A DNA stretch of 64,000 nt from Microbacterium sp. LKL04 (GTDB lineage: Bacteria; Actinomycetota; Actinomycetes; Actinomycetales; Microbacteriaceae), in NCBI RefSeq assembly GCF_900102005.1, contig NZ_LT627736.1, forward strand, positions 2,418,001-2,482,000, written 5' to 3'. This document shows positions 1 to 64,000 of the stretch, piece after piece; within the stretch, counting starts at the first letter, position 1; each line of letters begins with the position of its first letter. The translations under genes were made by a program, and so were the position numbers. The notes under the pieces are model-generated. The model had not been told where the DNA came from. It saw only the letters and a program-made list of their open reading frames with translations, and made no database searches.

Positions 1-1
1 G

Positions 2-181
2 CTGGGGGTCGCCGAGACGGTCCGCTGGCTGCGGGAGAAGCTGGCACAGCCGGGGCGGTTCCGGTCGGACGACCTCCAGCGACAGCTCGACGACCTGCGC
101 GCCGGCACGGGGACGACCTACTTCGACCGCGTTCTCGAGGTGTTCGCCGACCACCCGGAGGTCGTGCTCGACCTCCGCTGA
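2..181 (+). CDS. 3' end of an unidentified gene (partial)
   Basis: An open frame enters from the left edge and stops with TGA at 179-181, giving the last 59 residues of a protein. The visible part is charged and helical-looking (VRWLREKL, then LQRQLDDLRAG, then YFDRVLEVF) and ends HPEVVLDLR. No diagnostic motif of a family is visible, so no function is offered. It converges with the small membrane gene that ends one base later on the other strand. Confidence 0.6.
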   Translation: MGVAETVRWLREKLAQPGRFRSDDLQRQLDDLRAGTGTTYFDRVLEVFADHPEVVLDLR

Positions 182-182
182 T

Positions 183-521
183 TCAGGTGTCGCGCCGGAC
201 CTTGATCGTCGCGCCCGCGCCGAGGAAGACGAACGCGGCGGCGACCTGAGCGGCGCTCCAGATCGGGCCCGAGAACTCGAACGGGAAGACCGGGTTCCAG
301 ACCACTGCGATCGCGAGCATCACCGGCATCCACCACCAGTGCTTCGCCTGGAACGCGAACCACCCGATGATGAGCGCGAAGATCGTCGCGACGAAACGCA
401 CCGTGAGGAACCAGTCGCTCTCGAGCAGGGCCGGCGCGACGAACAGGACCGCCGCGGCGAGCAGGCTCGGCGCGAGGGCGTTGCGCTGGTACGTCGCGGG
501 CGTCGGCTGCGTGCGGCTCAC
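183..521 (-). CDS. Small membrane protein, DUF6804-like
   Basis: A 112-residue protein with about three to four hydrophobic segments (near 18-35, 42-58, 63-78 and 88-104) and a tryptophan run KHWWWMPV in the middle. It looks like the small actinobacterial membrane family I know as DUF6804; that assignment is from memory of the pattern. It starts eight bases after the stop of nhaA on the same strand, so the two are probably cotranscribed. Function unknown. Confidence 0.75.
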   Translation of the reverse strand: MSRTQPTPATYQRNALAPSLLAAAVLFVAPALLESDWFLTVRFVATIFALIIGWFAFQAKHWWWMPVMLAIAVVWNPVFPFEFSGPIWSAAQVAAAFVFLGAGATIKVRRDT

Positions 522-529
522 GGGGCTCC

Positions 530-1804
530 TCAGGACGGGGGTGTCGTTCCAGTCTGACGCACGCGACGGGCGCGCCAGGCGAGGACGGCACCGCCGAGGA
601 TCGCGGCGACGACCGACCCGGCGAGGATGCCGATCTTCGCGTGATCGTCCTCGAGCGATCCGACGCCGTACGAGAGCTCGCCGACGAGGAGCGCGACGGT
701 GAACCCGATTCCCGCCAGGAGCCCTACGCCCACCATGTCACCCCACCGCAGCTCGAACGTCCGCCGCACCGCCGGGATCCGCGTCAGAAGGAACACCGCG
801 AGCAAGATGCCCACAGGTTTGCCGAGGACGAGTCCGACGAGGATGCCGAGGGTCACCGGATCGGTGAAGGCCGCCGTCAGCCCCTCCCAGCCGCCGACCG
901 TGACGCCGGCAGAGAAGAAGGCGAAGATCGGCAGGGCGACGAGCGTCGAGATCGGCCCGAAGCGGTCGGCGAAGTGCGCCGTCAACGCATCGTGGACGGG
1001 GGAACCGTCGGCATCCGTCCCCACCTGCACCCGGGCACGCGGCGTCACGGTCGCCGGGACCATGAACGCGAGGACCACGCCGGCGATCGTCGCGTGCACC
1101 CCCGACGCGTGCACGAAGCCCCACGTGACGATCGCGAGCGGCATCAGCACCCACCAGTGACGGATGCCGCGCCGCACCGCCAGAGCGAACAGGACCAGCG
1201 GGACGATCGCCGCCGCGAGCCACAGCGGCTGCAGGTCGTCGGTGTAGACGGTCGCGATGATGGTGATGGCGAAGAGGTCGTCGACGACGGCGAGGGTCAG
1301 CAGGAACACGCGCAGCGCCGGCGGCAGGCCCTTCGCGACGACGGCGAACACGGCGATCGCGAAGGCGATGTCGGTCGCGGTGGGGATCGCCCAGCCGCGC
1401 ACGGCGTCGCCGGGCAGGGTCACGGTGAAGGCTGTGAAGATGAGCGCGGGGACGATGACGCCGCCGAGGGCTCCGATCACCGGCACCGCGGCGACGCGCG
1501 GCGAGCGCAGTCGCCCGGCGACGATCTCCTCCTTGAGCTCGAGGCCGACGACGAAGAAGAACACGGCGAGCAGACCGTCGGCCGCCCAGTGGGCGACGGT
1601 GAGGTCGAGGTGGAGGGCTTCGGGACCGAAGGACGTCTCACGGAGCCCGACGTACCAGGGCGCGGCGGGTGAATTGGCGAGGATGAGCGCCGCGACGGTC
1701 GCGGCGAGCAGCAGGATGCCGCCGAAGGTGTCGGTGCGGACGGTCTGGCGGATACCGCGCCAGATCTCGTGCGGGGCTGTACGGGAAGAAGGAGAGGAGG
1801 ACAT
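530..1804 (-). CDS. nhaA: Na+/H+ antiporter NhaA
   Basis: A 424-residue integral membrane antiporter that exchanges internal Na+ for external H+, for sodium and pH homeostasis. The NhaA hallmarks are present: GLELKEEIVAGRLR near 87-100, ATDIAFAIAV with Asp145, and the paired ion-binding aspartates Asp175-Asp176 in LAVVDDLFAI. About eleven or twelve hydrophobic segments can be drawn. The length is slightly above the E. coli protein (388) because of a short hydrophilic N-terminus and a basic tail ending RRVRQTGTTPPS. The upstream start ATG at 1804 is taken; no better internal start is apparent. Confidence 0.95.
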   Translation of the reverse strand: MSSSPSSRTAPHEIWRGIRQTVRTDTFGGILLLAATVAALILANSPAAPWYVGLRETSFGPEALHLDLTVAHWAADGLLAVFFFVVGLELKEEIVAGRLRSPRVAAVPVIGALGGVIVPALIFTAFTVTLPGDAVRGWAIPTATDIAFAIAVFAVVAKGLPPALRVFLLTLAVVDDLFAITIIATVYTDDLQPLWLAAAIVPLVLFALAVRRGIRHWWVLMPLAIVTWGFVHASGVHATIAGVVLAFMVPATVTPRARVQVGTDADGSPVHDALTAHFADRFGPISTLVALPIFAFFSAGVTVGGWEGLTAAFTDPVTLGILVGLVLGKPVGILLAVFLLTRIPAVRRTFELRWGDMVGVGLLAGIGFTVALLVGELSYGVGSLEDDHAKIGILAGSVVAAILGGAVLAWRARRVRQTGTTPPS

Positions 1805-1867
1805 GACGGATCGCTTTCCGCGTCGGGGATCAGGGGTCGCTGAGGACGCACCGACGAGCGGTGCGGG

Positions 1868-2029
1868 TCAGGCCGCTGACGGCGGGCAGCCGGCGATCTC
1901 GCCGTGCGCGTTGGTTCCCCACTCGCTCACCCAGCCGTTCGTTCCGGGATGCTGCGGCGCGCTGAGCGCGCGGATGCCGATGGCCGACGGCAACGCGCGC
2001 TCGAGGCGGTAGCGTGCCGTGATCGTCAT
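1868..2029 (-). CDS. Possible small hypothetical protein
   Basis: A 53-residue frame starting at ATG 2029 (MTITARYRLERALPSA) and ending GEIAGCPPSAA. It lies in an otherwise gene-free gap between nhaA and the GlsB-like gene, its codon use looks like the neighbours, and it contains the phrase GTNGWVSEWGTNAHGE, which reads like a folded small protein rather than noise. No family is recognised. An upstream ATG at 2137 would give 89 residues but has no clear ribosome binding site. Confidence 0.35.
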   Translation of the reverse strand: MTITARYRLERALPSAIGIRALSAPQHPGTNGWVSEWGTNAHGEIAGCPPSAA

Positions 2030-2155
2030 GCCTCGAGGGTATCCCGCGCTCACTTTCGCCGCCCCGTCAAGGACGTAGCGCAAGACGTGCCGAAGCGACT
2101 GGACTGACGGCATCCGCTCTGACGGACCCAGATTCACGATCGCTAAGGAGTCATC

Positions 2156-2425
2156 ATGGGCTTTTTCGGTTTCCTCATCCTCGGTCTGCTCGCCGGTGCC
2201 ATCGCGAAGCTGATCCTGCCGGGCAAGCAGGGCGGCGGCTGGTTCGTCACACTGCTGCTCGGCATCGTCGGCGCACTGCTGGGCGGTTGGCTCGGCGGAC
2301 TGATCTTCAACGTCAACCTCAACGAGTTCTTCTCGCTGTCGACGTGGCTCCTCGCCATCGGCGGCTCGATCATCGTGCTCCTCATCTACGGCGCGCTGTT
2401 CGGGCGCAAGCGCACGGCGAGCTGA
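2156..2425 (+). CDS. GlsB/YeaQ/YmgE family stress-response membrane protein
   Basis: An 89-residue glycine-rich membrane protein with three hydrophobic segments (about 4-20, 30-50, 64-82) separated by the loop LPGKQGGGW. This pattern is typical of the GlsB/YeaQ/YmgE (transglycosylase-associated) family. The usual role is in envelope stress responses and the molecular activity is unknown. A good Shine-Dalgarno (AAGGAG) precedes the ATG by six bases. It is separate from the minus-strand genes to its left and is followed after 37 bases by the deaminase. Confidence 0.85.
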   Translation: MGFFGFLILGLLAGAIAKLILPGKQGGGWFVTLLLGIVGALLGGWLGGLIFNVNLNEFFSLSTWLLAIGGSIIVLLIYGALFGRKRTAS

Positions 2426-2448
2426 GGTCGCGGCCTAGGGCGGGTGCG

Positions 2449-2463
2449 TACGATGGCTCCCCG
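2449..2463 (+). promoter_or_regulatory. Probable -10 element of a leaderless adenine deaminase transcript
   Basis: TACGAT at 2449-2454 fits the actinobacterial TAnnnT -10 consensus and ends eight bases before the GTG start at 2463. There is no Shine-Dalgarno in between. Transcription would begin at or next to the start codon, as in leaderless actinobacterial mRNAs. No convincing -35 is visible. Confidence 0.45.
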
Positions 2464-3467
2464 TGACGAGCCCCGATCTGCGTACCCTCCCGAAGGCCGA
2501 GCTGCACCTGCACATCGAGGGCACACTCGAACCCGAGCTCGCGTTCGCCCTCGCCGAGCGGAACGGCGTGACGCTTCCGTTCGCGGACGTCGCCGACCTG
2601 CGGCACCGCTACGACTTCGAGGACCTGCAGTCCTTCCTCGACCTCTACTACGCGTGCATGGCGGTGCTGCGGACCGCGCAGGACTTCACCGACCTCGCCG
2701 TCGCCTACCTCGAGCGGGCCGCCGCCGACGGGGTGCATCACGTCGAGATGTTCTTCGACCCGCAGGTGCACGCCGCGAACGGCGTGGCGGTCGACGTCGT
2801 CATCGACGGGCTCCGCGCGGGACTCGAGGTCGGGCGGGAGCGGTTCGGCATTTCCGGCGGACTCATCGTCTGCATCGTCCGCGACCACCCGGTCGCCTCG
2901 GCCGAAGCCCTCCTCGACGAGATCGCGCCGCGTGCCCACGAGCTGCTCGGCATCGGTCTGGACTCCGCGGAGGTCGGCTACCCGCCATCGCTGTTCGAGG
3001 GCGTGTTCCGCCGGGCAGCCGAGCTGGGACTGCGTCGCGTCGCCCACGCCGGCGAGGAGGCACCGGCGGCGTACGTCTGGGAGGCGCTGCGACTTCTCGA
3101 GGTCGAGCGGGTGGACCACGGCATCCGTTCCATCGACGACGCCAAACTGCTCGCACACCTCGCCGAGCACCGCGTCGCACTGACGGTGTGTCCGCTGTCG
3201 AACGTGCGCCTGCGCGCCGTGCCCGAGCTGAGCGCCCACCCCCTGCGCGAGCTCGTCGATGCGGGCATCGTCGTGACGATCAACTCCGACGATCCCTCGT
3301 ATTTCGGCGGCTACATCGGCGACAACTACGCCGCCGTCGCCTCGCTCGGCTTCGACACGGCGGAACTGGCGAAGCTCGCCGAGAACTCGATCGAGGCGTC
3401 CTTCGCGGATGCCGGGCGCAAAGCGGATCTCCTCGCCCAGGTGCGTGACTGGGCGGCATCCGCCTGA
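2463..3467 (+). CDS. Adenosine deaminase superfamily; probably adenine deaminase
   Basis: A 334-residue TIM-barrel amidohydrolase that deaminates a purine base or nucleoside in salvage. Zinc and catalytic residues of the ADA family are visible: His15 and His17 in ELHLHIEGT, His195 and Glu198 in HAGEE, His219 in VDHGIRS, and Asp276-Asp277 in NSDDPSYFGGY. The phrases DSAEVGYPPSLF and NSDDPSYFGGY resemble the fungal Aah1 and Pseudomonas enzymes that act on adenine rather than adenosine. Adenine to hypoxanthine is therefore the better guess. It starts with GTG and is probably leaderless. It converges with the 3469-3921 gene, with one base between stops. Confidence 0.85.
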   Translation: MTSPDLRTLPKAELHLHIEGTLEPELAFALAERNGVTLPFADVADLRHRYDFEDLQSFLDLYYACMAVLRTAQDFTDLAVAYLERAAADGVHHVEMFFDPQVHAANGVAVDVVIDGLRAGLEVGRERFGISGGLIVCIVRDHPVASAEALLDEIAPRAHELLGIGLDSAEVGYPPSLFEGVFRRAAELGLRRVAHAGEEAPAAYVWEALRLLEVERVDHGIRSIDDAKLLAHLAEHRVALTVCPLSNVRLRAVPELSAHPLRELVDAGIVVTINSDDPSYFGGYIGDNYAAVASLGFDTAELAKLAENSIEASFADAGRKADLLAQVRDWAASA

Positions 3468-3468
3468 C

Positions 3469-3921
3469 TCACTCTTCCTCGGCCGTCGGCCACACGTACG
3501 GGAGGTCGTCGGGGTCGTCGAAGCCCTGCGCGCGGTAGTACTCGAGGTCCTTCCGCAGCAGGTTCGAGCGGTGCGAGCGGTGGACGTCCTCGCGGCCGAA
3601 CCAGGGCGGCATCCGCACCGTTCCGGACCGGTACTCGGCACCGTCCTCGGGGATCTCGTCGAGCGTCGCCAGGGTCGAGGCGCGAGTCGTGTCGGCGAAG
3701 CCGCGGCGCACCCATTCATCCACCGTGAGGTCCTGGTAGACCATGAGCGCGGCTCGGTGCCCGCGCCACATCTTCACCGCGGGATGGTGTCGCCAGCCGT
3801 AGCCCGGGATCGTGAGCGCGCGCATCACCTGCAACGTCTCGACGCGCTGCTTGCCGAGCCGCTTCGTGTCGAGCGCCGCCATGCCGCGGGCGAGGTCGTC
3901 GAACGGGACGAAGGTCTGCAC
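3469..3921 (-). CDS. MSMEG_6728 / pyrimidine-dimer excision (Pyr_excise)-like protein
   Basis: A 150-residue protein beginning MQTFVPFDDLARGMAALD and continuing TKRLGKQRVETLQVMRAL, then GYGWRHHPAVKMWRGH. This signature is shared by the MSMEG_6728 family, whose fold relates it to phage T4 endonuclease V-type pyrimidine-dimer glycosylases. Whether it cuts DNA is not established. It follows the DUF2256/DUF3253 gene by one base, so the two are coupled, and a DNA glycosylase gene lies one kilobase upstream on the same strand. Confidence 0.8.
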   Translation of the reverse strand: MQTFVPFDDLARGMAALDTKRLGKQRVETLQVMRALTIPGYGWRHHPAVKMWRGHRAALMVYQDLTVDEWVRRGFADTTRASTLATLDEIPEDGAEYRSGTVRMPPWFGREDVHRSHRSNLLRKDLEYYRAQGFDDPDDLPYVWPTAEEE

Positions 3922-3922
3922 G

Positions 3923-4297
3923 TCAGCGCGCCTTCCGGATGCGGATCGGCCCCTTCGCGGTCGACGGGTCGACGACCTGCCCCCGCTGGGTGATCTCGAC
4001 CTCGCCTGCGGCGACGAGCCGGCGGGCGGCGCGACGTGTGGGTTCCATGAGGTCGCGCCACTCCTCGCCGCCCACGGCGCGAGCAGCCTCGGACGGGCAG
4101 ATCGTCGCCGACGCCGCGCGTGCGTCGAGCAGCTCGCGGATAGACGCGGTGAGCTTCTCGTCGACGGGGCGGATGCCGCGCCTCCGGCACGCGTCGGAGC
4201 AGTACTTCACCTCGTCCCAGTTCTTCTCCCACTTCTTGCGCCACTGGATCTCACGTCCACACGAGGCGCACGTCTTGGGGGCGGGGGAAGAAGCCAT
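3923..4297 (-). CDS. DUF2256 and DUF3253 two-domain protein
   Basis: A 124-residue protein. The N-terminal third is a small zinc-binding module (CASCGREIQWRKKWEKNWD, then YCSDACRRR) typical of DUF2256. The rest (LTASIRELLDARAASATICPSEAARAVGG through RRLVAAGEVEITQRG) matches DUF3253, which looks like a winged-helix fold. The combination suggests nucleic-acid binding, but no function is known. It is followed at one base by the Pyr_excise-like gene. Confidence 0.85.
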   Translation of the reverse strand: MASSPAPKTCASCGREIQWRKKWEKNWDEVKYCSDACRRRGIRPVDEKLTASIRELLDARAASATICPSEAARAVGGEEWRDLMEPTRRAARRLVAAGEVEITQRGQVVDPSTAKGPIRIRKAR

Positions 4298-4360
4298 GCC
4301 GCGACGCTATGTCGAGTGGCCGACAGGGGCGAAGGGGTTGCGGTCGCCGGTCGGCGCCGC

Positions 4361-4921
4361 TCAGTGACCGATCGGGCCCTGCAGGTCGACCATGACCTGG
4401 ATCGCCGAGATGGTCTGACGCTTCTTCAGCGTGTCTGCTGTACCCGGTCCGCCGAGAGACGGCAGCGGCACGAAGATGAAGGATTCGTCGAACGCCGGCG
4501 CCCCCTGCTGCGCGAACGCTTCGGGGAACACGTCCCAGTGGAACTTCTCCGCGAGGTGGTCCGCGCCGTCGAGGCGCAGCAGCCCGAAGAATGTCTTCGC
4601 ACTGCCGAGGCCGGTGCCGTCGTTCCTGCGGAACATCAGCGCTACGAGCCCTCCGATGCTCGGCTCCCACGTGATCAGGTCGCCGAGCGCCGTCACCATG
4701 ACGGGAATCGCGGTGCCGTCGCCCTGCGTCTTTCCGATCCGGTCGCCGAGCTCCTCTTCGTACACCCTTGGGTTGATCACCCGGAGAAAGCCGTCGCCGA
4801 ACGTCCCGTAGCCGTAGGTCTCCCAGATCTCCACGATCTCCGCCGGAACGCGGTCGCGGTACGCCGCGATGATCTCCGGCTCGACGGGCGCATGCGGGAC
4901 GAAGTCGGCGAGCTCGATCAT
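4361..4921 (-). CDS. GAD-like / DUF1851 (Tdi1-type immunity fold) protein
   Basis: A 186-residue soluble protein. The first half (IIAAYRDRVPAEIVEIWETYGYGTFGDGFLRVINP) matches the GAD-like domain, and the second half (FFGLLRLDGADHLAEKFHWDVFPEAFAQ) matches DUF1851. This pair of domains is found in immunity proteins such as Tdi1 of type VI toxin systems and in orphan actinobacterial copies. No toxin gene is adjacent, so an orphan immunity or housekeeping role is equally possible. It starts 16 bases after the nei stop on the same strand. Confidence 0.75.
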   Translation of the reverse strand: MIELADFVPHAPVEPEIIAAYRDRVPAEIVEIWETYGYGTFGDGFLRVINPRVYEEELGDRIGKTQGDGTAIPVMVTALGDLITWEPSIGGLVALMFRRNDGTGLGSAKTFFGLLRLDGADHLAEKFHWDVFPEAFAQQGAPAFDESFIFVPLPSLGGPGTADTLKKRQTISAIQVMVDLQGPIGH

Positions 4922-4937
4922 GCGCCCAACCTAGCCG

Positions 4938-5735
4938 TCATCGTTCCGGCTGACAGCGTGGGCACCACCAGGTGCGACGGCGCTCCGGGTCGTTCGCGAC
5001 CTCGTCGCGCACGAGGATCCGCGTGCCGCAGCGCAGGCATGGGCGCCCGGCGCGTCCGACGACCCAATGGGACTCGCCCTTCCGGGTCGAACCGGTGGTC
5101 ACCTGGTACATGCCCGGCACGGTCGCCGAGATCCGCAGCATCCGCGACGCCTTTTCGACGAGCGGAACCAGGTCGACCAACCCGACCGGTGCGAACGGAT
5201 GCACGCCGGAGAGGAATGCGGTCTCGTTGACCCACAGATTGCCGAGTCCGGCGAGGTTCCGCTGGTCGAGGAGTGCCGCGACCAGAGGCCGCTCGGACTG
5301 CAACGACAGTCGACGCACCGCCTCGGCGGCATCCCAGTCGTCCCGCAGCGGATCGGGACCGAGGTACGCCAGCAGGGCGCCCTCGTCCGCAGTCGCGACG
5401 AGTTCGACCACCGGCAGGTCGATGCCCCACAGCGTCGACCCGTCGTCGAGGCGCATCCGCACGCGCACCCGGTGATCCTCGCGCGAGGGGATGCGTCGAC
5501 CCGGCCGCGTCACGGTCCAGCTGCCCTGCATCCGCAGGTGCGTGTGCATCGTCTGCCCGGTGTCGAACCGGGTCAGCAGATGCTTGCCGTGCGTGTCGTA
5601 CGCGGTGATCCGCGCACCCGCGAGCGGGGTGCCCGCCGCCGCGCCGGAACGCAGCTCCCCCGCGACGACGACGTGACCGACGGATGCCGCGGCCAGCCGC
5701 TGCCGCAACCGGTACACGCTGTCGCCCTCGGGCAT
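4938..5735 (-). CDS. Fpg/Nei family DNA glycosylase (Nei2-like endonuclease VIII)
   Basis: A 265-residue base-excision repair enzyme that removes oxidised bases and nicks the abasic site. The N-terminus MPEGDSVYRLRQRL provides the catalytic Pro2 and Glu3 after removal of Met1; GDS rather than GLP is the Nei2 pattern of actinobacteria. A C-terminal zinc finger is complete, with CLRCG and CPRC pairs at about 234-260. The H2TH region (LAGLGNLWVNETAFLSGVHP) is present. The gene is preceded by an unusual repeat cluster at 5751-5832. Confidence 0.92.
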   Translation of the reverse strand: MPEGDSVYRLRQRLAAASVGHVVVAGELRSGAAAGTPLAGARITAYDTHGKHLLTRFDTGQTMHTHLRMQGSWTVTRPGRRIPSREDHRVRVRMRLDDGSTLWGIDLPVVELVATADEGALLAYLGPDPLRDDWDAAEAVRRLSLQSERPLVAALLDQRNLAGLGNLWVNETAFLSGVHPFAPVGLVDLVPLVEKASRMLRISATVPGMYQVTTGSTRKGESHWVVGRAGRPCLRCGTRILVRDEVANDPERRRTWWCPRCQPER

Positions 5736-5750
5736 CCGTCCCCCTGCCTA

Positions 5751-5832
5751 CCGAATCACCACCCGCGTGCCGAATCACCACCCATCGTCGTGCATTCCGG
5801 CGGTGATTCGACAGCTGAGTGGTGATTCGGCG
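5751..5832. repeat. Two direct and two inverted copies of CCGAATCACCAC
   Basis: CCGAATCACCAC occurs at 5751-5762 and 5770-5781. Its inverse follows at 5801-5810 (GGTGATTCG plus one base) and at 5819-5830 (GTGGTGATTCGG). The four copies fill the gap between the alpha-glucosidase stop and the nei2 start, both on the minus strand. RNA could fold as a nested hairpin, which would serve as a terminator for the upstream gene, or the copies may be protein-binding sites for the nei2 promoter. Coordinates of individual copies are by hand and could be off by a base. Confidence 0.6.
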
Positions 5833-5861
5833 CTGGAGTCGGAGGGCCGGGCCGACGCGCG

Positions 5862-7556
5862 TCAGCGTGCGGCGCGCAGCCAGACCGTCGTCGCGCCCGG
5901 CAGCTGCCCGCCGTCCAGATCTCCGCTCGCGAGCAGCACCTCGCCCGCCGGCAGGTCGGCCGACTCGTCGCCGAAGTTCGTCACGACGGTCCAACCGTTC
6001 GGTCGGGTGAATGCGAGCACATCGGCACGCCCCGTCTCGAGCCAGGTCAGTTCCTCCGCGGTCTGCAGGTCGTCGCGCAGATGCAGCGCGCGGCGGTAGA
6101 GGTTCAGCGTCGACGTGGGATCCCCCTCCTGCGCCTCGACCGACATCTCGCCGAACCACGCCGGCTGCGGCAGGTGCGCTCCTCCCGAGCCGAAGCCGAA
6201 CGACGATCCGGACTCAGACCAGGGAATCGGCACTCGGCATCCGTCCCGCCCGATGTCCTCGCCAGGGCTGCGGAAGAACGTCGGGTCCTGGCGGTCGCCT
6301 TCTGGGATGTCCCCGACCTCCTGCAAGCCGAGCTCCTCGCCCTGATAGATGTACGCCGATCCCGGCAGCCCGAGGACGAACAGGCTCGCGGCGCGCGCCC
6401 GCCGGATCCCCGCGTCGGCATCGACGGTCGACGCGGCGCCGCCGGAGAGCAGCCATTCGTTGCCGTGCTTGCGCGCGGGGCGGCCCGAGGCATCCCGGGC
6501 CGGATGCGGCAGCCCGTAACGCGTCGCGTGGCGCACGACGTCGTGGTTCGACAGCACCCAGGTGGTCGATGATCCCGACGACGCGGCGAGCGCGAGGTTG
6601 TCGGTGACGATGCGTCGGAATTGGCTCGCATCGAAGTCGGCCTCGAGGAGGTCGAAGTTGAACGCCTGCCCGAGGCTCTCGGCGCTGGCATACAGCGGGA
6701 TGCGGGCGGGCGCGACCCAGGCCTCGGCGACGGCGGTGCGGGGCGGGTCGTACGAGTTGAAGACCGCACGCCACTCGGCGTAGACCTCGTGCACGTCGTC
6801 GCGGTCGATCATCGGGTGCTGCCCGTCGTGCGGCATCGCGTCGAGCTCGGCCTGCGTCGGCAGGTCGACGGGCAGGTCCTTCGTGAGCATGTGCGCGACG
6901 TCGATGCGGAATCCGTCGACGCCCCGGTCGGACCAGAAGCGGAGGGTCCGCACGAAGTCGGCACGCACCTCGGGGTTCGACCAGTCGAGGTCCGGCTGCT
7001 CGACGGCGAAGTTGTGGAAGTACCACTGGCCGTCGCCGACCGGCTCCCAGGCCGGCCCGCCGAACACGGACTGCCAGTCCGCCGGCGGCTCCTCGCCGTT
7101 CTCGCCCTTCCCGTCGCGGAAGATGTACCGCGCCCGCGCAGCCGACCCGCGCTCCGAGGCGAGCGCCTCCTGGAACCACGCGTGCTGGTCGGACGTGTGG
7201 TTCGGCACGATGTCGATGACGACCTTGATCCCGGCCTCGTGCAGCGTGGCGATCAGCGCGTCCGCGTCGGCGAGCGTCCCCAGGCGGGGATCGACGTCGC
7301 GGTAGTCGGCGACGTCGTACCCGCCGTCGGCGAGCTCCGACGGGTAGAACGGGCTCATCCACACCGCGTCCACGCCGAGTTCCTTCAGGTAGGGCACCCG
7401 CGAGCGGATGCCGCGCAGGTCGCCGATGCCGTCACCGTCGGCATCCGCGAAGCTGCGGGGATACACCTGGTAGACGACCGCCTGGCGCCACCACTCGGGT
7501 AGCTCGGCGTCGGTGAGGTCGGCGGTCTCGGGTGCGGTCTGCACGTCGGAGGTCAC
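5862..7556 (-). CDS. GH13 alpha-glucosidase (oligo-1,6-glucosidase / alpha-glucosidase type)
   Basis: A 564-residue glycoside hydrolase of family 13 that releases glucose from alpha-glucosides imported by the ABC transporter upstream. Catalytic residues are in place: nucleophile Asp219 in GFRIDVAHM, acid/base Glu278 in AVAEAW, and transition-state Asp339 in LSNHDV. The conserved VIDIVPNHTSDQHAWF lies at 112-128 and the calcium-type loop DADGDGIGDL at 38-47. No signal peptide is present, so it acts on imported sugar in the cytoplasm. It is the last gene of the four-gene sugar operon, 27 bases after the second permease. Confidence 0.93.
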   Translation of the reverse strand: MTSDVQTAPETADLTDAELPEWWRQAVVYQVYPRSFADADGDGIGDLRGIRSRVPYLKELGVDAVWMSPFYPSELADGGYDVADYRDVDPRLGTLADADALIATLHEAGIKVVIDIVPNHTSDQHAWFQEALASERGSAARARYIFRDGKGENGEEPPADWQSVFGGPAWEPVGDGQWYFHNFAVEQPDLDWSNPEVRADFVRTLRFWSDRGVDGFRIDVAHMLTKDLPVDLPTQAELDAMPHDGQHPMIDRDDVHEVYAEWRAVFNSYDPPRTAVAEAWVAPARIPLYASAESLGQAFNFDLLEADFDASQFRRIVTDNLALAASSGSSTTWVLSNHDVVRHATRYGLPHPARDASGRPARKHGNEWLLSGGAASTVDADAGIRRARAASLFVLGLPGSAYIYQGEELGLQEVGDIPEGDRQDPTFFRSPGEDIGRDGCRVPIPWSESGSSFGFGSGGAHLPQPAWFGEMSVEAQEGDPTSTLNLYRRALHLRDDLQTAEELTWLETGRADVLAFTRPNGWTVVTNFGDESADLPAGEVLLASGDLDGGQLPGATTVWLRAAR

Positions 7557-7583
7557 GGTGTCCTTTCGGGGTTCGGTGGTCGG

Positions 7584-8504
7584 TCAGCCCTTGACGGCGC
7601 CCTGCGTCACGCCCTCCATCACCCAGCGCTGGGTGAAGAGGTACGCGAGGATCGCGGGGGCCATGGCCATGAGGTACGACGCGAAGGCGACGTTGTAGTT
7701 GTTGCTGAACTGCGTCTGGAACAGGTTCTGCCGCACGGGCAGGGTCTGCATCGACGGGTCGGAGATGATGAGCGACGGGAGCATGAAGTCGTTCCACGCG
7801 TAGAGGAAGGCGAAGATGCCGACCGTCGCGCTCATCGGCGCGAGCAGCGGGAAGATCAGCTTCCAGAACGTCTGCCACGTCGAGGCGCCATCGATGCGGG
7901 CGCTCTCCTCGAGCTCGATCGGGATCGAGCGCAGGAACGCGGTGAACAGCAGCACGCTGAAGCTGAGCTGGAACATCGTCGCCAGCAGGATCACCCCGAA
8001 CGGGTTGTCGAGCCCGAGCCGGCCGGTGAGCTGGATCTGCGGCAGCGCGACGACGGGGAACGGGATGAACATCGCCGCGAGCAGGTAGAAGAACGAGTAG
8101 CGGAAGAGCTTCCGGTCCCAGTTGCGGACGATCGCATACGAGGCGAAGGCGGCGAGGATGATCGTCGCGACGACGGTGCCGGCGGTGACGAAGAACGAGA
8201 TCGCGGCGCCGACGGGGAACTGCGTCAGGTTCCACGCCTGCACGAACCCGTCGAAGCTGATCGGGGCCGGCAGCGAGAACGCGTTGCCGTCGACGGCCTG
8301 TCCCGTCGTCTTCAGCGACATCGAGATCGTGACGTACAGCGGCAGGAGGACGGTGATGGCGCAGAGGAAGAGGATGACGGTGGTCGACCAGCTGGGACGT
8401 TCGGCGACCGCGCGGCGCCGGCGACGCGGGGCGTCGGCGGGGCGGTCCGTCGCGGTGACGGCATCGGCCTGTTCGAAGGCGAGCGCGGGCTGCGTGGTGG
8501 ACAT
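7584..8504 (-). CDS. Carbohydrate ABC transporter permease (MalG type)
   Basis: A 306-residue inner-membrane permease of the CUT1 class, starting MSTTQPALAFEQADAVT at ATG 8504. A basic cytoplasmic N-terminus is followed by six membrane segments. The EAA loop that docks the ATPase is ELEESARIDGASTWQTFWK, before the last segments. The C-terminus RWVMEGVTQGAVKG is standard for MalG-like permeases. The start overlaps the stop of the partner permease by one base (TGATG), so the two are translationally coupled. No ATPase gene is in the operon; a shared MsiK-type ATPase elsewhere is the usual actinobacterial solution. Confidence 0.93.
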   Translation of the reverse strand: MSTTQPALAFEQADAVTATDRPADAPRRRRRAVAERPSWSTTVILFLCAITVLLPLYVTISMSLKTTGQAVDGNAFSLPAPISFDGFVQAWNLTQFPVGAAISFFVTAGTVVATIILAAFASYAIVRNWDRKLFRYSFFYLLAAMFIPFPVVALPQIQLTGRLGLDNPFGVILLATMFQLSFSVLLFTAFLRSIPIELEESARIDGASTWQTFWKLIFPLLAPMSATVGIFAFLYAWNDFMLPSLIISDPSMQTLPVRQNLFQTQFSNNYNVAFASYLMAMAPAILAYLFTQRWVMEGVTQGAVKG

Positions 8505-9427
8505 CAGACTCGGTTCCTTCCGCGCGTGAGCGAGAGTTGGAGGAGGGAGATCACGACGGCGACGATGAAGAAGATCGTCGCGTTGGCCATCTGGTAGGCG
8601 TAGTCGCCGCCGTTGAAGCCCGCGATGATCGTCATCGCGACGCTGCGGGTCGCCGTCCCAGGCCCGCCACCTGTGAGACCGACGATGATGTCGTAGGCGT
8701 TCAGGAAGCCCTTGAACCCGAGGATCACGTTGATGACGACGTAGCCGGCGACCAGCGGCAGCGTGATCCGCAACAGCTGCTGGCGCTTCGATGCGCCGTC
8801 GAGGTCGGCCGCCTCGTACACGTCGCCCGGCACCGACAGCAGCCCGGCGATGTAGATGAGGAGCGTCCCGGGGATCGCCTGCCACGCCGTCACGATGACG
8901 ATGGCGATCCACGCGAGGTCGGGGTTCGCGAGCAGGCTTTCCTGCAACCACGGGATGCCGAGGGTCGACCCCGCCGTGGGCAGGGAGTTCGAGAACAGGA
9001 AGTTGAAGACGTAGGCGATGATGATGCCCGAGATGACCATGGGGATCACGAAGATCGTGCGAAGGCCCGTCTTGAAGCGGATGCGGGCGGTCAGCCCGAC
9101 GGCGAGCAGGAACGCCGCGATGTTGACGACGATCACGGTCGCGATCGCGAAGCCCGCCGTGAACAGGTAGCTCTGCAGGATCGCCGGGTCGCTGAAGAGG
9201 GCGATGTAGTTCGTGAACCCGATGAAGTTCCACTCCCCCAGCCCGATCGAGTCGGTGAGGCTGAAGAAGATGCCGATGAGACCCGGAACCGTGATCGCGA
9301 GGGTGAACAGCAGCACCGTCGGCAGCAGGAACAGGTAGTAGATCGGCTCGACGCGCTTCGAACTGCGCCTCGCGGTGCGGTCGCCCTGAGTCAGGAGGGT
9401 CGTCGTCGACCCTGTGGTGGTGGTCAT
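8504..9427 (-). CDS. Carbohydrate ABC transporter permease (MalF type)
   Basis: A 307-residue permease with six membrane segments, partner of the gene that follows. The EAA loop reads DVYEAADLDGASKRQQLLR. The phrase IIVGLTGGGPGTATRSVAM near 235-255 is characteristic of MalF-like CUT1 permeases. The start ATG overlaps the TGA of the solute-binding protein by four bases (ATGA at 9424-9427). Substrate is inferred to be an alpha-glucoside from the glucosidase in the same operon. Confidence 0.93.
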   Translation of the reverse strand: MTTTTGSTTTLLTQGDRTARRSSKRVEPIYYLFLLPTVLLFTLAITVPGLIGIFFSLTDSIGLGEWNFIGFTNYIALFSDPAILQSYLFTAGFAIATVIVVNIAAFLLAVGLTARIRFKTGLRTIFVIPMVISGIIIAYVFNFLFSNSLPTAGSTLGIPWLQESLLANPDLAWIAIVIVTAWQAIPGTLLIYIAGLLSVPGDVYEAADLDGASKRQQLLRITLPLVAGYVVINVILGFKGFLNAYDIIVGLTGGGPGTATRSVAMTIIAGFNGGDYAYQMANATIFFIVAVVISLLQLSLTRGRNRV

Positions 9428-10728
9428 CGCGTTGCCTCCTCGGCCTCGTCGGTGAGGACGGGCTGGCGGAACGCGAGTCGCGACCAGTCACTGTCCATGG
9501 TGGCGAACGTGCGCGCGGGGTCCTGGCCGAACAGCATGGCCTGCGCGTAGGCGAACACCGGGATCGTCTTCGGGACGAGCACCGACGGACCCTGGTAGAT
9601 CCGACCCTCGTCGTAGAACGACTGCATGCCCTCGATTCGCGGATCCTGCGGCGGAGCGGCATCCGTCGTCGGTGCGAACCCGAGCTGCGACTCGTTGTAG
9701 GCCTCGATGATCTCGGGCTGGTAGAGGTATTCGAGGAAGTCCCGGGCGGCATCCTTCTTCGTCGACGCGTCGGGGATCATGGCCGCGAGGTCCATGTTCA
9801 CGCGGATCGCGAGGTCGTCGGGATCATCCGTCATCGGAAGCGGGAACGTTCCGAGCGGGGCGTCGGGCGCTGTCTTGGCGATCTCGCTGAAAGCCCACGG
9901 CCCCTGCAGGTACATCGCCGCCTCGCCCTCGCCGAACGCGAGGTTGCCGTCGCCGTATGCGCGGCTGTCGGCATCGGGGTTCGTGTACTCGGTGGCGAGC
10001 TGCAGCACCTTCTCGACCGGCTCGGTGAAGGTCTTCTCGAAGGAGACCTCCGACGAGCTGTCGACCTCCGCGCCCTCCGCGGCGAGGCGGTCGAAGAAGT
10101 CGATCACGTCGACGGACCCGCCGATCGCGTAGTCGTACCAGCCCTGCGCCACGGTCCAGTCGTCCTTGAAGGTGCCGTAGATCGGCGTGACGCCTGCCTC
10201 TTCGAGCGCGTCGCAGACGGCGATGAGCTCGTCCCACGTGGTCGGCACCTCGAGGCCGTTCTCCTCGAAGATCTGCGTGTTGTAGATGACCGACGACGCC
10301 ATCACCGAGTACGGCAGCGCACTCGTGCGACCCTCGCATGTGCCGTACTGCTCCATGAGGGGCTGCAGGTCCTCGCGCACCGTGGCGGCGGCATCCGTCC
10401 CGCTCAGGTCGCTGAGCGCGCATCGCTGCACGAAGCGGGCGACCTCGTAGTTGTAGTTGGCGAGCATGATGTCGGGCGGGTTGCCTCGGACGAAGCTGGC
10501 CGAGACGACGTCGACGCCCGAGGTGTCCATCTCGACAGTGACGCGGTCCTGCGAGGCGTTGTACTTCTGCACGACGTCCTGCATGAACGGCAGCGCCTCG
10601 CGCTTGCTGAAAGTGAACCGCAGGGTCTCGCGGCCGTCGGCCGAGCAACCGGCGAGCAGTGCACCCCCGATCGAGAGGACGGCGAGCGCCGCGGCGCCCC
10701 GGCGCAGCCGGGAATGGGTCGATGACAT
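9424..10728 (-). CDS. Sugar ABC transporter solute-binding lipoprotein
   Basis: A 434-residue extracellular binding protein, starting MSSTHSRLRRGAAALAV at ATG 10728. A type II signal peptide ends in the lipobox LLAGC near residue 28, so it is lipid-anchored outside the membrane. The remainder has the family-1 binding-protein fold (VVQKYNASQ, GNLAFGEGEAAMYLQGPWAF, DAARDFLEYLYQPE). It is the first gene of the operon and is divergent from the ROK regulator. A longer frame upstream of ATG 10728 was rejected because the signal peptide fixes the start. Confidence 0.93.
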   Translation of the reverse strand: MSSTHSRLRRGAAALAVLSIGGALLAGCSADGRETLRFTFSKREALPFMQDVVQKYNASQDRVTVEMDTSGVDVVSASFVRGNPPDIMLANYNYEVARFVQRCALSDLSGTDAAATVREDLQPLMEQYGTCEGRTSALPYSVMASSVIYNTQIFEENGLEVPTTWDELIAVCDALEEAGVTPIYGTFKDDWTVAQGWYDYAIGGSVDVIDFFDRLAAEGAEVDSSSEVSFEKTFTEPVEKVLQLATEYTNPDADSRAYGDGNLAFGEGEAAMYLQGPWAFSEIAKTAPDAPLGTFPLPMTDDPDDLAIRVNMDLAAMIPDASTKKDAARDFLEYLYQPEIIEAYNESQLGFAPTTDAAPPQDPRIEGMQSFYDEGRIYQGPSVLVPKTIPVFAYAQAMLFGQDPARTFATMDSDWSRLAFRQPVLTDEAEEATR

Positions 10729-10780
10729 GTGTATCCGATCGCGTCGTTGCGGACGAAAGATCCCGAATCGGTCAAACCTC

Positions 10781-10798
10781 GCGACTATATTTAGTCGC
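10781..10798. promoter_or_regulatory. Perfect 7+4+7 palindrome, candidate operator for the ROK regulator
   Basis: GCGACTA at 10781-10787 and its exact inverse TAGTCGC at 10792-10798 are separated by TATT. It sits midway between the divergent sugar operon (start 10728) and the ROK regulator (start 10856). The centre is AT-rich in a very GC-rich neighbourhood. This is where a local repressor would bind to control both directions. Confidence 0.7.
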
Positions 10799-10855
10799 CA
10801 AATCAATCCGATGCAGGCAATATTGCAGGGCAGATCCCGAAAGGTCAAGACCCCG

Positions 10856-12043
10856 ATGTCGACACTCGTCTCTCCTCCGACTCGCCCGGCGAGTCAGGAC
10901 GCCGTGCTCGCTTTCGCGTGGGAGACACTCGAGTTCACCGCCACGGACGCGATGGAGTCCACGGGGTTGACGCGGTCGACGACCATCGAAGCGACCGCTG
11001 CCCTCGTCGCTCGCGGGCTGCTCGCCGAGCTGCCGAATGCACGTCTGGCCGGGGATTACCGCAAGGGCCGCCCGGCGCGTCGGTTCGCGCTGCGAGACGA
11101 CGCCGCCCTCGTCGTCGGCATCGACGCCGGACACGAGCACGTGTCGGTGTCGATCGCGGACCTCCGGGGCGAGTCGATGGCGGATGCCGACGCGCGCCTC
11201 GTCCTGGACCGTGACGACGCCCCCGCTCGCGCCGCTGCCGTGGCCGAGACCGTCGACCGGGCCCTGGCCGCTGCGGGTCGCACGCGAGCGGACGTGCTCG
11301 CGGTGTGCGCCGGCGTGCCCGCGCCGGTCGACCGCACGGGGCGGTCGCCGCGGCATCCCACCCGCTTCTGGGAGCGCATGAACCCCGACCTCGTCGACGT
11401 CCTCTCGTGGGCACCGATCGTGCGGATCGAGAACGACGCGTCGCTGGCTGCGGTCGCCGAGGGGTCGAACGGGGCCGCGAAGGGATGCCAGGACTACATC
11501 GCCCTGCTCGCCGGGTCGCGCCTGGGCGCCGGGGTCGTCGTCGACGGACACCTGCTGCGCGGTCATCACGGCGGGGTCGGCGAGATGGTCGCATTCGACC
11601 ACGTCGACGGCGTGCGCGGCGCCGAGGGCCTCGGATCGCGGGTGGCATCGTGGGCCGCCGAACTCGCCCGCTCCGGTGAGGCGACGGCGGGATTCCGGGA
11701 GGTCGGGCCAGAAGAGCTCGACGCCCGGACGGTCCTCGCGATGGCCGCCCGGGGAGACGCCGACGCGCTGCGGATCGTGGACCGCGTGGGCCTCGCCCTC
11801 GCCCGCATCGTGAGCGTCCTGGGCAGCATGTTCGACCCGGAGCGTGTCGTCGTGTCGGGCGCGATCGCGGACGGCGTGCACGAGGTCGTCGCTGCGGCGC
11901 GGCGGTCGCTCCCGACCGACCTGGACCTGCCCGCGCCGGAGCTCGTCGCGTCGACCCTGGGGGGCGAGGTCGTGGTCACCGGAGCGGTCGCCGCGGCTGT
12001 GACCTCAGCGCGCGAACGCGCGCTCGACGTCTGGCCGGCCTGA
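10856..12043 (+). CDS. ROK family transcriptional regulator
   Basis: A 395-residue protein with an N-terminal MarR-like winged helix (DAVLAFAWETLEFTATDAME, then TGLTRSTTIEATAALVARGL) and a C-terminal ROK sugar-binding domain starting at VVGIDAGHEHVSVSIADL. The ROK body is recognisable (RIENDASLAAVAEG, GSRLGAGVVVDGHLLRGHHG). The zinc-binding CxCGxxGC motif of ROK kinases is absent: the site reads GMVGE-like GGVGEMVAFDHVDG with no cysteines. It is most likely a repressor of the divergent alpha-glucoside operon. An upstream ATG at 10811 would add 15 residues. Confidence 0.9.
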   Translation: MSTLVSPPTRPASQDAVLAFAWETLEFTATDAMESTGLTRSTTIEATAALVARGLLAELPNARLAGDYRKGRPARRFALRDDAALVVGIDAGHEHVSVSIADLRGESMADADARLVLDRDDAPARAAAVAETVDRALAAAGRTRADVLAVCAGVPAPVDRTGRSPRHPTRFWERMNPDLVDVLSWAPIVRIENDASLAAVAEGSNGAAKGCQDYIALLAGSRLGAGVVVDGHLLRGHHGGVGEMVAFDHVDGVRGAEGLGSRVASWAAELARSGEATAGFREVGPEELDARTVLAMAARGDADALRIVDRVGLALARIVSVLGSMFDPERVVVSGAIADGVHEVVAAARRSLPTDLDLPAPELVASTLGGEVVVTGAVAAAVTSARERALDVWPA

Positions 12044-12046
12044 GTC

Positions 12047-13039
12047 TCAGCGCACCTCGCGGCGCGGGTCCTGGCGCGCGCGGGAGTAGGCGCGCCAGAG
12101 GATGCGGGCGTGCCGTTCCTTCGCGCGTTCGACGCCGGCCTCGTCGCGGCGCGCGGCCGACCACCATTCGGCGGCGCGTTCGAGCATCGCGCTCCAGACG
12201 ACCCCGATGCCGGCGTGGGGCGGTGGCGGAACGGCGGCCTCCTCGGCCGGCATCCGTCCCTTCGGCCGCAGCGAATCGTTCGCGTGCTTCACGATGAGCT
12301 CGGCCGCCCCCACCGCGTGCGCGTTGATGATCGAGTGCGCCGCGCCCCGGATCTCCCACCGGCGGGCCTTCCGCGCCGCGGCTACGAGCCGCGAATGGAA
12401 CCGGCGCGGTGACGTCGCGTCGTACTCGCCGCGGATGAACAGGACGGATGCCTCGACCCGCGGCATCCGCTCGACCAACCGGTATCGCAGCATGTGCGGC
12501 AGAACCTGCACGAAGTAGACGAACCCGCAGAGGACGTATGCCGACAGCGCGGTCATCGCGAGGTGGAACGTCTCGCGCGTCGCGGACTGGGCGAACCGCA
12601 GCGCAACGATCGGAAGCGACGACTCCTGGTCGTTCACGACGGGGCTCACCAGCACGGCGTGCCGCAGCTGCGGCCGTCGGATCAGGACTTCGGTGACGAC
12701 CTGCGTGCCCATCGAGTGACCGATGATCACCGGATCCTCGAGGCCGTAGTGATCGAGGACCTCTTCGACCCGATCCGCGAAGAACTCCGCCGTGGGCTGG
12801 TCGCCGGGCCGCGGCATCCCCGCGAATCCGGGCAGGTCGAGCGCGAACACGTCCCCGTGCTCGGCGAGCGAGGGCGCGAGGAACTCGAAGTACGTCGCTG
12901 CGACACCGACACCGGCGACGAGGACGAAGGGCCGTCCGCCGTCGCCTGCCGTGGTCTCGACGCGCGTCACACGCGTGCGATGGCTGCCGCGTCCGACGTG
13001 CTCGACGTCGACGTCGGGGGCGTCCTCGGTGGCGGGCAT
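12047..13039 (-). CDS. Alpha/beta hydrolase
   Basis: A 330-residue soluble hydrolase. The nucleophile elbow GHSMGTQ lies near residue 114, a likely acid is in RGEYDATSP (near 212), and the catalytic histidine is in GAAHSIINAH (near 240). A lid region with hydrophobic stretch AYVLCGFVYFVQVLPHMLRY sits before the acid. The C-terminal 80 residues are arginine- and alanine-rich and outside the fold. Substrate unknown. It converges with the ROK gene, with three bases between stops. Confidence 0.88.
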   Translation of the reverse strand: MPATEDAPDVDVEHVGRGSHRTRVTRVETTAGDGGRPFVLVAGVGVAATYFEFLAPSLAEHGDVFALDLPGFAGMPRPGDQPTAEFFADRVEEVLDHYGLEDPVIIGHSMGTQVVTEVLIRRPQLRHAVLVSPVVNDQESSLPIVALRFAQSATRETFHLAMTALSAYVLCGFVYFVQVLPHMLRYRLVERMPRVEASVLFIRGEYDATSPRRFHSRLVAAARKARRWEIRGAAHSIINAHAVGAAELIVKHANDSLRPKGRMPAEEAAVPPPPHAGIGVVWSAMLERAAEWWSAARRDEAGVERAKERHARILWRAYSRARQDPRREVR

Positions 13040-13091
13040 GCACCCAGGATGCCAGCCGGCGCCGGTGCCGCGCGCCGCGGGGCGGTGTCGC

Positions 13092-14081
<990 letters not shown>

Positions 14082-14202
14082 TCAACCTCCTGCCGTCGAC
14101 GATAAGCCTCTGGGCGCGGACGAGGGAGGCCCTGGCAGAGCCCCCATCGCTAGCGCGCTCGCCCGCTCGGCACAAGCGGTGGGAACCGTCCGACCCCCTT
14201 CC

Positions 14203-14215
14203 TACGCTGGCGCCA
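14203..14215 (+). promoter_or_regulatory. Probable -10 of a leaderless photolyase transcript
   Basis: TACGCT at 14203-14208 fits TAnnnT and ends six bases before the ATG at 14215, with no Shine-Dalgarno between. GGAACC at 14182-14187, fifteen bases upstream, could be an ECF-type -35 element. The second half of that idea is weak. Confidence 0.4.
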
Positions 14216-15765
14216 TGCTGCGACACCTCGTCATCGTGCTGGGCGATCAGCTCGATCATGAGTCGAGCGCATTCGACGGCTTCGACCCGGATCAGGACAC
14301 CGTCTGGATGGCCGAGGTCGCGGGCGAATCCGAGCACGTCTGGAGCACGAAGCAGCGCACCGCCGTCTTCCTCGCCTCGATGCGGCACTTCGCCGCGGAG
14401 GTGACGGATGCCGGGCGCCCCCTCCACTACGCGAAGCTCGACGCCCGTTCGACGAAGGACTCGCTGGCCGACCAGCTCGCGGCCGACGTGACGACGCTGA
14501 AGCCCGAGGGACTCGTCGTGACGGAGCCCGGCGAGTGGCGGGTGCGCGAAGCGCTGCGCGACGTGGCCGAGCACAGCGGCATCCCGTTGGACATCCGTGA
14601 GGACCGGCACTTCTTCAGCACCGTCGCCGAGTTCGCCGCGCACGCCGAAGGGCGGAAGTCGCTGCGGATGGAGTACTTCTACCGCGAGATGCGCAAGAAG
14701 CACGACGTGCTGATGACGACCCGCGGACAGCCGGTGGGCGGGTCGTGGAACTACGACGCCGACAACCGCAAGTCGTTCCCGAAGCAGGGACCGGGGCTGG
14801 TCCCCCCGCGCGCTCGGTTCGAGCCCGACGAGACCACTCGCGAGGTCATCGCGCTCGTCGAGAAGAGGTTCGCCGACCACCCCGGCTCGCTCGACTCGTT
14901 CGCCTGGCCGGTCACCCGCGCGCAGGCCCTCGAGGCGCTCGACCTGTTCATCGAGGAACGTCTGCCGGGCTTCGGCGAGACGCAGGACGCGATGTGGCCG
15001 GGCGAACCGTGGCTCTGGCATGCGCACCTGTCGTCGTCGATGAACCTCAAGATGCTGACTCCACGCGAGGTCGTCGCCGCGGCCGAGGCGGCCTACCGCG
15101 AGAAGAAGGCTCCGCTGCCCGCCGTGGAGGGTTTCATCCGGCAGATCCTCGGATGGCGTGAATACGTCCGCGGCATCTACTGGACGCAGATGCCCGGCTA
15201 CCTCGAGCGGAACGCCTTCGAGGCGTTCGAACCGCTCCCCGACTTCTACTGGACCGGCGACACGGCGATGGCGTGCCTTCAGGACGCGATCGGCACGACG
15301 CTCGAGAACGGGTACGCCCACCACATCCAGCGCCTCATGGTGACGGGTCTGTACGCGATGCTGCTCGGCGTCGATCCCCGGGAGGTGCACGCCTGGTACC
15401 TCGCGGTCTACGTCGATGCGGTCGAGTGGGCGGAACTCCCGAACACGCTCGGCATGAGCCAGTATGCGGACGGCGGGCTGATGGGCAGCAAGCCGTATGC
15501 CGCGACCGGCAAGTACATCGACCGCATGAGCCCGTACTGCAAGACGTGCCCGTTCGACCCCGCGAAACGGATCGGCGAAGACGCCTGCCCCTTCACCACC
15601 CTGTACTGGGACTACCTCATCCGGCACGAGGAGCCCCTCGCCGCCAACCACCGCATGTCGCTGCAGGTGAAGAACGTGTCGCGCTTGGACGACGACGAGA
15701 TCACCGGCATCCGCGAGCGCGCCGACGCGATCCGCCGCGGCGACATCACGGTTCCGCACACCTGA
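14215..15765 (+). CDS. Iron-sulfur bacterial cryptochrome/photolyase (FeS-BCP, PhrB-like)
   Basis: A 516-residue flavoprotein of the FeS-BCP group, starting MLRHLVIVLGDQLDHESSAF. The PhrB-type family repairs (6-4) photoproducts with light. The four cysteines for a [4Fe-4S] cluster are expected at one upstream site (a Cys in the MACLQDAIG region) and at YCKTCPFDPAKRIGEDACPF near 441-460, which supplies three. The FAD-binding GYAHHIQRLMVTGLYAMLLG and NTLGMSQYADGGLMGSKPYA segments are intact. It is followed after 14 bases by an SDR gene with its own strong RBS. Confidence 0.93.
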   Translation: MLRHLVIVLGDQLDHESSAFDGFDPDQDTVWMAEVAGESEHVWSTKQRTAVFLASMRHFAAEVTDAGRPLHYAKLDARSTKDSLADQLAADVTTLKPEGLVVTEPGEWRVREALRDVAEHSGIPLDIREDRHFFSTVAEFAAHAEGRKSLRMEYFYREMRKKHDVLMTTRGQPVGGSWNYDADNRKSFPKQGPGLVPPRARFEPDETTREVIALVEKRFADHPGSLDSFAWPVTRAQALEALDLFIEERLPGFGETQDAMWPGEPWLWHAHLSSSMNLKMLTPREVVAAAEAAYREKKAPLPAVEGFIRQILGWREYVRGIYWTQMPGYLERNAFEAFEPLPDFYWTGDTAMACLQDAIGTTLENGYAHHIQRLMVTGLYAMLLGVDPREVHAWYLAVYVDAVEWAELPNTLGMSQYADGGLMGSKPYAATGKYIDRMSPYCKTCPFDPAKRIGEDACPFTTLYWDYLIRHEEPLAANHRMSLQVKNVSRLDDDEITGIRERADAIRRGDITVPHT

Positions 15766-15779
15766 GCAAGGAGAGCACC

Positions 15780-16517
15780 ATGACCTCGACCGACATCGCC
15801 CTCGTGACCGGCGCCCGCGGTGGAGTCGGGAGCGCCCTCGTCGCGCGGCTGCGGGCGCGCGGTCTGCGCGTCGCCGCGGTGGGGCGGGATGCCGCATCCC
15901 TCGCCTCCGTCGAGGCAGACGCGCACATCGAGGCCGACGTGACGACGCCCGAGGGTGCCGCCGCAGCGCTCGAGGGCTGCCGGTCCGAGCTGGGTGACGC
16001 ACCGGCGTGGCTCGCGCACGCGGTCGGCAGCACGCTCATCACCCCGCTGCATCGGACGAAGGCCGACGCAGCGCGCGACATCTTGCGCGTCAACCTCGAG
16101 AGCAGCATCTGGATCCTGCAGGCCTGGCTCGAGGCGACGGGCAAACAGCCCGGCGCCGCAGTCTTCGCGAGCTCGGTCGTCGCCCGGATCGGCGTCGCCA
16201 ACCACGAGGCGATCGCCGCCGCGAAGGGGGGCATCGAGGCGCTCGTGCGCAGTGCCGCCGCCACGTATGCCGCGCGCGGCATCCGGGTCAACGCGGTCGC
16301 TCCGGGGATGACGGACACCCCGATGACCGCCGGGATGCTGAGCGTCCCCATGCAGCGCGAGGGAGCCGAGAAGCAGTACCCGCTCGGCGGCGTGCAGACG
16401 GCCGACGACGTCGCAACGGTCATGGACTGGCTGCTGTCGACGGATGCCGGTCGCATCACCGGTCAGGTGATCCCGGTTGACGGCGGCTTCACGACGGTGC
16501 GGCCCCTGGTGAAGTAG
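15780..16517 (+). CDS. SDR family protein lacking the catalytic tyrosine
   Basis: A 245-residue Rossmann-fold protein starting at ATG 15780 behind AAGGAGAG. The cofactor motif TGARGGVGSALVARL (residues 10-24) and the serine region VFASSVVARIG are normal for short-chain dehydrogenases. The YxxxK position reads IAAAK (in NHEAIAAAKGGIEAL), so the catalytic Tyr is replaced by Ile while Lys is kept. The C-terminal AVAPGMTDTPM and GRITGQVIPVDGGFTTV are standard. It may bind a nucleotide without classical catalysis. It is probably cotranscribed with the photolyase. Confidence 0.88.
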   Translation: MTSTDIALVTGARGGVGSALVARLRARGLRVAAVGRDAASLASVEADAHIEADVTTPEGAAAALEGCRSELGDAPAWLAHAVGSTLITPLHRTKADAARDILRVNLESSIWILQAWLEATGKQPGAAVFASSVVARIGVANHEAIAAAKGGIEALVRSAAATYAARGIRVNAVAPGMTDTPMTAGMLSVPMQREGAEKQYPLGGVQTADDVATVMDWLLSTDAGRITGQVIPVDGGFTTVRPLVK

Positions 16518-16518
16518 G

Positions 16519-16944
16519 TCAGCGCGTGACGACGTACACGTCGTCCTTGCGCGCGACGGCGGCCGTGGCCGTGTCAGTCCTCTCGTAGACCGCCCACGCG
16601 CCCTCGGTGGAGCACAGGTCGACGCGGTCACGCGGGAACTCGGCTGCATCGACGCCGTCCGCGGTCACGACGATAAGCGCCTGTGCATCGTCGCGCTTCG
16701 AGAGGTCGGGGACGGTCTTCGCCGGGACGCCGAGACGCGTGGCGACATCCTCCACGCTCTCGTACGGGCACACGATCGTGAATCGCTTCGCATCGTCGGG
16801 CACCAGGTCGGCGACGGGGATGATCGATCCTTCGCTGACGGTCCTCACGATGCGTTCCTCGTCATCACCATCGGTCGGCGCGCAGGCCGTCATGACGCCA
16901 GCGGCGACGAGGACAAGGGACAGGGCGGCGAGTGTGCGCTTCAT
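16519..16944 (-). CDS. Hypothetical lipoprotein
   Basis: A 141-residue protein with a type II signal peptide (MKRTLAALSLVLVAAGVMTAC, lipobox MTAC at about 18-21). The mature part is about 120 residues with two further cysteines (IVCPYESVED and VDLCSTEG) that could form a disulfide. It ends VARKDDVYVVTR. The first mature half has a predicted cystatin- or PASTA-size fold, but no family is recognised. It converges with the SDR gene, one base apart. Confidence 0.8.
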   Translation of the reverse strand: MKRTLAALSLVLVAAGVMTACAPTDGDDEERIVRTVSEGSIIPVADLVPDDAKRFTIVCPYESVEDVATRLGVPAKTVPDLSKRDDAQALIVVTADGVDAAEFPRDRVDLCSTEGAWAVYERTDTATAAVARKDDVYVVTR

Positions 16945-17023
16945 GCTTCCTGTCTACGCAGGCACCGCGCGCAGGTCGTCGGCCCGGAGAGGCATCCGTG
17001 TCAGCCCAGAGGATGACGCCGGG

Positions 17024-17452
17024 TCAGGAGCCTTCCAGCATCCGCTTCGCGCGGGTGAGCGACGTCGACAGCGTCGAGCGGATCGAGTCGGCGATCATCG
17101 GCTCGGCGAGACGCATGATCCCGGTCGGCTCGGCGTCGATGCGCACGGCGACGACGGTCGCGCCGTTCGCATCGGCGAACTGCAGGTCTGAGGACGTGGC
17201 CATGATCCCGCTCGTGCTCGTCACCGCCATCCGCGCGCCGGGGTCGTAGGCCGTGACGCGCCAGTCGAAGTCGACCTCGCGACCGACCGCCCGCATCCGT
17301 GTGTGAAGGGTCGATCCGACGCCGACGGGCGGCGGCGACGTCAGTTGCTCGGAGACGACCGACTCGTCCCACCGGGCGCGGCCCTCGGTGAAGAAGTCGA
17401 ACACCTCGGTCACCGGGCGGTCGATGGTGACGGACTCGGTGACGGTGAACAT
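17024..17452 (-). CDS. SRPBCC (START-like) family protein
   Basis: A 142-residue protein beginning MFTVTESVTIDRPVTEVFDFFTEG, the first strand and helix of the SRPBCC/polyketide cyclase fold. Middle strands carry FDWRVTAYDPGARMAVTST, and the C-terminal helix is DSIRSTLSTSLTRAKRMLEG. Such proteins bind hydrophobic ligands in a cavity; the ligand cannot be deduced. It stands alone on the minus strand. Confidence 0.85.
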   Translation of the reverse strand: MFTVTESVTIDRPVTEVFDFFTEGRARWDESVVSEQLTSPPPVGVGSTLHTRMRAVGREVDFDWRVTAYDPGARMAVTSTSGIMATSSDLQFADANGATVVAVRIDAEPTGIMRLAEPMIADSIRSTLSTSLTRAKRMLEGS

Positions 17453-17550
17453 CCCCTCACCCTAGGTGCCGGGTGCGACGCGCGGGCCGGCCGTATGGGT
17501 TCCGTTCGGACCTGTTCCCGGGCGGTGTGTGAGCGCTTAGGACTGTGCTC

Positions 17551-18138
17551 ATGACGTTGACCTCGGTCCTCCCCTCGCTGCGACGCAGCATCCCCGATCC
17601 GATCGAACGGCGGGCCTGGCCCGAGCACACCGTCGCGGAGGTGTGCGATGTGACCGTGGCTGGTGTGTCGCTCACGCGCCTGGCCGCGCTCGAAGGGACG
17701 CCGTGCGTGATGACCGGCGACCTCGCCCACCCGCACACGCAGGATGCCCGTCGTCGCGGCATCGGCATGGACGTCACCGTCCTCGTCTTCCGCGTGACCC
17801 TGCGCGTCGACTCGCAGGACGGGCGCCGTCTGGCGCTCATCGACTGCACGACGCACGACCTCCCGATCCAGTGGGAGCACTGCCGCCTCATCGGTCGTGC
17901 GTCCACCGCGAAGACGGCGATGTTCGACATCGTCCCGGGCGACGTCGGTGCGCCCACGTGGCCCTACAACCAGGCAGCCCTGCCCACCGACCTCGTCGAG
18001 GGAGACCTGCTCGCGGTGCCGTGCACCGGCGCGCTGGCCCTGCGTGACGTGAAGCCCCGGCGTGCGCCGCAGGATGCCGGAACGTCACCCGACGCCGACG
18101 AACCAGACGAGAACTGGGCAGGTCGATGCGGAAAGTAG
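17551..18138 (+). CDS. Hypothetical protein
   Basis: A 195-residue soluble protein of unknown family, starting MTLTSVLPSLRRSIPDPIE. It contains phrases such as HTVAEVCDVTVAGVSLTRLA and TCAL-less DLPIQWEHCRLIGRASTAKTA, alternating strands suggestive of a small beta-rich fold, and a disordered acidic tail (DAGTSPDADEPDENW). No enzyme motif is seen. ATG 17551 is chosen over ATG 17545 because it is followed by the more regular sequence; the RBS is weak for either. Confidence 0.7.
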   Translation: MTLTSVLPSLRRSIPDPIERRAWPEHTVAEVCDVTVAGVSLTRLAALEGTPCVMTGDLAHPHTQDARRRGIGMDVTVLVFRVTLRVDSQDGRRLALIDCTTHDLPIQWEHCRLIGRASTAKTAMFDIVPGDVGAPTWPYNQAALPTDLVEGDLLAVPCTGALALRDVKPRRAPQDAGTSPDADEPDENWAGRCGK

Positions 18139-18285
18139 ACCCGACCGGCATCCGCATCGCGTGGCTGCGCCCCTGCGAGGCGTCGGCGAAAAGTATGAGT
18201 TTCACCAAACGGCGTCGAATGCAAGCGGTTGAGCGGAATCGCCGCGAGTCGGATTCTGGGATTCCCACGAACTGAGGAGTGTGCC

Positions 18286-18456
18286 ATGGGTCTCGACGAC
18301 AAGATCAAGAACGCTGCGCAGGACATCGCCGGCAAGGCGAAGGAAGCCCTGGGCGACCACCGCGGTGACGAGGAACTTCGCCGTGAGGGCGAAGCCGACC
18401 AGCGCGAAGCGAACCTCAAGAAGGCCGGCGAGAACGTCAAGGACGTGTTCAAGTAA
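18286..18456 (+). CDS. CsbD family stress protein
   Basis: A 56-residue highly charged protein (MGLDDKIKNAAQDIAGKAKEALG, then EADQREANLKKAGENVKDVFK), the CsbD signature. CsbD proteins are abundant general-stress proteins of unknown molecular role, predicted to be helical and partly disordered. AGGAG precedes the ATG. A hairpin terminator follows at 18473-18506. Confidence 0.9.
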   Translation: MGLDDKIKNAAQDIAGKAKEALGDHRGDEELRREGEADQREANLKKAGENVKDVFK

Positions 18457-18472
18457 GCCAGCCCGATCATGG

Positions 18473-18506
18473 GAGGGGCCCTGCCGGTCAGCCGGTGGGG
18501 CCCCTC
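18473..18506 (+). terminator. Hairpin terminator after csbD-like gene
   Basis: GAGGGGCCC at 18473-18481 pairs perfectly with GGGCCCCTC at 18498-18506, and inner CCGG repeats extend the stem. ATCTTAT follows. It lies between the CsbD stop and the convergent VanZ gene. Confidence 0.75.
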
Positions 18507-18522
18507 ATCTTATGAGGCGCCG

Positions 18523-19125
18523 TCAGGAAGCCGTTCCGGCGTGACGAGCGCTCGCCACCGTCCGTGGCGCCGCGTCGTCATGCCACCGGAACAGGCGGAC
18601 GAGCGAGGACAGGCCGGGGATGCGCAGGGCGAGCAGGTAGACCGCGTAGCCGGCGACGCCGCCCACGGTGTTCCACATCAGGTCGTTGACGTCGGCGATG
18701 TGACCGCCAGCGAAGAACGCTTGCGCAACCAACTGCGCGAGCTCGATCCCCAGACTGACCGAGACGGCGGCCAGCACGACCTTCACCCAGGACGAGCGAC
18801 GCATGAGGAGCGGGATCAGAACTCCCAGCGGCACGAAGACCGCGATGTTCATGAGCGCGTCGTCGACCTCGTAGTCGTACAACGGCACCAGCGCGAGCTT
18901 CGGGGTCCACGGCTCACCGCTGTCGACGGGCGACAGGTAGATCGGGAAGATCGTGTTGGCGAAGATCCCGGCGGCGTAGACCGCGACGACGACGGCTGTC
19001 ACGGCGCGAGCCCACGTGAGCTTGTTCCGACGCGCCAACACGGCGATCAACAGGACGAACAGCGCGATGCCGAGCGGGATCGCTACGGGCAGGACGGGGA
19101 CCTCGCCGAAAGGGTTTGTGGACAC
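18523..19125 (-). CDS. VanZ family membrane protein
   Basis: A 200-residue membrane protein with five hydrophobic segments. The family signature is seen in VPLYDYEVDDALMNIAVFVPLGVLIPLL and in the following SLGIELAQLVAQAFFAGGHIADVNDLMWNTVGGVAGYAV, with the conserved E, Q and DVNDLMxNTxGG. VanZ-like proteins are envelope membrane proteins first linked to teicoplanin resistance; the activity is unknown. A single-gene unit. Confidence 0.9.
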   Translation of the reverse strand: MSTNPFGEVPVLPVAIPLGIALFVLLIAVLARRNKLTWARAVTAVVVAVYAAGIFANTIFPIYLSPVDSGEPWTPKLALVPLYDYEVDDALMNIAVFVPLGVLIPLLMRRSSWVKVVLAAVSVSLGIELAQLVAQAFFAGGHIADVNDLMWNTVGGVAGYAVYLLALRIPGLSSLVRLFRWHDDAAPRTVASARHAGTAS

Positions 19126-19273
19126 TCCGGGACCCTATCCGAGGCGGGCGGCTCGGGCTGACCGGCGTGCTGAACGCGGAGGTCTGTGTCTCATCGTGCG
19201 CGGACTGATGGTCTCGGCCCCACGGCCGAAGCCGACGGACACCCGGGCTCATCGCGGCCCGCGGACAGCGGCC

Positions 19274-19456
19274 TCAGTCCGGGATACCCGGCCTTCCGGT
19301 AGTCAGCCGCAGGCCGATGTACGCGCCCGGCCCGATCAACACTGCGCCCGCGGCGAGTCCGATGAGGGCGTTGTCGGCGATCAGGCCGACCGCGAAGCCG
19401 AGGATGACGGCGGCCGTCGCTCCCGCTGATGCTCGAGACAGCTGATGCATATCCAT
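19274..19456 (-). CDS. Small hypothetical membrane protein
   Basis: A 60-residue protein with two hydrophobic, glycine- and alanine-rich segments (ATAAVILGFAVGLIADNALIG, then GAVLIGPGAYIGLRL). It fits in an otherwise empty gap and has codon use like the neighbours. The start could be ATG 19456 or the ATG two codons later. Family unknown. Confidence 0.5.
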   Translation of the reverse strand: MDMHQLSRASAGATAAVILGFAVGLIADNALIGLAAGAVLIGPGAYIGLRLTTGRPGIPD

Positions 19457-19535
19457 GCCCTCGACGGTAAGCCTGCGTCACCTCGGCAACATCCCCCGGG
19501 CGGCGGATTCCGGGCCTTCCGCCGCTTTCGATGTC

Positions 19536-19617
19536 CGCGGATGCAAGAGATCCGAAGCGACACGCGGGTGAAGGATGCCGCGGCTCGGCGCGTCGCGCGC
19601 GATCTATTGCATCCGCG
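19536..19617. repeat. 82-bp palindromic intergenic element, copy 1
   Basis: Outer arms of 17 bases at 19536-19552 (CGCGGATGCAAGAGATC) and 19601-19617 (GATCTATTGCATCCGCG) are inverse to each other with one mismatch. Inner arms GCGACACGC (19557-19565) and GCGCGTCGC (19589-19597) also pair with one mismatch. The centre is variable. Two further copies of exactly 82 bp lie at 36159 and 48471. It sits between a small membrane gene and the copA stop. Confidence 0.85.
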
Positions 19618-19654
19618 TACAGAGGCGCCCCGCACCGCGCGCACAGCGCCGCCC

Positions 19655-21829
19655 TCAGCCCCGCCCGACCGCCTGGAACCCGCGCAGGCGCAGGCTGTTG
19701 GTCACCACGAACACCGACGACAGTGCCATGGCCGCCGCGGCGACGAGCGGGTTCAGCAGCGCGGCCATCGCGAGCGGGATCGCGGCGACGTTGTACGCGA
19801 ACGCCCAGAACAGGTTGCCCTTGATGACGCCCAGGGTCCGCCGCGCGAGACGCACCGCGTCGGCGACGACGATCGGGTCGCCCGAGACGACGGTGATGTC
19901 GGATGCCGCGATCGCCGCGTCCGTGCCGCCGCCCATCGCGATCCCGAGGTCGGCGGCTGCGAGCGCCGCGGCGTCGTTGACACCGTCGCCCACCATCGCG
20001 ACGACCCGGCCCTCGCCCTGCAGACGGCGGATCGTGTCGAGCTTGCCCGCCGGTGTCACGCCGGCCTCGACGCGGGAGATCCCGACCTCAGCGGCGACCC
20101 GAGCTGCAGAGGACTCGGTGTCGCCGGTCAGCAGGATCGGCTCGAGCCCGAGCTCGCGGAACCGCGCGATCGCTTCCCCGCTCGACGACTTGACCGTGTC
20201 AGCGACCATGATCGCGCCGAGGTACACACCGTCGCGCGCGACCGCCACGACCGTCCCTTCGGGCAGATCGGCGGGCACGGCAACGGCCCACTGCTCGGCG
20301 AGCCACGACGGCCGGCCGGCGACGACCGCCGCCCCCTCGACGACACCCTGCACACCGAATCCGGCGTGCGACTGGAACGACTCGACGCGCCCCGTCGGCG
20401 CCGCCGCGACGATCGCGCGGGCGACGGGGTGCTCCGACCCCGATTCGACGGCCGCCGCGACCGAGAGAAGCTCCTCGCGGGACACGCTCGCAGGCAGCAC
20501 GTCGGTCACGCTCATGCGTCCGGTCGTGACGGTGCCCGTCTTGTCGAGCACGATCGTGTCGACGGTACGGGTCTGCTCGAGCACCTGCGGACCACGGATG
20601 AGGATGCCGAGCTGCGACCCGCGCCCGGTTCCCACCAGCAGGGCGGTCGGGGTCGCGAGCCCGAGCGCGCACGGGCAGGCGATGATGAGCGTCGCGACGG
20701 CAGCGGTGAAGGCGAGCTCCCACGGCGCACCGGCGATCGCCCAGCCGACGAGGGCGGCGAGCGCGAGCACGATCACGACGGGCACGAAGACGGCCGAGAC
20801 GCGGTCGGCGAGGCGCTGCACCTCGGCCTTGCCGGTCTGCGCCTCCTCCATGAGCCGCCGCATCCGCGCCAGTTCCGTGTCGGCGCCGACGCGGGTGACC
20901 TGCACCTCGAGTCGACCACCGACGTTGATCGTCGCGCCGACGACGCGGGACCCTTCAGCGACCTCGACGGGCATCGACTCACCCGTGAGCATGCTCGCGT
21001 CGACGCTGCTCATCCCTGCGGTGACGAGTCCGTCCGACGGGATCTTCTCGCCGGGGCGGACGACGACCGTGTCGCCGACGACGAGCTGCGAGACCGGCAC
21101 GCGGGTCTCGACGCCGTTCTGCAGCTTTGCGGCATCCGTCGCCCCGAGTTCGAGCAGCGCGCGCAGCGCCTCGGACGACGCCCGCTTCGCGCGAGCCTCG
21201 ATGTAGCGGCCCGTGAGGATGAAGACCGTGACGAGCGCGGCGACCTCGAGGTAGATCTCGTGTCCGCCCGCCTGCGGCGCACCGACGAGCGTGAAGGTCA
21301 TGGTCATGCCGGGCATGCCCGCGCCGCCGAAGAAGAGGGCGTACAGCGACCAGCCGAACGACGCGATGACGCCGAGGCTGATGAGGGTGTCCATCGTCGC
21401 CGCGCCGTGGCGCAGGTTGACGGCGGCGGCACGGTGGAACGGCCACGCGCCCCACACCGCGACCGGAGCCGCGAGGGTCAGCGCGAGCCACTGCCAGTTC
21501 TCGAATTGCAGCGGCGGGATCATCGACATCAGCGCGACGGGCAACGAGAGGGCCGCGCTGATCAGCAGCCGCTGGCGGAGCGGCGTGGTTTCGTCCTCCG
21601 CCTCGGCCGCCCCGGGCTCAGGGGCCGGCACCGCCGCGGCGTACCCTGCGGCTTCGACGGTCGCGATCAGCTGCGCCGTCTCGACGCCCTCGGCACGGAC
21701 GCGCGCCTTCTCGGTCGCGTAGTTGACGGATGCCTCGACGCCCGGGAGCTTGTTGAGTTTCCGCTCGATCCGGGTGGCGCACGAAGCGCAGGTCATCCCC
21801 GAGATGTCGAGCTCGACGTCGGTGCTCAC
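19655..21829 (-). CDS. copA: Copper-translocating P-type ATPase
   Basis: A 724-residue P1B-1 ATPase that exports Cu+ using ATP. Domains in order: heavy-metal-binding domain with GMTCASC (Cys14, Cys17), membrane segments, actuator TGES (282-285), ion-pathway CPC (385-387) in [11 protein letters not shown], and phosphorylation motif DKTGT (429-433). The C-terminal hinge [20 protein letters not shown] is intact. It overlaps the copZ stop by four bases and is the last gene of csoR-copZ-copA. Confidence 0.96.
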
Positions 21830-22113
21830 GCGGACACCCGGGTGTATCCGGCCTCCTCGATGGCGGCGGTCAGAGCGTCGTCGTCGAGGGGGGTCGCGCT
21901 GTGCACGGTGACGTGCGAGGTGCCGCCGGCGACGAGGTCGACGGACACGGCCTCGACACCGTCGATCTCGGAGAGCTCCTCGCGGACGCTCGCCACGCAG
22001 TGCGCGCAGGTCATACCGGTGACGAGCAGTTCTTCGTTGACGGCGGATGCCGGTGCGGCGGGCGCCCCGGATGCGGAGACGTCGGTCAGTCCGAGCTGGA
22101 TGCGGTCGGTCAT
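21826..22113 (-). CDS. copZ: Copper chaperone, heavy-metal-associated domain protein
   Basis: A 95-residue protein with one HMA domain: the metal site GMTCAHC is near 33-38 and the fold continues [24 protein letters not shown]. It carries Cu+ to CopA. A 25-residue N-terminal extension ([25 protein letters not shown]) precedes the domain, longer than in typical CopZ. The gene starts 17 bases after csoR and overlaps copA. Confidence 0.92.
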
Positions 22114-22130
22114 GGTGTGTCCTCCAGGGT

Positions 22131-22412
22131 TCAGGAGCGGACGAGACGCGCGATCGCGTCGTTCGCCTCGCGGATCTTCTCGGCGGCGACCTGGCCGCCC
22201 TCGGCGCTCGCCTCGGCGACGCAGTGACTCAGGTGGTCGGAGAGCAGCGAGAGCGCGACGGTCTCGAGCGCCTTCGTCGCGGCGGAGACCTGCGTGAGGA
22301 TGTCGATGCAGTACTTGTCCTCGTCGACCATGCGCGCGATGCCGCGCACCTGGCCTTCGACCCGGCGCAGTCGCTTCTGCAGGTCATCCTTGTTCGCGTC
22401 GTACCCGTTCAT
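22131..22412 (-). CDS. csoR: Copper-sensing repressor CsoR
   Basis: A 93-residue helical repressor of the CsoR/RcnR family. The metal ligands of the Cu-type are present: Cys in [10 protein letters not shown] (near 34), His in [10 protein letters not shown] (near 59) and Cys four residues later. The N-terminal basic helix [19 protein letters not shown] binds DNA. It should repress its own operon until Cu+ binds. A palindrome immediately upstream at 22424-22438 is the likely site. Confidence 0.94.
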
Positions 22413-22423
22413 GACAGATACGG

Positions 22424-22438
22424 TACCCCCCTAGGGTA
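22424..22438. promoter_or_regulatory. Candidate CsoR operator
   Basis: TACCC at 22424-22428 and GGGTA at 22434-22438 flank CCCTA, giving TACCCCCCTAGGGTA. G/C-tract palindromes of this form flanked by AT are typical CsoR sites. It lies 12 bases upstream of the csoR start codon and 22 bases before the stop of the GntR gene. Confidence 0.7.
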
Positions 22439-22459
22439 TGTGCGTCAAGGGCCCGCGGG

Positions 22460-23164
22460 TCAGACTTCCTCGACCTCGCCGGAGACGAGCGTCAGGTGCT
22501 CCCGGGCCGAGGCCTCCGCGTCGGCACCGCGCCCGTCGTGGATCGCCCGAGCCGTCGCGAGGTGGGCCTCGAGGGTGCCGACCCGCGGCATCCCGGGCGT
22601 CAGCCCTCGCACCGATCGGCCGCGCAGGATCTCGGCGATGGGGTCGCCGAGCTTCTCGAACAGGGCGTTGCCCGAGGCTCTCAGCAGAAGCCGGTGGTAG
22701 GCGATGTCGGCGTCGAGGTACTCGTCCGAGTCGCCGAGACCCTGATTCCCGAGGTCGCTGAGCAGCGTCGCCCACCGCACGAGCTCGTCGCGCTCGGCAT
22801 CCCCCGCCCGTTCCGCGGCCAACCGGGCCGCGACGGGTTCGACGGCGACGCGCAGGTCGGTCAGTTCGATCAGCACGTCGCGCCGTCGGGGGCTGTCGAG
22901 CGACCACTCGATGATGTCCGCGTTCAAGATGTCCCACTCCGCCTGAGGCCGGACGACGAGCCCGACACGGCGACGCGAGGTGAGCAGCCCGTGCGCCTCG
23001 AGGACCCGGACCGCTTCGCGCACGACCGTCCGCGACGCGGTGAACGACTCTTCGAGACCGGCGAGGGTCAGCCCGGTTCCGGGCGGCAACTCACCACCGA
23101 CGATCCTCCGGCCGAGGGTCTCGACGATGTGAGCGTGGGATGCGGTGGTGGCAGGCGTGGGCAT
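22460..23164 (-). CDS. FadR/GntR-type transcriptional regulator of gluconate genes
   Basis: A 234-residue regulator. N-terminal winged helix (VETLGRRIVGGELPPGTGLT through RTVVREAVRVLEAHGLLTSR) and C-terminal FCD ligand-binding domain (LIELTDLRVAVEPVAARLAAE, then DIAYHRLLLRASGN with the metal-binding His and Asp). It is divergent from the gluconate permease, which makes gluconate or idonate the likely effector. The start at 23164 is ATG. Confidence 0.9.
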   Translation of the reverse strand: MPTPATTASHAHIVETLGRRIVGGELPPGTGLTLAGLEESFTASRTVVREAVRVLEAHGLLTSRRRVGLVVRPQAEWDILNADIIEWSLDSPRRRDVLIELTDLRVAVEPVAARLAAERAGDAERDELVRWATLLSDLGNQGLGDSDEYLDADIAYHRLLLRASGNALFEKLGDPIAEILRGRSVRGLTPGMPRVGTLEAHLATARAIHDGRGADAEASAREHLTLVSGEVEEV

Positions 23165-23195
23165 CGGTGTCCTTCGTAGCGATGCTCACGCTACC

Positions 23196-23229
23196 GCGAA
23201 AAGTACGATCATTCGCTTGCGAAAGGTAC
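23196..23229. promoter_or_regulatory. Candidate operator between gntR-like gene and gntP
   Basis: The phrase GCGAAAAGTAC at 23196-23206 recurs as GCGAAAGGTAC at 23219-23229, 23 bases apart, about two helical turns. Between them TTCGC-TT-GCGAA (23212-23223) is a palindrome. The cluster lies midway between divergent starts 23164 and 23303, and is a plausible site for the FCD regulator. Confidence 0.55.
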
Positions 23230-23302
23230 TACTTATGTGGCACCGTGGGCTCGCTGCCGGGAATGGCCCCGGCACCGGGACGATTCACTGGAGAACACAC
23301 CC

Positions 23303-24685
23303 ATGGACGAGTGGACGCAAACACTCGGAGCGCTACCGCTCCTTCTGATCGCGGCCGGAGCGGTCGCCCTGATCCTGCTGCTCATCATCAAGGTCCGCAT
23401 GCACGCGTTCATCGTGCTCGTGCTGGTCTCGCTGCTGACGGCACTGGCCACCGGCATCCCCGTCGGCAGCATCGGCAAGGTGCTGATCGACAGCTTCAGC
23501 TCGACCGTCGGCACGGTCGCACTTCTCGTCGGCTTCGGAGCGATGCTCGGCGCGCTCATCGAGAGCTCGGGCGGCGCCCGCGTGCTGGCCGAGAAGATGG
23601 TCTCGATCTTCGGTGAGAAGCGCGCCGCCATCGCGCTGAGCGTCGCCTCGCTCCTCATGGGCTTCCCGATGTTCTTCGACGCCGGCCTCGTCGTCATGCT
23701 GCCGATCATCTTCGCCGTGGCGCGCCGCATCGGCGGCAAGCACATGCTGCTCTACGGCATCTCGGCCGCCGCCGCGTTCTCGGTCATGCACGTCTTCGTG
23801 CCGCCGCACCCCGGCCCCATCACCGCGAGCGAGACCTTCGGAGCGAACCTCGGCCTCGTCCTGCTCATCGGTCTCGTCGTCGCGATCCCCACCTGGTACC
23901 TCAGCGGGTACCTCTGGGCGCGCTTCATCGACCGCCGCATCCCGCTCGCCATCCCCCGTCTGTTCGGCGAGGACGTCGAACCCACGAACCCGCCCAAGGC
24001 CGGCACCGTCATCGGCGTCATCGCGATCCCGCTGGTCCTGATCCTCCTCAACACCGGTTCTGCGGCGCTCGTCTCGTCGGGAGCCGTCGACGGCACCGCC
24101 GTCTGGGTGCAGGCGCTCGGCCTCATCGGCACGAGCCAGGTCGCCCTGCTGATCGCCGTCCTCGTCGCCCTGTTCGTCCTCGGCACCCGCCGCGGTGTCG
24201 GCGGCAGCGCGCTCGACAAGATCGTCGAGTCCTCGCTCGGACCGATCTGCTCGGTCGTCCTCATCACCGGCGCGGGTGGCATGTTCGGTGGCGTCCTGCG
24301 CGCCTCGGGCATCGGTGATGCGCTGTCGGATTCGCTCGCCTCGATCGGCGTCCCGGTCATCTTCGCCGCCTACCTGATCGCGCTCCTCCTCCGCGTGGCG
24401 CAGGGTTCGGCGACCGTCGCCCTCGTGACGGCCGCGGGGCTCGTCGCACCCGCCGTTCTGTCGAGTGGATTCAATGCCCTGCAGGTCGCATGTATCGTCC
24501 TCGCCACCGCCGCCGGCTCCGTCTTCGCGGGTCACGTCAACGACTCCGGTTTCTGGCTCGTCGGTCGCCTCATGGGCATGGACGTCAAGACGACCCTCAA
24601 GACCTGGACCGTGCAGCAGGCCCTCGAGTCGGTCGTAGGCTTCCTCATCGTGCTCGGCATCTTCGGCCTGGTGTCCCTTGTCTGA
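23303..24685 (+). CDS. Gluconate:H+ symporter, GntP family
   Basis: A 460-residue membrane permease with about twelve to fourteen segments, importing gluconate or a related sugar acid. GntP family phrases are clear: LLVGFGAMLGALIESSGGARVLAE, FFDAGLVVMLPIIFAVAR, HVFVPPHPGPITASE and GHVNDSGFWLVGRLMGM. The start is ATG 23303, behind GGAGA; a longer frame from 23237 was rejected. Its last codons overlap the start of the next gene, so the operon is translationally coupled. Confidence 0.94.
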   Translation: MDEWTQTLGALPLLLIAAGAVALILLLIIKVRMHAFIVLVLVSLLTALATGIPVGSIGKVLIDSFSSTVGTVALLVGFGAMLGALIESSGGARVLAEKMVSIFGEKRAAIALSVASLLMGFPMFFDAGLVVMLPIIFAVARRIGGKHMLLYGISAAAAFSVMHVFVPPHPGPITASETFGANLGLVLLIGLVVAIPTWYLSGYLWARFIDRRIPLAIPRLFGEDVEPTNPPKAGTVIGVIAIPLVLILLNTGSAALVSSGAVDGTAVWVQALGLIGTSQVALLIAVLVALFVLGTRRGVGGSALDKIVESSLGPICSVVLITGAGGMFGGVLRASGIGDALSDSLASIGVPVIFAAYLIALLLRVAQGSATVALVTAAGLVAPAVLSSGFNALQVACIVLATAAGSVFAGHVNDSGFWLVGRLMGMDVKTTLKTWTVQQALESVVGFLIVLGIFGLVSLV

Positions 24686-25445
24686 CGTCTTCGACCTCAC
24701 CGGCCGTCTGGCCCTCGTGACGGGATCATCGCGGGGGCTCGGCCAGAGCCTCGCCGTGGGCCTCGCCGAGGCCGGCGCCCGCGTCATCGTCCACGGCCGC
24801 GATGCCGAGGCCGTCGAGCGGAGCGCCGCCGCGATCGCCGAGCGCACCGGCATCCGTCCCGAGGCAGCCCTGTTCGACGTCACGGATGCCGCGGCTGTCG
24901 AGGAGGCGATCGGCGACCTCGTCGAGCGAGTCGGCGCCCCCGACATCCTCGTCAACAACGCCGGCATCCAGCGGCGGGCGCCCTTCGCGGAGTTCCCCGT
25001 CGCGGACTGGGATGCCGTCATCTCGAGCAACCTGTCGAGCGCCTTCTACGTGTCGCGTTTCGTGGCTCCCGGCATGATCGCGCGCGGCTCCGGCAAGATC
25101 ATCAACATCGCCTCGGTCCAGTCGATGCTCGGGCGCCAGACCATCGCCCCGTACGCCGCGAGCAAGGGCGGTATCGCCCAGCTCAGTCGTGGGATGGCCG
25201 CCGACCTGGCGCGCCACGGCATCCAGGTCAACACGCTCTCGCCCGGCTACTTCGCCACCGAGATGAACGCGGCGCTCGTCGCCGACGCGGACTTCTCGGA
25301 CTGGGTCGCCCAGCGCACCCCGGCCGGCCGCTGGGGTGACGTCGCGGAGCTGCGCGGACCGCTCGTGTTCCTCGCCTCGGCGGCGAGCGACTTCGTGAAC
25401 GGCCAGAACCTGTTCGTCGACGGCGGCATGACCGCGGTCGTCTGA
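24678..25445 (+). CDS. idnO: SDR, gluconate 5-dehydrogenase type
   Basis: A 255-residue short-chain dehydrogenase, starting at TTG 24678 inside the end of gntP. The motifs are complete: TGSSRGLGQSLAVGLAEAG (cofactor), NNAGIQRRAPF, IINIASVQS (Ser) and YAASKGG (Tyr, Lys). It resembles gluconate 5-dehydrogenase, which interconverts 5-keto-gluconate and gluconate. Together with idnD and the kinase it converts idonate to 6-phosphogluconate. The exact substrate is inferred from context. Confidence 0.85.
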   Translation: MSDVFDLTGRLALVTGSSRGLGQSLAVGLAEAGARVIVHGRDAEAVERSAAAIAERTGIRPEAALFDVTDAAAVEEAIGDLVERVGAPDILVNNAGIQRRAPFAEFPVADWDAVISSNLSSAFYVSRFVAPGMIARGSGKIINIASVQSMLGRQTIAPYAASKGGIAQLSRGMAADLARHGIQVNTLSPGYFATEMNAALVADADFSDWVAQRTPAGRWGDVAELRGPLVFLASAASDFVNGQNLFVDGGMTAVV

Positions 25446-25462
25446 CCCGAGGAGAGACACAC

Positions 25463-26485
25463 ATGGACGCAGTCGTCATCGGCGGCAAGCTCGACCTCAC
25501 GGTCGCGGACCATCCCGTCCCCGAGCCGGACGCGGGACAGGTCCGGATCCGGGTGGGATACGTCGGGATCTGCGGATCCGACCTGCACTACTACTCCGAG
25601 GGGGCGAACGGCGCGTTCGTTGTCACCGAGCCCTTGGTTCCCGGGCACGAGCTGTCGGGCTGGGTCGACCTCGACCCGTCCGGTCTGCTGTCGCCGGGGA
25701 CGCCCGTGACGGTGCATCCCGCGCGCTTCGGTCCCGAAGGGTCGACTCCCGTCGAGCCGCACCTGCGTCCCGGAGGCAGCTACCTCGGCAGCGCCGCGAC
25801 GACCCCGCACACGCAGGGCGCGATGAGCGACTACCTGGTGGTGGATGCCGGCATGATCCGGACCCTGCCCTCGGACCTGCCCGTGCGCCGCGCCGTCCTG
25901 GCCGAGCCCCTGGCCGTCGCCTTTCACGGCGCGGGCCGGTCGGGCTCCCTCGCCGGCGCGCGGGTGCTCGTCTGCGGTGCGGGTCCGATCGGCTTGCTCG
26001 CTGTCGTCGCTGCACAGGAGGCGGGAGCGGCGAGCGTCGAGATCACCGACCTGCTGGCCGAGCCGCTCGAGCGGGCACGCGCGCTCGGCGTCGACGGCGT
26101 CTGGCGGGTGGGTGAGGACGAGGTGCCCTCCGACGTCTACGACGTCGTCCTCGAGTGCTCGGGAGCCGCACCCGCCGTGTCGTCGGCGATCGCCGCCGTC
26201 CGCCGCCGCGGAACCGTCGTGCAGATCGGGATGCTGCCCAACCAGCCGGTCGGTGTGAACATCGCCCCGCTCATCTCGAAAGAAGCCACACTCACCGGCG
26301 CCTTCCGCTTCCTCGATGAGATCGACGAGGCGATCGAGGTCCTGAGCCGCCGCCCCGAGATCGAGGCCGTCATCACCCACGAGTTCCGCCCCGATGCGGC
26401 CATCGAAGCGTTCGAGACCGCACGGCGCCCCGCCGAGAGCAGCAAAGTCGTCGTGACCCTGACCGACGTGGAGGTGGCGTCGTGA
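25463..26485 (+). CDS. idnD: Zinc-type alcohol dehydrogenase, L-idonate 5-dehydrogenase type
   Basis: A 340-residue medium-chain dehydrogenase that would oxidise L-idonate to 5-ketogluconate. Catalytic zinc ligands are present (CGSDLHYY near 37 and GHE near 62), and the Rossmann motif is VLVCGAGPIGLLAVVAA. The lobe with four structural-zinc cysteines is not evident; its place is occupied by ARFGPEGSTPVEPHLRPGG. The gene has a GAGGAGAG Shine-Dalgarno and lies between idnO and the kinase. Confidence 0.85.
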   Translation: MDAVVIGGKLDLTVADHPVPEPDAGQVRIRVGYVGICGSDLHYYSEGANGAFVVTEPLVPGHELSGWVDLDPSGLLSPGTPVTVHPARFGPEGSTPVEPHLRPGGSYLGSAATTPHTQGAMSDYLVVDAGMIRTLPSDLPVRRAVLAEPLAVAFHGAGRSGSLAGARVLVCGAGPIGLLAVVAAQEAGAASVEITDLLAEPLERARALGVDGVWRVGEDEVPSDVYDVVLECSGAAPAVSSAIAAVRRRGTVVQIGMLPNQPVGVNIAPLISKEATLTGAFRFLDEIDEAIEVLSRRPEIEAVITHEFRPDAAIEAFETARRPAESSKVVVTLTDVEVAS

Positions 26486-26982
26486 GCACCGCACCCCGCA
26501 TTGTCGTCATGGGTCCGAGCGGGTCGGGCAAGACCGCCGTCGGAGCCGCTCTCGCCGTCGATCTCGGCGTGGACTTCGTCGACGCCGACGATCTGCACCC
26601 GCAGGCCAATGTCGAGAAGATGGAGGCGGGCCACCCCCTCGACGACGAGGATCGCGCACCCTGGCTCGACATCGTCGGACAGACCCTCGCCGAGGCGCCC
26701 GGTCTCGTCGTCGCGTGCTCCGCATTGGCCCGCCGCTACCGCGACCGGATCCGCGCCGCCGCGCCTGACGTTCGCTTCGTCGAACTCGTCGTGTCGCCCG
26801 AGGAGCTGGACCGCCGGATGCGTTCGCGTCAGCACTTCATGCCGCCGGCGCTCCTCGCTTCGCAGCTCGCGACCCTCGAGCACCTCGGCGACGACGAGCC
26901 CGGGGTCGCCGTCGAGAACGTCGGCCGCATCCTCGATGTCGCGCGCCGCGCGCGCATCGCGCTCGACGAGCCGGCCGGCTGA
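26482..26982 (+). CDS. Gluconokinase
   Basis: A 166-residue P-loop kinase (GPSGSGKT at 11-18) of the GntK/IdnK family, which phosphorylates gluconate to 6-phosphogluconate. The lid and substrate features DADDLHP, NVEKMEAGHPLDDEDRAPWL and CSALARRYRDRIR are typical. It starts with GTG and overlaps idnD by four bases. It completes the five-gene gluconate/idonate cluster and feeds the pentose phosphate route. Confidence 0.94.
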   Translation: MSTAPRIVVMGPSGSGKTAVGAALAVDLGVDFVDADDLHPQANVEKMEAGHPLDDEDRAPWLDIVGQTLAEAPGLVVACSALARRYRDRIRAAAPDVRFVELVVSPEELDRRMRSRQHFMPPALLASQLATLEHLGDDEPGVAVENVGRILDVARRARIALDEPAG

Positions 26983-27012
26983 GGCGAGCGGAACGCAACC
27001 CCTCGCCCGGAA

Positions 27013-27041
27013 CACGTGGTCACCCGCAGGATGACCACGTG
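27013..27041. promoter_or_regulatory. Perfect 10-bp inverted repeat across the start of the NmrA-like gene
   Basis: CACGTGGTCA at 27013-27022 and TGACCACGTG at 27032-27041 are exact inverses with nine bases between. The GTG start codon of the next gene (27039-27041) is the end of the right arm. It could be an operator that blocks transcription or an RNA hairpin that hides the start codon. Confidence 0.65.
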
Positions 27042-27947
27042 ACCACCACCGTTCTCGTCGCCGGCGCAACCGGCGACCTCGGCAGCCGCATCTCCCGCGA
27101 GCTCCTCCACCACGACGTCCGGCTCCGGGTGCTGACCCGTCCGGGCAGCTCGACCGCGGCCGAGCGCTTCGGCGACGACCCGCGGGTCGAGATCGTGACC
27201 GCCGACTACGCGGACCACGATGCGCTCATGGCCGCGGCATCCGGTGCCGACGTCGTCGTCTCGGCGGTCAGCGGCCTCCGCCCCGTGATCGTCGACGCGC
27301 AGCGCGCGCTGCTCGCCGCGGCCGTCGCGGCGGGCGTGCCGCGCTTCCTGCCGTCGGACTACTCCGCCGACTACCGTCGGCTCACCCCGGGGACGAACCG
27401 CAACCTCGAGCTGCGCCGCGAGTTCGCCGCCGACCTCGACGCGGCCCCGATCCAGGCGACGTCTGTGCTGGGAGGCATGTTCACCGAACTGCTCGCCGGC
27501 CAGGCGCCGCTGATCCTCCGCGACCGCAAGCGCGTCCTCTACTGGTCGTCGGCGGACCAGGTGCTCGACGTGACGACGAAGGACGACACCGCCCGGACCG
27601 TCGCGCTGGTCGCCCTCGACGCCGACGCCCCGCGTGTGGTCGAGGTCGCCGGCGACCGGATCACCGCTCGCCAGGTGGCGGGACTCGCGACCGAGCTCAG
27701 CGGCGACACATTCAGGCTGCAGTGGGCGGGCACGACGGGGACACTGTCGGCCATGGCCGCAGTGGGGCGACGCCTCTCGAGCAACCCCGGCGAGACGTTC
27801 CCCGCCTGGCAGGGCATGCAGTACTTCGTGAGCATGTTCAGCGGCGAGGCCGCGCTGCGCCACGTCGACAACGACCGCTACGGACGCCAGACCTGGACGC
27901 CGGCCCGCGACATCCTCGCCCCCTGGTTGGCAACCACGCGCTCCTAA
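27039..27947 (+). CDS. NmrA-like NAD(P)-binding protein
   Basis: A 302-residue Rossmann-fold protein of the NmrA/isoflavone-reductase type. The nucleotide motif is VAGATGDLGSRISRELL (6-22), followed by LTRPGSS and ADYADHDALMAAASGADVVVS. It lacks a classical catalytic YxxxK; some family members are redox sensors and others reductases. No partner gene is close in the operon sense; a terminator follows. Confidence 0.85.
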   Translation: MTTTVLVAGATGDLGSRISRELLHHDVRLRVLTRPGSSTAAERFGDDPRVEIVTADYADHDALMAAASGADVVVSAVSGLRPVIVDAQRALLAAAVAAGVPRFLPSDYSADYRRLTPGTNRNLELRREFAADLDAAPIQATSVLGGMFTELLAGQAPLILRDRKRVLYWSSADQVLDVTTKDDTARTVALVALDADAPRVVEVAGDRITARQVAGLATELSGDTFRLQWAGTTGTLSAMAAVGRRLSSNPGETFPAWQGMQYFVSMFSGEAALRHVDNDRYGRQTWTPARDILAPWLATTRS

Positions 27948-27954
27948 TCCGCAC

Positions 27955-27978
27955 CCCCCGCGCAAGAGCGGCCGGGGG
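27955..27978 (+). terminator. Hairpin after NmrA-like gene
   Basis: CCCCCG at 27955-27960 pairs with CGGGGG at 27973-27978 across twelve bases, followed by TTCGTCGT. It separates the NmrA-like gene from the prenyltransferase promoter. Confidence 0.55.
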
Positions 27979-27993
27979 TTCGTCGTCGCCGCA

Positions 27994-28038
27994 TACAATC
28001 GCGGGACACGGTCGTCCGCGCCGTCGCCACCCGAGGAG
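27994..28038 (+). promoter_or_regulatory. -10 element and Shine-Dalgarno of the prenyltransferase operon
   Basis: TACAAT at 27994-27999 is a near-perfect -10 box. GAGGAG at 28033-28038 is a strong Shine-Dalgarno ending seven bases before ATC 28046. There is no ATG, GTG or TTG in the right frame between this promoter and residue 40 of the protein. These two elements therefore fix the start at the ATC. Confidence 0.65.
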
Positions 28039-28045
28039 TCCCGCC

Positions 28046-28933
28046 ATCGACCATCAGCCCGCTCCGGCTCCTCGCGTCTCGGCGTGGTCGACGCTCGGCC
28101 GCCTGGTCCACATCTCGCGCCCGGTCCTCTGGATCAACACGATCGGCACCGGCGTGCTGGGCATGTGGCTCACGGGTCAGTTGCTGGATGCCGCGGCGAT
28201 CCCGCTCCTGCTGTGGCTCACGCTGCCGTTCAACCTGCTGATCTACGGCGTGAACGACATCTTCGACCAGGAGACCGACGCGCTGAACGCGCGGAAGGGC
28301 TCGATCGAGGGCGCCCGGATCGAGCCGCGCGAGGTGCGGCTGATCGTCTGGGCGGTCGCGATCACGAACGTGCCGTTCCTCGTCTGGTTCCTCATCGCCT
28401 ACCCGCCCGCGGCCGGCCTGCTGATCCTCCTCTACACGCTCGTCTTCGTCTTCTACTCGGCGCCGCCGCTGCGGTTCAAGCAGCGGCCGTTCCTCGACTC
28501 GATCAGCAACGCCGCCTACGGTCTGCCCCTGCTGATCGTCCCGGTTGCCCTCGGCGAGCCGCCGCTGTGGCCCGCCGTCATCGGACTCCTCGCCTGGAGC
28601 GTCGCGAAGCACGCCTACGACGCGGTGCAGGACATCGACGAGGACCGTGAGGCCGGCATCCGGACGACCGCCGTCCTCCTCGGCCCGCGCGGCACCGCGG
28701 TGTGGAGCGGATGCTGGTGGCTCGCCTCCACCGTCCTGTTCGCGCTCGTGAGCATCCCCGTCGCAGCGGTCAACCTCGCGATCGCGGGCGTCCTCGTCGG
28801 ATGGATGCTGGTGCGTCCGACCCCCGCGACCGGGCGTCGCCTGTACCCGGTGTCGATCGCGTTCCCCTATGTCGCCGGTTCGGTCGCGAGCGGACTGCAG
28901 CTGACGAAGATGTTCTTCGAGGTGTACGGATGA
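28046..28933 (+). CDS. UbiA family prenyltransferase, apparent ATC start
   Basis: A 295-residue membrane prenyltransferase with eight or nine segments. The two aspartate motifs are NDIFDQETDALN (near 72) and DAVQDIDEDRE (near 194), which bind the prenyl diphosphate through Mg2+. It resembles the actinobacterial lycopene elongase and 4-hydroxybenzoate types. Reading begins (I/M)DHQPAPAPRVSAW. The only codon at the right distance from the Shine-Dalgarno is ATC. The stop overlaps the next gene (ATGA), so it is coupled to the CrtI-like gene. Confidence 0.88.
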   Translation: MDHQPAPAPRVSAWSTLGRLVHISRPVLWINTIGTGVLGMWLTGQLLDAAAIPLLLWLTLPFNLLIYGVNDIFDQETDALNARKGSIEGARIEPREVRLIVWAVAITNVPFLVWFLIAYPPAAGLLILLYTLVFVFYSAPPLRFKQRPFLDSISNAAYGLPLLIVPVALGEPPLWPAVIGLLAWSVAKHAYDAVQDIDEDREAGIRTTAVLLGPRGTAVWSGCWWLASTVLFALVSIPVAAVNLAIAGVLVGWMLVRPTPATGRRLYPVSIAFPYVAGSVASGLQLTKMFFEVYG

Positions 28934-30318
28934 GCCGCATCGTCGTCATCGGCGCAGGACTCGGGGGGCTGGCGGCATCCGCTCTGCTGGCCCGCGCCGG
29001 ACACGACGTGACCCTGCTCGAGCGGGCCGTGACGGTCGGCGGTAAGAGTAGGCGGCTCGAGGTCGACGGCGAGCGCATCGACTCCGGCCCCTCGCTCGTG
29101 ACGTTCCCCGGCGTGTGGCAGGAGCTGTGCGCCCGCCTCGGCACGGACCCCGGCGCCCTCGAGCTGGAGCGGCTGCCCGAGGTCGGCCGCTACTACTACG
29201 AGGGCGAGGAGGTCACCCTCCCCGTGCCGCCCGAGCACCGCTGGTACCCGGCGTGGAAGCGGTTCAGCGACGAGCACGCTCCCCTCGCCGACGACGTGAC
29301 CGCGCTTCTCGTCGCTGACCCGCTCGACCGGCGCTCACTGCCCGCGCTGCGGCGACTGCTCGCCGTGTACGGGCCGCGGCTGAGCACGCGGGCATACCTC
29401 GACAGCCTGACGTGGATGCCCGACGGCCTCCGCGAGATCATCGCCATCCACACACTCAACGCCGGCGTCCCGCCCGAGCGGACGCCTGCGCTCTACGCGA
29501 GCATGCCGGCCGTGATGGCGGCATCCGGTGTGTGGGTCCCCCGCGGCGGCGTCTACGAGATCCCGCTCGCGCTGGAGCGCATGGCGGATGCCGCGGGTGT
29601 CGACATCCGCACGGGTCAGTCCGTGACGGGCATCGAGCACGGACGGGTCACGACGACGGGCGGATCGTTCGAGGCCGACATCGTCGTGAGCGCGCTCGAC
29701 GCGGACCGGGTCGACGCCCTTCTCGGCAGGCGGCGGCGCACACCGGGCGCCCTGTCGTGCTCGGCCGTCGCGATCTACGGCACGCTCCGCGAGCCGCTCC
29801 CCGAGTGGATCGCCGCGCACAGCGTCATCCTCCCCACGAAGCCCGACGCCCTGCACCGCAGCCTCGCCGCGGGCGACGAGCCCGCCGACACGATGGCGTT
29901 CGTCAACCTCTACCGCGCCGGCCAGGTCTACCCGAACGACCGCAGCACGCTCGCCGTCCTGCTGACCGCCCCGGCCGACGGGTCGGGGTACAGCCTCGAG
30001 CACCCGTTCGTGCGGCGCGAGGTCGAACGGATCTCCCGCACGATGGGCCTCGACGGGCTGCTGACCGATGCGATGACGGATGCCGCGGTCCTCGACCCCG
30101 CGTACTTCGGGACGTTCGGCGAGCACCACGGCGCCCTCTACGGTGCCGCCCGTCCTCTGTGGATGAGCGGACCGTTCCACCGGCCTGCGCACCACGATCT
30201 CCGGCGGCCGTGGCTGTGGCGCGTCGGCGCCTCCGTGCACCCCGGCGGCGGCATCCCGGCGGTGCTCGGCGGAGCGATGATGGTGACCGAGAAGCTGCTG
30301 AGGAGGCATCCCGCATGA
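28930..30318 (+). CDS. CrtI-like FAD-dependent oxidoreductase
   Basis: A 462-residue flavoprotein related to phytoene desaturases. The N-terminal dinucleotide motif is VIGAGLGGLAASALLARAG, followed by LERAVTVGGKSRRLEVDG and DSGPSLVTFPGVW. The C-terminal FAD signature VGASVHPGGGIPAVLGGAMM is intact. With the prenyltransferase and the following protein it forms a coupled trio. It may desaturate or otherwise modify an isoprenoid; no crtB, crtE or cyclase is nearby, so carotenoid synthesis is not shown. Confidence 0.87.
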   Translation: MSRIVVIGAGLGGLAASALLARAGHDVTLLERAVTVGGKSRRLEVDGERIDSGPSLVTFPGVWQELCARLGTDPGALELERLPEVGRYYYEGEEVTLPVPPEHRWYPAWKRFSDEHAPLADDVTALLVADPLDRRSLPALRRLLAVYGPRLSTRAYLDSLTWMPDGLREIIAIHTLNAGVPPERTPALYASMPAVMAASGVWVPRGGVYEIPLALERMADAAGVDIRTGQSVTGIEHGRVTTTGGSFEADIVVSALDADRVDALLGRRRRTPGALSCSAVAIYGTLREPLPEWIAAHSVILPTKPDALHRSLAAGDEPADTMAFVNLYRAGQVYPNDRSTLAVLLTAPADGSGYSLEHPFVRREVERISRTMGLDGLLTDAMTDAAVLDPAYFGTFGEHHGALYGAARPLWMSGPFHRPAHHDLRRPWLWRVGASVHPGGGIPAVLGGAMMVTEKLLRRHPA

Positions 30319-30764
30319 CGACGACCCTGCTCGAGGACTTCCTCTCCGGCGAGACGGACCGCGTGCTCCATGCGACGTGGCAGGTGCTCGGCAGTCGCGA
30401 CCCCGACCTGGTGGACCCGCTCGTGCCGCACGTCGCCCGCATCCGGAAGGCCACGGAGAAGCTCAATCTCGGCGGCTTGATCCGGCCCAATTCGGCGAAC
30501 GTCGAGTTCGCCCTCGCGAAGCTAGAGCACCGGGCCAACCGGTCGTGCTGGTGCGAAGACTACCCGGGTCCCGAGCACCGCGACCCACGCAAGGAAGAGG
30601 ACGCGGGGAACATCCGCATCCTCTCGACGAGCGAACCCGGCTGGTCGATGACCTACGAATGCGAGTGCACGATCTGCGGGCGCATCTACGACGTCGAGCA
30701 GGGCGACTACCACGTCATGTGGTGGCGTTGGCGGCCGCGCGGAGTCAAGCGCCCGAAGTCCTGA
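30315..30764 (+). CDS. Unknown cysteine-rich protein, third gene of the isoprenoid trio
   Basis: A 149-residue protein overlapping the CrtI-like gene by four bases. The N-terminal half is helical (HATWQVLGSRDPDLVDPLVPHVARIRKATEKL). The C-terminal half has two cysteine clusters, SCWCEDYPGPEHRDP and YECECTICGRIYDV, that could bind zinc like a ribbon. It ends in a tryptophan-rich basic tail (VMWWRWRPRGVKRPKS). No family is recognised. Coupling suggests it acts with the two membrane-linked enzymes. Confidence 0.8.
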   Translation: MTTTLLEDFLSGETDRVLHATWQVLGSRDPDLVDPLVPHVARIRKATEKLNLGGLIRPNSANVEFALAKLEHRANRSCWCEDYPGPEHRDPRKEEDAGNIRILSTSEPGWSMTYECECTICGRIYDVEQGDYHVMWWRWRPRGVKRPKS

Positions 30765-30769
30765 CGCCG

Positions 30770-31342
30770 CTAGGCCGTGCGGCGCACGTACTCCTCGATC
30801 GCGACACCCGAGGCGAACTCGCGCACACGCGTCCGCGTGAAGGGGTACTCCGCCGGGGCGGCCTCACCGAACAAGCGGATGCCGGAGCCCAGAGCGACCG
30901 GGTGGCGCTTCAGCACGAGCCGGTCGATCTCGGGCAGCAACGCCCCGGCGAGCTCGCCGCCACCGCACAGCCAGATGTCCGCGCCGTCCTCGGCCTTGAG
31001 GGACCGGACGGTCGCCACCGGATCGTTCGTCAGGGAGACCGACGGGTCGACATCGCGCTCCCGGCGGCTGGCGACGATCTGCCGGAGGTGCGGGTACGGG
31101 CTCGTGATCCCGGCATCCAGCGCGGGAATCAGCGTGTTCCACCCCATGATCACGGTGTCGAACGTGGTGTTCGGTGATTGGATGCCGACCGCCCGCTGCA
31201 CGTGCCCAGGCAGCGCGTCGGCGTACTCGCCGAAGATGACAGCGTTGTGGTCGCCCTCGATGAGGAAGGCGTCGTACCCGCCGTTCTCATCGGCGATGCA
31301 GCCGTCGATGCTGACGGCGACGTAGTAGACGAGGTCTCGCAT
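30770..31342 (-). CDS. Dihydrofolate reductase family protein (RibD C-terminal domain)
   Basis: A 190-residue reductase-fold protein beginning MRDLVYYVAVSIDGCIADENGGYDAF. The family phrases VIMGWNTLIPAL and DIWLCGGGELAGALLPEIDRLVLK are clear, with a ligand-binding glycine loop (CGGGELAG). Such proteins are NADPH reductases related to riboflavin RibD; the substrate is unknown. It lies 29 bases upstream of the dnaB stop on the same strand. Confidence 0.88.
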   Translation of the reverse strand: MRDLVYYVAVSIDGCIADENGGYDAFLIEGDHNAVIFGEYADALPGHVQRAVGIQSPNTTFDTVIMGWNTLIPALDAGITSPYPHLRQIVASRRERDVDPSVSLTNDPVATVRSLKAEDGADIWLCGGGELAGALLPEIDRLVLKRHPVALGSGIRLFGEAAPAEYPFTRTRVREFASGVAIEEYVRRTA

Positions 31343-31371
31343 CGGTGTCCTCTCCGGAAGGTCCGGCCTGC

Positions 31372-32742
31372 TCAGTCCATCCCGACGGCCATGTCGGTGA
31401 AGCGCGAGAAGTGACCCTGGAACGCAACGACGACCGTGTCGGTCGGGCCGTTGCGGTGCTTGGCGACGATCAGGTCAGCCTCGCCGGCGCGGGGGCTGTC
31501 CTTCTCGTACGCGGCTTCGCGGTGCAGCAGGATGACGATGTCGGCATCCTGCTCGATCGAGCCCGATTCACGCAGGTCGCTGATGGCAGGCTTCTTGTCG
31601 GCGCGCTGCTCGGCACCACGGTTCAGCTGCGACAGGGCGATCACGGGAACCTGCAGCTCCTTCGCCAGCAGCTTCAGCGCACGGGAGAACTCCGAGACCT
31701 CCTGCTGACGGGACTCGACGCGCTTACCGCTCGTCATGAGCTGGAGGTAGTCGATGACGACCATCTCGAGTCCGACGCGCTGCTTGAGCTTGCGGCACTT
31801 CGCGCGGATCTCGACGAGCGTCATGTTCGGGCTGTCGTCGATGTACAGCGGCGCATCGTTGATGCGACCGCGGGTCGAGGCGATCGTGGTCCAGTCGCGG
31901 CTGTCGAGCATGCCCTTGCGCATGCTCTGCAGCGGCACCGCACCCTCGGCGCTCATGAGTCGCATAGCGATCTCGCTGCGCCCCATTTCGAGCGAGAAGA
32001 ACACGGTGGGGCGGTTGTGCTTGATGGCGGCCGCGCGAGCGAAGTCGAGCGCGAGCGTCGACTTACCCATGGCGGGACGAGCGGCGACGACGACCATCTG
32101 TCCGCCGTGCAGGCCGTTGGTGAGCTGGTCGAGGGCAGCGAACCCGGTCGGGATGCCGGTCATCTGACCGTCGCGTCCGCGCGCGGCTTCGATCTCCTCG
32201 ACAGCGGCGTCAACGGCGACCTGCAGGGGAACGTAGTCCTCGGACTGCTCCTGCCCGGTCACCGAGTAGATCTCGGCCTGCGCGTTGTTGACGAGGTCGA
32301 GAGCCTCGCCCTGGCCGTTGTAGCCCATCTGCACGATGCGGGTGCCGGCTTCGACGAGGCGACGGAGCAGTGCTCGCTCCCGCACGATCGAGGCGTAGTA
32401 GGCCGCGTTCGCTGCGGTGGGGACGATCGACGTGAGGGAGTGCAGGTAGTCCGCGCCGCCGGCGCGCTGCAGATCGCCGGTCTTGATCAGCTCATCCGTC
32501 ACGGCGACGACATCGGTGGGCTCACCGTGCGAGTAGAGGGAGAGGACGGCTTCGAAGATCAGCTCGTGCTTGGGCACGTAGAAGTCGGTTCCCCGAAGGG
32601 CCTCGATGACATCGGCGACCGCGTCTCCCGAGAGGAGCATGCCGCCCAGGGTGCTCTGTTCCGCGAGCATGTCGTGCGGCGGGGTGCGTTCCGGACCGCG
32701 GGATCCGCCGATTCGGTCGTCAGACAGGTCCGCGATCGACAT
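31372..32742 (-). CDS. dnaB: Replicative DNA helicase DnaB
   Basis: A 456-residue hexameric helicase that unwinds DNA at the fork. The N-terminal DnaB domain (AEQSTLGGMLLSGDAVADVI) is followed by the RecA-like motor with Walker A ARPAMGKSTL (221-230) and Walker B MVVIDYLQLMTS. The sensor PVIALSQLNRGAEQR is present. No intein interrupts it. The start MSIADLSDDRIGG at ATG 32742 is chosen over the longer frame. Upstream lies a DnaA-box cluster. Confidence 0.96.
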   Translation of the reverse strand: MSIADLSDDRIGGSRGPERTPPHDMLAEQSTLGGMLLSGDAVADVIEALRGTDFYVPKHELIFEAVLSLYSHGEPTDVVAVTDELIKTGDLQRAGGADYLHSLTSIVPTAANAAYYASIVRERALLRRLVEAGTRIVQMGYNGQGEALDLVNNAQAEIYSVTGQEQSEDYVPLQVAVDAAVEEIEAARGRDGQMTGIPTGFAALDQLTNGLHGGQMVVVAARPAMGKSTLALDFARAAAIKHNRPTVFFSLEMGRSEIAMRLMSAEGAVPLQSMRKGMLDSRDWTTIASTRGRINDAPLYIDDSPNMTLVEIRAKCRKLKQRVGLEMVVIDYLQLMTSGKRVESRQQEVSEFSRALKLLAKELQVPVIALSQLNRGAEQRADKKPAISDLRESGSIEQDADIVILLHREAAYEKDSPRAGEADLIVAKHRNGPTDTVVVAFQGHFSRFTDMAVGMD

Positions 32743-33193
32743 CCAAGCCCCTCTTCCGGACCTGCTGGAAGGCCCTCGCACACGCTAGGGAGGGGCTCGG
32801 ACACACGCAAACCGGCCTGTGGATAACTGTGTGGAGAATCTGCGCGAAACGCCGCTCACCCTGTGCAGAGAGCCTGTGGACAACGCGTGGAATCTCCGTG
32901 TTGGGAGCGCAGGAATAGAACTTTGATCTGGACTTTGCTTTCCCACAGCCTGTGGATGGCTAACCGACCTCAAGTGGCGCTTGAAGGTTCAGGGTTATCC
33001 CCACACATGTGCAGAATCCGCGATTTGTCAAATGAGAAAGTCGGCCGGTTTCTGCGGTTTGCTCACCCCTCAAAAGGATGCCCGAAGTGCTCTTGTCAAA
33101 TTCATAGGAAGTCGGTACCGTGGCTGTTCCAGGCACCCCGCAGAACGCGGCCATCACGGCGCGCGTTCCGATGAGACATCGTGGAGGTGACCT
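32743..33193. promoter_or_regulatory. 450-bp intergenic region with DnaA-box-like sites between dnaB and the surface genes
   Basis: The longest gene-free stretch of the window. DnaA-box-like sites: TGTGGATAA 32818-32826 (perfect inverse of TTATCCACA), TGTGGACAA 32875-32883 (inverse of TTGTCCACA), TGTGGATGG 32951-32959, and TTATCCCCACA 32995-33005. CCACAG-C-CTGTGG at 32943-32955 is a palindrome. From about 33001 the sequence is clearly less GC-rich. TTGTCAAAT occurs twice (33025-33033 and 33093-33101). It must hold the promoters of dnaB (leftward) and of the rightward surface-protein genes. Confidence 0.6.
33093..33121 (+). promoter_or_regulatory. Probable promoter of the octad-repeat surface protein
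   Basis: TTGTCA at 33093-33098 and TACCGT at 33116-33121 are separated by 17 bases, a canonical spacing. A transcript would have a 65-base leader before the GTG at 33194, which is preceded by GGAGGTGA. Confidence 0.55.
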
Positions 33194-34288
33194 GTGCCTA
33201 CAACGCAACGAGCGTTCGTCCGACTCGGTCTCCTCGCTGCGGTCGGACTCGGCGTCGCCCTGCTCTGGGTGGCCTTCGCGGTCGTGTTGAGCGCATCGCA
33301 CGCCCATGCCGCCGACCGCGAAGACGATGGGCTCCTCAGCGGGGTGACCAAGGTCGTCGGACGGACCGTTGCACCGGTGACCGACAAGGTCGTGAAGCCC
33401 GTTACCGACAAGCTCGTCACGCCCGTGGCCGAGAAGGCGGTCGCGCCCGTCATCGAGAAGGTCGTCACACCCGTCGCCGACAAGATCGTGAAGCCGGTGG
33501 CCGAGAAGGCGGTGAAGCCCGTCACGGACAAGGTCGTCACCCCCGTGACCGACAAGGTCGTGCAGCCTGTCACAGACAAGATCGTGAAGCCGGTCGTCGA
33601 CAAGGTGGTCGCGCCCGTCACCGACAAGGTCGTGAAGCCCGTCGTCGAAACGGCGGTGAAGCCCGTCACCGATACCGTCCTGCCTCCCGTCGTCACCGTC
33701 GTGACGCCCATCACGGACAGTGTCGTCGTTCCTATCGTGGATGCCGTCCGCCCGGTTATCGAGCCGGTTGTGAACGCGATCGACCCGGTGATCGAGACCG
33801 TGCTCCCCCCGGTCGTTGACGCCATCGACCCCGTGACGGAGCCCGTCACACCGGGCCTCGGGGTCATTCCCGCTTACCCTCTGCCGGTGTCGCCTGATGC
33901 CGACGCTTCCGCGACCGGCACGACACCCGCCGCGACCGCTGTCGGTGCGCTTTCGACGCCAGCTTCTGCCGCACGGGTCAGCCCCGCTGCTCTGACAACG
34001 CGTGACGCCTTCCAGGCGACCGTGGCGGCTCGTTCCGCCGACGTATCGTCGGCCGTTGCCGGGCTCGCGGCATCCCCCACGCCTGACACCGCCCCGCCCG
34101 CGCCCGCAGCGCCCCTGGCGGGAACCGGTTCTCTGACGTCCGCTTCCTCCGGAGGGGCTGCCGGGCTGTTCGCCCTGCTTCCGTTCGGCTTCCCCGTTGC
34201 GCACCGTGCCTGGGCGCGTCGGGGACGGCCGCACGACGAGCACGGCCTGCCCGCACCCTTCTTCGACAGCGACGTCTCTCCCGACTGA
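33194..34288 (+). CDS. Secreted protein with an eight-residue repeat (KVVxPVTD)
   Basis: A 364-residue protein starting at GTG 33194 behind GGAGGTGA. Residues 1-39 are a signal peptide (LLAAVGLGVALLWVAFAVVLS, cut near AHA-AD). Residues 57-220 are about twenty octads of the pattern xxVxPVxx (KVVKPVTD, KLVTPVAE, KIVKPVVD), later becoming DAIDPVTE. Then comes an alanine-, threonine- and proline-rich stalk, a hydrophobic stretch GAAGLFALLPFGFPV and a charged tail. Such a repeat could form an elongated rod or amphipathic helix. No family is recognised. It precedes the chaplin-like gene. Confidence 0.75.
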   Translation: MPTTQRAFVRLGLLAAVGLGVALLWVAFAVVLSASHAHAADREDDGLLSGVTKVVGRTVAPVTDKVVKPVTDKLVTPVAEKAVAPVIEKVVTPVADKIVKPVAEKAVKPVTDKVVTPVTDKVVQPVTDKIVKPVVDKVVAPVTDKVVKPVVETAVKPVTDTVLPPVVTVVTPITDSVVVPIVDAVRPVIEPVVNAIDPVIETVLPPVVDAIDPVTEPVTPGLGVIPAYPLPVSPDADASATGTTPAATAVGALSTPASAARVSPAALTTRDAFQATVAARSADVSSAVAGLAASPTPDTAPPAPAAPLAGTGSLTSASSGGAAGLFALLPFGFPVAHRAWARRGRPHDEHGLPAPFFDSDVSPD

Positions 34289-34298
34289 CGGGGATTGC

Positions 34299-34316
34299 GC
34301 CGCGCGTTTTCGCGGC
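34299..34316 (+). terminator. Short hairpin between the two surface genes
   Basis: GCCGCG at 34299-34304 pairs with CGCGGC at 34311-34316 around CGTTTT. It lies just after the stop of the octad-repeat gene. A weak terminator or attenuator. Confidence 0.35.
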
Positions 34317-34383
34317 ACGCATCCCGCACGTCCCACGTGAGGGCGCATCCGCGCCATCCCCAGTCATCTTCCAGGAGAGAGAA

Positions 34384-36099
34384 ATGAACACCATGTTGTC
34401 GCGTGCCCTCCTGGGTACGCTCGTCGCCGGGGGCATCACGCTCTTCGGCGCAGCGGCCGCGCAGGCCGCGGAATCCACGACGTCCGGAGAGGACGGGCTG
34501 CTCTCGGGCACCCAGGCGCTCCTGAACGTCGACGTCCCGGTCACCATCGGCGACACCGCGATCTCGCTGGTCGGCGACTCGTCCACGAGCTCGAGCGACA
34601 AGGGGTCGTCCGCGGCTCCGTCGCGCGATTCGGATTCTGCATCCACCAGCGGCTCCGACGGTGCCGCCTCCGGGTCGCAGGCCATCATCAACGTGTCCGT
34701 ACCCGTCACGGTCAAGGACACGGCGGTCTCGGTCATCGGTGACAGCTCGACCAAGAGCACGGATGCCGCGCCTGCCGCACCTGCAAAGGATCCCGCCAAG
34801 GCGCCCGCAGCGTCGACCGGCGGGTCAGACGGCATCGGGTCCGGCACACAGGTCGTCGCCCCCGTGAAGGCCCCGGTGACCGTAAAGGACACCGCGGTGT
34901 CGGTCATCGGTGACAGCAAGACCGAGAGCACGGATGCAGCGGCCACGGCCGCACCGTCGTCGCCTGCATCGTCGGCCACCACCGGCGGAGAGGACGGAGT
35001 CGGGTCCGGCACCCAGGTCGTCGCCCCCATCGCCGTGCCCGTGACGGTCGAGGACGTCGCGATCTCCGTCATCGGCGACAGCACCACCGAGAGCACGTAT
35101 GCCGCGGCTCCCAGCGCACCGGCATCGCCCGCCCCGTCGGCCACCACCGACGGCACCGACGGCATCGCGTCCGGCACCCAGGTCGTCGCACCGATCACCG
35201 TTCCGGTAACGGTCGACGGCAACGCCATCTCGGTCATCGGAGACAGCACCACCGAGAGCACCGGAGCCCCCGCTCCCACCGCCTCCGCGGCAGGAACCAC
35301 CGAAGGTCCGTCCACCGACGGCTCTGACGGCATCGGATCCGGCACCCAGGTCGTCGCACCGATCACCGTCCCGGTGACGGTCGACGGCAACGCCGTCTCC
35401 GTCATCGGTGACAGCACCACCGAGAGCACGGGCGCCGCGGCCCCGAGCACTCCCGCCACCGGAGCCACCGAGGGCCCGTCGACCGACGGCTCCGACGGAA
35501 TCGGATCCGGCACCCAGGTCGTCGCACCCATCACGCTTCCGGTGATGATCGGCGACACGGCCGTCTCCGTCATCGGTGACAGCACGAGCGTCGGCGGAGG
35601 AACGGGTACCGCGCCGAGCACCGGCACGATCGGCACCCCGATCACCTCGGGTGAGAACGGGATCGGCGGAGGAACGCAGGTTCTGCTGCCCATCGGCATC
35701 CCGATCACCGTCGGTGACACCGCCGTGTCGATCATCGGCGACAGCACCGTCACCGACCCGGGAACCGGTCCTGGCACCGACCCGGGAACCGGTCCTGGCA
35801 CCGGCCCGATCGACCCGACGGACCCCGTCGAGCCTGTTGACCCCGTGGACCCGACGAACCCGGTTGACCCCGTGGACCCGGTCGACCCGGGCACGGTTCC
35901 GGGTGACACCCCGGGTCTGGGAACGGACGACCAGATCCCGGGTGCTCCCGGCACGTCGATGACACCGCAGGCCACCGCGACCGAGATGCCTCGAGCCCTG
36001 GCTCAGGCAGGTGGCGTGCCCGTGACGTGGCTCCCGCTGTCCGCCGCGGCGCTGATCCTCGCAGGGGCGCTGCTCGCCCTGCGTCGCCGCACCGCCTGA
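34384..36099 (+). CDS. Cell-surface protein with eight chaplin-like, cysteine-free repeats
   Basis: A 571-residue protein. Signal peptide 1-29 (cut after AAQA). Eight repeats of the form GTQVVAPITVPVTVDGNAVS followed by VIGDSTTES occur near 38, 94, 149, 205, 260, 316, 372 and 427. The period is a steady 55-56 residues, with alanine/serine/threonine linkers. The core resembles the Streptomyces chaplin domain (PVxVPVxVxGNxVxVIG) but has no cysteines. A TDPGTGPG- and DPVDPVDP-type stalk follows, then LAQAG (539-543), a membrane segment and RRRTA, like a class E sortase LAxTG signal with Ala for Thr. Strong RBS AGGAGAG. Confidence 0.8.
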   Translation: MNTMLSRALLGTLVAGGITLFGAAAAQAAESTTSGEDGLLSGTQALLNVDVPVTIGDTAISLVGDSSTSSSDKGSSAAPSRDSDSASTSGSDGAASGSQAIINVSVPVTVKDTAVSVIGDSSTKSTDAAPAAPAKDPAKAPAASTGGSDGIGSGTQVVAPVKAPVTVKDTAVSVIGDSKTESTDAAATAAPSSPASSATTGGEDGVGSGTQVVAPIAVPVTVEDVAISVIGDSTTESTYAAAPSAPASPAPSATTDGTDGIASGTQVVAPITVPVTVDGNAISVIGDSTTESTGAPAPTASAAGTTEGPSTDGSDGIGSGTQVVAPITVPVTVDGNAVSVIGDSTTESTGAAAPSTPATGATEGPSTDGSDGIGSGTQVVAPITLPVMIGDTAVSVIGDSTSVGGGTGTAPSTGTIGTPITSGENGIGGGTQVLLPIGIPITVGDTAVSIIGDSTVTDPGTGPGTDPGTGPGTGPIDPTDPVEPVDPVDPTNPVDPVDPVDPGTVPGDTPGLGTDDQIPGAPGTSMTPQATATEMPRALAQAGGVPVTWLPLSAAALILAGALLALRRRTA

Positions 36100-36158
36100 C
36101 ACAGCCCGGGAGGGGCGGATGCCGCGGCTCGAGCACCGGCATCCGCTCCTCCGGCGTG

Positions 36159-36240
36159 CGCGGATGCAAGAGATCGGGCACGACACCCCGCCACCAGGCC
36201 TCGAGACACGGCGTGTCGGCCACGATCTATTGCATCCGCG
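36159..36240. repeat. 82-bp palindromic intergenic element, copy 2
   Basis: Left arm CGCGGATGCAAGAGATC at 36159-36175 and right arm GATCTATTGCATCCGCG at 36224-36240 are identical to those of copy 1. The interior differs, but the inner pair CGACAC / GTGTCG is kept (36181-36186 and 36213-36218). It lies between the convergent chaplin-like gene and rplI, beside the rplI terminator. Confidence 0.85.
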
Positions 36241-36296
36241 AACCCGCACGCCCGCATCCGCGAACTCCAACACGCCCGCACACCCGCCCCAAACGC

Positions 36297-36341
36297 CGGA
36301 TGCCGCGGTCCCGACCCGAAGGGGAGGAACCGCGGCATCCG
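36297..36341 (-). terminator. Terminator of the rpsF-ssb-rpsR-rplI operon
   Basis: CGGATGCCGCGGT at 36297-36309 and ACCGCGGCATCCG at 36329-36341 form a perfect 13-bp stem with a 19-base loop. It starts 16 bases past the rplI stop on the minus strand. The stem is built from the genome's over-represented word GGATGCCG. Confidence 0.7.
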
Positions 36342-36356
36342 AACCGCGCGCCAGGA

Positions 36357-36809
36357 TTACTTGGCGGCGACCACCTGCAGGGTGATCGCGGCGGTGAGGT
36401 CGTCACGCAGGCGAACGGTCGCCTCGTGCTGTCCCACGGCCTTGATCGGCGAGGTGATGTGGATCTTGCGCTTGTCGAGGTCACCGAGACCGGCGGCCTT
36501 GACGGCGTCGGCCACGTCGGCCGGCTTGACCGAACCGAACAGACGGCCTTCCGCGCCGGCCTTGACGGTCAGCTTGACCGTGTTCGACTCGAGCGTGTTC
36601 TTGAGCGCCACAGCCTCTTCGTGGTCGTGGATCGCGCGGGCGTCGCGGGCGGCGCGAATCGACGCCACCTGCTTCTCGCCACCGCGGGTCCAGGCCACAG
36701 CGAAGCCCTGGGGGATGAGGTAGTTACGGGCGTACCCGTTCTTGACCTCGATGACGTCACCGGCGCTACCGAGCCCGGCGACCTCGTTCGTGAGAATCAG
36801 CTTTGCCAT
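36357..36809 (-). CDS. rplI: 50S ribosomal protein L9
   Basis: A 150-residue ribosomal protein that binds 23S rRNA through its N-terminal domain. The L9 start [35 protein letters not shown] is unmistakable, with the RNA-binding GYARNYL. The long helix and C-terminal domain follow ([16 protein letters not shown]). It is the last gene of the rpsF operon, 11 bases after rpsR. Confidence 0.97.
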
Positions 36810-36820
36810 GTCGGTGCTCC

Positions 36821-37075
36821 TTACCGGCCAGCGCCGGCGTAGGGCAGGAGCGCCATTTCACGGGCGTTCTTGATCGCCTTGGCGATCAGACGCTGCTCCT
36901 GCACCGAGACTCCGGTGATACGACGGGCGCGGATCTTCCCACGCTCCGAGATGAACTTACGAAGCGTCGCGACGTCCTTGTAGTCGATGACGCCGACGCG
37001 GATCGCCTTCGCGGGAGCGGCGTTCTTCGCGCCCTTCCGCGGCTTGCGGCGGTCGCCGGTTGCCTTTCCAGCCAT
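36821..37075 (-). CDS. rpsR: 30S ribosomal protein S18 (cysteine-free form)
   Basis: An 84-residue ribosomal protein with the S18 core [29 protein letters not shown] and [20 protein letters not shown]. It has no zinc-binding cysteines, so it is the C-minus form; actinobacteria often carry C-plus and C-minus paralogues. It pairs with S6 in the 30S platform. A hairpin separates it from ssb. Confidence 0.97.
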
Positions 37076-37095
37076 GTGTCTTCCTTAAGAGAGGT

Positions 37096-37118
37096 GGATG
37101 CCGCGGCCCGCGGCATCC
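37096..37118 (-). terminator. Inverted repeat between ssb and rpsR
   Basis: GGATGCCGCGG at 37096-37106 and CCGCGGCATCC at 37108-37118 are perfect inverses about one base. In RNA the inner pairs must open to form a loop. It may attenuate transcription from ssb into rpsR and rplI or protect the ends after processing. Confidence 0.45.
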
Positions 37119-37128
37119 GGAATTCGAA

Positions 37129-37647
37129 TCAGAACGGGGTGTCGTCGCCGTAGCTCGTCCCGGGCGCGCTCCAGGCGTCAGGGGCCGAAGACCCGGGCGT
37201 GGCCCAGGGCTCGTCCTGCTGCACCTGCGGACGCGACTGCTGCTGACCGCCGCCGAAGTTGCCGCCGCCACCGCCGCCGCCTGAGGCGGCCCGGGTGACC
37301 TGGGCAGTGGCGTAGCGGAGCGAGGGGCCGATCTCGTCGACCTCCAGCTCGATCGCCGTGCGGTTGTTGCCTTCGCGGTCCTGGTAGGAGCGCTGCTTCA
37401 GGCGGCCGGTCGCGACGACCCGCATGCCCTTGGTGAGCGAGCCTGCGACGTGCTCAGCGAACTCGCGCCAGACCGACGCGCGCATGAACAGCGCTTCGCC
37501 GTCCTTCCACTCGTTGGCTTGACGGTCGAAGCTGCGCGGCGTCGATGCGATCGTGAAGTTCGCGACGGGCAGGCCGTTCTGCGTGTACCGCAGCTCGGGG
37601 TCTGCCGTGAGGTTCCCCACGACCGTGATGATGGTCTCGCCGGCCAT
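37129..37647 (-). CDS. ssb: Single-stranded DNA-binding protein
   Basis: A 172-residue protein: OB-fold ([54 protein letters not shown]) in residues 1-110, a glycine-rich linker ([12 protein letters not shown]) and an acidic tail. The tail ends GDDTPF, the hydrophobic tip that binds partner proteins. It coats single-stranded DNA in replication and repair. Located between rpsF and rpsR as in most bacteria. Confidence 0.97.
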
Positions 37648-37652
37648 GAGCC

Positions 37653-38018
37653 TTAGGCCTTCGCAGCCTTGCGGGCGGCCTTGGCCTCAGCGCGCTCCTT
37701 CTCGGCGGCGACCTGAGCGATCGCCTCCTCGGCGCGGAGGACCTTGGTACGCATGATCTGCTCGTTCAGCTTGAGCTGACGGTCGAGCTCCTGCGTGGCC
37801 TCGCTCGTGGCGGTGAAGTTGACGACGGCGTAGATGCCCTCGTTCTTCTTCTGGATCTCGTAGGCGAGACGGCGCTTGCCCCAGACGTCGACGTTCTCGA
37901 TCGAGCCACCGTCTGCGGTGATGACCTTCAAGAACCCGTCGAGCTTGGGAGCGACCTGGCGCTCGTCGATCTCGGGGTCGAGGATCACCATGAGTTCGTA
38001 CTGGTGGATGTGCGTCAC
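37653..38018 (-). CDS. rpsF: 30S ribosomal protein S6
   Basis: A 121-residue S6 with the core [46 protein letters not shown] and a charged alanine-rich tail. It starts at GTG 38018 behind GGAGG. It is the first gene of rpsF-ssb-rpsR-rplI. The stem-loop at 38045-38067 lies in its leader. Confidence 0.97.
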
Positions 38019-38044
38019 TAACCCACCTCCTTCGGACTAGAACG

Positions 38045-38067
38045 GATGCCGGGCGTTTCCCGGCATC
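38045..38067 (-). promoter_or_regulatory. Stem-loop in the leader of rpsF
   Basis: GATGCCGGG at 38045-38053 and CCCGGCATC at 38059-38067 form a perfect 9-bp stem with a 5-base loop. It lies between the WYL regulator stop and the rpsF Shine-Dalgarno, both on the minus strand. It could be the terminator of the regulator gene or a leader structure (S6:S18-binding leaders are known in many bacteria, but the conserved bulge cannot be shown here). Confidence 0.5.
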
Positions 38068-38130
38068 AGGAGGGTTGATGCACGTGTCCGCTGATTCCGC
38101 GCATGAGCGCAGACGGACAACCACAACAGT

Positions 38131-39105
38131 CTAGCGGATGCCCGGCCCTGCTGCGGAATCGGCCGGCCCCGCCGCGGACGCCGCCATCCGATGCCCCGCT
38201 TCGGCCGCCGCCGCGGCCAGCTCCGGCGGCCCGAGGATCTCGAACGGCACGTCGAACCGCAGTGCCCAGGCGAGCACCCCTGCCCACGACCACGACCCGA
38301 CCCTCACGACGCAGGTGCCGTCGGGGCGCTCCGCGAGCTCGGCGTCGCCGAGCCACGGCGCGACCCGCCCTGCGGGCAGCGGCAGGGCGATCTCGCCCGT
38401 CACCGGCCACCGGTCCGTCGTCTCGGATCCTTTGAACCGCGCCGCGAGGTACGTCCGCGCATCCCCCGTCGGGATCTCCCGAGGCTCGAACGGGACCCCG
38501 CCGCCCTGGCGGGGCCGCAGCCGGTCGAGCCGGAGGATGCGCCAGTCCGCGGCATCCCGGTCCCACGCGACGACGTACCAGCGCCCGTCCCGCGCGACGA
38601 CGGCGTGCGGCTCCGCGTGCCGGGCCGGGCGATCGGCGTCGTCGCCGTAGTCGAACCGCAGCGTCCGGTGCTCGCGCGTCGCGACGCTCACCGCTTCGAG
38701 CGCGGCGGTCGCGACCTGCTCGGCCGGCGCCCCCGCTTCGAACCGGATCCCGTCGATGCGGTGACGAAGGTGCGACGGCATGACCTGCCGCATCGTGGCG
38801 AGGGCTCGGGCCGCGGCATCCGTGATGTCGACTCCGGATGCCGACTGCAGTGCGACGGCGATGGCCACCGCCTGCTGGTCGTCGAAGAGGAGCGGCGGGA
38901 GTTCCTCGCCCGGGCTCAGCCGGTATCCGCCGTACGGGCCCTTCGCCGCCGTGATCGCGTAGCCGAGCTCGCGCAGCCGGTCGACGTCCCGGCGCACCGT
39001 GCGGACGGTCACTCCGAGCCGGTCGGCGAGTTCCTGGCCGCCCCAGTCGCGGCGCGACTGAAGGACGGACAGCAGATCCAGCATCCGGTGCGACGGCGAT
39101 GACAT
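38131..39105 (-). CDS. YafY-type WYL-domain transcriptional regulator
   Basis: A 324-residue regulator. N-terminal helix-turn-helix of the DeoR/HTH_11 kind (LLSVLQSRRDWGGQELADRLGVTVRTVRRDVDRLRELGY), then a WYL ligand-binding domain (GRWYVVAWDRDAADWRILRLDRL). The start is ATG 39105 (MSSPSHRMLDLL); a longer frame is a shadow. It is divergent from a VOC gene, a common pairing, and probably controls it. Confidence 0.92.
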   Translation of the reverse strand: MSSPSHRMLDLLSVLQSRRDWGGQELADRLGVTVRTVRRDVDRLRELGYAITAAKGPYGGYRLSPGEELPPLLFDDQQAVAIAVALQSASGVDITDAAARALATMRQVMPSHLRHRIDGIRFEAGAPAEQVATAALEAVSVATREHRTLRFDYGDDADRPARHAEPHAVVARDGRWYVVAWDRDAADWRILRLDRLRPRQGGGVPFEPREIPTGDARTYLAARFKGSETTDRWPVTGEIALPLPAGRVAPWLGDAELAERPDGTCVVRVGSWSWAGVLAWALRFDVPFEILGPPELAAAAAEAGHRMAASAAGPADSAAGPGIR

Positions 39106-39195
39106 TCCTCCATCCTGCTCGAGAAGCGGACAGAAACGGTCCTCTATGCGGCGAAGAGTGGATGCCGGCAGACAGCCACCGACCGAAGGACGATC

Positions 39196-39660
39196 ATGAC
39201 CCTCTCCACCACCACGCACCTCAACTTCCACGGCGACGCCCGCGACGCGCTCGAGTTCTACGGCCGTGTGTTCGACGGCACCGTCTCGGTGACGACGTAC
39301 GCGCAGCTCGGCATGCCCGCCGAGGCGCCCGGCGCCGAGAAGGTCGTGTTCGGCATCCTCGTCGCGGCCGACGGCTTCCGACTGATGGCGTACGACGTCC
39401 CGGGCGAGACGCGGGGCGCCGAGGCCGTGGCCGGGTCGACCCGTCGCGAGAACGGCGCCACGATCACCGATCGCGCCTTCTTCGTCTCGCTGCAGGGCGA
39501 CACGCTCGACGAGGTCGCCGCGCGCTGGGAGTCCCTCGCCGAGGGGGCGACGGTCGTCGAGCCGCTCGCGGCGTCGCCGTGGAGCGCCGGCTTCGGCATG
39601 CTCACCGACCGCTTCGGCGTGACGTGGGTCGTCGACGTCCGCGCGGCCCACGCCGGCTGA
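39196..39660 (+). CDS. VOC family (PhnB/glyoxalase-like) protein
   Basis: A 154-residue protein of the vicinal-oxygen-chelate fold, PhnB-like subtype: THLNFHGDARDALEFYGRVF, then RLMAYDVPG and a C-terminal SPWSAGFGMLTDRFGVTWVVDV. PhnB-like proteins are of unknown activity. The divergent WYL regulator 90 bases away suggests induction by an organic ligand. Confidence 0.88.
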   Translation: MTLSTTTHLNFHGDARDALEFYGRVFDGTVSVTTYAQLGMPAEAPGAEKVVFGILVAADGFRLMAYDVPGETRGAEAVAGSTRRENGATITDRAFFVSLQGDTLDEVAARWESLAEGATVVEPLAASPWSAGFGMLTDRFGVTWVVDVRAAHAG

Positions 39661-39746
39661 CACCCACGCCTGACACAGAGCAGGTACCCGACGCCACCCC
39701 GCGCGCAGGATCTCTCGCGGGGTGGCGTCTTCGGTACCGTGGCCGC

Positions 39747-40703
39747 ATGGAGTGGACCGGGGATGTCTCTGCAGGCGACTGGCTGCGCGGACGGCTCGAC
39801 GATCCTCCCCGCGGCACGGTCCACGACGTCGCACCGCGCGGGTTCGAGGCCTATGTCCGCATCCTGCACCCCGTCCACCTCGAGCGGATCCCGAACGAGC
39901 GGATGCCGTCGTTCGACGCCGTCGCCGCCATGACCGACGCGGGACGCGAGTCGCTGTTCTCGCGCATCGAGGAGCGCCCCCTGACGTGGCGCGAGGCGGC
40001 CGGGATCTTCGGGACGGAGTTCTCCCCGCTCGCGGACTGGGAGCACCTGACCCGTTCCACGGAGACGCCCGGAGTGCTGGTCACCCCGGCGGGCGACTGG
40101 GTGAACCCGCCTCTCGGGGGCGAACTCGATCCTGCCCAGGTGGCCGAGATCGCCGCAGTCCTGGCCTCGCACACGGCGGCGCCGGATGACGGTGTCGTCG
40201 CACTGTGGGACGGGCACCCCGGCCTCCTCGGCGGCATGCGGGTGCGCTCGTCGCGCACCGTCTACCAGGCGGGCGACCCGTCCGACGCGAACCTGCACCG
40301 GCACAACGAGATGCTCGGACGCAGCGCGAAGGACCTGTGGAGCGCGGTCACGGGCAAGCGCACCTGGCACGACGGCATCCTCTCCCGCGAGATCTCGGCG
40401 GGCCCGCGGCTCGAGCTGCCCGGCCGCACCCACGTGCTCTTCCGCGGCGGGGTCTCGGAACTCGCCGATCTCGGGTGGACGGATGCCGCGCCGTGGCGGG
40501 GCGAGGACGCCGACGACATCCTCAGCCCGAGCCTCATCTGGCCCGACGACCGCGCCTGGGTGCTGGTGAGCGATCCCGACCTCGACTCGACACTCGTCGG
40601 CGGGAGCGCCGCCCTCGCAGCCGCTCTGGTGGCGCGCGCGGGTCTCGATGCGGTCGAGATTCCCGCCGATGCCGTCCTCGACGGACACGGAGTGACCCGA
40701 TGA
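39747..40703 (+). CDS. Hypothetical protein
   Basis: A 318-residue soluble protein of unknown family, starting MEWTGDVSAGDWLRGRLDDPP. Readable features: RGFEAYVRILHPVHLERI, LTWREAAGIFGTEFSPLADWEHL, and WPDDRAWVLVSDPDLDSTLVGGS. It looks like a conserved actinobacterial cytoplasmic protein with no catalytic signature. TACCGT at 39735-39740 ends six bases before the ATG, so the transcript is probably leaderless. It overlaps the following membrane protein by four bases. Confidence 0.78.
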   Translation: MEWTGDVSAGDWLRGRLDDPPRGTVHDVAPRGFEAYVRILHPVHLERIPNERMPSFDAVAAMTDAGRESLFSRIEERPLTWREAAGIFGTEFSPLADWEHLTRSTETPGVLVTPAGDWVNPPLGGELDPAQVAEIAAVLASHTAAPDDGVVALWDGHPGLLGGMRVRSSRTVYQAGDPSDANLHRHNEMLGRSAKDLWSAVTGKRTWHDGILSREISAGPRLELPGRTHVLFRGGVSELADLGWTDAAPWRGEDADDILSPSLIWPDDRAWVLVSDPDLDSTLVGGSAALAAALVARAGLDAVEIPADAVLDGHGVTR

Positions 40704-41848
40704 GCGCCCCCGGTTTCGACGCCCGCCCCCTGACCGACCCCGTCGACGGGGCCACCGCGCGGGCCTACCGCAAGCAGCTCCTCGCGACGGGTCGCGCCCC
40801 CAAGACCGCCGGCTGGGCCGCGGGATGCCTCGTCGTCGGCGTCGTGGGAGTATTCGGTCTCGTCGTCGTCAACCTGATCTTCCGGCTCGTGTTCGCCCCG
40901 TTCTTCGAGGGCTCAGCTCCGAACGGTGTCGGCTCGATCGCGATCATCCTCGTCGTCGCACTCATCGCGGCCGGCCTGACCGCCCTCATCGTGAGGGCGT
41001 ATCGGAACGGCGGCGTGCGCTGGTATCGCCTCGACCACTTCGCCCGGGCGAACGGGATGACCTGGTTCCCCCAGGCATCCGATCCGCCCCTTCCGGGCAT
41101 GATCTTCTCGCTCGGGAGCTCCCGCACGGCGACCGACATCCTCCGTGGCGAGCAGCCCCGCATGGTCGAGTTCGGCAACTACCGTTACACGACGGGGTCC
41201 GGCAAGAACCGGACCACCCACCGGTGGGGCTACGTCGCGATCCGCCTCCACACGCCACTGCCCCACATCGTGCTGGATGCCGAGGGCAACAACACCTTCC
41301 TCGGCACGAACCTGCCGCAGTCCTTCGACCGGCACCAGCGCCTGAGTCTCGAGGGCGACTTCGACAGGTACTTCTCGCTCTACTGCCCGCAGGGCTACGA
41401 GCAGGACGCGCTCTACCTGTTCACTCCTGACATCATGGCGCGGTTCATCGACAACGCCGCCCAGCTCGACATCGAGATCGTCGACGACTGGATGTTCCTC
41501 TACGGCAAGCGCGATTTCTCCACCCTCGATCCGCGGACGTGGGGATGGCTGTTCTCCGTCGTCGGCGCGCTGATGGACAAACTGGCGCAGTGGGAGCGGT
41601 GGCGCGACGACCGTCTCGCGATGCCCGCCGCCGGGACACCGGCATCCGCCCCTCTCAGCGGGGAGCCGGGCACCGCCCTGCCGTTCACGCCGCCCGTCGA
41701 AGCGCTGCGTCCTCCGCCCGGTGTCGCCCCGGGCGGCCGCCGGCTGAAGAGGGCCGTCCCGTGGGCGACCATTCTCATCGGCGGGGGGATCCTCGTCGTG
41801 TGGATCGGCCTGCAGAGCGGCGTGATGAACGCGATCTTCAGTCGATGA
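40700..41848 (+). CDS. Hypothetical membrane protein
   Basis: A 382-residue protein, coupled (ATGA) to the gene before it. Two membrane segments near residues 38-60 and 75-95, a cytoplasmic or external domain of about 240 residues (VEFGNYRYTTGSGKNRTTHRWGYVAIRL), and a C-terminal segment near 357-377 (WATILIGGGILVVWIGL). No family is recognised. It converges with the DUF6716-like gene, whose stop is 11 bases inside its end. Confidence 0.78.
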   Translation: MSAPGFDARPLTDPVDGATARAYRKQLLATGRAPKTAGWAAGCLVVGVVGVFGLVVVNLIFRLVFAPFFEGSAPNGVGSIAIILVVALIAAGLTALIVRAYRNGGVRWYRLDHFARANGMTWFPQASDPPLPGMIFSLGSSRTATDILRGEQPRMVEFGNYRYTTGSGKNRTTHRWGYVAIRLHTPLPHIVLDAEGNNTFLGTNLPQSFDRHQRLSLEGDFDRYFSLYCPQGYEQDALYLFTPDIMARFIDNAAQLDIEIVDDWMFLYGKRDFSTLDPRTWGWLFSVVGALMDKLAQWERWRDDRLAMPAAGTPASAPLSGEPGTALPFTPPVEALRPPPGVAPGGRRLKRAVPWATILIGGGILVVWIGLQSGVMNAIFSR

Positions 41849-43181
41849 CGGTGGCCAGGACCGACCGGCGCGGACGGACGACCGGGTCCTGATAGCGCGC
41901 CGGGGTGACCGTGATGTCGCTGCCGTCGTCGGACCACGACTCCGCTCCGCGACGGCCGAGCATCGTGCGGGTGGAGAGGATCCCCCGCACGAGCGGCGCC
42001 CCGACCGCGAGCGCGATCGATCCGAGAACCGAGCGATCCTCGGCGCCGAGCACGGCCTTGCGCTGCCAGGCGTCGTGGAGTGCGCCCCCTCGTGCCGCCG
42101 GGACGTACCTCGGGACGAGGACACCGCGCCGGCGCTGATCGATGAGGTGCTCGACGTCCGACCACCAGGTCGATTCGCTCGGGTCGTGGAAGTAGTTGTC
42201 GGCGAGCCACCCCGGATGGGGGTGCCGGAACCGACGCGCGATGACGTCGTCCGCCTCACCCTGCAGACCGCTGCCGACGAAGACCGTGTTGAGGTGCGTC
42301 TTCGAGACGCCGAAGGTGGTCAGCGCGATGACCGGTACGCCCATGGCCATGGCCTCGATCGCCGCCGTGGAGCTGATCGTCACGAGCCCCTCGGCGGTCT
42401 CGAGGGCGCGCGACATCGGCTCGTGCGAGAACACGAGGTTGTCGGGCCGGTCGCGGAGCAGGCCGGTGAGTCCGGTGCGCTCGAAGTGCGTCTCGGCCTC
42501 GCCGAGCTCGGGCCGGGAGCGCAGTTTGACCACCACGCGCCGCGTGGGGTCGGCGAGCGCGGCCGACCGCAGGATCCCGGCGAGCCGGCTGCGTTCCGCC
42601 GGCTCGTGGGGCACGATCGCCTGCGCGGCGAACACGAGGTCCGTACCGCCGCCCGCCCCGCGGGTCGGCCGGGCGAATGGCAGGGTCGCGAGACTCGGAC
42701 GCATGTCGAGGCCGAGGCGATCCGCCAGTTGCGCGAAGGCGCGTTGTTCGCGTCGCGAGTGGACCACCATGAGGTCGCTGTAGCGGCGGTAGAGCGCCGC
42801 TCCGCGCTGCGCGGGGATCGACATGCCCGGAAGTCCCGAGACGACGACCGGTCGAGGGGTGACCCGGTCGATCTGCCGCATGATCAGTCGCACGAACGGG
42901 CCGCGCCCGCCGACCACGACGACGTCGGGTCGATCCGCCGACAGCCACCCGGCGAGGGCGTCGTAGGCGAGACGCGTGACCGCTTCGGGACGGATGCCGG
43001 TGCCCGCCAGAGCCGCATGCTCCTGCGCGACGCTCACCACGAGGGGCGTCTGCACGAGCACCAGGTGCGGGTCGACCTCCGGCGCGGAGTCGATGAGCGC
43101 CGCCGACCACTTCACGAAGGAGTCCGCGTCGGCGATCGCGACGACGCGCAGGTCCGGTGACCGGTCGGTGCTCATGGTCAT
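41838..43181 (-). CDS. DUF6716-like putative glycosyltransferase
   Basis: A 447-residue cytoplasmic protein with two Rossmann-like halves (GT-B appearance). The second half contains FSHEPMSRALETAEGLVTISSTAAIEAMAMGVPVIALTTFG, the sugar-nucleotide binding type of region. It matches actinobacterial DUF6716 putative glycosyltransferases by pattern. The ATG at 43181 overlaps the neuB stop by four bases; a second ATG lies two codons later. Last gene of the glycan locus. Confidence 0.8.
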   Translation of the reverse strand: MTMSTDRSPDLRVVAIADADSFVKWSAALIDSAPEVDPHLVLVQTPLVVSVAQEHAALAGTGIRPEAVTRLAYDALAGWLSADRPDVVVVGGRGPFVRLIMRQIDRVTPRPVVVSGLPGMSIPAQRGAALYRRYSDLMVVHSRREQRAFAQLADRLGLDMRPSLATLPFARPTRGAGGGTDLVFAAQAIVPHEPAERSRLAGILRSAALADPTRRVVVKLRSRPELGEAETHFERTGLTGLLRDRPDNLVFSHEPMSRALETAEGLVTISSTAAIEAMAMGVPVIALTTFGVSKTHLNTVFVGSGLQGEADDVIARRFRHPHPGWLADNYFHDPSESTWWSDVEHLIDQRRRGVLVPRYVPAARGGALHDAWQRKAVLGAEDRSVLGSIALAVGAPLVRGILSTRTMLGRRGAESWSDDGSDITVTPARYQDPVVRPRRSVLATVID

Positions 43182-44050
43182 GCCGGGACGCGGCGCAGCT
43201 TCGCCATGGGCGCCAGTTCGCCCTCGTAGATGCGCTTGACGCCGTCGCCGAGGGCCATCTCGATGACGCGGATGTCGCGGACGAGATGCGCGAGACCGGT
43301 GGGCTCGAGCGATGCGGCGTGATCGGAGCCCCACATCGTGCGGTCGAGCGTGATGTGACGCTCCACCGCGACGGCGCCGATCGCGACGGCGGCGAGGGAG
43401 ATCTGCAGGCCGCGTTCGTGTCCGGAGTAGCCGACGGGGATCCCCGCGTAGCGGTCGCGCAGCGAGGCGATCATCTTGATGTTCGCCTCCTCCGGTTCCA
43501 TCGGGTAGGTCGAGGTGGCGTGCATGAGCACGGTGCGGTCGGTACCGAGGACGTCGAGCGCGCGGTCGATCTGCTCGATCGTCGACATGCCGGTCGAGAG
43601 GATGACCGGCTTGCCGGTGGCACGGAGTGCTTCGAGCAGCTCGATGTCGGTGAGACTCGCCGAGGCCACCTTGTGGGCGACGACGCCCAGGTCCTCGAGG
43701 AAGTCGACGCTCGGGACGTCCCACGGGGACGCGAACCAGTCGAGCCCTCGCATGGTCGCGTGGTCGCCGATCTCGATGTACTGGTCGCGGTCGAACTCGA
43801 CCCGGTGACGGTACTCGAGGTAGGTCATCGTGCCCCACGGCGTCTCGCGGAGGACGTCGCGCATGTGCGCTGGAGTGGCGATCTCGGGCGTGCGCTTTTG
43901 GAACTTCACCGCATTCGCACCGGCATCCGCAGCGACGTCGATGAGCCGCTTGGCGAGGGCGACGTCGCCGTTGTGGTTCAGGCCGATCTCGGCGATGACG
44001 TACACGGGGTGCCCGCCGCCCAGTACGTGGCTTCCGATGGTCACCGTCAT
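43178..44050 (-). CDS. neuB: NeuB-family nonulosonic acid synthase without SAF domain
   Basis: A 290-residue TIM-barrel synthase that condenses phosphoenolpyruvate with a hexose or its phosphate. Conserved sites: VIAEIGLNHNGD, STGMST, TSTYPMEPEEANIKMI, GYSGHERG and VERHITLDRTMWGSDHAASL. It ends right after the barrel; the usual C-terminal antifreeze-like SAF domain (about 60 residues) is missing. It lies between the NeuA-HAD gene and the DUF6716-like gene. Confidence 0.9.
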   Translation of the reverse strand: MTVTIGSHVLGGGHPVYVIAEIGLNHNGDVALAKRLIDVAADAGANAVKFQKRTPEIATPAHMRDVLRETPWGTMTYLEYRHRVEFDRDQYIEIGDHATMRGLDWFASPWDVPSVDFLEDLGVVAHKVASASLTDIELLEALRATGKPVILSTGMSTIEQIDRALDVLGTDRTVLMHATSTYPMEPEEANIKMIASLRDRYAGIPVGYSGHERGLQISLAAVAIGAVAVERHITLDRTMWGSDHAASLEPTGLAHLVRDIRVIEMALGDGVKRIYEGELAPMAKLRRVPA

Positions 44051-44098
44051 GACGGATCCTTTCGTCGATGCTGACCCTCAGCGTGGTTCGCGACGGTG

Positions 44099-44117
44099 AC
44101 GGGGGAATGAACCCCGT
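44099..44117 (-). terminator. Short hairpin between neuA-HAD and neuB
   Basis: ACGGGG at 44099-44104 pairs with CCCCGT at 44112-44117 around GAATGAA. It is in the 106-base gap between the neuA stop and neuB start. Either a weak terminator or a processing site; the gap may also hold a neuB promoter. Confidence 0.35.
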
Positions 44118-44156
44118 GTGGCGGGCACCGGGCGGCTGGCTGTCGGATGCGTGCGG

Positions 44157-45308
44157 TCAGCGCGCCGCGAGGATGCGGTCGGCCAGCTCTCGGACGGCGC
44201 CGTCACCGCCGCAGCGGCCGAGCACGATCCGGGCAGCCGCGATCACCGCGGGGTGCGCGTCGGCCACCGCAACCGGCCATCCGACGAGGGCCATCGCCGC
44301 CAGGTCGTTCATGTCGTTGCCGAGATAGGCGGTCTCCGTCAGATCGACATCCCGATCCTGCGCCCACCGGCGCAGGACGGATGCCTTGTCCTCGACGCCG
44401 TGGATGACCTCGACACGCAGCTTCTCGGCGCGCGCCCGGACCACGGGGTTCTGCTCCGTGGAGAGGATCAGCACGGGCACGCTCGCACGACGCAACAGGG
44501 CGACGCCCATCCCGTCGGAGCGGCTCACGCGCACGTGCTCGGTGCCGGCGGCATCCACCCATGCGCTGTCGTCGGTGTGCACACCGTCGAAGTCGGTCAC
44601 GAGCGCGGTGGCCGCCACCGCCTCGGGCGAATCGAGAAGGGGGGCGAGCGCCTGGGCGGTCCCCAGCTGAGCCGGATCGTCGATCTCGATCGCGGTCGCC
44701 TCGGGCACCGTCACGATCTCGGTGCGTCCGAAGAAGCGGTGTCGCGCCCCGCGGAACCCCGCGGTCGCGAACACGTAGAACGCCCCGGTCTCGACGAAGT
44801 GGGGCTCGCGGTCCTGCCGGCGAGGTCGATGCGCGGCGTCGTGACCGATGGCGGCGGCGGCACCGTCGGCATCCCGCTGCCACACGAACTCGTAGCTCTC
44901 CCGCGCCGAGAACACGCTGTCGGCTCTTCCGTCGCGGACGGCGGTGACCGCCTCGGCGAGCGGACCTGCGGGGAGGAAGGGACTCGTCGCCTGCAGGAAC
45001 GCGGTCACGCGGGGAGCGATGCCGTCGGCGGCGAGCACGTCGAGCGCGTGCAGGAGCGCGCTCTCGGAGCTGGCCGTGTCTCCCGAGAGATCCGCGGGGC
45101 GGGCGACGACGCGCGCGCCCGCGGCACGGGCTGCGGAGGCGATGGCGTCGTCGTCGGTCGACACGACGACGAGGTCGATGACACCGGTGGCCCGCGCCGC
45201 GCGCACCGCCCGGGCGACGAGGGGGATGCCGCCGACCCGGGCGACGTTCTTGCCCGGAACCCCCTTCGACCCGCCGCGGGCGGGGATGACGGCGACCGTC
45301 TCGACCAT
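44157..45308 (-). CDS. NeuA-type cytidylyltransferase fused to a HAD phosphatase
   Basis: A 383-residue two-domain protein. Residues 1-225: CMP-nonulosonate synthetase (AVIPARGGSKGVPGKNV, QATSPFLPAGPLAEAV, ETGAFYVF). Residues 235-383: KdsC-like HAD phosphatase with motif I DFDGVHTDD (nucleophile Asp239, Asp241) and motif IV GNDMND. The fusion suggests the sugar is made as a 9-phosphate, dephosphorylated and then activated with CTP in one protein. It ends two bases before the polysialyltransferase-like gene's stop side, i.e. directly follows it in transcription. Confidence 0.9.
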   Translation of the reverse strand: MVETVAVIPARGGSKGVPGKNVARVGGIPLVARAVRAARATGVIDLVVVSTDDDAIASAARAAGARVVARPADLSGDTASSESALLHALDVLAADGIAPRVTAFLQATSPFLPAGPLAEAVTAVRDGRADSVFSARESYEFVWQRDADGAAAAIGHDAAHRPRRQDREPHFVETGAFYVFATAGFRGARHRFFGRTEIVTVPEATAIEIDDPAQLGTAQALAPLLDSPEAVAATALVTDFDGVHTDDSAWVDAAGTEHVRVSRSDGMGVALLRRASVPVLILSTEQNPVVRARAEKLRVEVIHGVEDKASVLRRWAQDRDVDLTETAYLGNDMNDLAAMALVGWPVAVADAHPAVIAAARIVLGRCGGDGAVRELADRILAAR

Positions 45309-45310
45309 GC

Positions 45311-46663
45311 TCACTCTCCTCGCAGGGCGCGCCACGCCCGTGCACTGCGGCGCCGGGCGCCGCGCAGGATCAGTTCCACTTCGGCGACCCGAGTGGCGCC
45401 CCCGCGGGATCCGAGCCGACGGGCGAAGAACCCCGGACGCCGTCCGCCGGGGAGTCCGAGCGAACTGAGCCGGGCGCGAGGGACGTACCGGTCCCGCTCC
45501 TGAGGGGATGCCGCGGCGAGGAACTCCTCGGCCCTCGCGCGCAGCGGCGCGGCGTTCTCCGGCTGCATGGCATAGCCGACCGCGTCGACGAGGTGCTGCA
45601 GACTCTCTCCCCGGTACGGCGAATCGGTGCGGGTGAGCGCATCGATGATGGTCACGGGGATGCGGTTGCCGTTCTCGAACGGGGTGAGTCGGTGGAGGAG
45701 CACCTCGGTGCCGACGGAGGCGATGGGCAATCCCGTCAGCGCGTGCAGAGTCGGCAGCGCGGTGGAGAACCCCGCGACGGCGCCGACGAACGGAACGCGC
45801 AGCGCGAGGACTTCGGCGGGTGCGTCGCCGCGGAACGCCCGGAACGCCACACCGCGCTCCGCGGCATGGGCGGCGAGGTCGTCGATGAGGGCGGGGGCAG
45901 CCGACGGGTGCGGTTTGAAGACGATGGTCTCCGGCTCCCAGGCGAGTGCGCGGTCGATCATGTCGCGCTGCATCCGCCGTTCCTCGTCGGCCGAGACGAG
46001 CTTCAGGGCCGAGAGGTATTGGCCGAGCACGAGCACGGGGCGCGGCACGTCGGCGAGCTCGTCGATCGCCGGGTCGAGAGTCGCCCGGGCCACGTCGTCC
46101 ACGACGGCGCGGAACGAGGCGATGCCGACGGGGGCTCGCGTCGTGCCGGCGAACAGCAGCGGCTCGACCCCGGGGACGGTGTCGGCGTACACGACGCCCG
46201 TCACGCGTCTCGCGACCGCGGGCGGCCACCGGTCGCGCAACGGTGAGTACGTCATCAGGCCGTCGCCGATGATCGACACCGGTGCTCCCGCGAAGACGTC
46301 GATGAACACCCGCGACGGCGCGACCTGCGGACTCTGCAGGTAGAGCTCGACGCGGTCTCCGTCGATCCTCCACGCCTGCCGCAGCAGACGCTCGAGCACG
46401 GCAGCCTCCGCGACGGTCACCTGCCAGTGCGACGGGCGCTCCGGGGCGAGCAGCGCATTGAGGTCGATGACGAGATCGAACCGGTCGCGGAGAGTCGCGA
46501 GATGGGCGGCGTCGACGATGCCCTCGCCGACCTCGGGGATGATCGCCGCATTCACCGCGACCAGGATGCGGGCCTCGCCCGATGCCGGGATGGCACCGGC
46601 ATCCATTCCTGCGACGGCCGTCATCAGCCCGTACGCGGAGTTCACGACGAAGATCTGCGTCAT
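45311..46663 (-). CDS. Polysialyltransferase-family (PF07388-like) glycosyltransferase
   Basis: A 450-residue protein beginning MTQIFVVNSAYGLMTAVAGMDAG. The family's catalytic features are present: the HP motif in FKPHPSAAPALIDD and the serine motif in VAGFSTALPTLHAL, plus a helix-rich C-terminus. Bacterial homologues polymerise sialic acid. Overlaps the GT2 gene by four bases and is followed by neuA after two bases, so all three are coupled. Confidence 0.85.
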   Translation of the reverse strand: MTQIFVVNSAYGLMTAVAGMDAGAIPASGEARILVAVNAAIIPEVGEGIVDAAHLATLRDRFDLVIDLNALLAPERPSHWQVTVAEAAVLERLLRQAWRIDGDRVELYLQSPQVAPSRVFIDVFAGAPVSIIGDGLMTYSPLRDRWPPAVARRVTGVVYADTVPGVEPLLFAGTTRAPVGIASFRAVVDDVARATLDPAIDELADVPRPVLVLGQYLSALKLVSADEERRMQRDMIDRALAWEPETIVFKPHPSAAPALIDDLAAHAAERGVAFRAFRGDAPAEVLALRVPFVGAVAGFSTALPTLHALTGLPIASVGTEVLLHRLTPFENGNRIPVTIIDALTRTDSPYRGESLQHLVDAVGYAMQPENAAPLRARAEEFLAAASPQERDRYVPRARLSSLGLPGGRRPGFFARRLGSRGGATRVAEVELILRGARRRSARAWRALRGE

Positions 46664-47637
46664 GCGGCGCGGACCTCGCGAACGAGGCGGGCGAGGATGC
46701 GACGACGCCGGTCCGACAGGCGCTGCAGTGCCGAGTCGATCTGGTCCGGCGGGATGGCACGCAGCAGATCCCGGATGCCGCTGCGCAAGGCCGTGCGCTC
46801 CGAGGTCGCCATCGCTCGAGCGCGGAAGAGGTGGTACGCGCACACCGACATGGTCGTCGTCGCGATCTTGGGGAGGAACCGCTCCGCGTCGTGGTCGTCT
46901 TGCACGACGCGGATCGCTTCGGCGAAGGCGGGCAGGAAGTCGAGCTGTCGGCGATCGAGGATCTGCGTGAGCGACGTGGTCACGCCGCGGCGGTAGAGGA
47001 TCGCCGGGGCGTCGACGATCGCGAAGGTGCTCGCGTGCAGGTGCAGCCGCCAGATCCAGGGCCGGTCCTCCGCCGTGAACAGGCCCGGCTCGAAGTGTGC
47101 GAGCCCCTCGTCGAGGACGCGGCGGTGGAACATGCCCGCCCAGGCATAGGGGTAGTCGACCATCGTGGTCTCGTCCGCCGGCAGGATGGCGTCGCGTGGC
47201 GCGAGCACGCGCTCCCGCCACGCGAACGGGGCGCGCATGAGCCGCCGGCGACCGTCGGTGTCGGTCACGTGATCGGTGCGGACGAAGTCGCATTCCAGCC
47301 GGCGCATCGACGCGACGAGGCTCTCGAGGCGGTCCGGGTGCATCCAGTCATCGCCGTCGACGAAGCAGAAGAAGTCCGTGTCCACTTTCTCGAGTCCCTG
47401 GTTGCGTGCGGCGGCGAGACCGACCGAGTGCGCGTTCGAGAGGATCTCGACGTGGGGCATGTCCCGGGCGAAGTGCTGCACCTGCACGCGAGTGTCGTCC
47501 GTCGAGCCGTCGTCGATGACGACGAGCCGCAGCCGATCCGAGTTCCGGAACTGCCGGGCCAGCGTCGTGACGGTCGTCCCGATGTAGGGCCCGGCATCCT
47601 TCGCCGGCAGGATGACGGTCACGATCGGCGAGGACAC
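46660..47637 (-). CDS. GT2 family glycosyltransferase
   Basis: A 325-residue GT-A enzyme starting at GTG 47637 (VSSPIVTVILPAKDAGPYI). Motifs: VVIDDGSTDDTR (nucleotide and metal), FVDGDDWMHPDRLE (DXD-like) and EDRPWIWRLH (acceptor ED). It transfers a sugar at the membrane. First gene of the locus. No Shine-Dalgarno is evident and the start lies in an inverted repeat (47632-47665). A start further upstream at 47718 has no support. Confidence 0.88.
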   Translation of the reverse strand: MSSPIVTVILPAKDAGPYIGTTVTTLARQFRNSDRLRLVVIDDGSTDDTRVQVQHFARDMPHVEILSNAHSVGLAAARNQGLEKVDTDFFCFVDGDDWMHPDRLESLVASMRRLECDFVRTDHVTDTDGRRRLMRAPFAWRERVLAPRDAILPADETTMVDYPYAWAGMFHRRVLDEGLAHFEPGLFTAEDRPWIWRLHLHASTFAIVDAPAILYRRGVTTSLTQILDRRQLDFLPAFAEAIRVVQDDHDAERFLPKIATTTMSVCAYHLFRARAMATSERTALRSGIRDLLRAIPPDQIDSALQRLSDRRRRILARLVREVRAA

Positions 47638-47665
47638 GCGTCGATACAAACAAGGAGGCGTGTCC
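47632..47665 (-). repeat. Inverted repeat over the start of the GT2 gene
   Basis: GGACACGC at 47632-47639 and GCGTGTCC at 47658-47665 pair perfectly around 18 bases. The GTG start codon (47635-47637) is in one arm. On the mRNA it would hide the start; on DNA it could be an operator. Confidence 0.5.
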
Positions 47666-47839
47666 GGGAGGTGACCCCCGGGTGAACGCTGCCGGTCGCG
47701 GCGGCCCGGGACTAGCACACGGCTCGATCCCGGTCCACTGGCTCAGCCGCCCGCGACGGCTCGGCTATCGTGGTCGATCGTCGGGGGGCGCTTCGTCCTG
47801 GTGCGTGTCCCCGCTCGTCGCACACCAAGGAGACCTCAC

Positions 47840-48379
47840 ATGTCGCGCAAGACCACCCTGTCGACCGGCTTCGCCGTCGCCACGATCGCCCTCTTCGCCC
47901 TGACCGGCTGCGGTTCGGCCGAGTCGGGTACCACCACCGACCCGGCGCCGGTCAGCTCCGCCCCCGCCGAGCAGTCGCCCTCCGCCGAAGCCGAGGCGCC
48001 CGCGGGCGACCAGAGCGCGGCCGACGCCTGCAAGATCCTGCAGACCGAGCTGAGCGAACTCAACACCGAGGTCAACGGTGCCAGCGGCGAGCTCTCCTCC
48101 GCCGTGCAGTCGGGTGACACGTCGGGTGCACGCGACATGTTCACGAAGATCGGCACCCGCATCGACGAGATCTCGGGCGAGATCACGAACCCCGAGGTCT
48201 CCGAGGCCTACCAGGCGTACGCATCGGCCTGGGACGAGTTCGAGAAGGTCTTCGTCAAGGTCAGCGACGCCGTCGACGCGAAGGACAACGACGCCCTCCA
48301 GGCGGCAGCCAACGAGCTGACCGGCGGCATCACGGGCTTCACCGACGCCTCGAAGAAGATCAGCGAAGCCTGCAGCTGA
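47840..48379 (+). CDS. Hypothetical lipoprotein
   Basis: A 179-residue protein. Signal peptide with lipobox LTGC (near 20-23), then a linker rich in Pro, Ala, Ser and Glu, then a helical domain of about 110 residues (CKILQTELSELNTEVNGAS, ISGEITNPEVSEAYQAYASAWDEFEKVF) with two cysteines at its ends (ACK, EAC) that may bridge. No family is recognised. AAGGAG lies seven bases before ATG 47840; TATCGT at 47766-47771 could be a -10. Confidence 0.8.
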   Translation: MSRKTTLSTGFAVATIALFALTGCGSAESGTTTDPAPVSSAPAEQSPSAEAEAPAGDQSAADACKILQTELSELNTEVNGASGELSSAVQSGDTSGARDMFTKIGTRIDEISGEITNPEVSEAYQAYASAWDEFEKVFVKVSDAVDAKDNDALQAAANELTGGITGFTDASKKISEACS

Positions 48380-48395
48380 TCACCGCACACAGCCG

Positions 48396-48428
48396 GAACG
48401 CCCCTCGTCCCTCGGACGGGGGGCGTTC
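48396..48428 (+). terminator. Terminator of the lipoprotein gene
   Basis: GAACGCCCC at 48396-48404 pairs with GGGGCGTTC at 48420-48428, extended by CGTCC (48406-48410) with GGACG (48414-48418) around CTC. It begins 17 bases after the stop. TCGCG follows rather than a T run. Confidence 0.7.
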
Positions 48429-48470
48429 TCGCGTGCGGGGCGTGCTCGCCGGGGTCGCGTGCGAGGCGTC

Positions 48471-48552
48471 AGCGGATGCAACAGTTCGCGCGCGACACGC
48501 CGCGCGTCCGGCCCTCACCGCGGCGCGTCGCCTCGGATCCCTTGCATCCGCA
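48471..48552. repeat. 82-bp palindromic intergenic element, copy 3
   Basis: Left arm AGCGGATGCAACAGTTC at 48471-48487 and right arm GATCCCTTGCATCCGCA at 48536-48552, more diverged than copies 1 and 2 but of identical total length. Inner arms GCGACACGCCGC (48492-48503) and GCGGCGCGTCGC (48520-48531) pair with one mismatch. It lies between convergent lipoprotein and HxlR genes, after the terminator. Confidence 0.8.
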
Positions 48553-48570
48553 TACGCGCGACACGCGAGC

Positions 48571-48900
48571 TCAGCGTCGGGCGAGGTTGCCGTCCGCCCA
48601 TTCCCCGAGCTGGGTCAGGATCGGCACGAGGCGGCAGCCCGCTTCGGTGAGCGCGTAGGTGACCGCCACGGGTGGTCCCGGATCCACCCGACGCGCGACG
48701 AGACCGGCATCCGAGAGTTCGGTGAGACGGTCCGACAGCACGGCGTCACTGATCCCGGCGACGGCGCGGCGCAGCCCCGAGAACGAAAGCTCGCCCGCGC
48801 CGAGGACGTCGAGGATCATGCCGTTCCAGCGTTTGCCGAGGACCGAGAATGCGTGCGAGACCGCGGCGTCGCACTGACGCGCGTCGTGAGTCTCGGCCAT
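48571..48900 (-). CDS. HxlR family transcriptional regulator
   Basis: A 109-residue winged-helix regulator: CDAAVSHAFSVLGKRWNGMILDVL, FSGLRRAVAGISDAVLSDRLTELSDAGLV, then the wing. HxlR proteins respond to electrophiles or redox; here one cysteine near the N-terminus (RQCDAAV) is the usual sensor position. It is divergent from an azoreductase gene, the typical arrangement. Confidence 0.93.
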   Translation of the reverse strand: MAETHDARQCDAAVSHAFSVLGKRWNGMILDVLGAGELSFSGLRRAVAGISDAVLSDRLTELSDAGLVARRVDPGPPVAVTYALTEAGCRLVPILTQLGEWADGNLARR

Positions 48901-48928
48901 GCCTCCATCGTACGTGTGCTAGCGTTCG

Positions 48929-48941
48929 CAAAGCCGCTTTG
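48929..48941. promoter_or_regulatory. Palindrome between hxlR-like and azoR-like genes
   Basis: CAAAGC-C-GCTTTG (48929-48941) is a perfect 6+1+6 palindrome between divergent starts 48900 and 48973. It is the natural candidate operator for the HxlR regulator. Confidence 0.55.
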
Positions 48942-48972
48942 TTTTTCATAGTCACTCTGATCGGAGAAGCTA

Positions 48973-49620
48973 ATGACCCTGTTCCGCCTGGATGCCAGCA
49001 TCCTCCCCGCCACATCGGCCAGCCGTGAACTCGGCGACCTCGTCGAGGCCGAGTGGCTCGCCGCTCACCCGTCGAGCACGGTCGTGCGCCGCGACGTCGC
49101 CGCGGACCCCATCCCCGCCACGGCCTGGCGCGACTCGGTCACCTCGGGCTTCACCCCCGCCGAGGCGCACACCGCAGGCCAGCAGGAGGCCGTCGCCCTG
49201 CGTGCGCGGCTGGCGGACGAGCTCATCGACGCCGACGCGCTGCTGTTCACCGTTCCGCTTTACAACTACGGCGTCTCGCAGCACGTGAAGACCTGGTTCG
49301 ACGTGGCCTACACCGACCCGCGGATCGACCCGCAGGGCACGGCGCTGCGCGGCAAGGCGGCGACGCTCGTCACCGTCCTGGGCGGGAACTACGAGCCCGG
49401 TAGCCCCAAGGAGGGCTGGGATCACTCGACGGGGTGGCTCCGCCGCGTCTTCGAGGATGTCTGGGGTCTCGACCTCACCGTGGTCCACCGACCCTTCACC
49501 CTCGTCGGGGTCAACCCCGCCCTCGACGCGTTCTCTGACGCCGCGGCCGAGCTGAAGGCCGGCGCGGAGCAGGCGGCAGTCGACGCCGGTCGCACCCTCG
49601 CGGCATCACGCGCCGCCTGA
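48973..49620 (+). CDS. FMN-dependent NADH azoreductase / quinone reductase
   Basis: A 215-residue flavodoxin-like reductase: MTLFRLDASILPATSASRELGD, VPLYNYGVSQHVKTWFDVAYTDPRID (FMN site) and VTVLGGNYEPGSPKEGWDHST. AzoR-type enzymes reduce quinones and azo compounds to protect against electrophiles. Controlled probably by the divergent HxlR gene. A strong hairpin follows. Confidence 0.9.
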   Translation: MTLFRLDASILPATSASRELGDLVEAEWLAAHPSSTVVRRDVAADPIPATAWRDSVTSGFTPAEAHTAGQQEAVALRARLADELIDADALLFTVPLYNYGVSQHVKTWFDVAYTDPRIDPQGTALRGKAATLVTVLGGNYEPGSPKEGWDHSTGWLRRVFEDVWGLDLTVVHRPFTLVGVNPALDAFSDAAAELKAGAEQAAVDAGRTLAASRAA

Positions 49621-49630
49621 AGACCCCGCG

Positions 49631-49666
49631 GGCGCGGTCCTGCCCTGCAAGAGGCCGGACCGCGCC
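49631..49666 (+). terminator. Terminator of the azoreductase gene
   Basis: GGCGCGGTCC at 49631-49640 pairs perfectly with GGACCGCGCC at 49657-49666 around 16 bases. It begins ten bases after the stop codon. The following ATG gene starts 12 bases later. Confidence 0.7.
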
Positions 49667-49677
49667 ATCATGGGGAC

Positions 49678-50076
49678 ATGGCATCAGCGAAGAGCGTCAC
49701 CGGTACCGTCGTCCATCGGCTCACGCGGTGGGGTACGGCATCCGTCCTCGTCGGGAGCGCGCTCGCCCTGCCGCGACGCACCCGCGCGTTCGGCCTGCAG
49801 ACGCTGATGTGGGGTGCGATCGACGTGGCCCTCGCCGCGTTCACCCGCCGGCGGGCGGAGGTTCCGAAGAAGCGGATGCTGCGCCGCATCCTCCTCGTCA
49901 ACGCCGCCCTCGACGTGGGTTACGTCGCCACCGGTGCGCACCTCGCGGTGCGGCAGCCGACGCTCGGCGGTCGCTTGAGCGCCGCGGAAGCGCGCGGACA
50001 CGGCCTCGCCGTCGTCATTCAAGGAGCCGCGCTCTTCGTCATCGACCTGACTGCGGCTCGGCGCCTCCGGCGCTGA
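49678..50076 (+). CDS. Small membrane protein, DUF6992-like
   Basis: A 132-residue protein with about four hydrophobic segments: TASVLVGSALAL, TLMWGAIDVALAAF, RILLVNAALDVGYVATGAHLA and AVVIQGAALFVIDLTAA. The phrase LQTLMWGAIDVALA and the RRILLVNAALDVGYV resemble DUF6992 proteins. Function unknown. Confidence 0.7.
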   Translation: MASAKSVTGTVVHRLTRWGTASVLVGSALALPRRTRAFGLQTLMWGAIDVALAAFTRRRAEVPKKRMLRRILLVNAALDVGYVATGAHLAVRQPTLGGRLSAAEARGHGLAVVIQGAALFVIDLTAARRLRR

Positions 50077-50160
50077 GATCGATCCACGTCGCCCCGACGG
50101 CCTCGTCCGGGGGTCCCGGCTCCAGCCTACGAGCGGCCCGCTTGCGGTCATCCGCAGCCT

Positions 50161-50196
50161 GTGTCAAGGTTGCTTTACGTAAAGGTCACTTGACAC
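50161..50196. promoter_or_regulatory. Nested palindromes upstream of the membrane protein/XRE pair
   Basis: Outer arms GTGTCAAG (50161-50168) and CTTGACAC (50189-50196) enclose a second perfect palindrome CTTTACGTAAAG (50173-50184), both centred on the same point. The AT-rich word TTACGTAA stands out locally. It is 12 bases upstream of the GTG of the first gene. A likely operator for the XRE regulator encoded second. Confidence 0.7.
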
Positions 50197-50207
50197 AAGG
50201 GGATGCC

Positions 50208-50675
50208 GTGAGCCACGCGACGCAGGATCAGGACCGCACCCGGTGGGGACGCCTCCGCGGCGGCAGCCGCATCCCGGCGATGACGATCGCGACCCCGGTC
50301 GGCCTCGTCCTCGCTGCAGTGGTCGGCGTCATCGCCGCGGTGATGGGGGATGCCCCCACCCCGCCCGTCGTGGTGGGCATCGGCTTCACGGTCGTGACCC
50401 TCCCCGCCCTCGTCGCCCTGGCCTGGGTGTTCCTGGTCGACCGCAGCACCCTGCGCGGCGCCCTCGACCGCCCCGAAGAGTCCGTCGAAGGCGCCTGGTA
50501 CAACCGCGCTGCGCAGGGCGCCTTCTCGGACATCCTCCTCATCGTCGGGCTCGGCACGGCGTTCCTCGCCATCACCGGCATCCGGATCGACGTGCTCATC
50601 GCCCTCATCGGCGTCCTGCTCGTCGCGATGGGCAGCTTCGGCATCCGCTACCTCATCGCGCAGCGCCGGGGCTGA
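50208..50675 (+). CDS. Membrane protein paired with XRE regulator
   Basis: A 155-residue protein with four hydrophobic segments (TIATPVGLVLAAVVGVIAAV, GIGFTVVTLPALVALAWVFLV, DILLIVGLGTAFLAITG, IALIGVLLVAMGSFGI). Starts at GTG 50208. Two bases separate its stop from the XRE start. Such membrane-protein/small XRE pairs are common in Gram-positive bacteria; the role is unknown. Confidence 0.8.
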   Translation: MSHATQDQDRTRWGRLRGGSRIPAMTIATPVGLVLAAVVGVIAAVMGDAPTPPVVVGIGFTVVTLPALVALAWVFLVDRSTLRGALDRPEESVEGAWYNRAAQGAFSDILLIVGLGTAFLAITGIRIDVLIALIGVLLVAMGSFGIRYLIAQRRG

Positions 50676-50677
50676 GG

Positions 50678-50878
50678 GTGGAGAACTCGCTGCCCGCGCT
50701 GCGGCAGGATCGCGGTTGGTCGCAGCAGCGCCTCGCGGATGAGCTCGGGGTCTCGCGTCAGACGATCATCTCGATCGAACGCGGCCGATTCGACCCGAGC
50801 CTGCCGCTCGCGTTCCGCATCGCGCGTCTGTTCGAGACGTCGATCGAGACCGTGTTCGAGCCCGACGACGTCGAGTGA
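50678..50878 (+). CDS. Small XRE family transcriptional regulator
   Basis: A 66-residue stand-alone helix-turn-helix protein (ENSLPALRQDRGWSQQRLADELGVSRQTIISIERG, then LAFRIARLFETSIETVFEPD), of the YgzD/PBSX-repressor-like short type. Starts at GTG 50678. It likely binds the nested palindrome in front of the pair. Confidence 0.92.
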   Translation: MENSLPALRQDRGWSQQRLADELGVSRQTIISIERGRFDPSLPLAFRIARLFETSIETVFEPDDVE

Positions 50879-50879
50879 G

Positions 50880-52307
50880 TCAGGCTCGCGCGGCCCACCA
50901 GTCGCGCAGGCGCTGCTCGGCGACCTCCGGCTCTACGACGCCCTCATCGAGGCGGATGTCGAGCAGGAACCGGTACGCCTCGCCCACCTCGCGACCGGGG
51001 CGGATGCCGAGGACCTCCTGGATCCGGTTGCCGTCGAGCGCCGGGCGCATCGCCTCGAGCTGCTCCTGCTCGGCGAGCTGCGCGATCCGCGTCTCGATGT
51101 CGTCGTAGGCCGAGCGCAGGCGACCCGCCTTGCGCTTGTTCCGCGTGGTCACGTCTGCCCGCGTGAGGATGTGCAGCCGTTCGAGCTGCTCACCCGCGTC
51201 GCGCACATAGCGGCGGACGGCCGAATCGGTCCAGGCGCCCTCGGCGTACCCGAAGAAGCGCAGGTGCTGCTCGATGAGCTGACACACGGCATCCGTCGTC
51301 GCGCCGTCGAACTTGAGCGCCTGCAGGCGCTTCCGCGCCATGCGGGCGCCCTTGACGTCGTGGTGGTGGAAGCTGACCGCACCGCCGGGCTCGAGCTTGC
51401 GGGTCGCCGGCTTGCCGATGTCGTGCAGCAGGGCCGCGAGCCGCAGCGTCACATCGGGCGCCTGGCCCGGATGCCGCTGCTTCTCGAGGTCGATCGCCTG
51501 CGCGAGCACCGTGAGCGAGTGCTCGTAGACGTCCTTGTGGTGGTGGTGCTCGTCGACCTCGAGCCGCAGCGCCGGGACCTCGGGCAGGAACAGCTCCATG
51601 AGGCCGGTGTCGACGAGCAGACGGATGCCGCGGTCCGGCGCGTCGGTCGCGAGAAGCTTCACCAGCTCGCCCTGCACGCGTTCCGGGCTCACGATCGACA
51701 GGCTCGGCGCGAGGCGGGTCATCGCCTCGAGGGTGGCCGGGTGGACGTCCATGCCGAGCTGGCTCGCGAAGCGGGCGGCGCGCAGCATGCGGAGCGGGTC
51801 GTCGCCGAAGCTGACGTCGGGGTCGGTGGGCGTCCGCAGCGTCTGGCCGACAAGGTCCTCGACGCCGCCCGTGGGGTCCACGAGCGAAGGGCCGGGGATC
51901 CGCAACGCCATCGCGTTGACCGTGAAATCGCGCCTGACCAGGTCCTGCTCGAGCGCGTCGCCGAACTCGACGGTGGGCTTGCGGGTCGTGCCGTCGTAGC
52001 TGTCCGCACGGTAGGTCGTGATCTCGACCTGCTCGCCGCGGACTTTCGCACCGATCGTGCCGAAGGCGCGGCCGATGTCCCACGTCGCCGTCGCGAGGGG
52101 TTTCACGATGCGCAGGATGTCGTCGGGACGCGCGTTCGTCGTGTAGTCGAGGTCGTTCACCCTGCGCCCGAGGAGCGCGTCGCGGACGGGTCCGCCGACG
52201 ATCGCGAGCTCGTACCCGGCATCCGCGAACGCACGGGCGAGCGCGGCCGAGACGGGAGCCTCGGCGAGGGCGCCCAGGCGCGCGAGACCCTCGGCCATGT
52301 TCAGCAT
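50880..52307 (-). CDS. cca: CCA tRNA nucleotidyltransferase
   Basis: A 475-residue class II enzyme that adds or repairs CCA at tRNA 3' ends. The nucleotidyltransferase signature GGPVRDALLGRRVNDLDYTT is near 37-56, and the HD domain is LRLAALLHDIGKPATRK with FHHHDVKGA. Start at ATG 52307 (MLNMAEGL); ATG 52298 is the alternative. This gene is the usual neighbour of murJ near the origin of actinobacteria. It converges with the XRE gene, one base apart. Confidence 0.95.
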   Translation of the reverse strand: MLNMAEGLARLGALAEAPVSAALARAFADAGYELAIVGGPVRDALLGRRVNDLDYTTNARPDDILRIVKPLATATWDIGRAFGTIGAKVRGEQVEITTYRADSYDGTTRKPTVEFGDALEQDLVRRDFTVNAMALRIPGPSLVDPTGGVEDLVGQTLRTPTDPDVSFGDDPLRMLRAARFASQLGMDVHPATLEAMTRLAPSLSIVSPERVQGELVKLLATDAPDRGIRLLVDTGLMELFLPEVPALRLEVDEHHHHKDVYEHSLTVLAQAIDLEKQRHPGQAPDVTLRLAALLHDIGKPATRKLEPGGAVSFHHHDVKGARMARKRLQALKFDGATTDAVCQLIEQHLRFFGYAEGAWTDSAVRRYVRDAGEQLERLHILTRADVTTRNKRKAGRLRSAYDDIETRIAQLAEQEQLEAMRPALDGNRIQEVLGIRPGREVGEAYRFLLDIRLDEGVVEPEVAEQRLRDWWAARA

Positions 52308-52370
52308 GCCTACGAGCCTACCGAGCGGCGCCTCGGGCTCGAGTGGGAGCCGGCGGGCGCGCGCCCCCGG

Positions 52371-53906
52371 TCACCCCAGCCGCAGGAACCCGGTGAACAC
52401 GAGCTCGCGCACGCGCGGCAGCAGGTCGGCGCGGAGCGCGGCGGCGTCCACCTCGAGCAGGTCGGCGATCGCGTCGATGAGCACGCCGAGCGGCAGATCG
52501 CCGTCGGACGCCCCCACGAGCGCGGCGAGCGCCGGGTCGACGTTCAGCACGCGGCCGAAACCGCCGCCCTGGTGCAGCTCGATGACCGACGGCTCCTCCG
52601 CGCCCGGGCGGTGGTGACGGGCCTCAGTGACGTCCGAGCCGACGACCACGGTCGTCTCGGCGAGTGCGTCGTCGTCGAGCAGCCCGAGCCGGTCCCACGC
52701 GGCGAGTGCCTCGCCCAGGTGCGTCCCGAGTGCGCTCCCCACCGGCTGGGTGACCCGTTCGTACCGGGCGAGGGGCGGCATCCCGATCGGCGTCCGCCGA
52801 AGCAGCAGGTACCCGAACCCGACCGAGGTCACGCCGCGCTCGGCGAAGTCGGCGAGCCACGCGTCGATGAGGCGGGCGTAGTCGGCGCTGCCGGGGGTCG
52901 TGCCGCCGTCGCGCACCCACAGCTCCGCGTAGGCGAGCGGGTCGAGGCGCTCCCGTTCCACGATCCACGCGTCGAGCGGGTGAGCGGATGCCGCGACCCA
53001 CGCCCGCACGCGCTCCAGACCGTCGGCATCCTCCCGGTACTCCCAGTTGCCGAGCAGTTGCGCCGTCCCGCCGGGGGCGAGGACGTCGCCCACACCCGAC
53101 ACGAACGCGGCGACGAGGTCGTCGCCCGCGAAGCCGGCATCCCGGTACTCGTACTCGGGCACTCCCGCGACGCGCGGGGTGATGACGAACGGCGGATTCG
53201 AGACGACGCGGTCGAATTCCTCGCCGGCAACCGGTTCGAACAGGCTGCCGTGGCGCACCTCGACCCCGTCGACGTCGTTCAGGGCCGCATTGAGCAGGGT
53301 GAATCGCAGCGCGCGCTCCGAGATGTCCGTCGCGACGACGCGGGGCGCGTTCCGGCGGGCGCGAAGGGCCTGGATGCCGCATCCCGTCCCGAGATCGAGG
53401 ACACGCTGCGCGGGCGTGTCGAGCTGCAGTCCGGCGAGTGTGAGCGACGCACCGCCCACCCCCAGGACGTGTCCCGTCGGCAGGGCGCCGCCGAGCGCCG
53501 CCTCGTCGAGATCGCTCACGATCCACCACTGGCCGGAACCCGCGGCATCCGAGTAGTCCTGCGGACGCAGCAGCGCCGTCGGGGTGACCGCCTCGCCATC
53601 GATGCGAACCAGGCCCAGCCGCTCGAGGGCCGCAGCCCGCGCCGTGGGGAGTGCGGCGTCGACGTCGGCGACGGATGCCGGGTCGCCCAGGAACAGCAGA
53701 CGGCTCAGGACCGCCAGCGCGTCGGTGCGGTCGGACAGGGCCCGGCGGGCGGGAGCGAGCAGTCCGCGGCCGATCGCATCGTCGGCGAGGGGACCCCACG
53801 CCGCCCGCACCGCGTCGGCCGTGTAGCCCGCCGCGGCGAGGTCCGCGCGGAGCGCGACGATCGAAGAGGGGTCGGGATGCCGGGAGTCGCTCACCCGTCC
53901 ATTCAA
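52371..53906 (-). CDS. Two-domain methyltransferase (NPPF-type, DUF7059-like N-terminus)
   Basis: A 511-residue protein. An N-terminal helical domain of about 150 residues (LRADLAAAGYTADAVRAAWG) precedes an S-adenosylmethionine fold: LDLGTGCGIQALRARRNAPRVVATDIS, then VSNPPFVITPR, the NPPY/F signature of N6-adenine and glutamine methyltransferases. A C-terminal region continues for 150 residues. The target (rRNA, DNA or protein) is not known. Start ATG 53906 or GTG 53894. Confidence 0.85.
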   Translation of the reverse strand: MNGRVSDSRHPDPSSIVALRADLAAAGYTADAVRAAWGPLADDAIGRGLLAPARRALSDRTDALAVLSRLLFLGDPASVADVDAALPTARAAALERLGLVRIDGEAVTPTALLRPQDYSDAAGSGQWWIVSDLDEAALGGALPTGHVLGVGGASLTLAGLQLDTPAQRVLDLGTGCGIQALRARRNAPRVVATDISERALRFTLLNAALNDVDGVEVRHGSLFEPVAGEEFDRVVSNPPFVITPRVAGVPEYEYRDAGFAGDDLVAAFVSGVGDVLAPGGTAQLLGNWEYREDADGLERVRAWVAASAHPLDAWIVERERLDPLAYAELWVRDGGTTPGSADYARLIDAWLADFAERGVTSVGFGYLLLRRTPIGMPPLARYERVTQPVGSALGTHLGEALAAWDRLGLLDDDALAETTVVVGSDVTEARHHRPGAEEPSVIELHQGGGFGRVLNVDPALAALVGASDGDLPLGVLIDAIADLLEVDAAALRADLLPRVRELVFTGFLRLG

Positions 53907-53949
53907 CCGGCCCTCGCGCCCAATCAGGGGCTCTGCAGGGCGGTGACCC

Positions 53950-53955
53950 TAGAAT
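53950..53955 (+). promoter_or_regulatory. Possible -10 box before the DUF6049 gene
   Basis: TAGAAT at 53950-53955 matches the -10 consensus in the short divergent gap between the methyltransferase and the DUF6049 gene. No clear -35 lies 17 bases upstream. Confidence 0.35.
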
Positions 53956-54001
53956 CGCTCTCGATGGTGCGGTCATGGATCGCACAGGAATCGACCTCTT
54001 C

Positions 54002-56077
54002 ATGACCTTCATCTCGCCTGTTCCGGGCCGACGTCCGCCGCGCCGATCCCGTTGGCTCCGCGCGGCGACGGCAGCGACCGCCGCCATCGCCCTGAGTGCC
54101 CCCGCGCCGCTCGCCTTCGCCGCCGTCGAGGACTCCGGCGAGGAGCAGCCGCCGACCGCGGTGCTCGCGCCGACGAACAACGGCATCCTCCCGGCATCCG
54201 GTTCCCTCACCCTGACCGTCACAGCCGACAATCCGGGCACGGAGGCCCTCGCCGCGGGCGACGCGACCTTCGAGCTCGGAACCCGGCCATTGACGACCGG
54301 CGGCGCCCTCAGCTCCTGGCTCGACAGCGGGGCCGCGGCGGTCCCCTTCGCCGAGGTCGGCGAGACTGCTGTGCCCGAGATCGCAGCGGAGCAATCGGCA
54401 TCCGAGTCGGTCTCCGTCGACACCGACGACGAGATCTTCGACGACAAGGATCCCGGGGTCTACCCGGCGCGCGTCGTCTACCGCACCGGCGACGAGACGG
54501 TCCGGGCCCGGACCGTCATCGTCGTGCCGCGCACCGGCGAACCGGCGAAGCAGGTCGGCGTCGTCGTCCCGATCACCGCCGGGCCGCAGTCGAGCGGGTC
54601 ACTGAGCGCGGACACGCTCAGAACGCTGACCGCGGACGACGGCGATCTGCGCGGCCAGCTGAACGCGGTCGCCGGCACCGATGCGATCCTCGCGATCGAC
54701 CCGGCGATCACCGCATCGATCCGCGCGCTCGGCTCCGCCGCTCCCGCCGACGCCGTCTCGTGGCTCGACGAGCTGATGTCGCTGCCCAACGACCGATTCG
54801 CCCTGCAATACGGCGACGCCGACCTCGCCGCCCAGGTCGGGGCGGGTGCGACATCACCGGCTCAGCTGGCCTCGTACGCCGCCTACCTCGATGCCGCGAA
54901 CTTCGCCGCCGCGGGGGCTGCCGCGGGAGGCGCGACTCCGGAACCGACGCCGACGCCCGGTGCGGTCACGGTCCCCACGCTCGACGAGCTGCTCGACGTC
55001 GGCGCGGACCGCGACGCGGTCTTCTGGCCGGCGACGGGCACGGCCGGCGCCGAGACGGCGACGGTCCTCGGCGCCCTCACCGGGACGACCGACACGCCGG
55101 TGACCCTGCTCCCGAGCTCCGTCGTCCGAACGGATGCCGCGGCTCACGCCACCGCCGACGGCGCTGATCTCCTCGTCTACGACCGGGACCTGTCGGCCCT
55201 CCTCGAGCAGGCATCGACCTCGGCCGACGACACCGCCCGCGACAACGCCCTCGCCGAGTACACGGCGCGGGCGACGCTCAGCAGCCCTGCCGGCTCATTG
55301 CTGGTCACGGTGGACCGCGCGAACGGCCGCTCCGAGTCCGAACTCCGCGACGCGATCCAGGCCGCGACGGCGTTGCCCGGGTGGACGACGACCGACCTCG
55401 ACGGCCTGCTCGCCGAGAGGCCCGCTACCGTCCGGCTCACCTCGATCGCTCCCGATGAAGACCGCATCGCGATGATCGACGACTTCCGCGACGCCCAGCC
55501 CGGCCTCCGGCTGATCGCCGGTGTGCTGGAGGACCCCGCCCTGCTCGCCTCATCGGAACGCGCGACGGAGCTGCAGCTCCTCGGCAACGCGTGGCGCGAC
55601 GATCGCGAAGGATGGGATGCCGCGGTCCAGGCGCAACGCGACCGCATCGACACCTGGACCGACGGGGTGGCGCTCGTCCTCGGCGGTCCGATCACTCTCG
55701 CGGGCTCGTCCGCTCCGCTCGTGTTCACGGTGCGCAACGACCTGCCGTGGCCGGCGCGCGTGAATCTTCTCGCGACGCCCGGTGACGCGCGCCTCGTGAT
55801 CGAGTCCACGACCGAGGTGAGCATCGGAGGGCAGCAGACCAGCCGTGTCGCCGTCCCCGTCTCGGCACTCGTGGGCAGCGGGGAGTCGTCCGTCGGCCTG
55901 CAGCTGCGGACACCCGCCGGTCTCGACATCGGTCCACGGGAGACCGTCCAGGTCTCGGTGCGTGCGGAGTGGGAATCGGTCGCCGTCGTCGTCCTCGCCG
56001 TCCTCGTCAGCGTCCTCCTCGTCTTCGGCGTCGTCCGCACGATCCGGCGTCGTCGACGGATGCCGGTGGACGCCTGA
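54002..56077 (+). CDS. DUF6049 family secreted/membrane-anchored protein
   Basis: A 691-residue exported protein: N-terminal signal (RRSRWLRAATAATAAIALSAPAPLAFA), a long external part with WP-type repeats of beta and helical segments, and a C-terminal membrane segment (SVAVVVLAVLVSVLLVFGVV) with basic tail RRRRRMPVDA. It is the DUF6049 protein found next to murJ in actinobacteria. Probably works at the cell wall. ATG 54002 is chosen; ATG 53975 would add nine residues. Its stop overlaps murJ by one base. Confidence 0.88.
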   Translation: MTFISPVPGRRPPRRSRWLRAATAATAAIALSAPAPLAFAAVEDSGEEQPPTAVLAPTNNGILPASGSLTLTVTADNPGTEALAAGDATFELGTRPLTTGGALSSWLDSGAAAVPFAEVGETAVPEIAAEQSASESVSVDTDDEIFDDKDPGVYPARVVYRTGDETVRARTVIVVPRTGEPAKQVGVVVPITAGPQSSGSLSADTLRTLTADDGDLRGQLNAVAGTDAILAIDPAITASIRALGSAAPADAVSWLDELMSLPNDRFALQYGDADLAAQVGAGATSPAQLASYAAYLDAANFAAAGAAAGGATPEPTPTPGAVTVPTLDELLDVGADRDAVFWPATGTAGAETATVLGALTGTTDTPVTLLPSSVVRTDAAAHATADGADLLVYDRDLSALLEQASTSADDTARDNALAEYTARATLSSPAGSLLVTVDRANGRSESELRDAIQAATALPGWTTTDLDGLLAERPATVRLTSIAPDEDRIAMIDDFRDAQPGLRLIAGVLEDPALLASSERATELQLLGNAWRDDREGWDAAVQAQRDRIDTWTDGVALVLGGPITLAGSSAPLVFTVRNDLPWPARVNLLATPGDARLVIESTTEVSIGGQQTSRVAVPVSALVGSGESSVGLQLRTPAGLDIGPRETVQVSVRAEWESVAVVVLAVLVSVLLVFGVVRTIRRRRRMPVDA

Positions 56078-57693
56078 TGGCCGGCCTCGGCCGCGCGAGC
56101 GCCACCGTCGCCGCCGGGACCATGGCGTCCCGGCTGACGGGCCTGATCCGCAACATCGTCCTCGCTGCGGCGCTCCCCGTTGTCGCCGGCAGTGCCGCGG
56201 ACGCGTTCGCGGTCGCCAACGCGCTCCCGAACACGGTTTTCAACCTGATCTCGTCGGGCCTGCTCGCGGGCGTCATCGTGCCTCAGATCGTGAAGGCGGT
56301 CCGCACGCACGACGACCGAGGCGATGCCTTCGTCTCCAAGCTCCTGACGCTGGGGATGGTCGTCATGGCCGTCGTCACGGTCATCGCGGTGATCGCCGCG
56401 CCTCTGCTGATCCTCCTCTACGGCGGCAGGTTCACACCCGAGAAGCAGGCGTTGACGCTCGCCCTGGCCTACTGGTGCATCCCGCAGGTGCTCTTCTACG
56501 GTCTCTACGCGCTCGTCGGCGAGATCCTGAACGCGAACCGCGTCTTCGGTCCGTACGCGTGGTCCCCGATCGTGAACAACGTCGTCTCGATCCTCGGCTT
56601 CGGTGCGTTCATCTGGATGTTCGGCCCGCACACCGAGGTCACCGGCTGGACGCCCGGCATGGTCGCCGTGCTCGGCGGAACCGCCACGGCCGGGATCGTC
56701 CTGCAAGCCGTCATCCTGCTGTTCTTCTGGCGTCGCGCCGGGCTGCGCGTCCGACCCGACTTCCGGTGGCGCGGCCTCGGACTCGGCGACATCGGTCGCC
56801 TCGCCGGCTGGACGTTCCTGATGGTCGTCGTCGGTCAGATCGCGGGCGTCTTCCAGGTCAACATCGTCGGCGCGGCGTCCGGCACCGGCGCCGCGAATGC
56901 GAGCCTCCAGTTCGCGTGGCTGCTGTTCATGCTGCCGTTCTCGGTCATCGTGCTGTCCCTGGGGACGCCGTACTACACACGTCTCAGCGAACACGTCGCG
57001 GAGGGTCGCACCGACCAGGTGACCCAGGATCTCGCGTCGCTGACCCGGACGGTCGGGATATTCATGGTCGGCGTCCTCGCGGCCATCGTCGCGGCGATCG
57101 TGCCGTTGTCGCGGATCTTCACCGACAGTCCTGACAACGCCGTCGCCTTCGCCGCAGTCCTCGGCGCCTACCTCGTCGCACTGCTCCCCCTGTCGTTCCA
57201 GTTCGGCCTGCAGCGCACGTTCTACGCCTTGAAGGACACCCGCACCCCGTTCGTCTACACCCTCGTGCAGGCGGTCCTCGTCGTCGCGTCCGCACTGATC
57301 GCCAGCGCTCTCGTCGGTGCCGACCTGCTTCCGCTCGCCTGGCTGGCCGTCGCGATCGCGCTCGGGCAGTCCGTGGCGAACATCGTCCAGTTCTCCCTTG
57401 CCATCACGCTTCTCCGGCGCAAGATCGGTCCGCTCGGCCTGAGCGGCGCCGCCCGCGCCGTCATACGGTTCGCACTCGCGGCGATTCCTGCGGCGGCGGC
57501 CGGCGTCGGCGTCTTCCTCTGGGCCGGCGGTGTCCCGGGGTGGACCACGACGAACGGGCTCACGGGCTTCCTCGGCGCCGCCCTCATCGGCGGTGTCACC
57601 CTGGCTGTGTACGCCGCCATCCTCGCCGCGTTCCGCACTCCCGAGCTCGCCACGGCGGGCCGTGCGCTCCGCCGCTTCCTGCCCGGCCGCTGA
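56077..57693 (+). CDS. murJ: Lipid II flippase MurJ (MviN)
   Basis: A 538-residue flippase that moves the peptidoglycan precursor lipid II across the membrane. Fourteen hydrophobic segments are visible. MviN phrases: GTMASRLTGLIRNIVLAAAL, DAFAVANALPNTVFNLISSG, FYGLYALVGEILNANRVFGPYAWSPIVNN and FQFGLQRTFYALKDTRTPF. It lacks the long C-terminal kinase-like extension seen in mycobacterial MviN. Start overlaps the previous stop (TGATG). Confidence 0.95.
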   Translation: MAGLGRASATVAAGTMASRLTGLIRNIVLAAALPVVAGSAADAFAVANALPNTVFNLISSGLLAGVIVPQIVKAVRTHDDRGDAFVSKLLTLGMVVMAVVTVIAVIAAPLLILLYGGRFTPEKQALTLALAYWCIPQVLFYGLYALVGEILNANRVFGPYAWSPIVNNVVSILGFGAFIWMFGPHTEVTGWTPGMVAVLGGTATAGIVLQAVILLFFWRRAGLRVRPDFRWRGLGLGDIGRLAGWTFLMVVVGQIAGVFQVNIVGAASGTGAANASLQFAWLLFMLPFSVIVLSLGTPYYTRLSEHVAEGRTDQVTQDLASLTRTVGIFMVGVLAAIVAAIVPLSRIFTDSPDNAVAFAAVLGAYLVALLPLSFQFGLQRTFYALKDTRTPFVYTLVQAVLVVASALIASALVGADLLPLAWLAVAIALGQSVANIVQFSLAITLLRRKIGPLGLSGAARAVIRFALAAIPAAAAGVGVFLWAGGVPGWTTTNGLTGFLGAALIGGVTLAVYAAILAAFRTPELATAGRALRRFLPGR

Positions 57694-57718
57694 CACGAAC
57701 GCGCGTCCCCAGGCGACG

Positions 57719-57745
57719 TGGAATGCCACGCGGCTAGCATTGGTT
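57719..57745 (+). promoter_or_regulatory. SigR/SigH-type thiol-stress promoter of trxBA
   Basis: TGGAAT at 57719-57724 and GTT at 57743-57745 are separated by 18 bases. This is the GGAAT-N18-GTT pattern of Streptomyces SigR and mycobacterial SigH promoters, which in those organisms drive trxB. TAGCAT at 57735-57740 could serve a second, housekeeping promoter. Confidence 0.6.
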
Positions 57746-57753
57746 GGACGTGT

Positions 57754-57775
57754 CGGGGCGAGGAATTCCGCCCCG
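57754..57775 (+). promoter_or_regulatory. Leader stem-loop of trxB
   Basis: CGGGGCG at 57754-57760 pairs with CGCCCCG at 57769-57775 around AGGAATTC. It ends 18 bases before the GTG start, just upstream of the GAAGG ribosome site. Confidence 0.4.
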
Positions 57776-57793
57776 ATGGAGAAGGGATTCATC

Positions 57794-58786
57794 GTGCGCA
57801 AGGTCATCATCATCGGCTCGGGCCCCGCGGGGTACACCGCGGCCATCTACGCAGCCCGCGCGAACCTGTCGCCGCTCGTGGTGGCGAGTTCGGTCGAGGC
57901 CGGCGGTGAGCTGATGAACACCACCGAGGTCGAGAACTTCCCCGGCTTCCCCGAGGGTGTCATGGGCCCGGACCTCATGGCCAAGATGCAGGAGCAGGCC
58001 GAGAAGTTCGGCGCCGAGGTCGTCTACGACGACGTCGTCTCGCTCGACGTCTCGGGCGACATCAAGAGCGTGACCCTCGGGCGCGGCGAGACTCACGAGG
58101 CCGAGGCGATCGTCTTCGCCACCGGCTCCGCTCCCCGCAAGATCGGCATCGAGGGCGAGACCCGCCTCTCGGGTCGCGGCGTCTCCTACTGCGCGACGTG
58201 CGACGGCTTCTTCTTCCGCGAGAAGGTCATCGCCGTCGTCGGCGGCGGCGACTCGGCGATGGAAGAGGCGACGTTCCTCACCAAGTTCGCGTCGAAGGTG
58301 TACGTCATCCACCGTCGCGACGAGCTCCGCGCCTCCAAGATCATGCAGGACCGGGCCAAGGCGAACGAGAAGATCGAATTCGTCTGGAACAGCGAGGTCA
58401 TCGACGTGCTGGGTGAGGATGCCGTGACCGGCGTCCGCCTCCGCGACACCGTCGACGGTTCCGAGCGCGACCTGGCCCTGGACGGCGTGTTCGTCGCCAT
58501 CGGCTACGACCCGCGGACCCACCTCGTGCACAACGTCCTCGACATCACCGAGCACGGAACGGTCTGGGTCGACGGTCGCACCTCGAAGACCTCGGTCGCC
58601 GGTGTCTTCGCCGCCGGTGACGTCATCGACCCGACCTATCGCCAGGCGGTCACGGCCGCCGGCAGCGGCACGGTCGCCGCTCTCGACCTCGAGCACTACC
58701 TCGCCGCTCGCGGTGACGCCGGGGCACCGGCGACGGACGCCTCGATCATCGACGGTCTCCCCGACGCCGAGGCCGACGCGGCCTGA
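57794..58786 (+). CDS. trxB: Thioredoxin-disulfide reductase
   Basis: A 330-residue FAD enzyme that reduces thioredoxin with NADPH. The start is GTG 57794 (VRKVIIIGSGPAGYTAAIYAARA) behind GAAGG. Redox cysteines Cys133 and Cys136 (SYCATCDGFFF); NADPH motif GGGDSAMEEATFL; FAD motif GVFAAGDVIDPTYRQAVTAAGSG. A Glu/Asp-rich tail of about 20 residues is unusual but common in the group. Operon with trxA 74 bases downstream. Confidence 0.96.
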   Translation: MRKVIIIGSGPAGYTAAIYAARANLSPLVVASSVEAGGELMNTTEVENFPGFPEGVMGPDLMAKMQEQAEKFGAEVVYDDVVSLDVSGDIKSVTLGRGETHEAEAIVFATGSAPRKIGIEGETRLSGRGVSYCATCDGFFFREKVIAVVGGGDSAMEEATFLTKFASKVYVIHRRDELRASKIMQDRAKANEKIEFVWNSEVIDVLGEDAVTGVRLRDTVDGSERDLALDGVFVAIGYDPRTHLVHNVLDITEHGTVWVDGRTSKTSVAGVFAAGDVIDPTYRQAVTAAGSGTVAALDLEHYLAARGDAGAPATDASIIDGLPDAEADAA

Positions 58787-58825
58787 CCGCGGAACAATCG
58801 CGGCATCCGCTGCGTTCTCACCACT

Positions 58826-58839
58826 GACACGATCGTGTC
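58826..58839. repeat. Perfect 14-bp palindrome between trxB and trxA
   Basis: GACACGATCGTGTC reads the same on both strands. It lies 22 bases before the trxA start, upstream of the TAAGGAG ribosome site. It may be a regulator site for a trxA-only promoter. Confidence 0.45.
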
Positions 58840-58860
58840 GACCCCTAAGGAGACAGACAT

Positions 58861-59184
58861 ATGACCGCCAAGGCAACGAGCGAGAGCACCTGGCAGCAGG
58901 ACGTCATCGACGCCGAAGGCCCCGTGCTGGTGGACTTCTGGGCCGAGTGGTGCGGACCCTGTCGCATGGTCGGGCCTATCCTCGACGAGATCCAGACCGA
59001 GAACCCCGAGAAGATCACGGTTTTGAAGCTCAACGTCGACGAGAACCCGCAGCTCGCCATGCAGTACCAGATCACGTCGATCCCGGCGATGAAGGTCTTC
59101 AACAAGGGTGAGGTCGAGAAGACGATCATCGGTGCGAAGCCGAAGTTCGCCCTCCAGCAGGACCTCGCCGACTACATCGGCTGA
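58861..59184 (+). CDS. trxA: Thioredoxin
   Basis: A 107-residue thioredoxin with the active site WCGPC (Cys31, Cys34), the preceding LVDFWAEW and the cis-proline region ITSIPAMKVF. It reduces protein disulfides and is recharged by TrxB. Strong ribosome site TAAGGAG. A long hairpin ends the transcript at 59198-59234. Confidence 0.97.
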   Translation: MTAKATSESTWQQDVIDAEGPVLVDFWAEWCGPCRMVGPILDEIQTENPEKITVLKLNVDENPQLAMQYQITSIPAMKVFNKGEVEKTIIGAKPKFALQQDLADYIG

Positions 59185-59194
59185 GACCCCCGCT

Positions 59195-60265
59195 TCACGA
59201 AGGACCCGCGCGACCCCGGTCGCCGGGTCCTTCGTCGTTTCGGGCGCCGTCACCGCGGATCCGCCGCACCAGCCGCGTCCAGAGGGACGGCCGAGTCGGA
59301 TGGGTCTGTTCCCAGACCGCTCGTCGGATGCCGGTGCGCTCGATGTGCTGCGAACCGGGCAGATCGTCGACGGTGATACTCCCCCGCAGGAGCTGCACCG
59401 TCTGTCGCGGCAGGCTCAGGGTCGCGACGACGGCGTCGAGCAGAGCATCGTCATTCGGGTGATCCCGCAACGCGTCGAGCGCCGCGGCATCCGTCCCCCA
59501 CTCGGCCAGTGCCGCCTGCGGATCCCGGGGACCGCGACGTGCGCTCAACGAGAGGTCGGCGCGAGCCAGCACCCGCTGCACGTCGGCGATCTCGCCCGCT
59601 CCCGTCAGGACGCCCTGCCAATCCGCTCGCCACGAGGCAGTGAGATCCGGGATGCCGCGCATCGCCCAGCGTCCTTCCGGTGGCTCGTCGTCGAGCGCGA
59701 TCCGGCTGTAGACCTCGACGGTGAGCGCCCCACCCTCCAAGGACAGCCTCACGACCGGGCGCTGCGCGGGCGGCCAGTCCATGTGCGCATCGCCGTGCGT
59801 CTGCACCAGGTGCATGTCCCCTGCCGGCACGACGCTGAGTGAGCACTCGAGCTGCGCGGCGAGCCCCCGTCGCCGCTCCGGATCGATCGGCACGATGCCA
59901 CCCACGACGAGGATGCGAGAGGGCGTTGCCACCGACGGTGCGACACGCGACGAGTCGCCCGATCCCCGTCGGCGAGCGGATGCCGCCAGCACCACCGAGC
60001 CTCGTTCGAGCCGCAGATCGGCTTGCCACTCCTCCGCGAATGCGGCGATGATGGGCGACGGATCCGCACGCACGAGTCGCCCTCCGTCATCCGTGGTGAT
60101 GAGCCGGCCCCAGGCATCCACGGCGACGCGGACGAGGACCCGCTCATCCTCCAGTGCGGTGACCGCGGGCACACCGCGTGTGAAGAGGGATGCCGCGATG
60201 CGCTCGTGTGTCAGATCCCGCCCTCCACGGAGATCGAGATCGGCGATCAGAATCGATCTGGACAC
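59195..60265 (-). CDS. Hypothetical protein next to trxA
   Basis: A 356-residue soluble protein of unknown family, starting at GTG 60265 (VSRSILIADLDLRGGRDLTH). Readable features: ERVLVRVAVDAWGRLITTDDGG, SRILVVGGIVPIDPERRRGLAAQL, and DPQAALAEWGTDAAAL. ATG 60298 would add eleven residues. Its 3' end is shared with the trxA terminator. No motif allows a function. Confidence 0.75.
   Translation of the reverse strand: MSRSILIADLDLRGGRDLTHERIAASLFTRGVPAVTALEDERVLVRVAVDAWGRLITTDDGGRLVRADPSPIIAAFAEEWQADLRLERGSVVLAASARRRGSGDSSRVAPSVATPSRILVVGGIVPIDPERRRGLAAQLECSLSVVPAGDMHLVQTHGDAHMDWPPAQRPVVRLSLEGGALTVEVYSRIALDDEPPEGRWAMRGIPDLTASWRADWQGVLTGAGEIADVQRVLARADLSLSARRGPRDPQAALAEWGTDAAALDALRDHPNDDALLDAVVATLSLPRQTVQLLRGSITVDDLPGSQHIERTGIRRAVWEQTHPTRPSLWTRLVRRIRGDGARNDEGPGDRGRAGPS
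59198..59234 (+). terminator. Strong terminator of trxA, overlapping a convergent gene
   Basis: CGAAGGACCCG at 59198-59208 pairs perfectly with CGGGTCCTTCG at 59224-59234, and GCGACC/GGTCGC extends it inside. TCGTTT follows. The hairpin lies inside the last codons of the minus-strand gene 59195-60265. Confidence 0.8.
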
Positions 60266-60298
60266 GTCCCGACCGTAGCCCGCTCGGGTGAACGGCAA

Positions 60299-60314
60299 TG
60301 TTTCACGTGGAACA
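60299..60314. promoter_or_regulatory. parS site 1 (TGTTTCACGTGGAACA)
   Basis: Inverse of TGTTCCACGTGAAACA, an accepted parS consensus. It lies between the hypothetical gene 59195-60265 and the small gene that follows. One of five parS-like sites spread over about 3 kb around parAB. Confidence 0.9.
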
Positions 60315-60315
60315 T

Positions 60316-60651
60316 TCAGGAGGCGCGGACGGACACATTCCAGGTTCGGTGCGGCTCACTGCCGAGAAGGCGCCACACGGAGGCGCTCAGAGCCGGGTAG
60401 TCGAGTGCGATCTGACGCAGAACGCGGTAGTTGCGAGCCTCGGTCGGACGCTGCCCGCCATCGGAGGCGATGTTCTCGGCGCGCAGGGTCAGCACGACGA
60501 GCTCGTCGACGGTCGGCAGGTCCTCCATGAAGGCCCAGGGGTCCTCGCCGTCGCGGAGGCGTTCCTCGACCAGGACCGAGAGCTCATCCGATGCCTCCGC
60601 ACGGAGTACCTCGAGACTGGCCCGTCGAGGAAGATTGGGACGATCACTCAC
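60316..60651 (-). CDS. Hypothetical protein downstream of parB
   Basis: A 111-residue protein, starting MSDRPNLPRRASLEVLRAEAS and containing SVLVEERLRDGEDPWAFMEDLPTVDELVVLTLRAENIAS. Probably helical. No family is recognised. It follows parB at 50 bases on the same strand and may share its transcript. Confidence 0.75.
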   Translation of the reverse strand: MSDRPNLPRRASLEVLRAEASDELSVLVEERLRDGEDPWAFMEDLPTVDELVVLTLRAENIASDGGQRPTEARNYRVLRQIALDYPALSASVWRLLGSEPHRTWNVSVRAS

Positions 60652-60701
60652 CTTTCAAGCCTACGCTCGGACGCTGAGCGCGAGGCCCGCAGGGCACAGA
60701 A

Positions 60702-61682
60702 TCAGGACGTGCCGAACTCGGTTTCGCCGAGCTCACCGAGGATCCGGTTCAGATCCTGGATCGTAGCGAAATCGATCGTGATCTGGCCTTTCCGTGCCGT
60801 CAGTGCGATCTTCACCTTCGTGTTGAGTCGGTCCCCCAGCCGCTCGGCGACGTCGTCGAGGTGGGCACGGCGCGTCCCCGCCTTCGGCAGTGGCCGGACT
60901 CGGTTCCCGATGGTCTTCGCCGCAGCCTCGGCCGCGCGCACCGACAGGTCCTCATTCACGATCTTGTCGGCGAGTCGCTGCATCGTGTCGACGTCGTCGA
61001 CCGAGAGGATCGCGCGAGCGTGGCCGGCGCTCAGCACTCCCGCCGCGACTCGCTGCTGCACCGGCACCGGCAGGCGCAGGAGACGGATCGTGTTGCTGAT
61101 CTGCGGGCGCGAGCGGCCGATCCGAGTCGCGAGCTCTTCCTGGGTGATCCCGAAGTCCTCGAGGAGTTGCTGATAGGCCGACGCTTCTTCGAGCGGGTTC
61201 AGCTGTGACCGGTGGAGGTTCTCGAGCAGCGCGTCGCGCAGGAGGTTCTCGTCCTCAGTCTCGCGCAGCACGGCGGGAATCGCCGTGAGGCCGGCCTCCC
61301 GTGCCGCACGGGTACGACGCTCACCCATGATGAGCTCGTACTCTCCGTCCTCGTTGCGGCGAACCACGACCGGCTGCAGGACGCCGAACTCACGAACGCT
61401 GTGCACGAGCTCGGCAAGATCATCCGCATCGAAATTCGTGCGCGGCTGGCGGGGGTTCGGAACGATGGCGTTCGGGTCGACCTCGATGAGGCGGGTTCCC
61501 GGAACGGCGACCAGGTCCGCGTCGGCCTCTGTAGCGGCAATCGACTGCTGCTCGGATCCGTCGCTCTTCGCCTCCGGCACTGATGCACCCGGGAAGAACA
61601 CGTCCACGGGACGGGCTTCTGAGGAATCCTGGGTGGGAATGAGGGCGCCGATGCCTCGGCCCAGTCCGGTTCGCTTGGCCAT
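60702..61682 (-). CDS. parB: Chromosome partitioning protein ParB
   Basis: A 326-residue ParB that loads on parS and spreads as a CTP-dependent clamp. CTP-binding GERRTRA is at 120-126, the helix-turn-helix is [25 protein letters not shown] near 170-194, and the C-terminal dimerisation domain ends [13 protein letters not shown]-terminal [16 protein letters not shown] is the ParA-stimulating region. The ATG shares one base with the parA stop. Confidence 0.96.
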
Positions 61683-62611
61683 CAGCCGGCTCCTTCTTCT
61701 GTTCTCTGCTCGTTGCCGCGGCGCGCGATCTCTACCGCGGCTTCGCGATAGGCGACGGCGCCGGCGGATTGTCCGTCGTAGGCGATGACCGTCTGTCCGA
61801 AGCTCGGAGCCTCGGATACGCGGACCGATCGCGGGATGACTGTCTTCAGGACCCGTTCCGGGAAATGTTCGCGCACCTCGTCTGCCACCTGCTGCGCGAG
61901 ACGGGTGCGGCCGTCGTACATCGTCAACAGGATCGTCGACAGGTGCAGCGCGGGGTTGAGGTGCTTCTGGATCATCGAGACACTGCCGAGCAACTGGCTG
62001 AGGCCCTCGAGTGCGTAGTACTCGCACTGGATCGGGATCAGGACCTCGGTCGCGGCGGTGAAAGCGTTGATCGTGAGAAGTCCGAGCGACGGAGGGCAGT
62101 CGATGAAGACGAAGTCGACATGGTTCTCACTCAGATACGCGTCCAGGGCCGTTCGCAGGCGATGCTCGCGGGCGACCTTGGAGACCAACTCGATCTCAGC
62201 ACCCGCCAAGTTGATGGTCGAGGGGGCGCACAGCAGATTCGGGGATTCCGGGCTGCTCTGGATGACATCCGCGAGCGGCTCGTCGTCGATGATCACGTCG
62301 TAGATGCTGGCCACGTCAGCACTGTGGGGGATCCCGAGGGCGGTCGACGCATTTCCCTGCGGATCCAGATCGATCACCAGAACACGTGCACCGACCGATG
62401 CGAGGCCAGCGGCGAGATTCACGGTCGTCGTGGTCTTACCCACGCCGCCCTTCTGGTTCGACACGGTGAGCACGCGCGTCGTGCCGTCGAACTCGACCTC
62501 GATCGCCGCCAATGCCTTCCGGCGCGACGTCAGATTCGCCAACTCGCGGGCGATCGGACTGTCGTCGAAAGAGAAGGGTGCGGGAGAGGTGGTATTCTCC
62601 GAATCCGGCAC
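61682..62611 (-). CDS. parA: Chromosome partitioning ATPase ParA
   Basis: A 309-residue ATPase with the deviant Walker [11 protein letters not shown] (54-63), [14 protein letters not shown] and [15 protein letters not shown]. It moves ParB-parS complexes along the nucleoid. An N-terminal extension of about 45 residues ([41 protein letters not shown]) precedes the core, as in other Micrococcales. Coupled to parB; three parS sites lie just upstream. Confidence 0.96.
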
Positions 62612-62680
62612 CTGATACTCCTGTCGTGTCGAGGACTATTCCACTGTAGTCGAGGCCTCCCCTGTCAGCGGATGAGCCTA

Positions 62681-62696
62681 TGTTTCACGTGAAACG
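62681..62696. promoter_or_regulatory. parS-like site 2 (last base changed)
   Basis: TGTTTCACGTGAAACG at 62681-62696; the consensus ends in A. In the rsmG-parA gap. Confidence 0.75.
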
Positions 62697-62708
62697 TGCG
62701 GTGGCGGG

Positions 62709-62724
62709 TGTTTCACGTGAAACA
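62709..62724. promoter_or_regulatory. parS site 3
   Basis: TGTTTCACGTGAAACA, perfect consensus, at 62709-62724 in the gap between parA and rsmG. Confidence 0.95.
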
Positions 62725-62748
62725 TCGACCGTGCCACTAGCGCGGCAC

Positions 62749-62764
62749 TGTTTCACGTGAAACA
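62749..62764. promoter_or_regulatory. parS site 4
   Basis: TGTTTCACGTGAAACA, perfect consensus, at 62749-62764, nine bases beyond the stop of rsmG. Spacing between sites 2, 3 and 4 is 28 and 40 bases. Confidence 0.95.
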
Positions 62765-62773
62765 TGACGGGTG

Positions 62774-63418
62774 TCAGCGCACAGTCGCGCGGATCACCCG
62801 TGTCGGCTCCTCGACGATGCCGTCGCCGATGGGCTCGACGCGGACATCCGACAACCGGAACTTGCGGACGATCTTCTCTGCTGCCGCGATCTCGTTCGCC
62901 GCGTTCGCGCCCTTCAGCAGGATCAACTCCCCGCCGTTCCGGACGAGGGGTGCGGTGATGGGGATGAGCGTACGGAATGCACTGAGCGCGCGCGCCGTCA
63001 CCGCATCCAGGACGGGACCTTCCGTCCAGTCCTCGCCGCGCGCACGGACGATCTCGACGTTGTCGAGCCCCAGCGCGTCAGCCTGCTCGGTCAACCAGGC
63101 GATGCGCCGCTCCATCGGCTCGACGAGCACCCAGCGCACGTCGGGCCGCGCGATCGCGAGGACGAGGCCGGGGAGACCCGCACCGGATCCGATGTCGCCG
63201 ACGCGAGATCCTGCGGTGAACAACGGAGCCGCAACGCCGCTGTTCAGAATGTGGCGCGTCCAAATGCGGGGGAGTTCGAGCGGACCGATGAGCCCGCGTT
63301 CCTCGCCCTGTGCGATCAGCGCTGCGGTGAACCGACGCGCGAGATCAACCCGATCGCCGAAGACGGATGCCGCGGCATCCGGTTCAGCCTCGGGTGTTTC
63401 ACGTGAAACATCACCCAC
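62774..63418 (-). CDS. rsmG: 16S rRNA (guanine527-N7)-methyltransferase RsmG (GidB)
   Basis: A 214-residue methyltransferase that modifies G527 of 16S rRNA. SAM motif VGDIGSGAGLPGLVLAIARP, followed by LVEPMERRIAWLTE. The start is GTG 63418, overlapping the jag stop by eight bases (GTGGGTGA). A parS site lies in codons 3 to 8 of the gene, so VSRETP is the ParB site read as protein. A longer frame from 63619 runs through jag and was rejected. Confidence 0.94.
   Translation of the reverse strand: MGDVSRETPEAEPDAAASVFGDRVDLARRFTAALIAQGEERGLIGPLELPRIWTRHILNSGVAAPLFTAGSRVGDIGSGAGLPGLVLAIARPDVRWVLVEPMERRIAWLTEQADALGLDNVEIVRARGEDWTEGPVLDAVTARALSAFRTLIPITAPLVRNGGELILLKGANAANEIAAAEKIVRKFRLSDVRVEPIGDGIVEEPTRVIRATVR
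63395..63410. promoter_or_regulatory. parS site 5, inside the rsmG coding region
   Basis: TGTTTCACGTGAAACA, perfect consensus, at 63395-63410. It forms the codons for residues near 4-8 of RsmG. Confidence 0.95.
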
Positions 63419-63914
63419 GGCGGAGAACCGTGTGGCGGTCCGCACCTTCGCCGTAGGACTCGGACACCAGGCCGTGTTCTGCGGCGATGTCGTGCACGAG
63501 CTTGCGCTCGTAGCTGGACATCGGTGGGAGGGATGCCTGCGAGGCACCGTCGTCGAGGCGCTCGAGGGCTCGCTCGACGAGCTTCTGCAGCTGGCCTCGA
63601 CGGGCGTCACGGGATCCACCGACGTCCAGGATCAGACGCGAGAAGCGTCCCGTCTTCGTCTGCACAGCGATGCGGGTGAGTTCCTGAAGCGCCTGCACCG
63701 TGTCGGGATCGGCGAGCAGCGACAGCGCGCCGGCCTGCTCGTTCTCGACCGAGACGTAGGCGCGGCCCGCACGCACGTCGAGCGTCAGGTCGCCGTCGAT
63801 GTCGGCGATGTCGAGGATCCCCTCGACGAAGTCGGCCGCGATGTCGCCTTCCTGCTCGAGCTCGTCGACGGTGGGCGCGGGGCGGGCGCCGGCGGTGTTG
63901 TCAGTCGTGGTCAT
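63411..63914 (-). CDS. Jag/KhpB-type RNA-binding protein (KH and R3H domains)
   Basis: A 167-residue protein: acidic N-terminus, KH-like domain (DLTLDVRAGRAYVSVENEQAGALSLLADP) and R3H domain (MSSYERKLVHDIAAEHG, with the Arg and His of the R3H motif). Jag/KhpB binds RNA and in Gram-positive bacteria influences cell elongation. The N-terminal Jag_N module is absent. It is downstream of yidC in the standard order. Confidence 0.93.
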   Translation of the reverse strand: MTTTDNTAGARPAPTVDELEQEGDIAADFVEGILDIADIDGDLTLDVRAGRAYVSVENEQAGALSLLADPDTVQALQELTRIAVQTKTGRFSRLILDVGGSRDARRGQLQKLVERALERLDDGASQASLPPMSSYERKLVHDIAAEHGLVSESYGEGADRHTVLRRG

Positions 63915-63934
63915 CGTGAATCCTTCAGTCCTCG

Positions 63935-64000
63935 TCAGGACGAGCTGTCCTGCTTGCCCTTCTGAGCCTGCTTCTTGGCACGGTTCTTACCTACCGGCTG
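63935..64000 (-). CDS. yidC: C-terminal end of membrane insertase YidC (partial)
   Basis: The last 21 residues of a minus-strand gene that continues beyond the window: VGKNRAKKQAQKGKQDSSS then TGA at 63935-63937. A lysine-rich tail preceding jag is the expected end of YidC/OxaI. The identity rests on gene order, since no membrane segment is in view. Confidence 0.7.
   Translation of the reverse strand, partial: QPVGKNRAKKQAQKGKQDSSS

What the first reader, a model, noticed from the sequence alone, without database searches (positions are those of the whole stretch)
19536..48552. A family of 82-bp palindromic intergenic elements (three copies)
Copies at 19536-19617, 36159-36240 and 48471-48552 have exactly the same length. 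Outer arms of 17 bases (consensus CGCGGATGCAAGAGATC and its inverse) and inner arms (GCGACACG.. / ..CGTGTCGC) are conserved, while the centre differs freely. Changes in arms are mostly balanced on both sides, so the fold is under selection, not a protein. All three lie outside genes, two of them beside convergent gene ends. This resembles REPIN-type mobile hairpins or a structured RNA, and I do not know a described family with this sequence. No RAYT transposase is in the window.
Basis: seen in the sequence. Interest (0 to 1): 0.78.

Follow-up and report, generated by a model that had tools for sequence, protein, structure and literature searches.

The report
Palindrome repeats with their own nuclease
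The three hairpin-shaped DNA repeats belong to a family of small, apparently mobile palindromes that is tied to one resident gene for an unstudied, probably DNA-cutting protein, an arrangement like the known REPIN/RAYT pairs but with an unrelated enzyme.

Summary
The three copies are real. The unit is 88 bp (GTN + the 82 bp + NAC). The 2.92-Mb genome (Microbacterium, near M. oleivorans) holds 21 copies, all 88 bp. Arm changes are not compensatory, so RNA structure is not supported. No RAYT was found. The core CGACACGCCG-N18-CGGCGTGTCG occurs in 118 of 198 sampled genus genomes.

The densest cluster brackets one gene: a predicted AbiEi-type helix-turn-helix fused to a DUF559 (Vsr-like PD-(D/E)XK) nuclease. 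In the 30 best loci of this family plus this genome's two paralogues, 28 of 32 have the core on both sides. Paralogue 3 has its own palindrome family, with dispersed copies. In a class-wide sample 17 of 27 loci share flanking repeats above every control; among stand-alone DUF559 genes of Proteobacteria, Deinococcus and cyanobacteria, 9 of 24.

Reading: REPIN-like palindromes served by a dedicated non-HUH nuclease. The association is shown. Mobility is supported by element-limited similarity, local clustering and presence/absence between relatives, but no insertion was caught. Cutting is inferred. I found no description in print.

The parts
   Evidence: sequence, alignment A1, profile hit E 7.0e-17
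19533..19568 (+). left half-site of copy 1: GT tip, outer arm with GATGCAA, inner arm CGACACGCGG
   Evidence: columns 1-36 of A1
19585..19620 (-). right half-site of copy 1 (inverted); between the half-sites lies a 16-base free centre
   Evidence: columns 53-88 of A1
36156..36243 (.). element copy 2, 88 bp, at convergent gene ends
   Evidence: (E 1.3e-16)
36156..36191 (+). left half-site of copy 2
   Evidence: A1 columns 1-36
36208..36243 (-). right half-site of copy 2 (inverted)
   Evidence: A1 columns 53-88
48468..48555 (.). element copy 3, 88 bp, at convergent gene ends
   Evidence: (E 7.6e-16)
48468..48503 (+). left half-site of copy 3
   Evidence: A1 columns 1-36
48520..48555 (-). right half-site of copy 3 (inverted)
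   Evidence: A1 columns 53-88
52339..52367 (.). site without an element, orthologous to an element-bearing site in Microbacterium oleivorans NBRC 103075 (G070:C12:105218)
   Evidence: flank BLAST: gap 27 here, 34 expected if empty, 122 if present; alignment

Best explanation
The 88-bp elements are short palindromic, apparently mobile DNA that works like REPINs. Each is a pair of about 36-bp inverted half-sites: a genome-specific outer arm and a genus-wide inner core (CGACACGCCG), with the two core arms held 18 bases apart. They depend on a resident gene that is kept at one chromosomal place and is itself bracketed by the same elements. That gene encodes a predicted DNA-binding (AbiEi-type winged helix) plus DUF559 (Vsr-like PD-(D/E)XK) nuclease. 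Most likely two nuclease molecules bind the two half-sites, nick the element (perhaps extruded as a hairpin during replication), and a copy is set down nearby by host repair or replication. SHOWN: 21 fixed-length copies; bracketing of the gene; distinct palindromes beside each paralogue; match of dispersed arms to the gene's own flanks; similarity that stops at the element edge; local relatedness; presence/absence between relatives. INFERRED: that the protein binds and cuts the element, that this copies it, and the single-strand or repair route.
For: Copies: 21 of 88 bp. Bracketing: core on both sides within 400 bp in 28 of 32 loci (30 best of the genus plus two paralogues of this genome), shuffles giving 0.04 hits per locus (bounds of two contig-end loci corrected with a 450-bp limit, still 28). 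In 80 named loci, both sides in 53 of 80 and no core hit inside the gene. Flank-to-flank similarity exceeds the maximum of 225 within-locus controls in 66 of 75 named loci, of 20 controls in 14 of 20 further paralogues, and of 27 controls in 17 of 27 class-wide loci, 14 of 21 outside the genus. Cognacy: dispersed arms rank the gene flanks of their own genome in the top 3 of 31 in 20 of 24 cases. Paralogue 3 of this genome is bracketed by another palindrome, which is dispersed in pairs with start distance 54 (nine elements read). In G338, of another family in the class, the half-site forms four palindromes, two bracketing the gene, control 0. Genomes with a close homologue (best E < 1e-70): 51 of 53 carry the core against 67 of 145 others, Fisher p 6e-12 (from; not corrected for ancestry). 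Unit of copying: nine pairs of nearby copies share 56-84 of 88 bases (eight of nine at least 66), their flanks 12-21 of 50; pairs nearer than 10 kb are more alike than distant ones, 0 of 5000 permutations. The gene's neighbourhood with pabC is kept in 53 of 80. Nuclease residues D203, E213, D215, H220 and D229 are invariant or nearly so in 35 sequences.
Against: No insertion was caught: sites without an element in relatives are diverged, and at least two of six aligned are half-lost elements. No target-site duplication. No binding or cutting is shown. 4 of 32 loci lack the core on one or both sides (L114, L120, L122, L137; L114 has another palindrome family). 27 of 80 named loci lack it on at least one side (some are paralogues with other palindromes, some are cut by contig ends). 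10 of 27 class-wide and 15 of 24 stand-alone DUF559 loci do not pass the maximum of their controls. A plain inverted-repeat score on both sides passes the 95% control in only 48 of 75, 8 of 20 and 13 of 27 loci. 67 of 145 genomes without a close homologue still carry the core, so more distant paralogues or decay after gene loss must be invoked. Arms of orthologous copies are better kept than the centre but not better than the neighbouring DNA. The AbiEi domain is a transcriptional-regulator fold.
Confidence: 0.65

Rival explanations
1. The elements are operators of the AbiEi-like protein: it represses itself through the copies beside its gene, and the dispersed copies are its regulon. Nothing moves.
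For: The N-terminal domain matches AbiEi_4, a transcriptional regulator. Half-sites vary like protein-binding sites. The window copies are intergenic.
Against: Two of the three window copies lie between convergent gene ends, away from promoters. Elements lie on both sides of the gene. Nearby copies are alike and stop being alike at the element edge. Stand-alone DUF559 genes of 112-134 aa, too short for the helix-turn-helix fusion, are also bracketed by shared repeats in nine loci of other phyla.
Confidence: 0.15
2. The elements are ancient passive palindromes kept by host functions such as nucleoid protein binding or replication; the nuclease gene merely tolerates or repairs palindromes and sits in repeat-rich intergenic DNA.
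For: In 6 orthologous pairs with G134, outer arms are 0.87 and inner arms 0.90 identical against 0.68 for the centre. Many copies are at orthologous sites.
Against: Cognacy: paralogues have their own palindrome sequences, and dispersed arms track the local gene. The core was not found in 80 of 198 genus genomes, so it is not an essential chromosome part.
Confidence: 0.12
3. A structured RNA or transcription-terminator family.
For: Palindromic shape; two of three window copies at convergent ends.
Against: No covariation, fewer compensatory changes than shuffles. The best consensus fold keeps 14 pairs with a positive (unfavourable) covariation term. No Rfam match in the window at the gathering threshold.
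Confidence: 0.03
4. Non-autonomous copies (MITEs) of a conventional insertion sequence whose transposase is elsewhere.
For: Inverted repeats, exact unit, local copies.
Against: No target duplication. The gene found bracketed by the elements is DUF559. PF01797 absent from G000. Other transposase families were not searched genome-wide, and the neighbours compared were not annotated for transposases.
Confidence: 0.05

Closest known systems
REPIN / RAYT (TnpA-REP) systems (PMC3116915; also PMC2817692, search listing only)
   Same: Short extragenic inverted half-sites, clusters, several flavours in one genome, each flavour beside its own single-copy partner gene that largely follows the species tree (passages of PMC3116915).
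   Different: The partner here is a DUF559 (PD-(D/E)XK) protein, not a Y1 HUH transposase; PF01797 is absent from G000. No conserved GTAG tag in the alignment; half-sites are about 36 bp with 18 bases between the core arms.
CGTC-tagged REPs (PMC3733652)
   Same: Dispersed small palindromes, mostly as inverted pairs, which that paper says have no dedicated transposase (abstract and passages). Palindromes preceded by CGTC or TGTC lie beside DUF559 genes in S. meliloti and N. gonorrhoeae here.
   Different: Described REPs are 20-40 bp, CGTC stems 8-9 bp, and the five phyla named for CGTC repeats do not include Actinobacteria. I did not show that the repeats are the published CGTC families.
AbiEi antitoxin / type IV toxin-antitoxin
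   Same: N-terminal AbiEi_4 domain, and database names of that kind.
   Different: A nuclease-like domain is fused to it; an AbiEii toxin partner was not looked for.
Vsr / Caulobacter VsrA (PMC12907096)
   Same: VsrA carries a DUF559 domain of the PD-(D/E)XK superfamily and its presence causes a DNA damage response in a methylase mutant (passages).
   Different: Proposed there as mismatch repair tied to cytosine methylation; words beginning palindrom- and repetitive do not occur in that paper's main text.

Membership tests
REPIN/RAYT | Y1 (HUH) REP-associated tyrosine transposase in the genome, next to the repeats | tested here: not met
   PF01797: none in G000; 1 of 38 genomes, a distant one
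REPIN/RAYT | Inverted pair of conserved half-sites with a less conserved middle, dispersed outside genes | tested here: met
   21 copies; the three window copies intergenic. For the other 18 copies my gene calls were unreliable, so their place is not established
REPIN/RAYT | Partner gene flanked by its own flavour of repeat | tested here: met
   28 of 32 loci both sides; cognacy 20 of 24 in the top 3 of 31. The partner, however, is DUF559
REPIN/RAYT | Conserved GTAG tetranucleotide tag | tested here: not met
   Invariant G1 and nearly invariant T2, then variable bases
CGTC-REP | CGTC tag, 8-9 bp stem, 4-5 base loop, CCA tail | tested here: not met
   88-bp dyads with a 16-base free centre; CGTC overlaps the left edge of only some copies
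Structured RNA | Compensatory base changes | tested here: not met
MITE of an insertion sequence | Target-site duplication and same-ended transposase element | tested here: inconclusive
   No duplication; only Y1 transposases searched genome-wide
DUF559 / Vsr-like nuclease (the partner) | PD-(D/E)XK catalytic residues | tested here: met
   Pfam DUF559 28.1 bits, cut-off 20.6; D203, D215, H220, D229 invariant and E213 at least 90% in 35 sequences; that these are the catalytic residues rests on recalled knowledge of the fold; activity not tested

The most novel reading that the evidence does not exclude
DUF559 (Vsr-fold) nucleases are a second, RAYT-independent class of enzymes that drive palindromic mobile DNA. 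Each lineage-specific nuclease maintains its own palindrome family of set length, from Actinobacteria (with a fused helix-turn-helix) to Proteobacteria, Deinococcus and cyanobacteria, and these are the missing partners of REPs for which no transposase has been found.
Probability: 0.45. Interest if true: 0.95.

Novelty: new variant of a known kind. Interest (0 to 1): 0.86.

Why it matters
Short palindromic repeats are found in many bacterial genomes, and a published survey found that one large class, the CGTC REPs, has no dedicated transposase (PMC3733652). Here a gene family of largely unknown function (DUF559) is found bracketed by, and matched to, such palindromes, first in Actinobacteria and also in part of the loci checked in other phyla. 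If the nuclease drives them, it gives DUF559 a role, explains where these repeats come from, and shows that the REPIN way of life arose with an unrelated enzyme. It is testable in a soil bacterium.

Tried and rejected
RNA structure: rejected on covariation. RAYT: not found. Target-site duplication: nothing consistent at any offset tried. Gene calling with my own codon model often chose antisense frames in this 70% GC genome (for example it missed the VanZ-like frame at 18523-19125; that label is recalled), so I use it for no claim. My first flank-similarity null mixed homologous loci and was discarded for within-locus controls. Sites without elements: I hoped for precise insertions; of six aligned, at least two are half-deletions and the rest are too diverged to place a junction. 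L330 (Sphingomonas) scored high with a start set by hand but not with the annotated start and is not counted. L351 was fetched but dropped, as its DUF559 lies inside a much larger gene. Plasmid hits of the full-length protein in Tsukamurella and Actinomyces: 1 of 4 has clear flanking repeats, one is marginal, two have none. PDB profile search gave only weak hits.

Print searches (PMC library only). What I saw: PMC3733652, abstract and passages; PMC12306157, PMC12907096 and PMC3116915, passages only; all others, search listings. No title or abstract start in the listings describes DUF559 genes flanked by palindromes. Preprints and most subscription journals were not searched.
Full report
WHAT IS THERE. 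The three copies are as described. Aligning them with further copies shows that the dyad includes three more bases on each side: in the alignment of 21 the first base is always G, the second T in at least 90%, and the last always C. The unit is therefore 88 bp. The window is G000:C1:2418001-2482000 of a single-contig 2.92-Mb genome. A covariance model built from the 21 copies finds those 21 (42 hits on two strands, as it must); the next hit has E 0.002. All 21 have the same length, while the 16 central bases are free.

IT IS A DNA DYAD, NOT AN RNA. Counting pairs on 21 sequences gives 74.3% paired cells against 76.7% in shuffles and 14 double changes against 27.4. The arms vary independently, as two copies of a protein-binding half-site would. 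Rfam gives nothing at the gathering threshold in the window.

THE FAMILY. With the model, 19 of 38 genomes (own included) have hits at E <= 0.001: 17 of 23 in the genus and 2 of 15 from other families. In the 24 copies, read by eye, most share CGACACGCCG - 18 free bases (17 or 19 in a few) - CGGCGTGTCG, but outer arms differ between genomes; a few hits (L050, L056, L058, L059) do not show both core arms. The 38-base core with up to 2 mismatches is in 118 of 198 sampled genus genomes (own included), up to 64 per genome, against 0-2 for the reversed pattern; 80 genomes have none.

THE PARTNER GENE. Comparing reading frames near elements across genomes brought up a family that I followed. In this genome it is G000:432542-433348, 269 aa, with Pfam AbiEi_4 and DUF559. 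Elements at 431294, 432307 and 432439 lie on one side, 433496 and 433647 on the other: five of the 21 copies. I scored the 30 best loci of the genus plus this genome's two paralogues: 28 of 32 have the core (up to 4 mismatches) on both sides within 400 bp and 30 on at least one; shuffled loci give 0.04 hits each (two contig-end loci had wrong bounds there, corrected with a 450-bp limit and the same total). The misses are L114, L120, L122 and L137. Of 80 named loci (238 relatives found, best 80 kept; mostly Microbacterium, six of other or unnamed genera), 53 have the core (up to 3 mismatches) on both sides within 450 bp, 59 on the 5' side, 57 on the 3' side, and none inside the gene; five of these loci are cut within 450 bp of the gene by contig ends. 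In 53 of the 80 a homologue of pabC, and in 49 of pstB, lies within the stretch held, as in this genome, so the gene is mostly inherited in place (gene names recalled).

A CONTROL THAT DOES NOT KNOW THE MOTIF. I aligned the 450 bp left of the gene to the 450 bp right of it, and as control stretches farther out in the same loci. Named loci: 66 of 75 exceed the maximum of 225 controls (5 truncated loci dropped). Twenty further paralogues taken in rank order: 14 of 20 exceed the maximum of 20 controls. Class-wide sample (29 of 296 genomes had a match): 17 of 27 loci exceed the maximum of 27 controls; 6 of the 27 are of the same genus, and outside it 14 of 21 do. The shared stretches shown are mostly palindromic, roughly 55-130 bp, and differ in sequence from family to family. 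A plain inverted-repeat score on both sides is weaker: it passes the 95% control in 48 of 75, 8 of 20 and 13 of 27. An earlier null was contaminated and is not used.

COGNACY. In most loci the elements around one gene share an outer arm, and this arm differs between genomes. For 24 dispersed elements (11 of the 21 from this genome, 13 from 12 others; three lying beside a gene left out, and genomes without a scored gene locus not usable), the flanks of the own genome's gene rank in the top 3 of 31 genomes in 20 cases and first in 8; those that outrank it are often genomes with the same arm. The exceptions are G077 (rank 17), G014 (8 and 4) and G134 (4). This genome has two further paralogues. 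Number 2 (234603-235382) is bracketed by two diverged elements with the arm GCGGAGATC, which the model hits only weakly. Number 3 (1766903-1767676) is bracketed by palindromes with GCCGnnTGCAGGTTCAG. That half-site gives 15 forward and 16 reverse hits against 4 and 3 for the control, and six pairs start 54 (once 55) bases apart. Of eleven places read, nine look like elements of 71-72 bp with free centres, five of the nine with both GT and AC tips; flanks are unrelated. In G338, a genome of another family, the half-site found beside the gene occurs as exactly four palindromes with start distance 52: two bracket the gene and two are elsewhere, control 0. So these nucleases have their own palindromes of set length, as each RAYT has its REPIN flavour (passages of PMC3116915).

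GENOME-LEVEL ASSOCIATION. 186 of 198 genus genomes have a family member at E <= 1e-20. Of the 53 with a close homologue (best E < 1e-70), 51 carry the core; of the other 145, 67 do (Fisher p 6e-12). This is not corrected for shared ancestry, and the 67 show that closeness to this one protein is not needed.

SIGNS OF MOVEMENT. Nine pairs of nearby copies share 56-84 of 88 bases (eight of nine at least 66), but their flanks share only 12-21 of 50. The 17 pairs nearer than 10 kb average 70.9 identical bases against 61.6 for 193 distant pairs; 0 of 5000 permutations reach this. Between this genome, G134 and G070 many copies sit at orthologous sites, but several are present in one and missing in another, for example G070:C12:105218, missing here at window 52339-52367 and in G134. 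Of six such sites aligned, at least two are half-deleted elements, and none gives a clean insertion junction or target duplication. In six orthologous pairs with G134 arms are better kept (0.87 and 0.90) than the centre (0.68), though not better than neighbouring DNA, most of whose matches are 87-96% identical. I read this as slow turnover with selection on the half-sites; insertion itself is inferred.

BEYOND ACTINOBACTERIA. The profile's best solved relative is 3hrl, an endonuclease-like protein (E 0.12). With its segment as query, 32 plasmid-collection records hold a DUF559 match. I fetched 25 and scored 24. In 9 of 24 the flanks share repeats above the maximum of 94 controls: Azospirillum lipoferum, Sinorhizobium meliloti, three Deinococcus (aetherius, proteolyticus, psychrotolerans), two Picosynechococcus, Pseudanabaena and Neisseria gonorrhoeae. 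Two Azospirillum loci and Shinella show palindromes just upstream only, by eye in the 150 bases printed. The other twelve (two E. coli-labelled records, three Sphingomonas, Sinorhizobium sp. K101, Methylobacterium, A. brasilense MTCC4038, Deinococcus sp. NW-56, Synechocystis, Photobacterium, Lelliottia) do not pass the maximum; NW-56 passes the 95% control. The pattern CTCTCCC-N4..12-GGGAGAG occurs 29 times in the S. meliloti record (control 1), 32 times in the A. lipoferum plasmid (control 0), 9 times in Shinella (control 2), 2 times in the D. aetherius plasmid (control 0; the two gene flanks), and not at all in the Neisseria and D. proteolyticus records.

HOW IT PROBABLY WORKS. Two-domain protein: an AbiEi-like helix-turn-helix and a Vsr-fold nuclease with D203, E213, D215, H220 and D229 conserved. 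The genus-wide inner core and the lineage-specific outer arm suggest two contacts per half-site, and the constant gap suggests that the two halves are engaged together. I infer nicking and local copying through host repair or a hairpin intermediate. Operator, passive-palindrome, insertion-sequence and RNA readings are weighed above.

NOVELTY. The kind (dispersed palindromes with a dedicated bracketed gene) is known from REPIN/RAYT. The enzyme is unrelated and the defining RAYT was not found, so this is not a REPIN but seems to work like one. The published survey of CGTC REPs reports no dedicated transposase. Searches for DUF559 with AbiEi (0 papers), with flanked and inverted repeats (0), with repeat, endonuclease and palindrom- (1, unrelated), alone (14), and with REP terms gave no description in titles or abstract starts (PMC library only).

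Noticed in passing
window 36115-36146: A separate GC-rich palindrome (GCGGATGCCG...CGGCATCCGC) directly left of element copy 2; similar GCGGATGCCG motifs occur elsewhere in the window and GGCATCC/GGATGCC in the centres of some elements, perhaps another repeat family.
   Followed up: no
L142, L045, L133, L126 (loci of other Microbacterium): Elements in near-tandem series spaced about 100-280 bp beside or away from the partner gene, which suggests local serial copying.
   Followed up: partly
G000:1766808-1767913 and dispersed sites (L361-L367, L370): Another palindrome family in the same genome (71-72 bp, GCCGnnTGCAGGTTCAG arms) around paralogue 3.
   Followed up: yes
G000:1408373, 2541478, 500417 (L371-L373): Weak elements of 66-74 bp, two of them with GCGGAGAT arms, possibly copies cognate to paralogue 2; lengths not constant.
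   Followed up: partly
plasmids collection, e.g. NZ_CP119142.1, NZ_CP141089.1: Records of 2-5 Mb labelled plasmids look like whole chromosomes by their size.
   Followed up: no
L340 (Neisseria gonorrhoeae record): A DUF559 frame without annotation in the collection, bracketed by similar repeats of about 120 bp that contain CCGTCC(C/T)CTCTCCC; described only.
   Followed up: partly
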